DNA of 32,149 bases from Pelagerythrobacter aerophilus (GTDB lineage: Bacteria; Pseudomonadota; Alphaproteobacteria; Sphingomonadales; Sphingomonadaceae): contig NZ_QXFK01000012.1 in assembly GCF_003581645.1 (NCBI RefSeq), forward strand, positions 1 to 32,149, written 5' to 3'. Shown piece after piece: positions 1 through 32,149 of this stretch. The position numbers were made by a program, and so were the translations under genes. Each line of letters starts with the position of its first letter. Position 1 is the first letter of the stretch. Under the pieces are notes generated by a model that was not told where the DNA came from, searched no databases, and saw only the letters and a list, made by a program, of their open reading frames with translations.

Positions 1-222
1 ACCCTGGGCAATGAGCGCTTCGGTCTCGTCAGCGTGCCTGAGAGCGTGACCGAGCTTCACCTCTTCGTCGATCACGATGCTGGTGGCGAGCTGGCAGCGT
101 CGCGTGGCCTGGCCGCTTATGCCCGCGATGGGCGGACGATCCACGTTCGGAAACCATCCTCACGCGACACCGACTGGAACGATGAACTTACAGCATGGCT
201 GCGCCGCAAAGCGGCGCGGTAG
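1..222 (+). CDS. Toprim-domain protein, C-terminal part (partial at window start)
   Basis: The reading frame is open from the first base, so this is the 3' end of a longer gene. The visible 73 residues contain an LxLFVDHDAGG segment, which resembles the acidic DxD strand of toprim folds used in primase-like plasmid proteins, followed by a DWNDEL motif typical of the end of such proteins. The family member expected here is the toprim/primase-like protein that in sphingomonad conjugative plasmids sits directly before a large methylase/strawberry-notch gene, and that is what follows 75 bases downstream. The role would be plasmid DNA metabolism. The family is inferred from the motif and the neighbour; only the tail is visible. 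Confidence 0.7.
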   Translation, partial: TLGNERFGLVSVPESVTELHLFVDHDAGGELAASRGLAAYARDGRTIHVRKPSSRDTDWNDELTAWLRRKAAR

Positions 223-297
223 AGGAGAGAGAGCTTCTCGAATTCCTGATCCGGCAGAGGGCGTGTCCCGATGCCTTCATCAGGAGGACGAATTGCC

Positions 298-1392
298 ATG
301 TTTCAATCAGACCTGTTTCCCGCTGGCGAGCAGTTGCCGTCCATGCCCTTGGCCTATGCCATCGGCACCCGAGTTGCCGCGCTTCTTGCTTCGGGACGTC
401 ATCTTACCCGTACCGACATTTCCGGGCTGTTCGCCGAAGAGACCGGTGTTCTGGACTGGGGAGGTGCCTGGACGATCGACGATTACAACAGCGCGGTCGA
501 GATCGGCGCGCTGCTCTGGCTTCGAGACTCCTCACGCATCGATCTGGCGACGAATGTACACGAAGCCGAAGCGCGGTTCGACTGGCTCGAAGCAGCCTTG
601 CCGCCGCGGCATGTTCGCAGCGAAGCGCAGGTTGATCTCCAGCAGTTCTCGACCCCGCCGATGCTGGCCTGGCTTATGGCGAAGGCCGCAGCTGTCTCTT
701 CGCGAGATACGCTCCTCGAACCGTCCGCAGGCAATGGTGCCCTTGCTCTCTGGGGTTCCCTCCAGAACGCTTCGCTACTTCTCAACGAGATCGATCCGGC
801 AAGACGAGACGGTCTGGCCCACGTCTTCCCCACGGCCACCATCACTGCGCATGACGGGGAACTCATCGCCGACTTGCTTCGCGGCCCTGTTCCGTCTGCC
901 GTGCTGATGAACCCGCCGTTCGCTCACAGCCTGGAACGCGGCAAGGACGGTGAGACCGCTATGCGTCACCTACGCGGTGCAATTCGGGCCGCTGCTAATC
1001 GGGCGAGGATCGTCGCTATTATGCCTGAAGGCTTCGACGCCTCCACCTTCGCCAAGGAACAGGACGAAGTGTCGCTGCTCCTCGATGTCCGGCTACAGAA
1101 GATGTTTCGCCGGACAGGGACGGGGATCGCTGTTCGCCTGGTTGTGTTCGACAAGACGCCGACTGCGTCCTCGCCTGCGATCACCGGAGATACTGCCGAC
1201 CTCATCTCGCTCCACGAGCTTATCACTGCGCTTCCGCCACGCGTACAGACCTCCGCCAACATCCATCGCCTGCCGCTCGGCAAGCCAGTGCGCCTCGTTG
1301 GCAAAACTTCGGCCCAAAGCGCGCCGGTTCGGCCGGTGGCGCCATTCGCCGCGACACCAGCAGCCACGGCGAATGCGATCGACCTTGCCTAA
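298..1392 (+). pseudogene. N-terminal methylase domain of a strawberry-notch-type plasmid protein, truncated
   Basis: The start is the ATG at 298, preceded by AGGAGG at 282-287; an earlier in-frame ATG at 271 has no ribosome site. The product (364 residues) has an SAM-dependent N6-adenine methyltransferase fold: a FSTPP entry segment, EPSAGNGAL (SAM-binding motif I) and MNPPF (the NPPF catalytic motif IV). In sphingomonad plasmids this domain is normally the first quarter of a protein of well over 1000 residues that also carries a strawberry-notch helicase region. Here the frame stops shortly after the methylase domain, and the following DNA is the opposite-strand traK gene. I infer truncation by a deletion with a breakpoint near 1375-1400. 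The methylase domain may still fold; the helicase half is gone. Confidence 0.75.
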
Positions 1393-2038
1393 GTTCATCG
1401 CCCTGGTATTCGGCGACCAGCTGGACCTCGATCCCGCCGGTACGGCGCGGAGCCGAAAGTTCGGCGCGGGCAGTGAACCCGGGCAGGACGGCATCGCTCG
1501 CCATCGCCTCGATCAGGCGGATCGCGGCGTCCTCGGGCCCGGTCTCGGTTTCCCATTCGGCAGCCTCGTTTTTCGCGAGCGCGGGATTGGTGATGAAGAG
1601 CTGGGTCGCTTCCTCGCCGCCGAGGCGGCAGGCGAACTTGTAGACGTAGCCTGCCTTGCTGGTCGCAAAGAAGCTGACCCGGGCAGCGGCAAATTGCGGG
1701 GGTACGGAGATATAGATGTCTCCGCGCACCGGCTCATGCGTCACCTGGAAGTCGTTGTAGGGAAAGCCGCTCGCGATCTTCGAGACATTGGCAAAACCGT
1801 CATCGATGAGCGCGATCCGGGTGAGTTCGCCGCGGGCGAGTTCGCAATCGATGGTCGCGTTGTCGGCCGCTTCGACGAACTGGTCGGCATGCGCCGGGAC
1901 CGGTGCGAGCGCGAAGGCAAGCACGGCGAGGCCGGTCAGCTTGAGTCCGTGATCGGGGCGCCTTGTTGCGCCGATTGCGAAACAGGCAAGGCCGGTTCCG
2001 GCAAGCGCAGCAGCGAGGGGGGATGGGAGAAGGCTCAT
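1393..2038 (-). pseudogene. traK: TraK-like F-type conjugation secretin, C-terminus lost
   Basis: Reading from 2038 down, the first ~50 residues have a hydrophobic export signal ending near APVPAHA, followed by a periplasmic domain (DNATIDCELARGELTRIAL and later FPYNDFQV). Position in the traA-L-E-K order and the signal sequence point to TraK, the outer-membrane secretin-like component of F-type type IV secretion. The ATG overlaps the traE stop by 4 bases (ATGA), implying coupled translation. Native-looking sequence ends near VAEYQG at about 1393-1400; the open frame then continues to 1223 through the antisense strand of the methylase gene, which is not TraK. The gene is therefore a truncated one fused to foreign sequence. 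The end coordinate given is the approximate breakpoint. Confidence 0.75.
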
Positions 2039-2604
2039 TGGCCGGGTTCCTCCTTGTCGGTGGGAAGTTGTTCGAAGCCGGCGAGCGCGAGGCTGAGACC
2101 ACGCTTCGACCAGCGGAAACGGAAGGAGCGGCGCTGGCTCGCGATCACCTGCGCGCCGACAAAGGTCTTGAGCGTGCCGGTGACGGTCGAGGTCAGGGCC
2201 TTGGGGTCGACGTGCATTTCCGCGATCACGAAGGCCTGGCTGATGTCCGAGCCGCGCTGTTCCTCGACGATTTGGACGAGCTCGGCCTTGAGGCGGCCGT
2301 GCGCGGCGGGATCGGCGAGCTTCAGGATGTTCGTCATCCAGTAATCGAGGCTTTCGGGCGCCCGGTTGAGGAGCATCAGTGCCGTGTCGCGGGTGACAAG
2401 TTCGAGATAGGGCGCGTCGATCCCGCCGCTCGAGACGGTGATCCGCTCTGAGGTGATCGGCACCAACACAACCTGCTCGTCGCGGGTGACCGCGGCGCCG
2501 AGGCTGACCAGCGTGGTCAGGCCCAGGACACCTGCCAGCACGGCAAAGCGGTTGCGTTGCCGCAGGTAGGTCTGCGCCTGTTCGTGCGCGAATTCTGCTC
2601 GCAT
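2035..2604 (-). CDS. traE: TraE-family type IV conjugative transfer protein
   Basis: This 189-residue protein has a short basic N-terminus, one membrane segment at about residues 20-40 (FAVLAGVLGLTTLVSLG) and a long periplasmic domain, the architecture of TraE/VirB5-8-like inner-membrane channel components. The periplasmic part contains SLDYWMTNILKLADP and a LKTFVGAQVIASQRRSF stretch of the kind seen in TraE homologues. The ATG at 2604 has GGGAGG a few bases upstream. It lies between traL (12 bases away) and traK (4-base overlap), as in the F plasmid tra operon. It appears intact, but with traK cut and the rest of the operon missing the transfer apparatus encoded here is incomplete. Confidence 0.88.
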   Translation of the reverse strand: MRAEFAHEQAQTYLRQRNRFAVLAGVLGLTTLVSLGAAVTRDEQVVLVPITSERITVSSGGIDAPYLELVTRDTALMLLNRAPESLDYWMTNILKLADPAAHGRLKAELVQIVEEQRGSDISQAFVIAEMHVDPKALTSTVTGTLKTFVGAQVIASQRRSFRFRWSKRGLSLALAGFEQLPTDKEEPGQ

Positions 2605-2616
2605 GGGTCGCCTCCC

Positions 2617-2904
2617 TCAGCCCGCCAACAGGCGGCAGTGGGAGGGCGGCGTGGCTTTTAGACCGAGAAAGCTCCCGGGAAGGTACCAGTACGCAGCATG
2701 CACCAGTGCCGAACCGGCGCCGCGTGCCTTTGCCTTCCGCAAGGCAAGCCAGGCCCCGGCGGCCAGGCCGATACCGATGAAGATATGCTGCGAGAGAATG
2801 CCCCAGGCGAAGGGAATGAGAATCCCTGCAAACTCGTCGATGGTCCAGAAGCCGATGAGCTCCGGGTCGTCGAGCCGCCGTGGAACGAGGTACCTGTCAG
2901 CCAT
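2617..2904 (-). CDS. traL: TraL-family conjugation protein
   Basis: A 95-residue protein starting MADRYLVPRRLDDPELIGFWTID-like, then two hydrophobic stretches (about residues 25-45 and 45-65) separated by a short loop. Small size, the N-terminal 'RRLDDPE' segment and position directly before traE match TraL, a small membrane subunit of the F-type mating channel. The start at 2904 is supported by AGGAGG upstream (in the plus strand around 2914-2920). The gene is intact. Confidence 0.88.
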   Translation of the reverse strand: MADRYLVPRRLDDPELIGFWTIDEFAGILIPFAWGILSQHIFIGIGLAAGAWLALRKAKARGAGSALVHAAYWYLPGSFLGLKATPPSHCRLLAG

Positions 2905-2938
2905 GATGCCGCCCTCCTGTCGTGACTGGATCCGCTGA

Positions 2939-3271
2939 TCAGATGACCGCGGTCACGACCGAGGTGACGATCGGAACGCCGGTACCGACACCGATCCCGA
3001 CGCCGACCGGCACCGCGACCTGGCCGAGTGAGAAGCGCCCGGAGGCGAGACCGATCAGACCGCCCGCGAGGCTGAGTACGGTGATGATCTTGCCGCCCGA
3101 GCCTTCGAGGAAGTCGGTGAACTTGGTGAGCGCGGGATCGAAGGTGGTGTCGGCACCGGCGAAGGCGGCACCGGCGCAGGCCAGCGCCACGCAGGCAGGA
3201 AGAATGTAGTCGCGGCCCCGTGCACGGTTGGGCGTGCGCTGCAGAGCCGGAAGGGCAGTCTTGGTGGTCAT
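2939..3271 (-). CDS. traA: TraA-like conjugative pilin precursor
   Basis: I use the ATG at 3271 (110 residues); an upstream in-frame ATG at 3298 is possible. The N-terminal ~45 residues form a long, basic then hydrophobic leader (YILPACVALACAGAAFAG) with an AFA-type cleavage site, followed by a short hydrophilic stretch and two hydrophobic helices (KIITVLSLAGGLIGLAS and the Val/Gly-rich C-terminus). This is the topology of F-type propilin TraA. It is the first gene of the minus-strand tra block, as in F. The identification rests on topology and synteny; pilins are too short and divergent for confident motif matching. Confidence 0.75.
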   Translation of the reverse strand: MTTKTALPALQRTPNRARGRDYILPACVALACAGAAFAGADTTFDPALTKFTDFLEGSGGKIITVLSLAGGLIGLASGRFSLGQVAVPVGVGIGVGTGVPIVTSVVTAVI

Positions 3272-3638
3272 GGATGGAAACTCCGAGGGATTGAACATCA
3301 GCCAACGATGCGTTCGCTGTATGTTCTTTCCTCTCCCCGGAGCCGGGCTGTAGGAAATCGGGAACTGGATTTTGGGGCTGCTGCCCAAGCAAAAAGCGAC
3401 ATCTGGAGGTGCGCAGGCTGGGATTCGCGCAGGTTGATCGCGGATCAGCGCCAACTGTGCCGAGTTTGGCGAGGAGCGTGCCGCCATATGCGCGAACACG
3501 ACCGGAATTCGCGCGAATCAACGAAGGAAGCCGATTCGGTGGTTCCTCTATGTTCTCTAATTGTTCTTTTCGTTTTCCTACAGGCTTCCTTCGCGGTTAG
3601 CCGGTGGTTCGATCACCTCCAGAGATAAGGATTCGTCG
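3272..3638. other. Divergent intergenic region between traA and the HTH gene
   Basis: This 367-base stretch separates the minus-strand tra block from the plus-strand HTH gene and must hold the promoter of the tra genes if they are still transcribed. It has a locally AT-rich part (about 3540-3600, with TTGTTCTTTTCGTTTTCC-type sequence) but I see no convincing operator palindrome. Overlapping open frames here lack ribosome sites and family signatures. Confidence 0.5.
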
Positions 3639-3926
3639 ATGACCAACATGGCGCTCTTTGCCGAACAACAGGTTCGCGCCGACCTTGCCCGGCTGCTTTT
3701 GGCAGCCGTCGAAGCCAGCGGCCGTGCACGCTGCGACATCGCGCGCGACGCGCAGATCCATAAGGATGCCCTGCGCCGCGTCCTTGCCGGTGAACGCTCG
3801 GCTATCCTTGATCACCAGCTCGGCAGTCGATTTTGCATTGGAGGATCTTGGCTTCATCTTCGTTCCTTCGTCACTACGACGAAGCCCAAATCCTCCTTAC
3901 TTCACAACCTCAAATCTGTGCCATAG
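3639..3926 (+). CDS. Small HTH (XRE-like) regulator, C-terminus possibly frameshifted
   Basis: From the ATG at 3639 the first ~55 residues read as a helix-turn-helix domain: a helical ADLARLLLAAVEA segment, then CDIARDAQIHKDALRRVLAGERS, which matches the 'sAr.agvhkd.lrrvLaGeRs' pattern of phage-repressor-like XRE domains. After GERSA the frame becomes cysteine/tryptophan-rich and unlike a regulator (ends at 3926). The +1 frame from about 3790 instead gives VDFALEDLGFIFVP, which looks like the normal end of an XRE domain. A one-base indel near 3790-3800, or a recombination junction, would explain this. The location next to a conjugation operon suggests a transfer or copy-control regulator. Confidence 0.5.
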   Translation: MTNMALFAEQQVRADLARLLLAAVEASGRARCDIARDAQIHKDALRRVLAGERSAILDHQLGSRFCIGGSWLHLRSFVTTTKPKSSLLHNLKSVP

Positions 3927-4270
3927 GCGCTAACGGGGGGCACACTGAATCAGCGACTTAGCCTTACTGCAAGCAGAGCTTTTCAACAGAATAGGGCCGG
4001 TAGCGGACTGGCTTCTATTGGCAAGCCCGACACGGAATGCTGCCGTTTCATCCCAGATTCTGTTGCCAGCTCTAAACCTTAGGAAAGAGATTCATCTTTC
4101 GTCGTTGCGCACTTCCGTTTGTGCGGGAGTTACTACTGTTAGGCTCAGGATCTCGGGTTGTTGTGATCGTTTGGTTTCAATTGCGGCTCGCGGGTTGCCC
4201 TACCAATGCTCGTGCACGAATCGGATGTTCGCAGAAGCAGGGCAAAGTGTGGTTGCGCTCGCCTGTTAGG
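3927..4270. other. Gene-free stretch between HTH gene and JAMM gene
   Basis: No open frame in these 344 bases has both a start with a ribosome site and a recognisable family. I see no tRNA, repeat or clear hairpin. The GC content is a little lower than in the tra block, in keeping with a recombination seam between backbone and accessory DNA. Confidence 0.5.
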
Positions 4271-4807
4271 TTAAGGCAACTCGACGGTTGGCCCATAAGC
4301 CTCGTTCCCTGTTTCGCGCAGCTGACGCTTGATAGCAGCCGGGGTGCGGTAAAAAGTGCCAAGCGCATCTTTCTCGACTTGCCGGAGCAAGACCTTGCCC
4401 CGATCACCCCAACACTGAAGGTAGAAGGCGGTTTCTCGACCGTCGCAGATAGGGAAAATCATCTCTGCTTTGCGCTGTCTAACGATGTCATACCAATTGC
4501 GTATATCGATGGATGAAGGCGAAAGAGAAAATTCGGGATGGCTGTGCCATTCGCCAATCCAGTCCATCTTTCCGCCGGATTTACGCCACCGCCTTAGTGC
4601 AGCTATTCTGTGTCCCTTAGGTGAGCGCTGGAAGCGCGTCGAACTTTGTCGATCCCATGGCAATGGTCGGGTGATCTCAGTCACATGAAGGTAAAGACCC
4701 TTGCGCAGCCCTAGTACCAGCCCCCCAGCTTCTAACGGGCGATGCTGCCGCGTACATTTTAGCATTTTCTCTGCCGCTGCATGATCGACAAGAATGCCCT
4801 CGATCAT
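4271..4807 (-). CDS. JAMM/MPN metallo-isopeptidase, Cap3 (VC0181)-like, orphan
   Basis: The 178-residue product (ATG at 4807, with GAGG about 8 bases upstream; two in-frame upstream starts exist) has a complete JAMM motif: the upstream glutamate in PLEAGGL, and HSHP followed by seven-spaced SxxD in GEWHSHPEFSLSPSSID. JAMM enzymes are zinc proteases that cleave isopeptide or peptide bonds after ubiquitin-like modifiers. The short single-domain form with GEWHSHP and PSSxD is the one I associate with Cap3/VC0181 proteins of type II CBASS anti-phage operons and related ubiquitin-like bacterial systems. No E1/E2-like Cap2, CD-NTase or effector gene is next to it: upstream is a truncated acyl-CoA synthetase and downstream nothing. 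The catalytic residues are intact, so it may still be active, but as a system it looks like a leftover. An assignment to Cap3 rather than another JAB family is inference. Confidence 0.75.
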   Translation of the reverse strand: MIEGILVDHAAAEKMLKCTRQHRPLEAGGLVLGLRKGLYLHVTEITRPLPWDRQSSTRFQRSPKGHRIAALRRWRKSGGKMDWIGEWHSHPEFSLSPSSIDIRNWYDIVRQRKAEMIFPICDGRETAFYLQCWGDRGKVLLRQVEKDALGTFYRTPAAIKRQLRETGNEAYGPTVELP

Positions 4808-4863
4808 GATCGATCCCTCGACAGGCATGATGGGCACGTTTTGTGAGCTGAAGGAGACGTTTT

Positions 4864-5394
4864 GGCTCTCTAAAGCGTGTGGTAATCGGCGGATCGGCTG
4901 TACCAGCCAACATGATCAAACGTTTCCAGTCCAAAGGCGTTGAGGTGCGCCAAGCCTGGGGAATGACAGAGACCAGCCCTTTGGGCCTTTCCGCAGCGCT
5001 AAAGCCCCATCAACTCGCCTTACCGGAGGCGGATCGTTTGGCGTTGCAATGCAAGCAAGGGCGTCCACAGTTCGGGATGGAATTTCGCGTTGCCGACAAA
5101 GACGGACATGAGGTAACACACGATGGCAAAAGCATCGGCTCCTTGCTCGTTCGCGGTCCGTGGGTAGCCGCGCAATATTTCAACGCCGAGGACGCAGATA
5201 CTCACGAGCAGCACCCAGGCTGGTTCGATACCGGCGATGTCGTGACCATTGACAAAGATAGCTTCATACAGATTGTGGATCGCAACAAGGATTTGATAAA
5301 GTCTGGGGGTGAGTGGATATCATCCATCGAGCTCGAAAACATCGCTCAAGATCATCCCGCGATCAAAGAGGCTGCCATCGTCGCTGTGCCGGAT
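4864..5394 (+). pseudogene. Acyl-CoA synthetase fragment, truncated at both ends
   Basis: The frame gives SLKRVVIGGSA, then AWGMTETSPLG (motif A5), GWFDTGDVV (A7) and [17 protein letters not shown] (A8), all diagnostic of long/medium-chain fatty-acyl-CoA ligases of the AMP-forming superfamily. The N-terminal ~300 residues, including the P-loop-like AMP-binding motif, are missing; homology begins at about 4864, right after the start region of the divergent JAMM gene. The C-terminal domain ends at AIVAVPD (about 5394), where the sequence switches to an IS3 transposase tail in another frame. So the catalytic A10 lysine is also lost. This is a remnant caught between two recombination points and has no activity. 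Confidence 0.85.
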
Positions 5395-5602
5395 ATGGGT
5401 GGAAGACTACAACCGAGAGAGACCGCCCTCATCCCTTGGCTACGCGACACCGGCGGCGTTCGCCGCCGAACTAGATAAGCAATGGCCTGCTTCGCCACGC
5501 CCTACGGGCTCCGCTGCGCAGCCCATTGCTTCAACCTCGCTCATACGCAACAACGCGGCTCGGCTCTAATCCCAGCTGGGGGAAAATCAGGGGGTCACGT
5601 CA
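5395..5602 (+). mobile_element. 3' end of an IS3-family transposase plus IS terminus
   Basis: The frame ending at the TAA at 5567-5569 reads WVEDYNRERPPSSLGYATPAAF, the conserved C-terminal DYNxxRPHSSLG...PAxFA block of IS3-family OrfB. It begins abruptly inside the acyl-CoA synthetase fragment, so only the tail of the element is present. From 5562 to 5602 the sequence runs GGCTCTAATCCCAGCTGGGG ... GGGGTCACGTCA, which looks like the right terminal region of the element: a closely similar segment follows another IS3 transposase at 29554-29593. A second, reverse-oriented copy of the same transposase tail lies at about 28010-28180. Confidence 0.8.
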
Positions 5603-5659
5603 CTCATTGGAAGGCGGCTATCGTGACGCAAATCGCTCTGAAAGTCGTGGGACTATTTT

Positions 5660-5684
5660 GCAGGTCTTCGAGGAACAGACCTGC
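5660..5684. terminator. Hairpin between IS tail and thioesterase gene
   Basis: GCAGGTCT (5660-5667) and AGACCTGC (5677-5684) are perfect 8-base arms around a 9-base loop. On the plus strand the hairpin is followed by TAATTTT, on the minus strand by AAAATAG, so it resembles a factor-independent terminator for plus-strand read-through from the IS and could also stabilise or end the minus-strand thioesterase transcript. Function is inferred from structure only. Confidence 0.5.
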
Positions 5685-5724
5685 TAATTTTCGCCCTGCA
5701 GTTAGTTCCATTAGGATAACGCTG

Positions 5725-6138
5725 CTAGCATACGTAGGCACCGCGGCCGCTAGCCAAAAGGTTGCCAGTAGGACCGTATACACGTGTTTCAGCGACCGAG
5801 ATAGTTTTACCGATCTTGATTATTTTGCCCGATGCTACGAGTGGTCCCGAGGTTGCCGGGCGGTGGTAGTCGACCCTCAGATCGGCGGTCGCCTTGGCCC
5901 CTGTACCTTGCGACAATAAGGTGTAGAGCCCGGTTAAATCGATCAGAGAGGCGAGCACGCCGCCATGCGCTGAACCGATTGCCGGGTTTGACACGATCTC
6001 GTCGCGCCAAGGCATCTCCAGTTCAAGCTGCTCGCTCGAACATGACCGTAAAGTGAGGCCAAGCCACCGGTGAAACGGGGCAATCTGCAGGATCTCTTCG
6101 AGGCGCTTAGGATCGATCCTTGTCGGATTATCGGTCAT
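5725..6138 (-). CDS. Hotdog-fold thioesterase, PaaI-like
   Basis: The 137-residue protein has the hotdog-thioesterase core: PFHRWLGLTL near residue 20-30, then GSAHGGVLASLIDLTG, the 'HGG..a.l.D' active-site helix of PaaI-type enzymes, and DLRVDYHRPA downstream. Members hydrolyse acyl- or aryl-CoA thioesters; in the phenylacetate pathway PaaI rescues CoA from dead-end intermediates. The ATG at 6138 overlaps the stop of the alpha/beta hydrolase by 4 bases, so the two are one translationally coupled operon read leftward. In this context it may release CoA trapped by aromatic or ring-cleavage acids. Substrate unknown. Confidence 0.85.
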   Translation of the reverse strand: MTDNPTRIDPKRLEEILQIAPFHRWLGLTLRSCSSEQLELEMPWRDEIVSNPAIGSAHGGVLASLIDLTGLYTLLSQGTGAKATADLRVDYHRPATSGPLVASGKIIKIGKTISVAETRVYGPTGNLLASGRGAYVC

Positions 6139-7022
6139 GTAACGGCTCCCTGCGCACTGTGATTACGCTTGAGAAAATCGAGTATCACTGCCGAAAAGGC
6201 ATCGTTGGCATCGCCAACCACCATATGTGTTGCCTCTGCGATGTCGGTGTATTCAGCGTGTGGAGCAAGTTCGAGCAATTGCGCGACCGCGTCTTCGGAG
6301 ACCAGATCGCTCGATCCGCCGCGAATAATATGCAATGGCAGCGAAAGCCTGCTGGCTGCATCGTTCAGCGCATCAAATTGGCGTTCCTGATGAGCCGGAT
6401 CGCTTCGCTTGGCTAGCGTAATGTTGCGGATAAAGGCCGGATCCCAATGCCAGTAGTAGCGGCCGTCTTCCTTCTCTCGCAGATAGCGCCGTAAACCCTT
6501 GCCGGCTCCGCGCTTGCGGCGATGTGGCATGTAACGCGCGATGACCTCTGCCGCTTCGTCGGGTGAAGAGAAACCGGTCTCCACGTGCTCCTCCATAAAG
6601 CCGACTACGCGCATAACGCCCCCCGTTTCCATACGCGGCGCGATGTCGACGAGAGTGAGCGACGCGAAGCGGCCCGGCGCAAGGTGTCCTTCGGCGATCA
6701 GTCCGGCCAGCCCGCCAAGGGAGGCCCCGACGAGCGCTGGCTTGCGGTCTATTTTTGAAGCAATCGCAACGAGATCTGAAGCGAAGTCGCGCGTTTCGTA
6801 AGCGCCCTCGGCAGACCATTCGCTGTCGCCGTGACCGCGCATATCAATTGCGATCGCACGGAATCCCGCATTGGCGAGATCGGCTGTGACACGTTTCCAT
6901 GCGTGACGGGTCTGGCCGCCCCCATGCGCGAGCAAGACCGGTAAAGCATCGGCATTTCCGGTCGCTTCGGCTGCTATGGAGATGCCACCATCTCCCCCGA
7001 TATGGAAAGTTTGCGACTGCAT
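6135..7022 (-). CDS. Alpha/beta hydrolase
   Basis: A 295-residue alpha/beta hydrolase: oxyanion-hole region LLAHGGGQTRHAW, DMRGHGDS, nucleophile elbow VGASLGG, and a C-terminal acid/histidine pair suggested by RGGSSDLVS and EATHMVVGD. The ATG at 7022 has GAGG about 8 bases upstream. The HGGGQTRHAW start segment and RGHGDS are typical of esterase/peroxidase-like members rather than of meta-cleavage hydrolases, whose HGSGPG signature is found in a different gene at 21379. It shares an operon with the PaaI-like thioesterase and is divergent from a MarR gene, with a palindrome right upstream, so it is probably under MarR control. Substrate unknown. Confidence 0.85.
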   Translation of the reverse strand: MQSQTFHIGGDGGISIAAEATGNADALPVLLAHGGGQTRHAWKRVTADLANAGFRAIAIDMRGHGDSEWSAEGAYETRDFASDLVAIASKIDRKPALVGASLGGLAGLIAEGHLAPGRFASLTLVDIAPRMETGGVMRVVGFMEEHVETGFSSPDEAAEVIARYMPHRRKRGAGKGLRRYLREKEDGRYYWHWDPAFIRNITLAKRSDPAHQERQFDALNDAASRLSLPLHIIRGGSSDLVSEDAVAQLLELAPHAEYTDIAEATHMVVGDANDAFSAVILDFLKRNHSAQGAVT

Positions 7023-7038
7023 ACCGCAACCTCTATAT

Positions 7039-7060
7039 TGTAAATCGGTTTACAGTAAAC
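7039..7060. promoter_or_regulatory. Palindromic operator candidate between hydrolase and marR
   Basis: Two overlapping inverted repeats occur here: TGTAAA-tcgg-TTTACA (7039-7054) and GTTTAC-a-GTAAAC (7048-7060). They lie 17 bases upstream of the hydrolase ATG and about 40 bases upstream of the divergent marR ATG, inside an AT-rich spot that could hold both promoters. MarR dimers typically bind such short palindromes in the divergent spacer and are released by an aromatic ligand or acyl-CoA. The assignment is inference from position and symmetry. Confidence 0.65.
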
Positions 7061-7098
7061 GGCTTTATTTCCTGATCGGTTATGGTAGGTTGCCCAGG

Positions 7099-7575
7099 AT
7101 GGCGGCCACGACGGACTATGACCCGGATACAAAGGGGGCAAGTTTCCTCACCGATACCGATCGGCTGTTCTTTCTTATGGAGGAAGTGACCCGGCGTTTG
7201 CGCAGGACCGTCGATTCTTCGGTTGAACAATTCGGGCTCACGCGGACGCAATGGCGTGCATTGGCTTATCTCTTTCGGAGCCCAGGCATGACCCAGACAG
7301 AGCTGGCTCGGGAACTGGAACTAGAGCGCGCTAGCATCGGCCGGACTATTGATCGCCTGGAAGAACTTGAGCTGGTAGAAAGACGCAGCGCGAAGAACGA
7401 CAGGCGCGTTTGGCGGGTTCATTTACGCCCTGCCGCGATCGAGCTACTTCCCAAGATGCGAGTAGAAGCTGATGCGGTGCATGCTCGCTTGCTCGGGGGG
7501 ATCCGTTTTGGGGAACTGGAACGCTTACGCGGATCGCTGGCCAAGATGCATGACAATCTGGGCAGCGAGCCATAA
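7099..7575 (+). CDS. MarR-family regulator (first of two paralogues)
   Basis: From the ATG at 7099 the product is 158 residues with the MarR winged-helix pattern: LTRTQWRALAYLFRSPGMTQTELARELELERASIGRTIDRLEELELVERR, then DRRVWRVHLRP in the wing. The wing carries the D-R-R motif that contacts DNA. It is divergent from the hydrolase-thioesterase operon and the palindrome at 7039-7060 is the likely binding site, so it probably represses that operon and itself. A second MarR gene of the same length and clearly related sequence follows at 7894. Longer in-frame starts from 6976 run through the palindrome and are not credible. Confidence 0.9.
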   Translation: MAATTDYDPDTKGASFLTDTDRLFFLMEEVTRRLRRTVDSSVEQFGLTRTQWRALAYLFRSPGMTQTELARELELERASIGRTIDRLEELELVERRSAKNDRRVWRVHLRPAAIELLPKMRVEADAVHARLLGGIRFGELERLRGSLAKMHDNLGSEP

Positions 7576-7893
7576 TCACTCGAAATCGAGCCCGCGCCCC
7601 GCATTCGCACCCCACGTTGCCCTTCAGGGGGGACTTATGCTCAGATGAGGGACGCCGAGCGCATGCGATCATAAGATCCCGGCAGTCGTGGCAGGCGAGG
7701 TGGCCGGAGCCCTCGCACTTACCCAGCGCCGTTCGGTACCTTATCAGCTCGAGCGACCCTCGGATTCAATTTCTGCTGTAGCGTGAAATCAGCGAGTGTT
7801 TGCATGGCGGCACTGCTAGCGAATATGGTCGACGCTGAGCTTGAACACGCCAGGCTTGCGCGAGCCTTCCAAGATAGCGCGATGGATAAGCAT
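7576..7893. other. Spacer between the two marR genes
   Basis: These 318 bases carry no recognisable gene. An in-frame GTG at 7783 and ATGs at 7804 and 7882 would extend the second MarR gene upstream, but none has a good ribosome site and the extra residues lack MarR features. No strong palindrome like that at 7039-7060 is seen. Confidence 0.45.
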
Positions 7894-8370
7894 ATGTCGA
7901 AAGATGAGATACGTGATTACGCCCCCAACGAAAAGGATGACATTCTATATTTGCTAGAAGAGGTGAACAGGACCGCTCGGCGGACGTTCGACGCTCTGAT
8001 CGTGGGGCTCGACCTCAATCAAACACAATGGCGGATCATCGCGTCCTTGTTGAGGGAACCTACGCTAACACAGACCGAGATTTCTCGCCTGCTTGAGCTT
8101 GAATCGGCGACGATAGGACAGGCTGTCGCAGTTTTGGTTGAAAAAGGTTTGATCGAGCGAGAGCGGGCGGCGCACGATCGAAGAGTTTGGAACCTCCACC
8201 TCACCGAGCAAGTAAGAACCATCTGGCCAGAACTGCGCGAAGCGGCTGATCGACTCCACGAAATTCTCTGGAAGGAAATGTCTGCGCCTGAAATCGACCT
8301 CCTGCGTACGATGCTTCGAAAAGTTGCGGAGAATCAGAAGCAGGCTGACACTTGCGAAGAAAGCCGATGA
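7894..8370 (+). CDS. MarR-family regulator (second paralogue)
   Basis: I choose the ATG at 7894 because it yields 158 residues, the same length as the neighbouring paralogue; ATG 7882, ATG 7804 and GTG 7783 are alternatives. The winged helix is clear: LNQTQWRIIASLLREPTLTQTEISRLLELESATIGQAVAVLVEKGLIER, then HDRRVWNLHL. It shares the NxTQWR, TQTE and DRRVW signatures with the MarR at 7099, so the two arose by duplication or were recruited together. The stop overlaps the ATG of the ABC1 kinase gene (ATGA), giving a MarR-kinase coupled operon. It may regulate this operon or compete with the first MarR for related sites. Confidence 0.88.
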   Translation: MSKDEIRDYAPNEKDDILYLLEEVNRTARRTFDALIVGLDLNQTQWRIIASLLREPTLTQTEISRLLELESATIGQAVAVLVEKGLIERERAAHDRRVWNLHLTEQVRTIWPELREAADRLHEILWKEMSAPEIDLLRTMLRKVAENQKQADTCEESR

Positions 8371-9953
8371 AGCATGATCTGGAAAACAGTGTCGGTGAAC
8401 TGACGCGGCTAGCAGAACTCGGTCAGATTTTCGCCCGGCACGGTCTGAAAAATCTCGGAAGCTTATTTGGCGTTATGCCGGTTTCGGAGAAGGAGCCAGA
8501 TACCGAGGACTTGCGTCCTGCATCGGTGGTGGCGCTGTTGCGCGATGTCGGCCCTGTCGGAATAAAGCTTGGCCAGCTCCTGGCGACCAGAAGCGATCTG
8601 TTTACACAACCCTGGATTTCCGCGTTCGGCACTCTCCACGACCAGGTGGAACCGCTGCCGTTCGATAAGATCGAACCGGTGATTGTATCGGCTTGGGGCA
8701 GCGACTGGGAATGTGAATTCGCCGCTTTCGAGAGAAACCCGATCGCCTCAGCCTCTATCGCGCAGACTTATGTCGCAACCCTGCTGGACGGAAGCGAGAC
8801 TATCGTGAAAGTCCGCCGACCCGGCATGGCGCCCAGGATCGAGGCGGACATGAGGCTGTTGACACGGCTCGCGGGCCTCGCCGAGCGTCGGTCAAGCGAC
8901 ATTGCCCGCTATCGACCCGTGCAGTTCCTCCAGACATTCGCCAAGAATTTAGCGCGGGAGATGGACCTGGCGGCAGAAGCACGCGCTTGTGAACGGATTG
9001 GCGGTTATCTGGAGATGCTTGGGGTGAAGACCCCCGCGATCCACTGGCAACTTACAGGCATGACGATCAATGTGCAGGAAGCCCTGGTCGGAAAGCCTGC
9101 GTCGCGGCCCCCGGCAACTGGTCAGGGAGATAATGCCCGGTTCGCGAAGCGCTATGCCGATGCGGTGCTACGGATGATCCTTCTCAACGGAGAGTTTCAT
9201 GGCGACCCGCATCCCGGCAACGTCTTCTGGATGGAAGGGAACCAGGTAGGCTTCATCGATTTCGGCTCGGTCGGCTTTCTCAGCGGCGCGCGGCGTCAGG
9301 AAATCGTCCGCCTGATTTTTGCTATCGCGAACGATCAGATAGACAAGGTGGCCGATCTGCTGCTTGACTGGGCAGGCAATCCACTCGTGGACCGCGCGCA
9401 ATTGGCGATGGATCTGGATGAGCTGATCGAGGAATTTCGCGGCACAGCTCTTGCGGGGATTGAATTCTCGGCAATCTTCGATCGGGTTTTCGGATTGTTG
9501 CGCGAGTATCGCCTCGTATTGCCGCCCGACCTCGCTATTTTGCTGCGCACCCTGCTGACCGCAGAAGGCTTCGTTCGCTCTTTGGCGCCGGACTACAATA
9601 TCGCCGAAGAAACGAAGCCGATCGTGATGCAATTGTTTGCCGAGCGATTTTCGATCGGAGCCGCGCGGGATCATTTGGCCAAGGTCCGCAGTGGGCTGCT
9701 TGATTTCTCGGCATCGCTGCCCGAGCTAATCGAGAACGTTGCCTCGGTCGCTCGATCAGGTACGATTCAGGTGTCCATCGACCCAGCCAGCCTGAACCAT
9801 CTGACGCGGGAAGAGGACCGCAGCACCCCCGTCAAGGGTCCGGTGGTCGCCGCATTGATCGTCTCTGCCGCATTGCTGGCCGACCAATCGTTGTTACTGG
9901 CAGGCATTGTTCTGGCTTTCGCGGGAATAGCACTCATTCCTAGATGGAACTGA
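8367..9953 (+). CDS. ABC1/UbiB-family atypical kinase
   Basis: From the ATG at 8367, overlapping the MarR stop, the protein is 528 residues. The atypical-kinase signatures are all present: KxGQ at about 67-70 (IKLGQLLATRSDLF), the alanine-rich ASASIAQ loop at about 128-134, VKVRRPG with the ATP lysine near 148, the ExD motif in NLAREMDL near 198, HGDPHPGN at about 278-285 and IDFGSVG at about 297-303. A C-terminal hydrophobic stretch (about 490-525) gives the membrane anchor usual for UbiB. UbiB proteins support ubiquinone biosynthesis through ATPase activity on membrane lipids. Its placement behind a MarR gene and before a NUDIX gene, away from any ubi genes, suggests an accessory copy; its job here is unknown. 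Confidence 0.9.
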   Translation: MKHDLENSVGELTRLAELGQIFARHGLKNLGSLFGVMPVSEKEPDTEDLRPASVVALLRDVGPVGIKLGQLLATRSDLFTQPWISAFGTLHDQVEPLPFDKIEPVIVSAWGSDWECEFAAFERNPIASASIAQTYVATLLDGSETIVKVRRPGMAPRIEADMRLLTRLAGLAERRSSDIARYRPVQFLQTFAKNLAREMDLAAEARACERIGGYLEMLGVKTPAIHWQLTGMTINVQEALVGKPASRPPATGQGDNARFAKRYADAVLRMILLNGEFHGDPHPGNVFWMEGNQVGFIDFGSVGFLSGARRQEIVRLIFAIANDQIDKVADLLLDWAGNPLVDRAQLAMDLDELIEEFRGTALAGIEFSAIFDRVFGLLREYRLVLPPDLAILLRTLLTAEGFVRSLAPDYNIAEETKPIVMQLFAERFSIGAARDHLAKVRSGLLDFSASLPELIENVASVARSGTIQVSIDPASLNHLTREEDRSTPVKGPVVAALIVSAALLADQSLLLAGIVLAFAGIALIPRWN

Positions 9954-10030
9954 TAAGACCATACGCGTTGAACGCTTAGATCACGGCCGCCCGGCACCGA
10001 TATTGGCTACATCAAGGGAGAAGAGTGGAA

Positions 10031-10801
10031 ATGACCGAACAGAAACCAGCCGAGGCGGTGCCTGCCGCCACCATGCTGCTGGTGCGGGATGAACCGGAGT
10101 TTCAGGTTCTCATGGTGAAGCGACATCATCAGATAGACTTCGCATCTGGCGCACTGGTCTTCCCCGGCGGGAAACCCCACTCCGATGATTCTCTGGAGGA
10201 ATGGGCCGCTTACTGCGACGGGCGGGATCAGGTCGATACGACCCAGAGAATTTTAAAGATCGCTGCGATCCGCGAAGCTTACGAGGAGGCTGGCATTTTG
10301 CTGGCGGTCAACCGCGATGGCAGCCCTTTCGAAGGGGCCTGTGACCCGGACAGCCGCCGGGCAGTCGAACAGGGGGAAAGATCGTTCCTCGATGTCGTCC
10401 GGGAGTCCGATGTGATCTTGCGGCTCGATAGCCTCACCGATTTTGCCCGGTGGATTACCCCGGTCTTCATGAAGAAGCGGTTCGACACCTGGTTCTACGT
10501 CGCTCGAGCCCCGGAACGCCAAATTGCCGCGTGCGATGGCTATGAGACGGTAGATGCCGAATGGCTGTCACCAAATCGTGCTCTGGAGATGGGGCAATCG
10601 GGCGAGCGCACGGTCATTTTCCCGACCCGACTGAACCTGGAACTGTTGTCCAAGGCGAACAGTGCTACGGACTGCGTAGATCGCGCGCAGGCGCGCACGA
10701 TCGTGCCTGTCCTGCCGTGGGTCTTGCAGCGAGATGGCAAGAATATCCTGACCATCCCGGAGGATGCAGGCTACGGCCCGGCAAGCGAGGTTATAGGATG
10801 A
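10031..10801 (+). CDS. NUDIX hydrolase, NUDT19/CoA-diphosphatase-like
   Basis: The product (256 residues from the ATG at 10031; a GTG at 10025 is an alternative) opens with AATMLLVRD, VLMVKRHH and ASGALVFPGGK, and its Nudix box is split in the way of NUDT7/NUDT19 relatives, with REAYEEAGILL carrying the metal-binding REXXEE residues about 40 residues after FPGGK. NUDT7/19-type enzymes cleave CoA and acyl-CoA to 3',5'-ADP and phosphopantetheine derivatives. GGAGA sits 8-9 bases before the ATG. It follows the ABC1 kinase by 77 bases on the same strand, so co-transcription is likely. A CoA-related role would fit the thioesterase and CoA-ligase genes nearby, but that link is inference. Confidence 0.82.
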   Translation: MTEQKPAEAVPAATMLLVRDEPEFQVLMVKRHHQIDFASGALVFPGGKPHSDDSLEEWAAYCDGRDQVDTTQRILKIAAIREAYEEAGILLAVNRDGSPFEGACDPDSRRAVEQGERSFLDVVRESDVILRLDSLTDFARWITPVFMKKRFDTWFYVARAPERQIAACDGYETVDAEWLSPNRALEMGQSGERTVIFPTRLNLELLSKANSATDCVDRAQARTIVPVLPWVLQRDGKNILTIPEDAGYGPASEVIG

Positions 10802-10806
10802 ATAAC

Positions 10807-10830
10807 GCCGAGACGATCGATCGTCTCGGC
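10807..10830. terminator. 24-base perfect palindrome after the NUDIX gene
   Basis: The sequence beginning GCCGAGACGA and ending TCGTCTCGGC is a perfect self-complementary 24-mer starting 5 bases after the NUDIX stop. As RNA it would form a 10-base stem with a tetraloop. No T-run follows immediately (a TTTT occurs about 20 bases later), so it could be a terminator or 3'-end stabiliser on either strand, or a binding site for a dimeric protein. A 20-codon frame starting ATGA at 10798 is formed by this palindrome and is not considered a gene. Confidence 0.6.
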
Positions 10831-11205
10831 AAGAGGGGACCGGCTACCATCGTTTTGTAGCCCCGTCGCAAACCGTGTCACCTAGCTATGCGCCTGGCTT
10901 ATTAGGGTTTATTGCTGTCTTGCAGGATGTTCGTTCGAAAATATTCCGGTCGGAACTCAGGAATCGCCTTTCAGTCTCTGTCCTGTTATCGCAATGAAAC
11001 AGCGAGCGTTGGGCCAGATAGGTCTAGCAGCAGCATCATTAGACCTAAGAGAAGCCGAGCAAACAAGCTCCAAGGACCGAGATGAACCAGAACATCCACG
11101 AAATTAAAGTGACGCTGATCTACTGCGACTACCGGCATGTTAGCTGATCTGCACTCTTCTAATTGGCCCGATTTCTATTTTTGAATTGGTTAAGAGAGTG
11201 ACGGA
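10831..11205. other. Gene-free stretch after the NUDIX gene
   Basis: These 375 bases, between the palindrome and the IS3 orfA remnant, contain no open frame with family features. The sequence has a lower GC content near 10900-11200 than the genes around it, consistent with decayed mobile-element or junction DNA. Confidence 0.45.
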
Positions 11206-11400
11206 ATGGTGAGGAAGCACCATCTGAAAGAAAACATCGCTAAGCTGCGAGTAGTGGAGATTGTTCGGGTGCAGGGCGGAACGATCGCGGATCTGTGCCG
11301 CGGGATCGGTGTCGGCGAGCCGAGCCAATATCGCTAGCGCAAGGGGAATGCCAGCCTCAAAATGGATCAGGCGCAGCTTCCGAAAGAGCATGCAAAGGAA
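11206..11400 (+). mobile_element. Decayed IS3-family orfA remnant
   Basis: The frame from ATG 11206 reads MVRKHHLKENIAKLRVVEI, then VQGGTIADLCRGIGVGEPSQYR, a stop at 11335-11337, and in frame after it RKGNASLKMDQAQLPKE. This aligns by eye with the OrfA HTH of IS3-family (IS407-like) elements, whose pattern is RKxxxEeIIxKLREvEv..aqGxt.adACR.iGVseqTyYRWRkeyGgLk.dQ..RLkeLe. The internal stop and missing leucine-zipper part show it is dead. No OrfB is recognisable downstream, so the rest has been deleted. It marks a former insertion at the left border of the dioxygenase operon. Confidence 0.72.
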
Positions 11401-11861
11401 TCCCCCGGTTGCAGCGCGCGGCGTCAGAACTCACGCTATACAATCTGCTCCTTCTGGGAGGTGCAAGGTAATCATCTCAGTCTCTCGCTTCGACGATGGC
11501 GCATCGGACAGATCCGGCGAATGATACCTGTATAAGCGAATGACTACTGCTTGACCTTGATACAGCACCGCCGGGTCTCACAGCTCGTTTCACTATCGGC
11601 CTTGTTCCAGGGAAGGCGTGACACCGCCACGGCTGCCATCCCGTTCCGCCACGTTCCACCAGCGGACCGTATTGGTGCCAGAAGCAGACTTGTAGAAACA
11701 ATCGGTGCGGACCACTCAGTGCGGCCGGTTTTTAGGCCAGAGGGGAAAAGGCTCGGAAATTCATGCGAGCCATTGCCTTTATGCCCCAATTGCAGTCTTG
11801 CCGCAATCTCCATACCTATGCGAATGGTAATTTGCGGACACGGGAGTTTGAGTTGGAAACC
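11401..11861. other. Upstream region of the dioxygenase operon
   Basis: No gene is supported in these 461 bases; small overlapping frames on both strands lack family signatures. The promoter of the MDR-dioxygenase operon should lie here. A GGCC-rich short inverted repeat (GGCCGG ttttta GGCC around 11720-11740) is present but too short to call an operator. Part of this stretch may be the remainder of the IS3 element whose orfA is at 11206. Confidence 0.4.
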
Positions 11862-12836
11862 ATGAAGGCTTGGATCGTCAGGAAATATGGCAATCCGGAG
11901 GAGATGGTCTTAGGACAAACTGCCATGCCGAAGCTGGGGGAAGGGCAAGAGAATCGGGCGGACACTCTGGTCAAGATTGACGCTGCAGGTCTGAATTTTG
12001 CGGACGAAATCGCGATTGCAGGAAAATATCAGGATCGGATAAAACCGCCGTTTGTGCCAGGCAACGAGTTGGCGGGAACGGTCGTCGAGGCAATCCCGGG
12101 TTCTCGATTCTCTCCCGGTGACAAGGTCGCATGTCAGGTCCGCAGTGGTGCCTTTGCACAATATTGTGGCGTCGCTTCTGACCGTCTGATGGCGATAGGA
12201 GACTTACCAGCCTCGGTGGCCGCCGCGCTTCCGGTTTCCTACACCACTGCCCATGTCGCCCTTTTCGAAAAGGGTAATCTCAAGAAGGGAGATACGGTCC
12301 TAATCCATGCGGCGGCAGGCGGATTGGGCATCGCTGCCACTCAGCTTGCAAAAGCAGCGGGAGCTCGCATCGTTGCCACGGCAGGCGACGAAGACAAGCG
12401 GCGAATCGCTAAAGAGAATGGGGCTGATCATGTGATCGATTATCGTCAATCTGACTGGTCCGAGCGAGTAAGAGCTCTGGCACCAGATGGGGTCGATATC
12501 GTCATGGATCCGGTCGGCGGCGAAACTTCGGAACAGAGTCTGCGTCTTCTGGCATGGGAGGGCAGGCTGTTAGTATGCGGCTTTGCCGGTGGGACGGTTC
12601 AGGCGCTCAAGGCGAACTACATGCTGGTTAAGTCCGCCAGTGTGCACGGTGTATACTGGAGCTTCGACCGCTCGCCGGAAGCGATTCGCACCATACAGCA
12701 GAAGCTGGTTAATCAATGTGCCAGAGGCGAAATTCGCCCCCTAATTCGGGATGTGTATCAAATGGATGAACTCGTTTCAGCAATGGAGTCGCTGCGCTCT
12801 CGCGGAACGGTAGGTAAAGTCGTGATTGCCATGTAG
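11862..12836 (+). CDS. NAD(P)H:quinone oxidoreductase-like MDR enzyme
   Basis: From ATG 11862 the 324-residue protein has the zinc-free medium-chain dehydrogenase layout: an N-terminal GroES-like domain with DAAGLNFADEIAIAGKYQ and PFVPGNELAGTV, then a Rossmann domain with VLIHAAAGGLGIAATQLAK as the nucleotide loop and GADHVIDY. The catalytic and structural zinc ligands of alcohol dehydrogenases are absent. Such enzymes reduce quinones or alpha,beta-unsaturated carbonyls using NADPH. It is first in the operon with the extradiol dioxygenase and the Rieske oxygenase, so it may act on a quinone or enone by-product of ring oxidation; this is inference. An in-frame start at 11763 would add 33 residues without homology. 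Confidence 0.87.
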   Translation: MKAWIVRKYGNPEEMVLGQTAMPKLGEGQENRADTLVKIDAAGLNFADEIAIAGKYQDRIKPPFVPGNELAGTVVEAIPGSRFSPGDKVACQVRSGAFAQYCGVASDRLMAIGDLPASVAAALPVSYTTAHVALFEKGNLKKGDTVLIHAAAGGLGIAATQLAKAAGARIVATAGDEDKRRIAKENGADHVIDYRQSDWSERVRALAPDGVDIVMDPVGGETSEQSLRLLAWEGRLLVCGFAGGTVQALKANYMLVKSASVHGVYWSFDRSPEAIRTIQQKLVNQCARGEIRPLIRDVYQMDELVSAMESLRSRGTVGKVVIAM

Positions 12837-12959
12837 CAGCAAACGGTCTGATTGGGCCGGCTCAGCGACCTCGAAGGCAAAACCATACTCTTGCGTATTG
12901 ACTTTTCGACCCGAAGATCCGATTGAACGATATCTGAGGTGCCGGAAGGGACGTGACAG

Positions 12960-13244
12960 ATGAGTTTTGGAGCCGTCGAGCAACTGTTTTACGACGTGAG
13001 TACCAAACGGAATTCCCGCGCAGCGTTTCGCGAGGATGCCACAGCTTTCGCAGAGAAGTACGCCCTCAGCGAGCTAGAACGCGACATGGTCTTGTCCATG
13101 AATGCCGAGGGACTCTTCGAGTACGGCATTAACCCGATGCTTCTGATGGGCTTCTGGACAAGCGTAAACGGACCGCAATCGATGCCGGATTATCTGTCCC
13201 GCGTTCCGACGCTGACGTCACAGCTCGAGACGGTAAGCGAATGA
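12960..13244 (+). CDS. Class III extradiol dioxygenase, small (LigA-like alpha) subunit
   Basis: A 94-residue helical protein starting at ATG 12960 with AGGGA about 10 bases upstream. Its LSELERDMVLSMNAEGLFEYGINPMLLMGF segment matches the LigA fold (the 'L..eer.al...d...l...g.np..l' helices) of protocatechuate 4,5-dioxygenase alpha subunits. Standalone alpha subunits of about 90 residues are known from heteromeric class III enzymes such as CarBa of carbazole degradation. It is directly followed (57 bases) by the LigB-like catalytic subunit. The small subunit caps the active site and shapes the substrate pocket; it has no catalytic metal ligands. Confidence 0.85.
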   Translation: MSFGAVEQLFYDVSTKRNSRAAFREDATAFAEKYALSELERDMVLSMNAEGLFEYGINPMLLMGFWTSVNGPQSMPDYLSRVPTLTSQLETVSE

Positions 13245-13301
13245 AGTGAGAGGCCGGCGGCAGCGAAGCGCTTACCCGTCTATCTTTAGGAGAGTTTCAA
13301 G

Positions 13302-14120
13302 ATGGCCGAAATAGTCGGCGGCTTCATCATGCCGCATGATCCATTGTTGTTTGTGAACCCAAAGAAGAAAGAGCGCGACCACCTGATTGGCGCTTATTCG
13401 GAAATTCGCGACAAAGTAAGCAAGTCCGGCGCGACGAAGGCGATCATCTTCGGCGCGGACCATTATATTCTCTTCGGCCCTCGCTGTCTGCCACAGTTTC
13501 TTATCCCGACAGGCGAGCTTCATGGTCCCATTGACCGGTTGCCCGGTGTTGGAGATTCACCGATCGCCAGCGATCCGGGTTTCGCAGAGTATTTGGTCGG
13601 CCATGCCCATCAAAGCGGCTTCGACGTGTCTGTGGCGCGCGACTTGGGGGTGGATCATGCAATCGGGGTGCCCGCCCAGCTTGCCCTTCCGGCCGACGGG
13701 TCGGTCAAGACGGTTCCCGTTTATATGGCGAGTGGCGTAGCGCCGTATGTTCGTCTCCAAAGGGCATATGATTTCGGACGAATGATTGGCGATGCCATTG
13801 CGAAAATGCCCGTAGACGAATCCGTAGTGTTGATCGGCAGCGGAGGGATCAGCCACTGGGTGGGCACCGGAGAAATGGGGCGCATCAATTCCGAGTTTGA
13901 TCGGAAGGTCCTCGACTGCATCGTTTCCGGCGATGCGACCCCTCTCCTTTCAATGACAGACGAGGAAATAATGCGCGAAGGCGGCAACGGTGGAATGGAG
14001 ATTCGTCATTTTCTTGCAGTGATGGGTGCTCTGCCGGCGGGCCGAGGCGAAGTGCTCGCTTACGAAGCCTGGGATGGCGGCGTTACCGGCCTCGGCTTTG
14101 CGGAGATACTGCCCGCCTGA
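13302..14120 (+). CDS. Class III extradiol ring-cleavage dioxygenase, catalytic (LigB-like) subunit
   Basis: The 272-residue protein carries the LigB signatures in order: MPHDP with His12, FGADHY with His54, GSGGISHW with catalytic His185 and GGMEIRHF with Glu233. By analogy with LigB, His12, His54 and Glu233 bind Fe(II) and His185 acts as acid/base. The enzyme adds O2 across a catecholic ring next to the hydroxyls (meta cleavage). GAGA precedes the ATG. Partner alpha subunit is immediately upstream; the Rieske oxygenase alpha follows by 32 bases. A LigAB-type ring-cleavage enzyme joined to a two-subunit Rieske oxygenase and a meta-cleavage hydrolase recalls angular-dioxygenation pathways (carbazole, fluorene), but the substrate here is not determinable. 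Confidence 0.92.
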   Translation: MAEIVGGFIMPHDPLLFVNPKKKERDHLIGAYSEIRDKVSKSGATKAIIFGADHYILFGPRCLPQFLIPTGELHGPIDRLPGVGDSPIASDPGFAEYLVGHAHQSGFDVSVARDLGVDHAIGVPAQLALPADGSVKTVPVYMASGVAPYVRLQRAYDFGRMIGDAIAKMPVDESVVLIGSGGISHWVGTGEMGRINSEFDRKVLDCIVSGDATPLLSMTDEEIMREGGNGGMEIRHFLAVMGALPAGRGEVLAYEAWDGGVTGLGFAEILPA

Positions 14121-14152
14121 ACGGGTCGGGTTCGAATAGCTGGAGAATGACA

Positions 14153-15471
14153 TGACTGAATCGCTCTTGAAGCCGGATAGTAATGCAAAATTGGCTGCGG
14201 GCATCGAGGAACTCGTCGACGCCGAAGCGGGAAATATTGACCGCCGGATCTTCTGGGACGAATCTATCTACAACCTGGAGCTTGAACGGATTTTTGCGCG
14301 ATGCTGGATTTTTGTCGCGCATGACACGCAATTGCCCAATGTTGGCGATTTTCTAACGACGACAATCGGTGAAGATGCGGTCATCGTGTCGCGTGGCGAA
14401 GACGGCAAGATCCACACCTTTCTCAACTCCTGTACGCATCGAGGTAATCGCGTGTGCTTTGCAGAGGCGGGCAACTCCCGGCGGTTCACATGCAATTTTC
14501 ATGGCTGGTCCTACGGTCTCGACGGTAGCTTGAAGAATGTCAGTCGCCCGCAGTCCTATAGTGGAAAATCGAACCTCGATAAGTCCAAGCTTGGCCTGCA
14601 CAAGGCGCGTGTCGAAAGCTATAAGGGGATGCATTTCGCCTGCTTCGACCCGGAGGCCCCGTCGCTTGAGGAATATCTAGGCGAATTTCGCTGGTATCTA
14701 GATGTGATCCTCGACAATGACGAAGGTGGTATCGAGTTTATCGATGGCAACATCAAATCTCGGCTCAAATGCAATTGGAAATTCCCGGCAGAGAACTTCG
14801 TGGGCGACTCGTATCACGCTCCCTGGACGCATAGCTCAGCCTTGATCGCAATGTTCGGAAAACAGCCGACCATGCGACCTGACCGTTCTTATCATGCCAA
14901 TGCGAACGGCCACGGCTGGGAGTTTGGACTGGATTTCATTGGGAACGCGGCAACGCTCAATTCACCGCCGATTATCGACTATCTGCGTGAGCAGGAGGCG
15001 AAATTTGCCGAACGTCTGGGGAAGGTTCGCAGCAGGATGGTAGGCGCTCTAAGCTCCGCTAACGTCTTTCCCAATCTTTCCTTCCTGGCAGGTCACAACA
15101 CTTTTCGGACATGGAACCCCAAGGGTCCAAGGAGCACGGAACTTCACACCTGGGTGTTCCTGAACGCAAATGCCCCGGAAGAACTCAAGGAAGAATATCG
15201 CCGCGGGGTAATGTTAACCTTTTCTCCGGCGGGTGTGTTCGAAATGGATGACGGCGAGAACTTCGAGAATTGCACGGCGGTCAATGTAGGCGTGGTGACC
15301 CGGCAGCAACAGCTTCACTTCGGGATGGGCCTCGATTCGAAAATCGAACACGAGGAACTGCGCGGCAATGTTTATCAAAGCCAGATCAATGAAGCGAACC
15401 AACGGGCCTTCTACCAGCGCTGGGCAGATCTGATGGGTGCAGAAACCTGGGCCGACGTTCCTGTCCGTTAG
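14153..15471 (+). CDS. Rieske ring-hydroxylating oxygenase, alpha subunit
   Basis: A 439-residue alpha subunit (ATG at 14152-14154). The Rieske [2Fe-2S] cluster ligands are Cys94, His96 (SCTHRGN), Cys114 and His117 (CNFHGW). The mononuclear iron site is in FVGDSYHAPWTH: Asp219 bridges electron transfer, and His222 and His227 bind iron, with the third ligand in EMDDGEN near residue 366. This spacing is that of biphenyl/naphthalene-type two-subunit dioxygenases. The enzyme inserts both atoms of O2 into an aromatic ring to make a cis-dihydrodiol (or an unstable hemiacetal if angular). It needs electrons from a ferredoxin and reductase; a reductase is at 26417, but no ferredoxin gene is present in the window. 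The beta subunit follows 18 bases later. Confidence 0.95.
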
Positions 15472-15489
15472 AAATATTCAGAGGTAAAT

Positions 15490-16035
15490 GTGAAGACTCT
15501 CGAACAAACCACCCGGCGCGATCACTGCTCTGTGTCAGCCGAGTTACTTTTGGAGATACAGCAGTTTCTGTATCGAGAAGCCCGTTTGCTCGATAACGAG
15601 CAATATGATGAATGGCTAGAATTGCTGACGGACGATATCCATTATTGGGTACCAGGAGTGCAGGCCCGCTATCGAAAGGATGAGGCGAAGTTCAGTTCCG
15701 AACGAATGGCCTATTTCGACGACGGCCTCGAATATCTCAAGATCCGCGTGGCACGCGCCAAGCAGCCGTCGGCATGGGCCGAAGATCCACCCACCAGGCA
15801 TTTTCACCTGATCGGCAATATCGAGGTCTTACCTACTGAAGATTCTAACGAGTGGACGGTCCATTCTGTGATCCTCAACCATCGTCATCGGACTGAAGAC
15901 GATGAAATGGAACTAAAAGCCAGACGCGTCGATACAATCAGGCGGAACTCAGAAGGTCTGCTCCAACTGGCGCGCAGGAAGGTCATCTTGCAGGAAACTG
16001 TCTTGCAAGCAAAGAACATCAATACGTTCCTTTGA
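15490..16035 (+). CDS. Rieske ring-hydroxylating oxygenase, beta subunit
   Basis: A 181-residue protein with the snoaL-like beta-subunit pattern: EIQQFLYREARLLDNEQYDEWLELLTDDIHYWVP at residues 23-56 and RHFHLIGNIEV later, ending with LARRKVILQ. The start is a GTG at 15490 (an overlapping ATG is immediately followed by a stop in its frame), with GAGG 5-6 bases upstream. The beta subunit is structural in the alpha3beta3 hexamer. It closes the left dioxygenase operon; the next gene is on the other strand. Length and motif agree with BphA2/NahAd-type subunits. Confidence 0.94.
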   Translation: MKTLEQTTRRDHCSVSAELLLEIQQFLYREARLLDNEQYDEWLELLTDDIHYWVPGVQARYRKDEAKFSSERMAYFDDGLEYLKIRVARAKQPSAWAEDPPTRHFHLIGNIEVLPTEDSNEWTVHSVILNHRHRTEDDEMELKARRVDTIRRNSEGLLQLARRKVILQETVLQAKNINTFL

Positions 16036-16582
16036 TTGTGTGAAGGCCCTTCTGCTTGCCCGCAACTGGGCCGAATCTGTTGCATAGGCCTGGCGGCGTA
16101 GGTTGCCCGAAAGTACTCTTGCCGCTGTTGCTGACGGCCTCTTGGCGGCTGCCACCGTGCGGGAAAAGTGGCTCGGAACGATGTAGAGAAGCAGGTGTCG
16201 TTTCTGGCACCGCAGCTGATCGGAACACCCCACGGCCTTGACAATTCCGCAATGTCAGGATCGGCAGCGCAAGATAGTGTGGATTGCTTCGCTATGGCCG
16301 GTCTGCCCTTTCGGGAGAGAAAACGAGACTTGGTTTCAATGAGGTGACAGTCGATATAGCGCCGATAATCAGGGAGTTCGCGATTTTGGCGGGTCGGAGC
16401 CTTTGCCAAATGGTCGGCAGGATACGACCCCAGGCAGAGTTCTTAGCAAAGCCTGCGGTGATGAGGTTGTCCGCTCCCTGTCGCGTGGGTCCGAGGACTT
16501 CTCGTCCAATTTGGCCTCCCGACAAGGAGCGACAGCAACGCCTTTCGTAACTTCGTTCTGTTTTGAAGTGCTTGAATCGCCG
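16036..16582. other. Convergent intergenic region
   Basis: These 547 bases lie between the ends of two convergent operons. Frames on both strands (for example 16403-16741 plus and 15885-16409 minus) lack ribosome sites and family motifs. I do not see a strong hairpin with a T-run, although two operons must end here. The length is unusual for a terminator region and may hide a decayed mobile element that I cannot identify. Confidence 0.45.
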
Positions 16583-17626
16583 TCAAACCAGATCGCGTTC
16601 CTTGGCCATCGAGAGCGCGGTGTCTTCGATCATGTCCTCCTGACCCCCGATCATTTTCTTGCGAGCCAATTCCATCAAGATATCACGTGCAGACAAGCCG
16701 TACTTACGTTCGGCTTCTTTGGCCTGATACAGGAAGGTTGAGTAGACCCCTGCAAAACCGAGCGTTATGGAATCCCTGTCCGCACGGGGCGGCTGAGGCA
16801 TGATCGGCAAAACCCGATCCTCTGCTACGTCCATCAGCTTAAACAGATCCACCCCGGTTTCGATGCCCAATCGCTCTCCGACGGCAGCCATCAGTTCGAG
16901 GGGTGTATTGCCAGCGCCAGCACCCAATCCGGCAGCCGAACCGTCGATGCGGTCCGCGCCCGCGGCTACAGCAGCCAGCGAATTGGCGACTCCCATCCCG
17001 AGATTGTGATGAGCGTGAAATCCGATCTCGGTTTCGTCCTGCAAAGCTGTGCGAAGGATGGTGATGCGATCGGTAACTTCATCAGGCAGCATGTAACCTG
17101 CCGAATCAACACAGTAGATTGTTGTTGCTCCATACCCTTCCATCAACAGCGCCTGCTCAACCAGGTGCTCGGGCGGCGTCATATGCGCCATCATGAGAAA
17201 GCCGACTGTATCAAGCCCAAGTTCCCGTCCCAGGCCAATGTGCTGTTCGGTAACGTCGGCTTCGGTGCAATGCGAGGCGACATGAACACATCCTGCCCCG
17301 CAATCGGCGGCCATCCGCAACTCATCCAGAGTGCCAATGCCCGGAACATGGAGTACCGAGATAGTCGCCTTTTTCACTACCTTGGCCACTGCCGAGATAT
17401 ATTCGCTATCCGAATGGAGTCCGCGACCGTAATTCAGGGATGATCCTCCCAACCCGTCACCGTGAGTGACCTGGATCAACGGCACCCCTGCGTCATCAAG
17501 CCCGGAAGCGATATCGACCATCTGATCCAGCGTGATCTGATGCCGCATGGAATGCATGCCGTCGCGCAGACACATATCATGCAGCTTGAGCTTTTTACCC
17601 CTAACCTGTTCTTCGAGTGTCATCAT
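16583..17626 (-). CDS. 4-hydroxy-2-oxovalerate aldolase
   Basis: The 347-residue protein has the full DRE-TIM aldolase motif set: LRDGMHS near residues 20-26 (catalytic arginine, metal aspartate, base histidine) and HAHHNLG at 204-210, where His204 and His206 bind the divalent metal. DmpG/BphI/MhpE-family length is about 340-350. It cleaves 4-hydroxy-2-oxovalerate to pyruvate and acetaldehyde, and works as a channelling complex with the acylating acetaldehyde dehydrogenase, whose stop overlaps this ATG by 4 bases. It is the last gene of the lower-pathway operon (hydratase, dehydrogenase, aldolase). Confidence 0.96.
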
Positions 17627-18540
17627 GCGTTCTCCTTCAATGGTGAGAGTTCAAGTCGGCCATCAAGGATGTCTTGTGCAAACATTTCGGCCGTGCGCGC
17701 TGCAGCGGCAGTCATGATGTCCAGATTTCCTGCATATTTGGGGAGAAAATCGCCAAGTCCCTGCACTTCCAGAAAGATCGAGACTTTGCGCCCCTCGAAA
17801 ATTGGCCCGTTCTTCAATTGGTAGCCGGGGACATATTGTTGCACAGCAGAAATCATCTCGTGCACGGATGCGGTGATCGCTTCCTGATCCGGCTCGTCGA
17901 CTGTTTCGCAATAGACGGTGTCACGCATCATCAGCGGAGGCTCGGCCGGATTGACGACCACGATAGCCTTGCCTTGCGCTGCACCTCCCACTTTCGCGAC
18001 TGCCGCAGAAGTGGTGCGCGTGAACTCGTCGATATTCTTCCGAGTACCCACTCCGATCGACTTCGACGCGACCGTTGCGATTATCTCGGCGTAATCCACG
18101 CTTTGAACATTGCTGATGGCGGCGACCATCGGAATCGTGGCCTGACCCGCGCATGTGACCATGTTGACGTTCATTGCCTTACGGCCTGCCAGATCCTTGA
18201 GATTCACCGGGGGAACGCAAAGCGGGCCAAGGGCGGCGGGCGTCAGGTCGATCATAAGAATGCCCAGCTCGTTCAGCTTGCGGCTGTTTTCGGCGTGGAC
18301 ATAGGCCGAAGTCGCATCAAACGCGATGCTCACTCCATCCTCGATCGCGTGAGGCACCAGCCCGTCAACCCCTTCAGCAGTGGTCTTGAGGCCCAGTTCC
18401 TTCGCGCGGGCCAGACCTTCGGATCCGGCCTCAATACCCACCATCCAAACGGGTTCGAGAACTTCGGAACGAAGCAGTTTGTAAAGCAGATCGGTGCCGA
18501 TATTCCCCGGCCCGATTATTGCGCATTTAATTTTGTCCAT
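17623..18540 (-). CDS. Acetaldehyde dehydrogenase (acylating)
   Basis: A 305-residue member of the DmpF/BphJ/MhpF family. The NAD-binding loop is [11 protein letters not shown] at residues 8-18 and the catalytic cysteine is Cys130 in MVTCAGQ. The enzyme oxidises acetaldehyde, passed through a tunnel from the aldolase, to acetyl-CoA with NAD and CoA. Overlap with the aldolase gene (ATGA) supports co-translation of the complex. A 78-base spacer to the hydratase upstream holds a small hairpin. Length and motifs are standard. Confidence 0.96.
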
Positions 18541-18572
18541 CCGAGCATCCTTACTTTGTCACTAGAGTGCGC

Positions 18573-18589
18573 CGAGGTCTGTCACCTCG
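18573..18589. repeat. Short hairpin in the hydratase-dehydrogenase spacer
   Basis: CGAGGT and ACCTCG arms flank a 5-base loop, 33 bases upstream of the acetaldehyde dehydrogenase ATG. In the minus-strand mRNA it would form a 6-base stem, which might partly insulate hydratase from the downstream pair or protect mRNA. Too short for a firm assignment. Confidence 0.35.
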
Positions 18590-18618
18590 CTGCTATCCTT
18601 GCCGAAGCACGCGATTGG

Positions 18619-19410
18619 CTAAGAAAAAATCATGCGACAGGACCCAAGCCCGTCGCTGAGGTTAAGTTGCAGCGTGTCACCGCTGGATATGTCGATCATC
18701 GGACCAAGTGCTCCGGAAAGGATTATTTCGCCCGCCCTGAACGGCATTCCAAGCTCGCCAAGCGTATTGGCCAGCCAGGCGACAGAGTTAAGAGGGGAAC
18801 CCTGAACAGCGGCGCCGATCCCGCTCGCAACCTCGACTCCATTACACTCGATTGTCATGGCCACTTTTGCCAGATCGATCTCACGGGGATCGACCCGCTC
18901 GGTCCCTATCGCGAATATTCCGCACGAGGCGTTATCCGCGACTGTATCCTGAATTCTGATATCCCAGTCTTGAATGCGGCTATCGACGATCTCGAAACAG
19001 GCAGTGACATATTCGGTCGCCTCCAGTACATCGGCGGCGGTCACGCCAGGCCCGTTGAGATCATGTTGCAGGATGAACGCAATTTCGCCTTCTGCCTTGG
19101 GTTGGATGAGTGATTTGTGATCTACCGTAGCGCAATCGGGAACCAGCATTCGATCGGTCAATTGTCCGAAATCAGGCTCGAACACCCCGATCATTTCCTG
19201 CACCACTTTGGAAGTAACGCCGATCTTTTTGCCGATGATCTTTTCGCCAGCTTCCAGACGGCGCGCGACCATTCGTTCCTGGACGCGATAGGCGTCGACA
19301 ATATCTATCTCCGGATGGCGATCCCGCAGATTGGAAACCGTTCGGCCCTTGATCAGTGCGCCGTAGAGTTCATCACCCAGGGAAGATATTATTGAACTTT
19401 CGAGTGGCAT
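18619..19410 (-). CDS. 2-hydroxypenta-2,4-dienoate hydratase (2-oxopent-4-enoate hydratase)
   Basis: From ATG 19410 (GGGAGAA 10 bases upstream) the protein is 263 residues; a longer open frame to 19758 has no supporting features. Family motifs include DAYRVQERMVARRLEAGEKIIGKKIGVTSK, PKAEGEIAF (metal-binding Glu of the MhpD/BphH fold), and ACFEIVDSRIQDWDIRIQDTVADNASCG. The enzyme adds water to 2-hydroxypentadienoate to make 4-hydroxy-2-oxovalerate, the substrate of the aldolase two genes on. It is the first gene of the minus-strand lower-pathway operon and is divergent from an iclR gene, so IclR control is likely. Confidence 0.94.
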   Translation of the reverse strand: MPLESSIISSLGDELYGALIKGRTVSNLRDRHPEIDIVDAYRVQERMVARRLEAGEKIIGKKIGVTSKVVQEMIGVFEPDFGQLTDRMLVPDCATVDHKSLIQPKAEGEIAFILQHDLNGPGVTAADVLEATEYVTACFEIVDSRIQDWDIRIQDTVADNASCGIFAIGTERVDPREIDLAKVAMTIECNGVEVASGIGAAVQGSPLNSVAWLANTLGELGMPFRAGEIILSGALGPMIDISSGDTLQLNLSDGLGSCRMIFS

Positions 19411-19651
19411 TGCCTTAAATTCTCCCAAACGTGCGCATCGAAACGCCCTTGTATCTTTTGCCGATCTCGTCTCCTGGCCACCATCGAGCAATTCACCGCC
19501 CGTCCAATCTGAGCAGTCAGCGAATCCGGCACGGTTCGAAAACGGCGTCTTCAATCTATGTTTGTGTCTGTGCGCTATCGTTTGGCACCCTGCCAAGCTT
19601 GACCGGCGGCAATTGAGGCCTAGAGCCTCACTCTGTGAGAGGAGCGACAAG
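19411..19651. promoter_or_regulatory. Divergent hydratase-iclR control region with an operator candidate
   Basis: This 241-base spacer must contain promoters for the lower-pathway operon and for iclR. TGAGGC-ctaga-GCCTCA (19614-19630) is a 6-base-arm inverted repeat about 20 bases upstream of the iclR ATG, next to the ribosome site GAGAGGAG; it is the best candidate for an IclR binding site. I could not place -35/-10 boxes with confidence. Confidence 0.5.
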
Positions 19652-20449
19652 ATGAACGATGCATCCAGCACATCGGTTGTCGAGCGAATACTCGACCTGA
19701 TCGGTTGCCTTTCGTCGGCGCCCAAGACGGTAAGGGAAATCTGCGAACATACCGGCATTCCCGTTTCTACAGCTCACCGGCTCTTGAGGCCGTTGGTCGA
19801 GCGCAAATTTGTAATCCGGCAACGTCGAGGATTATACGCTCTCGGCATCGCCAGCGTGGAAATAGCGGTACGTGCGGATATCGATTCGATTATTACCACT
19901 GCAACCCGGCCCATTATGGCAGACCTCGCCAAGACTTGCAGGCGTACGGTGCATCTGGGCGTCTTTCGTGACAATCTTGTACGCTATTTGGTCAAGGCCG
20001 AATCCGGGTGCCGACGGTCTCCTTCTCGGGAGGAGATCGAGCTCGAGGCTTACTGCACAGCGATTGGCAAGGCCCTGCTTGCTCAACTGGAACGGGACAG
20101 GCTTGAAGACTATCTTGCCTTGGGCGATTTCGTTCCTCTTACGGACAACACAATATTCGATGTCGATGACCTGAGACAAGAAATCAACGGCGTACGCCGA
20201 CAGGGATGGGCGATAGATCGAGGGGAGATGTATCCAGAGCTGCGCTGCCTCGCGGTGCCGATACGGGGCAGGACCGGCCTGTTGGCGGCGGTGTCAGTCA
20301 CCGAGGTCTGCAACGACGTTGATCCCGAGAAAGCGGAACAGGATTTGCTGACGCTTTTTCCGCGCATCGTTGAAGCGGCAGAGGCAGTTTCCGATGTTTT
20401 GCGAATGCCAGGGGACGAGGTTCGCGAGAAGCGAAGTAACAAGACTTGA
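19652..20449 (+). CDS. IclR-family transcriptional regulator
   Basis: The 265-residue product has an N-terminal winged helix (VVERILDLIGCLSSAPKTVREICEHTGIPVSTAHRLLRPLVERKFVIR, residues 9-57) and a C-terminal ligand domain with EAYCTAIGKALLA, GWAIDRGEMYPELRCLAVPI and AAVSVT, standard for IclR. IclR proteins often control aromatic catabolic operons and respond to pathway acids. The ATG at 19652 has GAGAGGAG 9 bases upstream. It is divergent from the hydratase operon and convergent with the SDR gene (10 bases between stops). Central position suggests it governs the cluster. Confidence 0.94.
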   Translation: MNDASSTSVVERILDLIGCLSSAPKTVREICEHTGIPVSTAHRLLRPLVERKFVIRQRRGLYALGIASVEIAVRADIDSIITTATRPIMADLAKTCRRTVHLGVFRDNLVRYLVKAESGCRRSPSREEIELEAYCTAIGKALLAQLERDRLEDYLALGDFVPLTDNTIFDVDDLRQEINGVRRQGWAIDRGEMYPELRCLAVPIRGRTGLLAAVSVTEVCNDVDPEKAEQDLLTLFPRIVEAAEAVSDVLRMPGDEVREKRSNKT

Positions 20450-20459
20450 AGTGCTCGGC

Positions 20460-21248
20460 CTAACCCATTCGCGAGATCAATCCGCCATCGCTGACCAGGA
20501 TCGTTCCATTTAGGTTTACTCCATCTCTAGGTGACGCGAGAAGCACATAGCATCCGGCATGATCTTCCGCCTCTGCCGCCCTTGCCAGTGGCGATGCCTT
20601 CGCCACCATTTCAACTGTGCGCTGTTCGGAATCGAGACGACGCGATGCGCTCTCCAGTGTGTCCAATCCCGAAAGGCCCGTGACAGTCCCGCCAGGAGCA
20701 ACGCCGTTAACGCGGATTTGCGGCGCCCATTCATAAGCAAGTTGATAAACTATGCCCCGCAGTGCGAACTTGCTGGCAGTGTACAATGTGCCACCGCCGC
20801 CAGCTCTGAAACTAGCATTGGAGCAGGTCACTATCAGAGAGCCCGTGGATTTCCGCAACGCATCTGCGGAAGCTCGCGCCAAGAGCAAAGTCGACAGCAC
20901 ATTAATTCGGAACAATTCCTCGAACGCTGCCTCCACGTCTTCCATTTTCATGCGATCTATACGCTTGTACCAGTCGTAAACGCCGGCGTTCGCTATCGTG
21001 GTGTCCAGTTTTCCGAATTTTTCCTGCGCAAGTTCGACGCCCGCTTCGCAGATCGCAGCCTCTGTGCAATCTCCCGCGAGGACAGAGCACCGATCCCCCA
21101 AGTGATCCGACAAATCCGCGAGAGCGTCGGCATTGCGATCCAACGCAACTACATTCGCTCCTTCCTCGACGAGACGTATCGCCACTGCCTTGCCGATACC
21201 TGAAGCCGCGCCAGTGATTAACGCTGTTTGGCCCGAAAGTTTTCCCAT
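20460..21248 (-). CDS. Short-chain dehydrogenase, probable cis-dihydrodiol dehydrogenase
   Basis: Starting at ATG 21248 the 262-residue protein is a classical SDR: TGAASGIG cofactor loop, NAG in TIANAGVY, the catalytic serine in CSNASF and YTASK for the Tyr/Lys pair. Cofactor preference is probably NAD, as VVALDRN has an aspartate after the second strand. The most economical role is oxidation of the cis-dihydrodiol made by the Rieske oxygenase to the catechol used by the extradiol enzyme, like BphB/HcaB. It is a single-gene unit on the minus strand divergent from the hydrolase operon. If the Rieske enzyme attacks angularly no dehydrogenase would be required, and the SDR could act on a side-chain alcohol instead. 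Confidence 0.85.
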   Translation of the reverse strand: MGKLSGQTALITGAASGIGKAVAIRLVEEGANVVALDRNADALADLSDHLGDRCSVLAGDCTEAAICEAGVELAQEKFGKLDTTIANAGVYDWYKRIDRMKMEDVEAAFEELFRINVLSTLLLARASADALRKSTGSLIVTCSNASFRAGGGGTLYTASKFALRGIVYQLAYEWAPQIRVNGVAPGGTVTGLSGLDTLESASRRLDSEQRTVEMVAKASPLARAAEAEDHAGCYVLLASPRDGVNLNGTILVSDGGLISRMG

Positions 21249-21378
21249 CAATTCTCACCCTCTGGTTTTTTGTCTATTTCAGATCAACCATCCATACTCC
21301 AGCGTATTGACATCTTCCAAGGTCCCTCGCAACAGACAAGGAAGAAGAATTTGGCGAAATGCTGCTTTGGAGAGAGGT

Positions 21379-22221
21379 ATGCCCGGTAATACGGAGCTTC
21401 CCGATATCGGGTTGTCGATAGACGTCGACGGTATCCAGACAAATTATCACGATTGTGGAGAAGGTGACCCCGTCATCCTCCTTCACGGTTCGGGTCCGGG
21501 CGTGACCGCCTGGCAAAACTGGCGAGGAATCCTGCCAAAACTTGGGGAAACGCACAGGGTTCTGGCCCCCGACATCGTGGGCTTCGGCTTTAGCCAACTG
21601 CCTGAAGGAGAGAAGCCGGGCATCAAACTGTGGACGCGGCATCTGGCGGGCTTTATAGAAGCCCTTGGCCTCGACCGCGTAACGCTGGTCGGCAACAGCT
21701 TCGGTGGTGCCCTCGCGCTGGGAATGATGGCTTTTCATTCCGACAAGGTGCGCTCGCTTATTCTTATGGGCACACCGGCTGGTGAGTTTGAGCAGACGCA
21801 GGGATTGGCGGACAGCCGATCCTTCGAGCCCAGCATGGACGCCATGCGCGCTATGATGAAGGCATTCCCATACGATCCGTCAATAGTTACCGACGAGGCA
21901 GTGGCCGCGCGCCTGCGTGTGGCGGAAATCGCCAGCGGGAAAGAGACAATCCGCAAGCTGCAGCCTGGCGCTGATCAAGCATCGAAAGGTCCACGAATCG
22001 TCAAGGGCATTCCGCTGGAGCAGTTGAAAGCTATCGATGCGCCAACGCTGATTCTGCACGGCCGCGAAGACAAGATGATTCCATTGCATGTTGCAGTGCG
22101 AATGCACGAACACCTCAAGCGCTCCGAGATGCATGTCTATGGTCAATGCGGCCACTGGGTCCAGCTAGAGCGTGAGCATCAGTTTCTGGACCAAATACGC
22201 GCATTTCTCCGTCGCAATTGA
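21379..22221 (+). CDS. Meta-cleavage-product C-C hydrolase
   Basis: The 280-residue alpha/beta hydrolase has the signature of BphD/CarC/XylF-type enzymes: HGSGPGVTAWQNW near residue 35-47 (oxyanion hole), VGNSFGG with the nucleophilic serine, LHGREDKMIP with the acid, and QCGHWVQLE with the histidine. These enzymes split the vinylogous 1,5-diketone made by extradiol cleavage into 2-hydroxypentadienoate and a carboxylic acid. The ATG at 21379 has GAGAGG just upstream. The gene begins the right operon; its stop overlaps a TTG that could also start the ligase gene. The released acid could be the substrate of the adjacent CoA ligase. Confidence 0.92.
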   Translation: MPGNTELPDIGLSIDVDGIQTNYHDCGEGDPVILLHGSGPGVTAWQNWRGILPKLGETHRVLAPDIVGFGFSQLPEGEKPGIKLWTRHLAGFIEALGLDRVTLVGNSFGGALALGMMAFHSDKVRSLILMGTPAGEFEQTQGLADSRSFEPSMDAMRAMMKAFPYDPSIVTDEAVAARLRVAEIASGKETIRKLQPGADQASKGPRIVKGIPLEQLKAIDAPTLILHGREDKMIPLHVAVRMHEHLKRSEMHVYGQCGHWVQLEREHQFLDQIRAFLRRN

Positions 22222-22277
22222 AATCCTCGCTAGCCGTATTTCTTGGCCGCAAAATCCTTAACACAGTTTCCGGCGAA

Positions 22278-23879
22278 ATGGTATTTATGCAGATGTCGAA
22301 AACCAGAACCGAGATACTTCGTCGTCTCAGTGAAGGCGATCGAGCTTTCCTGCGCGAAGAATATAGTGATGTCGTGACCATGTTCTGGGACGCGGTAGAA
22401 GCTTGTCCTGAAAAGCTGGCACTGATTGAGGGAGATCGAAAACTCTCATACGAGCAGTACGGTTCTGCGGTTGCAGGTCTCGCTGCGCGCATTGGCGAGA
22501 TTGTCCCGCCATCAGGCCGTGTCGCGATTTCCATCCCGAATTCTATCGAGGCAAACGTCGCCATTTTCGCTGCATTGAGCGCTGGTGCCGAGATTTCGAT
22601 GGTCAATGCCGAATATACGCCGCGCGAACTTGGAGTGTTGTTCGGGATTGCGGAGCCCGATCTCGTTCTGGCGGGTGGACAGAACGCCACGGTCGCCGGT
22701 GCCACCGCCGGCAGCATTGGTAAACCACTAGCGATCGTGGGCGAGGGCGGCATTGCGATCGAGCAGTTGCTGGAAACGCCGCCAGAGCGGCCGGGACTCG
22801 AAATAACGGGCGAAAGCCCCTGTATAATCATGTTTACGGGTGGATCGACGGGCGCACCGAAGGGTGTCCGGCGCTCTCAAAGCTCGGAAATGAGCTGCAT
22901 CAAGGCAATGCAAACCGCTTGGCCTACTCGCCTATACGAAGAAGTCTGGCTTAATGTTGCCCCCGTCAGCCATGTCTGGGGCCTGCACATGGGGTGCTTC
23001 AATCCTGTTTATGGGCGCGCTCCCCTCGTAATCGTTCCGCGCTTCCAGCCAGACGTCACGGCAGGTCTGATGGAAAAGCACAGGGTCAGCGTCTTCAGCG
23101 GTGGTCCGGCGGCTATCTATCAGGGACTCCTTGCAGCCCCTGATGCCGACTTATCTGCGCTGTGGCTGTGCCCTGGCGGCGGTTCGGTATTCTCTCGGCA
23201 AACCCTTCTGCGTTGGGAGGCCAAGACCGGCCTTCCGATACTCGAGGCATTTGGCATGACAGAAGGCGGCCCACTGACGGCGCAACCACTCGACGGCTCG
23301 CACAAGTACGGCACTGCTGGCCTCCCATTGCCCGGTATCGAGGTGGCCATTGCTGCGCTCGATGGAAGTGGCAAGCGGCTGGATCCGAATGAGAACGGTG
23401 AAATTTTGATCCGCGGAGAACGTGTCATTGAGCAATACATGGGCCTTCCACCATGTGCAGATGACGGATGGCTCCCCACCGGGGACATCGGATGTTTGAC
23501 TTCGGATGGTTTTCTGACAGTCGTCGACCGCAAGAAAGACATGCTCATTGTTGCGGGATTTAATGTCTATCCCAGCGAGATCGAGGAAGTAATTTCCCAA
23601 GTTCCGGAGGTCACGGATGTGGCTGTAATCTCAGTGCCTGACGATCGCAAGGGTGAAGTGCCCTTTGCTTTTGTAGCAATCGACCAGGGGGCCGGGATTA
23701 CTGAAAAGACACTCCTAAATCACTGCGCCGAGCACCTGACCAACTACAAGATTCCGCGAGCAATCGTCTTGCTTGACGAGCTTCCAAAGACGCCCGCACG
23801 CAAGCCGGACAAAAAGAGGCTCGAGAAACTGGCTAGAGATTTTTTGAGGAAGCAAGGCAATAAAATTACTGCAAAGTAA
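22278..23879 (+). CDS. Class I AMP-forming acyl-CoA ligase
   Basis: An adenylate-forming ligase of about 533 residues. Motifs: IIMFTGGSTGAPKGVRRSQ (A3, P-loop-like), GMTEGGPL (A5), TGDIG (A7), DRKKDMLIVAGFNVYPSEIE (A8) and KTPARKPDKKRL (A10, catalytic lysine; the usual Gly before Lys is Arg). Starts at ATG 22278, 22293 or a TTG at 22218 that overlaps the hydrolase stop are possible; none has a strong ribosome site and I chose 22278. It activates a carboxylic acid to its CoA ester. Sitting between the C-C hydrolase and the TonB receptor, it could activate either the growth substrate or the acid released by the hydrolase. Confidence 0.9.
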   Translation: MVFMQMSKTRTEILRRLSEGDRAFLREEYSDVVTMFWDAVEACPEKLALIEGDRKLSYEQYGSAVAGLAARIGEIVPPSGRVAISIPNSIEANVAIFAALSAGAEISMVNAEYTPRELGVLFGIAEPDLVLAGGQNATVAGATAGSIGKPLAIVGEGGIAIEQLLETPPERPGLEITGESPCIIMFTGGSTGAPKGVRRSQSSEMSCIKAMQTAWPTRLYEEVWLNVAPVSHVWGLHMGCFNPVYGRAPLVIVPRFQPDVTAGLMEKHRVSVFSGGPAAIYQGLLAAPDADLSALWLCPGGGSVFSRQTLLRWEAKTGLPILEAFGMTEGGPLTAQPLDGSHKYGTAGLPLPGIEVAIAALDGSGKRLDPNENGEILIRGERVIEQYMGLPPCADDGWLPTGDIGCLTSDGFLTVVDRKKDMLIVAGFNVYPSEIEEVISQVPEVTDVAVISVPDDRKGEVPFAFVAIDQGAGITEKTLLNHCAEHLTNYKIPRAIVLLDELPKTPARKPDKKRLEKLARDFLRKQGNKITAK

Positions 23880-23926
23880 TACAGGAATAGATTGCTAATT
23901 TTATTATGCCAAATTGGGGAGGTTTT

Positions 23927-26113
23927 ATGAAAGTATACTTTTTAACAACGGTGGCTGCGCTGCCGGTTTTGCTCTGCCCGGCCGCAGCTTTTGCGCAGGG
24001 TGCATCTGAGGATCAAGCGGGCGAGTTCGCAGGAGCGACCGAGGCACAGGCTGAGGAAGGCAATGGGACGATTATCGTTACCGCCACTCGCCGTGAGGAA
24101 AGCCTGCAGGAAGTGCCAGTCGCGGTGACGGCAGTTTCTACCGAAGCGCTGACGACATCCGGCGTCGAGCAGGTCCGTTCACTCAACCAGCTTGTGCCCG
24201 GATTCAATGGCGGGCGCAATCAGAACGTGATGCAGCCCAGTATCCGTGGCGTAGGATCCAGCGGCACCTCAGTGGGTGATGAATCGAACGTCGCCGTGTA
24301 TGTCGATGGGGTGTACCAAGGCGATCCTTATTCGACACAGATTGATCTCGTCGAAGTTTCGCGGGTAGAGGTATTGCGCGGACCGCAAGGTACGGTATTC
24401 GGTCGTAATGCGACCGGCGGTTTGGTTAACGTCGTGACGCCGGATCCGCAGTTCGCGCCACGGGCCTGGGTAAGGGGAAGCTGGGGCCGACTGCGCGAAG
24501 ACTCGAACAATTTCGACATCCGCGCCTATGCAACCGGCGGGTTGACAGACTCGATCGCTGCCGATCTGGCGGTACTGTACCGAAATCAAGATGGATACGC
24601 GACTGACTTGGTCAGCGGCGGCACAGTCGGCGATACCGAAATTGCTTCCATCAGATCCAAGCTGTTGTTTCAACCTAGCGACGATGCTGAGTTCGTTCTG
24701 ACGGTTGCCTACGTCGATACGCACGAAGAAACTGCGGCGACCGCCCAGCCTTTTGAAGGCAACACCCGTGGCGCACAATTCGCCGGAGCGATCATCTCTG
24801 ACGAGCCTTGGGAAATCTCGAACTTCGCCTTTGGAACACCGGGCTTGTCGGAATTCACCCGTCTCGATCTTGCGCTGAAGGGGCAGATTGATCTGGGCGG
24901 AGTTATGCTTGAATCGACTAGTTCTTATATGAAGACGCGCGTCCATCAGATCGCAGATTCCGATGCCACCAACATCCTCCTTGGTGAAACGAACATGCGG
25001 GTAAAGCCCGACACATTCACGCAGGAACTTCGTCTGATTTCGGACAATGCCAGTCCGTTAAGTTGGACTGCCGGCGTTTATTACTACCAGCTTGAGGGCG
25101 AGCAGCCGCTCATATTAATAAATCGCCAGGATACGGCGACCCCTGTTACGCCGATCACGATTGAACCTGAAGTCAAGAACTCTTCGATAGCGGCATTCGC
25201 CGAAGGAACCTATGAGTTGGCACCAAGGCTTTCGGTAACTCTGGGCGGGCGGTTCACCACTGAAACACGAAAGTTTTCTCAACGGATTAACGGGAATCAG
25301 CTCTTCTCCGATGCAGAAGAAGATTTCGATAAGTTTACCTATCGGGTGGCTGTCCAGTATGAAGCTTCACCTGACCTGAACCTTTATGCGACCTATGGGA
25401 CAGGCTTTAAGAGCGGCACGTTTAACACGTTCAGCGCTTCCAGCGTTGCTGTCGAACCCGAAACCATCGAAGCACTGGAATTCGGCATCAAATCCGATCC
25501 ATTCCCATGGCTACGCGCAAACCTTGCGACCTTCTATTATACCTATGACAATCTGCAAGTTACCGCGCGGGCGGCGGACAATTCCTTCGTTCTTCAGAAT
25601 GCTGCAAGCGCGGAAATCTACGGCGGTGAGCTTGAACTTTCAGCAGAGCCCACGCGAGGCCTCAATCTGAGAGCTGCCCTGGCTTACACGCATGCCACCT
25701 ACGATGAATTTGAAAGTGCGCAGGTGTTCATTCCTCAGCCCGGTGGGGGAAACATGGTTGCCTCGGCTGACGCATCAGGAAATCAACTTGTCCGTACGCC
25801 AGAATTCACTTTGACGCTGGGTGGTCGCTACACTTTCGATGCGTTTCAGGGTGAAGCATTTATCGGCGGCAACCTGTTTCATTCGAGTGAGGTTTATTAC
25901 GACTACCTCAACATTTTCGGTCAGGATTCATATGAACTGCTTTCAGCCGAGATCGGCTGGATTAGCCCAGATGATGATCTGACATTCCGGGTTTACTCCA
26001 AGAACCTTACGAATGAAGCGGTGGCTCAACAGATCTCACCGGGTCCGCTCGGGGCATACATCATTTATGAGCGCCCACGCGAAATAGGTGCAAGTGTAGA
26101 ATTAAGATTCTAA
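23927..26113 (+). CDS. TonB-dependent outer-membrane receptor
   Basis: From ATG 23927 (GGGGAGG just upstream) the precursor has 728 residues. It shows a signal peptide (MKVYFLTTVAALPVLLCPAAAFAQ), a TonB-box-like IIVTATRREE, and a plug domain with SIRGVGSSG, VAVYVDGVYQG and RVEVLRGPQGTVFGRNATGG. The remainder is beta-barrel strands ending in a terminal phenylalanine (VELRF). This subfamily is expanded in sphingomonads, and members near catabolic genes import aromatic or steroid-like compounds across the outer membrane. In the right operon it probably imports the pathway substrate; specificity is not readable. An earlier ATG at 23906 lacks a ribosome site. Confidence 0.95.
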   Translation: MKVYFLTTVAALPVLLCPAAAFAQGASEDQAGEFAGATEAQAEEGNGTIIVTATRREESLQEVPVAVTAVSTEALTTSGVEQVRSLNQLVPGFNGGRNQNVMQPSIRGVGSSGTSVGDESNVAVYVDGVYQGDPYSTQIDLVEVSRVEVLRGPQGTVFGRNATGGLVNVVTPDPQFAPRAWVRGSWGRLREDSNNFDIRAYATGGLTDSIAADLAVLYRNQDGYATDLVSGGTVGDTEIASIRSKLLFQPSDDAEFVLTVAYVDTHEETAATAQPFEGNTRGAQFAGAIISDEPWEISNFAFGTPGLSEFTRLDLALKGQIDLGGVMLESTSSYMKTRVHQIADSDATNILLGETNMRVKPDTFTQELRLISDNASPLSWTAGVYYYQLEGEQPLILINRQDTATPVTPITIEPEVKNSSIAAFAEGTYELAPRLSVTLGGRFTTETRKFSQRINGNQLFSDAEEDFDKFTYRVAVQYEASPDLNLYATYGTGFKSGTFNTFSASSVAVEPETIEALEFGIKSDPFPWLRANLATFYYTYDNLQVTARAADNSFVLQNAASAEIYGGELELSAEPTRGLNLRAALAYTHATYDEFESAQVFIPQPGGGNMVASADASGNQLVRTPEFTLTLGGRYTFDAFQGEAFIGGNLFHSSEVYYDYLNIFGQDSYELLSAEIGWISPDDDLTFRVYSKNLTNEAVAQQISPGPLGAYIIYERPREIGASVELRF

Positions 26114-26416
26114 CCTGACGGCTGGAGGGAACGCTGAATTAAAGTCAAGCTGTACTCTCCAGCATCACCTCGATTGGGGTCACGTCATTGGAGTAGGCGG
26201 TCTACTCACGCATTGCCGTGATTGCTGTAGGGGCGCTACATGTCCGGACCAGGCGGGGCTGGTAATACCAGAAAGCGCCCCATCCATGAACTATGACCGA
26301 AACGACGAGCCCCACAGCTCCGGCAATTGCACCGAGACTTCTCGGCTGTTTTGCCAGATGCCGAAATTTGAGCATCAGACGGGATCGAGCGTCCCAATCA
26401 TTGAGGAGGACCGGCG
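26114..26416. other. TonB receptor-reductase spacer with a short IS-end-like motif
   Basis: This 303-base stretch interrupts the right operon. GGGGTCACGTCA at 26176-26187 is identical to the last 12 bases of the IS terminus at 5591-5602, and TTGGA...GGCGG follows in both places. It may be a solo IS end left by a deletion, or chance. A minus-strand frame (26202-26372) with one hydrophobic stretch is present without a ribosome site. Confidence 0.4.
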
Positions 26417-27670
26417 TTGATTGATCGTTTCGACGTGCTGATTGTTGGTACTGGGCACGGTGGCGCCCAGACTGCGCTGGCGCTCCGCCAGAATGGCTTT
26501 GAAGGCACCATAGCCATGTTGGGGCGAGACAAAGAACCACCCTACGAACGACCACCTCTATCTAAGGAATATCTCGCGCGTGAGAAAGAGTTCGAACGCA
26601 TCCTGATTCGCCCCGTCAGCTTTTGGAAAGACAAGCAGGTGCGCCTGATGCTTGGTAGTGAAGTCGTCGCGGTTGATGCCGATGCTCGCACCGTTGCGTT
26701 GCAGGATGGCCGAACGTTTGGTTATGGAGAGTTGGTGTGGGCCGCGGGCGGCTCACCACGCAAGCTAACTTGCGAAGGCGCTGACCTCCAAGGCATCCAC
26801 TCCGTGCGCGACAAGGGGGATGTTGACGCAATCACGGGCCAACTCGGTAACGGAGCGAGGCGGGTCGTGGTGATCGGCGGCGGCTATATCGGACTAGAAG
26901 CGGCAGCCGTGCTACGCAAACTTGGCTGCACTGTCGTGTTACTCGAAGCAATGGAACGCGTATTGGCCCGCGTCGCGTGCGAAGCGATTTCCCGGTTCTT
27001 CGAGGCACAGCACAGAGTGCACGGTGTGCAGGTTCGACTCAATACAGTGGTCGACTGCATTCAAGGGGATGGTACCAAAGCCACCGGCGTGAAGTTGGAT
27101 AATGGTGAAGTTATCCACTGCGACATGGTCATCGTCGGCATAGGCATTGTTCCCGTCGTCGAGCAACTTTCCGCAGCTGGCGCCGATACGCCTAATGGCG
27201 TGGCCGTCGACGAGTATTGCCGTACAAGTCTGCCGCATGTCCACGCCATCGGCGATGTCGCCCTTCAAGCCAACAGTTTTGCCGATGGTAAGATGATCCG
27301 GATTGAGAGTGTGCAAAACGCCGGTGGGATGGCAAATACAGTTGCGAAAAACCTGTGCGGAAGCCAAGTTCCTTATTTAGCGACCCCTTGGTTTTGGTCC
27401 AATCAATACGACTTGAGGCTACAGACGGCTGGCCTATCTGCAGGCCATGACAAGACCGTTCTACGCGGTGATCCGTTCAAACGAAGCTTTTCGGTGATCT
27501 ACCTAAAACGGGGTAAGGTCATCGCACTCGACTGTGTAAATGCGATGAAAGACTACGTCCAAGGCCTTAAGCTAGTGGAGGCAAGGGCAGAAGTCGCGGT
27601 CGAGGCGCTGGTTGACTCTGAGACGCCGCTGAAGAATCTCATATCGGTTCTGAGAGGTGAGAAAAAGTGA
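26417..27670 (+). CDS. FAD-dependent ferredoxin reductase for the Rieske oxygenase
   Basis: The 417-residue protein starts at a TTG at 26417, supported by AGGAGG 7 bases upstream. It has two dinucleotide-binding motifs: GTGHGG at about residue 11 (FAD) and [20 protein letters not shown] at about 155 (NADH), plus [14 protein letters not shown] and HAIGDVA, the pattern of BphA4/putidaredoxin-reductase-type enzymes. It transfers electrons from NADH to a ferredoxin. No ferredoxin gene is found in the window, so the partner must be encoded elsewhere. The gene is separated from the TonB receptor by 303 bases and may have its own promoter or have been added by rearrangement. Confidence 0.93.
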
Positions 27671-28009
27671 AAACTCACGACGACTATTGTGAATGGCTAC
27701 ATCGTTTTCTCCCAATCGATGACTGATATCAAAGTATTAGGGATAATTATAATTGAACGCAAAGGTGTTGAATGGGGCGAAGGTGAACGAAAGCCTCAAC
27801 CAAGAAATGGTCGAAGCGACATATTCCGGTGGCGAGCATGAAATGGCTGATCCCCGGATACCCGGGGCCGGTCGGCCCGTTGACCTGCACTCAACCTGGC
27901 TCGTTTGAATCCGTCCGATAACGCGGTTGGCCGCGCAACGGTTGTCTCGGCATTTGATACACCGGATGCTGATTAACGTAGCTCCCAAAATTTGCTCGGG
28001 AAAAAATCA
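27671..28009. other. Gene-free stretch after the reductase
   Basis: In these 339 bases short open frames on both strands have no ribosome site or family signature. It is the right border of the catabolic cluster before the transposase tail. Confidence 0.4.
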
Positions 28010-28180
28010 AAGTCAAACCGCTTCGTTGCGCATGTGTTCGGTTGAAGTGTTGGGCGCCTTAGCGGAGCCAGTTGGGCGTTGCGGGAATAGCTGTTGCGTT
28101 ATCAGTTCTGCGCCGAACGCCGCCGGATTTGCGTACACCAGAACAGTTGCGTTCTCTCCCGATTGTAGTCCTCGCCCAAG
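28010..28180 (-). mobile_element. Reverse-oriented decayed IS3 transposase tail
   Basis: Read on the minus strand, the frame gives GEDYNRERTQLFW before a stop, and a shifted frame gives YANPAAFGAELITQQLFPQRPTGSAKAP. Together these match the tail at 5395-5569 (EDYNRERPPSSLGYATPAAFAAELDK ... RPTGSA), with frameshifts. It is the same element type, more decayed, and points the opposite way: its 3' end faces the catabolic cluster, just as the left copy's does. Confidence 0.75.
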
Positions 28181-28218
28181 GCAGCGGCTCGATCCAGGCA
28201 CGGGCTACTCTGCCACCT

Positions 28219-29593
28219 GAATCCTGGACCATTCGCGGTTAGACTTTTCTGCCGTAGATATCCTTGGCTGGCCGAGGAGTTATGGCATGAAGGCATCGGA
28301 GTTGACGGACGCGCAGAAGGCGTTCGTCATCAAGCAGGGTGAGGAAGGGACGCCGGTGGCGGAGATCTGCCGCAAGGCGGAATAAGCCGGACGACGTACT
28401 TCAATTGGAAGAAGAAGTACGCCGGACTTTTGCCGTCGGAGGTGCGGAGGCTGCGCGAGGTCAAGGACGAGAATCGGCAGCTGAAGCAGATCGTCTCAGA
28501 CCTGACGCTCTATCGTGCGATGCATCAGGATGTCATCAAGCGTAAGCTCTGAGGCCGGATCGAGAGCGCGAGATCAACGACGAGGTTCGGCAGGACTTGC
28601 AGGTGACGATCCGCAGAGCATGTGCCATACTGCACTTCGATCCTTCGACCTATCACTACTGGTTCCGCCGCAACGATCCGTCATTTTTTGAAGGAGCGTA
28701 TCAGGGAGACCTGCGAGACGCATGTCCGCTACGGCTATCGGCGCGTGTACTACATTCTTCGCCACCACGGTTGGGGCGTGAACATGAAGAAGGCCTATCG
28801 CCTTTACAAGGAGTTAAGTCTTCAGCTCAGGAACGAGAGGTCCAAGCGTCGGGTGAAGGCCAAGCTGCGGGAGGATCGATCGATGGCGATCCGGCCGAAC
28901 GATGTGTGGGCGATGTTCTTTGTTCAAAACCAGCTTGCGACTGGTCGCAAACTGCGCATCCTGACGGTAGTCGACACGTTTTCGCGTCTGTCACCTGTGA
29001 TCGATCCGCGGTTCAGCTACCGGGGGAAGATGTGGTCGCAACGCCTGAAAAGGCTTGCCAGAAGATCGACTATCCAAAGACGATACGGGTGGACAATGGC
29101 AGCGAGTTCATCTCGCGAGACATGGATCGGAGGGCTTACCAGCGCGGTGTTACCTTGGACTTCTTTCGCCCTGGTAAGCCCGCAGATAACGTGTTCATCG
29201 AAGCGTTCAACAGCAAGCAACGGGTGAATGCTTGAACGCGCACCGCTTCCTGTTGCTGGGCGAGAGCGGTGCCGCATCGATAAGCCGTTCGAGCCTGGGC
29301 TCCTGAGCGGGGGCGACCGCATCCTCAACCACGACGAGGCCGGAAACCAGCGAAGGCTGTGCAAGGTGCTTGCGAAAAGCTGGAGGCGTAACGTAGACAC
29401 TACGACGAAGAGCGACCGCACAGCGCGATCTGGAATATCCCTCCGATCTTGCTGCCAAACTCAGCCGGTGCGACCAACCCACCGGACCTGAGCCAGGTGG
29501 AAAACTCCAGGCCCGCGTGGTCCAAGGTTCGGTAGGAGTATAAGCAACCGAATGGCTCTAATCCCAACTGGGGGACAGCCGGGGGTCTCGTCA
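28219..29593 (+). mobile_element. Decayed IS3-family element (IS407-like)
   Basis: OrfA starts at 28287 (MKASELTDAQKAFVIKQG..GTPVAEICRKA), meets a frameshift and stop at 28383, then continues in another frame with YFNWKKKYAGLLPSEVRRLREVKDEN and ends at 28552. OrfB fragments follow in several frames: CETHVRYGYRRVYYILRHHGWGVN, RPNDVWAMFFVQN, RVDNGSEFISRDMD, TLDFFRPGKPADNVFIEAFN and finally HYDEERPHSAIWNIPPI. Several catalytic-core blocks (second DDE Asp in VDNGSEF) are visible, but at least three frameshifts kill it. I place the right end at 29593 because 29554-29593 matches the IS terminus at 5562-5602. The left end near 28219 is uncertain; a TGGACCA-containing short repeat at 28225 pairs with one near 29520, which would give a shorter element. 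Confidence 0.8.
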
Positions 29594-30209
29594 GCTACCT
29601 TCATGAAAGATGATCACAAAAGGCGGGGCGTGATCCCTCCAAAAAATTGCGTTGGTGTTTCCAGGAGTCGTTTCAAGTCTCCTGCGATTCGATAGTATGC
29701 CGCCAACGAGCTCGTTTCGTCTTGATTTATCTCACGTGGACCCAATAAACCAACCGGGCTATCAGTGGCCAACCGTTGCCAGCCCCCATGTTGCCCATAG
29801 CTCTGGCAAGGCGACCTCGTGAGCTGATCAAAAGCCGTCGGATATTGAAACAGACTGGGTACACAAAGGCAGAACGGCAACTTCGAGCCTCAGAAAGGAC
29901 CATATGGGAAAAATTGCGCAAGTGCCCCCTCTTCGCCGAGTGGTTACTCTCATCTCAACCATACAGGGGATCTGGGCCCCAAATCGGGCGGACCTCAACA
30001 ATTCACTTGTTCACGCAATCTTAGCTCATTCTGCGCAATACTAGAAATGCACCGGACTTCGTCGCAGTCGTCGCAAAGTGGGGTGAGTCGACGCGTTGCT
30101 TTAAAGTTTATCTCCTGCACGAAAACGCGTTTTGGGTGTAATCTTACCTATCGAACCAGCGGATATCATGCAACCTTGGCTGGGCACGAGATTAGATATT
30201 GGGACATAT
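29594..30209. other. Gene-free stretch before the tetR gene
   Basis: These 616 bases have no gene I can support. Frames at 29614-29880 (minus) and 29776-30024 (plus) lack ribosome sites and known motifs. GC content falls toward 30100-30200, approaching that of the TetR gene, and the tetR promoter should lie here. Confidence 0.4.
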
Positions 30210-30797
30210 ATGCTTAACGATAAGGGTAAGAGTGGCGATTCTAAGCAACTATCGAAGGACGCATGGCTAAAACACACCCTCAAAACCATTGGCGAGGTGG
30301 GTGTCGCTAATATTCAAATAGAATCCCTTGCTAAAGATTTAAATGTTACAAAGGGTAGTTTTTATTGGCATTTTAAAGGAAGAGACGCACTTTTGAATGA
30401 TGCCCTCTCATATTGGTACGAAACTGCAACAAGGATAATTGGTCGTGCCGCCAATCGCAGTTTCAGCGATCCTATTGATCGTCTAAGATATTTTTTCAGT
30501 TTAGCATTTAATCAAAGGTACGATGTCCCTGGTGGACCGGTTGAGCGGGCCCTGCAAGAATGGGCCCGGGTTTCTGAAGCGGCATCAAAAACAACCCAAC
30601 GTGTCGATCAAGAACGGATTCGGTTAATTGCAGATGCCTACATCGAACTTGGAAAAAGCGAAGTCGATGCACGTCGAATTGCTACTATGGCTCTTGGTCA
30701 GATAATTGGCCTAAACGTTCTTTCGCGATCCGAACCCAGGGAAGATCTTACTGATTATAATAAAGCATTTCAAATTATGTTCCTTACCTCGGGATGA
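30210..30797 (+). CDS. TetR/AcrR-family regulator of foreign composition
   Basis: I choose ATG 30210 (195 residues); ATG 30168 and a TTG at 30132 are in frame. The N-terminal DNA-binding domain is clear: WLKHTLKTIGEVGVANIQIESLAKDLNVTKGSFYWHFKGRDALLNDAL, with the TetR hallmark TKGSFYWHF. The C-terminal ligand domain is typical in size. The gene is visibly AT-rich (for instance AATATTCAAATAGAATCCC and TTTAAATGTTACAAAGGG), unlike the GC-rich genes around it, which indicates acquisition from another source. It is alone between IS remnants with no target operon beside it, so its regulon is unknown. Confidence 0.9.
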   Translation: MLNDKGKSGDSKQLSKDAWLKHTLKTIGEVGVANIQIESLAKDLNVTKGSFYWHFKGRDALLNDALSYWYETATRIIGRAANRSFSDPIDRLRYFFSLAFNQRYDVPGGPVERALQEWARVSEAASKTTQRVDQERIRLIADAYIELGKSEVDARRIATMALGQIIGLNVLSRSEPREDLTDYNKAFQIMFLTSG

Positions 30798-30894
30798 CAG
30801 CGATTCAGCAGTCGTTGCTGGGGGATCGAAATGGCCGGCAACCGTGGTCACGCTCAGTAGTCCGCTCTGAATGACTGACCGGCTGACGCCCGTA

Positions 30895-31275
30895 GCTTCA
30901 AGCGGAGGGGCTGAAGCCATTTTTGTGGGTACGCCGGTCAAAATAGCGCTTGAAGATGTCATTGGGTGAAGTTGCCGGAGGTGGTCGAGAGGTAATCGCG
31001 TTGTCAAAAGCGCTGTTCCGAGTAGCGCTTGCGCATGTTTTCGAACTCCTGCTGGATTTTGCGCGAGGAGCGCCCCTTGGCCTGGCGCACGAAATCAGCG
31101 ACCGAGAATTGTGGTGGGATTTTGACGAACATATGCCCGCAGTCGCGGGACAAGGACCAGTTGCTAATCTTCGCGCCCATTTGGGGCAGACCTGGCAGAT
31201 GATTTCGCGCAATCCCAGTCGGACTTTGCCGTGCAGTACCCCGAGAGATACTTGGGTGCCTAGACGAGGTGGTGG
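30895..31275 (-). mobile_element. IS200/IS605-type tnpA remnant, disrupted
   Basis: Reading the minus strand from 31275: HHLV, a stop where Trp is expected, APKY, then after frameshifts LPQMGAKISNWSLSRDCGHMFVKIPP, FSVADFVRQAKGRSSRKIQQEF..MRKRY, and NDIFKRYFDRRTHKNGFSPSA to a stop at 30898. This is the Y1-transposase of IS200-type elements (family pattern HHLVW.PKYR, D.HvHmf..iPP..svs..v..lKGrSsr, RYl). The N-terminus is cut at 31276, exactly where the next IS3 element begins. A stem-loop GCTTCA/TGAAGC (30895-30917) lies at the 3' end of the remnant, as expected for the terminal hairpins of this family. Confidence 0.8.
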
Positions 31276-31339
31276 TGACGTGCTCCCCTGAAATGTGACC
31301 GGTATTTGGTAGAGTCCGACGCAAAGGAGTCGGACGACA

Positions 31340-31606
31340 ATGAAGCGAAGCAGGTTCAGCGAACAGCAGATCATCGCGGTATTGAAGGAGCAGGAGGCTG
31401 GGATGCCGACTGCGGAGGTTTGTCGCCGTCACGGCATCAGCTCGGCCACGTTCTACAAATGGAAGTCGAAGTTCGGGGGGCTGGAAGTCTCCGATGCCCG
31501 GCGGCTGCGGACGCTTGAGCAGGAGAACAGCCGGCTGAAGAAGCTGCTCGCCGAGGCGATGCTCGACAACGTGGTGCTGAAGGATCTGGCATCAAAAAAA
31601 TGGTAA
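31340..31606 (+). CDS. IS3-family transposase OrfA
   Basis: The 88-residue protein has the OrfA HTH (RFSEQQIIAVLKEQEAGMPTAEVCRRHGISSATFYKWKSKFGG) followed by a leucine-zipper-like LRTLEQENSRLKKLLAEAMLDNVVLKDL, as in IS3-family elements. It ends at TAA 31604-31606, just past an A7 run at 31594-31600. That run is the slippery site for -1 frameshifting that yields the OrfAB transposase. Confidence 0.93.
   Translation: MKRSRFSEQQIIAVLKEQEAGMPTAEVCRRHGISSATFYKWKSKFGGLEVSDARRLRTLEQENSRLKKLLAEAMLDNVVLKDLASKKW
31594..31600 (+). promoter_or_regulatory. Slippery A7 site for OrfA-OrfB frameshifting
   Basis: Seven A residues precede TGGTAA of orfA; slipping back one base places ATG GTA ACG of orfB in frame. 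This is the standard translational control of IS3-family transposase. The stimulatory structure downstream was not analysed. Confidence 0.75.
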
Positions 31607-32149
31607 CGCCCGGCGCGAAGCGGGAAGCCGTCGCCCATGCCCGTGAGCAGCACGGGCTGAGCGAGCGTCGGGCGTGCAGTCTGGTCGGTGTGAGCCGCAG
31701 GGTGATCCGTTACGAGCCGACAAGGCCGGATGACGGGGCGCTGCGGCAACGGTTGCGCGAGCTGGCGGCGGAGCGTCGCCGGTTCGGCTATCGCCGCCTG
31801 GGCTACCTGCTGGCGCGGGAAGGCATGAAGCCCAACCACAAGAAGCTGCTGCGCATCTATCGCGAAGAAGGGTTGCGGGTGCGCCGTCGTGGCGGTCGCA
31901 AACGGGCACTGGGCACGCGCAGGCCAATGGTGCTGCCCGATGGACCGAACCAGCGGTGGTCGCTCGACTTCGTCTCCGATAGCCTCGTCTGCGGTCGCCG
32001 GTTCCGCATCCTATGCGTGGTCGACGACTTCTCGCGGGAGTGCCTGGCGCTGGTGGTCGACACGTCGCTGCCAGGCGCAAGGGTGGCCCGTGAACTGACC
32101 AGCCTGATCGGGATGCGCGGCAAGCCGCACACGGTTGTCAGCGACAACG
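31600..32149 (+). CDS. IS3-family transposase OrfB (partial at window end)
   Basis: In the -1 frame relative to OrfA, the A7 run leads into MVTPGAKREAVAHAREQHGLSERRACSLVGVSRRVIRY, then RRFGYRRLGYLLAREG, NHKKLLRIYREEGL, PNQRWSLDFVSDSL (first catalytic Asp), VVDDFSREC and, at the window end, VVSDN (second Asp, of the VSDNG block). The final Glu lies beyond the window. No stop occurs before the edge. The catalytic frame is intact over all visible length. Production is expected by programmed -1 slippage on 31594-31600. Confidence 0.92.
   Translation, partial: MVTPGAKREAVAHAREQHGLSERRACSLVGVSRRVIRYEPTRPDDGALRQRLRELAAERRRFGYRRLGYLLAREGMKPNHKKLLRIYREEGLRVRRRGGRKRALGTRRPMVLPDGPNQRWSLDFVSDSLVCGRRFRILCVVDDFSRECLALVVDTSLPGARVARELTSLIGMRGKPHTVVSDN

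Follow-up and report, generated by a model that had tools for sequence, protein, structure and literature searches.

A sphingomonad gene cluster combining a Rieske oxygenase with a two-subunit class III extradiol dioxygenase, and a candidate meta-cleavage pathway for a phenyl-substituted compound

The closest characterized C–C hydrolase and Rieske oxygenase alpha subunit to those described here come from the cumene, ethylbenzene and xylene pathways (CumD, EtbAa and XylF), which feed a lower route of the same kind and, unlike the present locus, use a class I ring-cleavage enzyme. BphA1f, EtbAa and CumD, the nearest characterized alpha subunits and hydrolase, act on hydrocarbons. The meta-cleavage routes that we know of for monocyclic phenyl-R compounds, where R is the side chain, use a class I or a one-subunit class III enzyme and need no dedicated ligase for the acid that they release. 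LigB-family ring-cleavage genes also occur in the hca/mhp route of Escherichia coli, and the available part of one account describes such enzymes for bicyclic and polycyclic aromatics (PMC4250580).

The locus examined here lies in a 32,149-nucleotide stretch of the Pelagerythrobacter aerophilus genome (the window), which carries, between positions 11862 and 30797, genes for a Rieske oxygenase (alpha and beta subunits), cis-diol dehydrogenase, LigAB, C–C hydrolase, hydratase, aldolase, acylating dehydrogenase, CoA ligase, TonB receptor, reductases and IclR and TetR regulators. All genes named in an earlier sequence-only reading were found where it had placed them, with open reading frames and family matches far above chance, and its description of a near-complete pathway of intact genes holds. 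Two reductases that it had not named also belong to the set: an MDR-family NAD(P)H reductase, qorA (11862–12836, forward strand), a quinone or enoyl reductase scoring 224.5 bits with TIGR02824, below the cut-off of 296.8; and the ferredoxin reductase of the oxygenase system (26417–27670, forward; PF07992 and PF14759; HcaD model 301.1 bits, below its cut-off of 450), a 57% relative of which adjoins the beta subunit gene in the related cluster L004.

The ring-cleavage enzyme is encoded next to qorA, an arrangement kept in L004, L006, L007 and L008. Its LigA-type small subunit (12960–13244, forward; PF07746, E 9e-8) and LigB-type catalytic subunit (13302–14120, forward; PF02900, E 1.9e-27) occupy adjacent genes and score 32.6 and 96.4 bits against gathering scores of 25.3 and 26.3, identifying a class III extradiol dioxygenase; LigB carries motifs that we take to be the sites of the expected His and Glu ligands. 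Downstream lie the Rieske alpha subunit (14152–15471, forward; PF00355 and PF00848, E 7.4e-17 and 7.2e-23), whose best relative of solved structure is the biphenyl 2,3-dioxygenase alpha subunit 2gbw (369.8 bits), and the beta subunit (15490–16035, forward; PF00866, E 3.5e-36; PRK10069, 190.3 bits), the only upper-pathway enzyme to pass an NCBI cut-off (a subfamily cut-off of 145). The cis-dihydrodiol dehydrogenase is an HcaB-like SDR (20460–21248, reverse; PRK06200, 299.8 bits, cut-off 330). The meta-cleavage product hydrolase (21379–22221, forward) scores 224.5 bits with CumD (2d0d) and 146 with the next different solved relative, and Ser, Asp and His occupy the catalytic positions in the alignment.

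The lower route is encoded on the reverse strand. Its 4-hydroxy-2-oxovalerate aldolase (16583–17626; TIGR03217, 524.6 bits) and acylating acetaldehyde dehydrogenase (17623–18540; TIGR03215, 459.5 bits) pass their equivalog cut-offs of 286 and 282.25; the 2-oxopent-4-enoate hydratase (18619–19410, start set from the match and translation) misses that of TIGR03220 (379.5 bits, cut-off 408.8), with the runner-up model far behind at 231 bits. The remaining genes are on the forward strand: an IclR-family regulator (19652–20449; IclR-type matches below cut-off, orthologues of 61–70% in L004, L006, L007 and L008), an AMP-binding acyl-CoA ligase (22218–23879; PF00501, E 1.2e-58; PF13193, E 8.1e-20; orthologues of 75–79% in L032, L034 and L070) and a TonB-dependent outer-membrane receptor (23906–26113; PF00593 and PF07715; orthologues of 74–88% in L032, L034, L042 and L070). 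Judged from homologues, translations and upstream sequence, the hydratase, IclR, SDR and hydrolase genes probably start inside their longest open reading frames, at 19410, 19652, 21248 and 21379. The best solved relative of the ligase is the malonyl-CoA synthetase 4fuq (193 bits), an identity we did not adopt; FadD13 scores close to it (182 bits), and we draw nothing on ligase identity from the ranking.

The cluster probably reaches beyond the range first assigned to it, as far as a TetR-family regulator (30132–30797, forward) that is itself a probable member: an orthologue of 68–69% lies beside tonB in L032, L042 and L070, and none was seen in L034. An insertion of 0.9 kb (28065–28980), absent from L043, separates tonB from the TetR gene. 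No Rieske-type ferredoxin was found by motif among the open reading frames of at least 50 amino acids in the window; the best candidate elsewhere in the genome (C3:220831) is 39% identical over 69 residues. Over 14.3 aligned kb, the window is 99.99% identical to Sphingopyxis indica DS15.

The same set recurs at 57–95% identity in other sphingomonads, with more distant versions in Comamonadaceae, Burkholderia, Tistrella and others; searches of plasmids covered the best 30 of 192 and of 937 records. Alpha, LigB and hydrolase give pairwise identities that correlate with one another across 12 clusters (r 0.89–0.90). The sequence-only reading had considered a CoA ligase and a TonB receptor unusual in such an operon. 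A ligase is instead a regular part, present in 16 of 17 clusters on stretches longer than 10 kb (the exception, L041, is an 11-kb contig), and the ligases belong to more than one subfamily; the receptor is ordinary for sphingomonads, one following the car genes on pCAR3 and another the bphA1f-type genes on pNL1. Reductases vary: qorA is found in 8 of the 17 clusters and an NMO-type gene in another 8, never both inside an operon, with neither in L041. An indolepyruvate oxidoreductase-like gene adjoins the L040 and L072 clusters.

LigB and the hydrolase are nearer to uncharacterized relatives from operons that fall outside the window's immediate group (45–53% and 45–48%) than to any characterized enzyme. 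The alpha subunit is not, at 51–56% to distant operon relatives versus 55–56% to BphA1f and EtbAa. In the trees, the hydrolase lies outside the CumD/XylF/EtbD clade, the operon hydrolases forming a separate clade of 14 rows at 97/98, whereas the sphingomonad alphas group with BphA1f and EtbAa at 88/91, which means that alphas from the operons do not form a single clade. (The trees were built without the L012 alpha, the pTTS12 and L009 hydrolases, MhpB in the LigB tree, and two pDF02, one pNL1 and the XylX alphas; the L007 and L012 alphas were left out of the alpha alignment and tree.) Within the searches made, alpha and LigB did not cluster closely together with one characterized pathway of the same gene order, and no relative with a known substrate appeared, in keeping with the earlier description of the substrate as not known. 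No published account of this gene set was found in the open-licence PubMed Central literature.

Our preferred reading, held with moderate confidence, is that the cluster encodes a route which attacks the ring of a phenyl-R compound and then opens it by meta-cleavage, lacking just the ferredoxin, with a polar or acidic side chain as the likeliest R. The Rieske oxygenase would convert phenyl-R to a 2,3-cis-dihydrodiol, from which the SDR would form 3-R-catechol; LigAB would cut the ring next to R, and the hydrolase would release R-COOH together with 2-hydroxypenta-2,4-dienoate, which would pass through hydratase, aldolase and acylating dehydrogenase to pyruvate and acetyl-CoA. The ligase would activate R-COOH, activation of the substrate being the less likely option, and qorA may act on an o-quinone derived from the catechol or on an unsaturated acyl-CoA. 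What the sequences show is the family to which each gene belongs and that the set is conserved; the substrate of each reaction, the place of the ligase step and the nature of R are inferred. The family matches, the recurrence of the set with its correlated identities and the regular presence of a ligase speak for this reading, while the hydrocarbon substrates of the nearest characterized alphas and hydrolase, the tree placement of the alphas and the mixed subfamilies of the ligases speak against it. With all steps except the ferredoxin lying within about 16 kb, the pathway is directly testable in laboratory strains. More tentatively, this cluster may be one of an undescribed family of pathways that has spread horizontally through Alpha-, Beta- and possibly further Proteobacteria. 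Its members would rely on a two-subunit class III enzyme acting on 3-substituted catechols; they would break down a phenyl-substituted organic acid starting at the ring, then couple the side-chain acid so released to CoA and reduce it. That a set equipped with its own two-subunit dioxygenase, ligase and reductase keeps recurring points to an aromatic compound for which, to our knowledge, no degradation route has yet been assigned.

R is probably polar or acidic, and a hydrocarbon is possible. The sequence-only reading had suggested a larger or carboxylated substrate; the transporters of relatives and residue comparisons hint to some degree at one that is polar or carboxylated. TRAP transporter genes lie within the L026 and L075 operons, the L012 operon contains a gene for a periplasmic binding protein, and one for a Liv-type ABC ATPase closely follows the operon of L037; the sphingomonad clusters themselves showed no transporter of the inner membrane, and the transporter argument thus rests on relatives that may use another substrate. 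All 15 operon hydrolases (5 of them near-identical kin) have a basic residue at the site aligned with CumD position 203, against 0 of 7 others, 3 of which have a gap there; we count this residue towards a polar R, its location in the pocket being putative and drawn from the alignment. CumD W143 is replaced by R in the window's group (5 of 15 operon hydrolases) and retained in five distant ones (L010, L011, L013, L027 and L074). The alpha site aligned with LB400 BphA 336 is H or Q in 12 of 14 operon alphas and L in two (L041 and L072), compared with I in four biphenyl/ethylbenzene-type rows and T in HcaE; the numbering and weight of CumD 143 and BphA 336 are as we presume them to be.

The basic hydrolase residue, the polar alpha residue and the carboxylate-type transporters of relatives argue against a doubtful but possible alternative, in which the substrate is a hydrocarbon bearing an alkyl or alkenyl group, similar to cumene, ethylbenzene or styrene, the ligase activates the released fatty or acrylic-type acid, and qorA, or NMO in relatives, reduces the unsaturated acyl-CoA. 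The mutual exclusion of qorA and NMO-type genes inside operons would suit such a scheme, marking them as alternative reductases for one step, as would the placement of the sphingomonad alphas and the identities of alpha to EtbAa (56%) and BphA1f (55%) and of the hydrolase to CumD (43%). Also in its favour, pTTS12 has a LigA–LigB–alpha fragment about 11 kb from styrene genes, and L032 has a row of OmpW, GMC, aldehyde dehydrogenase and desaturase-family genes near its cluster, but this alk-type row was not seen in L069 or L070, and a literature search on styrene via acrylate gave nothing on this cluster. It is unlikely that the cluster is instead a functional equal of E. coli hca plus mhp, degrading 3-phenylpropionate or cinnamate and releasing succinate or fumarate. 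Reaction order matches, and Hca-type models are the top-scoring named ones for alpha, beta, SDR and reductase; only the beta subunit, however, passes an Hca-type cut-off, the HcaE and HcaF equivalog cut-offs being missed (390.1 against 830 and 122.6 against 230 bits). Identities are 40% to HcaE, 30% to MhpC and 25% to MhpB, the best MhpB-type models give LigB 93 of 286 and 92 of 291 bits, and succinate would have no need of this ligase.

Whether the ligase might act first, with the oxygenase then attacking a CoA thioester, is raised by ibuprofen degradation, in which, in the available part of the published account, a CoA ligase precedes the dioxygenase and the extradiol enzyme is type I, unlike LigAB (PMC9195938). 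We consider this order very unlikely: no thiolase- or retro-aldolase-like gene was recognized in the cluster, a free 3-substituted catechol fits the dedicated SDR and hydrolase, and in the window, as in L004, L006, L008 and L070, the hydrolase gene is followed immediately by that of the ligase. Least likely of all is an angular pathway for a carbazole-, fluorene- or dibenzofuran-type biaryl, towards which the sequence-only reading had leaned. pCAR3 and pDF02, the latter with genes that we take to be fluorene-type, also bring a Rieske oxygenase and a hydrolase together with a LigAB of two subunits, but LigB is only 31% identical to CarBb and 29% to FlnD1, the hydrolase 34% to CarC and 29% to FlnE, and alpha 38% to the pDF02 enzyme. 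CarBb and FlnD1 split from the other 20 LigB rows at 97/95, and angular attack is not known to need a dedicated cis-diol dehydrogenase afterwards.

Set beside known systems, the window shares a two-subunit LigAB-type enzyme and a hydrolase with the pCAR3 and pDF02 clusters, and a TonB receptor with pCAR3, which, unlike the window, lists no beta subunit gene beside its car oxygenase. Leaving the operon relatives aside, the LigB group closest to the window (37–40%) comprises the LigAB of the carbaryl plasmid pXWY, presumably McbC, and of pLA3, whose neighbours are isomerase and hydratase-aldolase-type genes in place of the window's hydrolase route. E. coli hca/mhp has a Rieske oxygenase, SDR, LigB-family enzyme, hydrolase and lower route in common with the window, but is divided between two loci and lacks a LigA gene and, within the stretches examined, a CoA ligase. 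Among cumene-type systems, the DK17 genes have bphC annotated alongside, and their gene table, which is incomplete, lists no CoA ligase. Also close are the relatives on plasmid pTM2 of Tistrella mobilis and on pBcn842-1 of B. cenocepacia, operons known to us from pipeline annotation and with no tested function that we know of: both share the hydrolase, LigA, LigB, Rieske alpha and beta, HcaB-type SDR, hydratase, CoA ligase, acylating dehydrogenase, aldolase and TetR genes. They differ in having their own ferredoxin, an NMO-type gene in place of qorA and all catabolic genes on one strand, with neither a TonB receptor nor an IclR gene seen within the stretch; the Tistrella relative has a TRAP transporter. 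The tetralin thn cluster of Sphingopyxis granuli TFA, in the available part of its description, serves a bicyclic substrate, has an extradiol enzyme, ThnC, of subfamily I.3.E and forms its acid after the aldolase step; like the window, it joins a meta-cleavage pathway to cluster genes that CoA-activate a side-chain acid, through the CoA transferase ThnH in TFA and the synthase ThnQ in TFB (PMC6563040).

All of the genes that the sequence-only reading had named between 11862 and 27670 are present with open reading frames, confirming its gene calls; the window itself forms contig C18 in a genome of 3.65 Mb. The lower-pathway assignments are firm: both aldolase and acylating dehydrogenase score above their equivalog cut-offs, and the hydratase falls slightly below its own (379.5 versus 408.8 bits). 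Domain matches were obtained for the upper-pathway enzymes, of which the Rieske oxygenase beta subunit is the only one to exceed an NCBI-family cut-off, at subfamily level, among the families listed; for the cis-dihydrodiol dehydrogenase (SDR), ligase and reductase, this comparison covered the best 25 matches each.

The cluster recurs in other genomes. Searching genome contigs for LigB, of the class III dioxygenase, yielded 12 distinct loci. Gene mapping identified the same gene set, at 57–95% identity, in Parasphingorhabdus flavimaris (L004), S. bauzanensis (L006), two uncultured Sphingomonadaceae (L007 and L008) and G285 (L069/L070), a genome from the same family as the window's host, with more divergent sets in two further relatives, G005 (L040 and L041) and G397 (L072). 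A distant form is found in Comamonadaceae (L011–L013), a Burkholderiales bin (L010), Tistrella mobilis plasmid pTM2 (L026), Burkholderia cenocepacia plasmid pBcn842-1 (L027), a genome of the same order (G116, L078) and one of the same phylum (G712, L074/L075). LigB is sparse: of 396 genomes of the order, 11 have a match at E 1e-60 or better, counting the window's own, and no fewer than three of them show naphthalene-type neighbours (G109, G361 and, in G264, one of two places); a phylum-wide draw of 398 genomes gave two at E 1e-50 or better, one being the window's genome. A sister LigAB group (L076, L077 and L079) lies beside relatives of isomerases and hydratase-aldolases, an arrangement found in naphthalene-type routes. 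Plasmid pTTS12 of Pseudomonas putida S12 carries LigA, LigB and a partial alpha gene (L028, 14700–16624) beside mercury-resistance and transposase genes, around 11 kb from its styrene genes. In two sphingomonads, a fused pyruvate/indolepyruvate ferredoxin oxidoreductase-like gene adjoins the cluster (L040, 4146–7616, with POR and DUF6537 domains; L072, 3735–7208).

Near-identical copies occur in Sphingopyxis indica DS15 (L002; 99.993% identity across 14.3 kb) and a Sphingopyxis metagenome bin (L003; 99.975% across 16.1 kb), with alignment breaks falling outside the cluster. A 0.9-kb insertion with a partial transposase-like ORF (28065–28980), absent from L043, separates the reductase and TetR genes. 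At 5394–5395, around 1.3 kb is missing relative to S. indica DS15 (L002, 761–2092), whose AMP-ligase match spans the equivalent point; the window's copy (4879–5478) is short. Elsewhere in the window's genome, C6:748492 and C14:50993 give identical scores with an AMP-ligase query, and the stretch at these two places may be duplicated. In the metagenome bin, about 3 kb (L003, 1646–4693) separates two stretches matching the window's second MarR gene. An IS3-family transposase-like ORF (31600–32149; 124 bits, cut-off 160) extends past the contig end.

Across 12 clusters, pairwise identities of alpha, LigB and the C–C hydrolase correlate at 0.89–0.90, which supports, rather than proves, inheritance of the cluster as one unit, because genome relatedness adds to such values. 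In the alpha tree, S. bauzanensis pairs with a Novosphingobium bin, away from the window (100/99), suggesting transfer between genera, provided that the bin is correctly named.

Among 17 clusters in stretches longer than 10 kb, a CoA ligase was seen in 16 (the window, L004, L006–L008, L070, L040, L072, L010–L013, L026, L027, L074/L075 and L078), the exception being L041. This count omits the pTTS12 fragment, the short contigs of L005 and L009 (each under 5 kb), and L002 and L003, which duplicate the window. A second ligase gene, next to that of the aldolase or to qorA, has an open frame in L006, L008, L070 and L040 and is broken in L004 and L007; its counterpart in L072 adjoins the hydrolase. 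None was found in the window, the best match in its genome being 36%. The MDR-family reductase gene qorA (11862–12836) occurs in eight clusters (the window, L004, L006, L007, L008, L070, L040 and L072) and an NMO-type gene in eight others (L010–L013, L026, L027, L074 and L078); no cluster has both within the operon, and L027 has a weaker MDR relative farther upstream. Both families contain quinone and enoyl reductases. No gene for a Rieske ferredoxin was found in four of the clusters (the window, L004, L006 and L007); one is present in L041 and the distant form. The TonB receptor, previously considered unusual, is not so: one also follows the car genes of pCAR3 and bphA1f-type genes of pNL1.

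For the side chain R of the proposed phenyl-R substrate, we favour a polar or acidic group, based on transporter genes of relatives (TRAP genes inside the Tistrella and G712 operons, ABC-type genes at L012 and L037), on CumD position 203, which is basic in 15/15 operon hydrolases versus 0/7 others (three gapped there), and on the alpha position aligned with LB400 residue 336, which is histidine in five rows, glutamine in seven and leucine in two. At the CumD W143 position, the window group has arginine (five rows) and five distant rows keep tryptophan. Counting against a polar R, the closest characterised alpha and hydrolase have hydrocarbon substrates. Overall, we give a polar R roughly double the likelihood of a hydrocarbon. 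The carboxylated substrate proposed in the sequence-only reading retains some support, from evidence other than that originally offered.

Comparison with characterised enzymes used plasmid entries that we take to be EtbAa, EtbD, BphA1f, FlnD1/E, CarC/Bb, XylF and McbC, the records themselves having generic product names. Alpha is 56% identical to the EtbAa type of DK17, 55% to BphA1f of pNL1 and 40% to HcaE; its distant operon relatives, at 51–56%, are no closer than EtbAa-type and BphA1f, and the operon alphas do not form a single clade because BphA1f/EtbAa adjoin the sphingomonad group (88/91). The operon hydrolases form a separate clade (97/98), apart from CumD, XylF and EtbD, with the window's at 45–48% identity to distant operon relatives, 43% to CumD, 41% to EtbD-type, 35% to XylF, 34% to CarC, 30% to MhpC and 29% to FlnE; CumD is also its top-scoring solved structure, at 224 bits against 146 for the next. 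The searches made of solved structures, plasmids and the open literature turned up no characterised pathway that has this gene set; subscription literature may hold a description. The carbazole and fluorene pathways, to which the arrangement had been likened, are not the nearest: LigB is 45–53% identical to its operon relatives, 43% to the pTTS12 fragment, 40% to pLA3 and 37% to the carbaryl plasmid, compared with 31% to CarBb, 29% to FlnD1 and 25% to MhpB.
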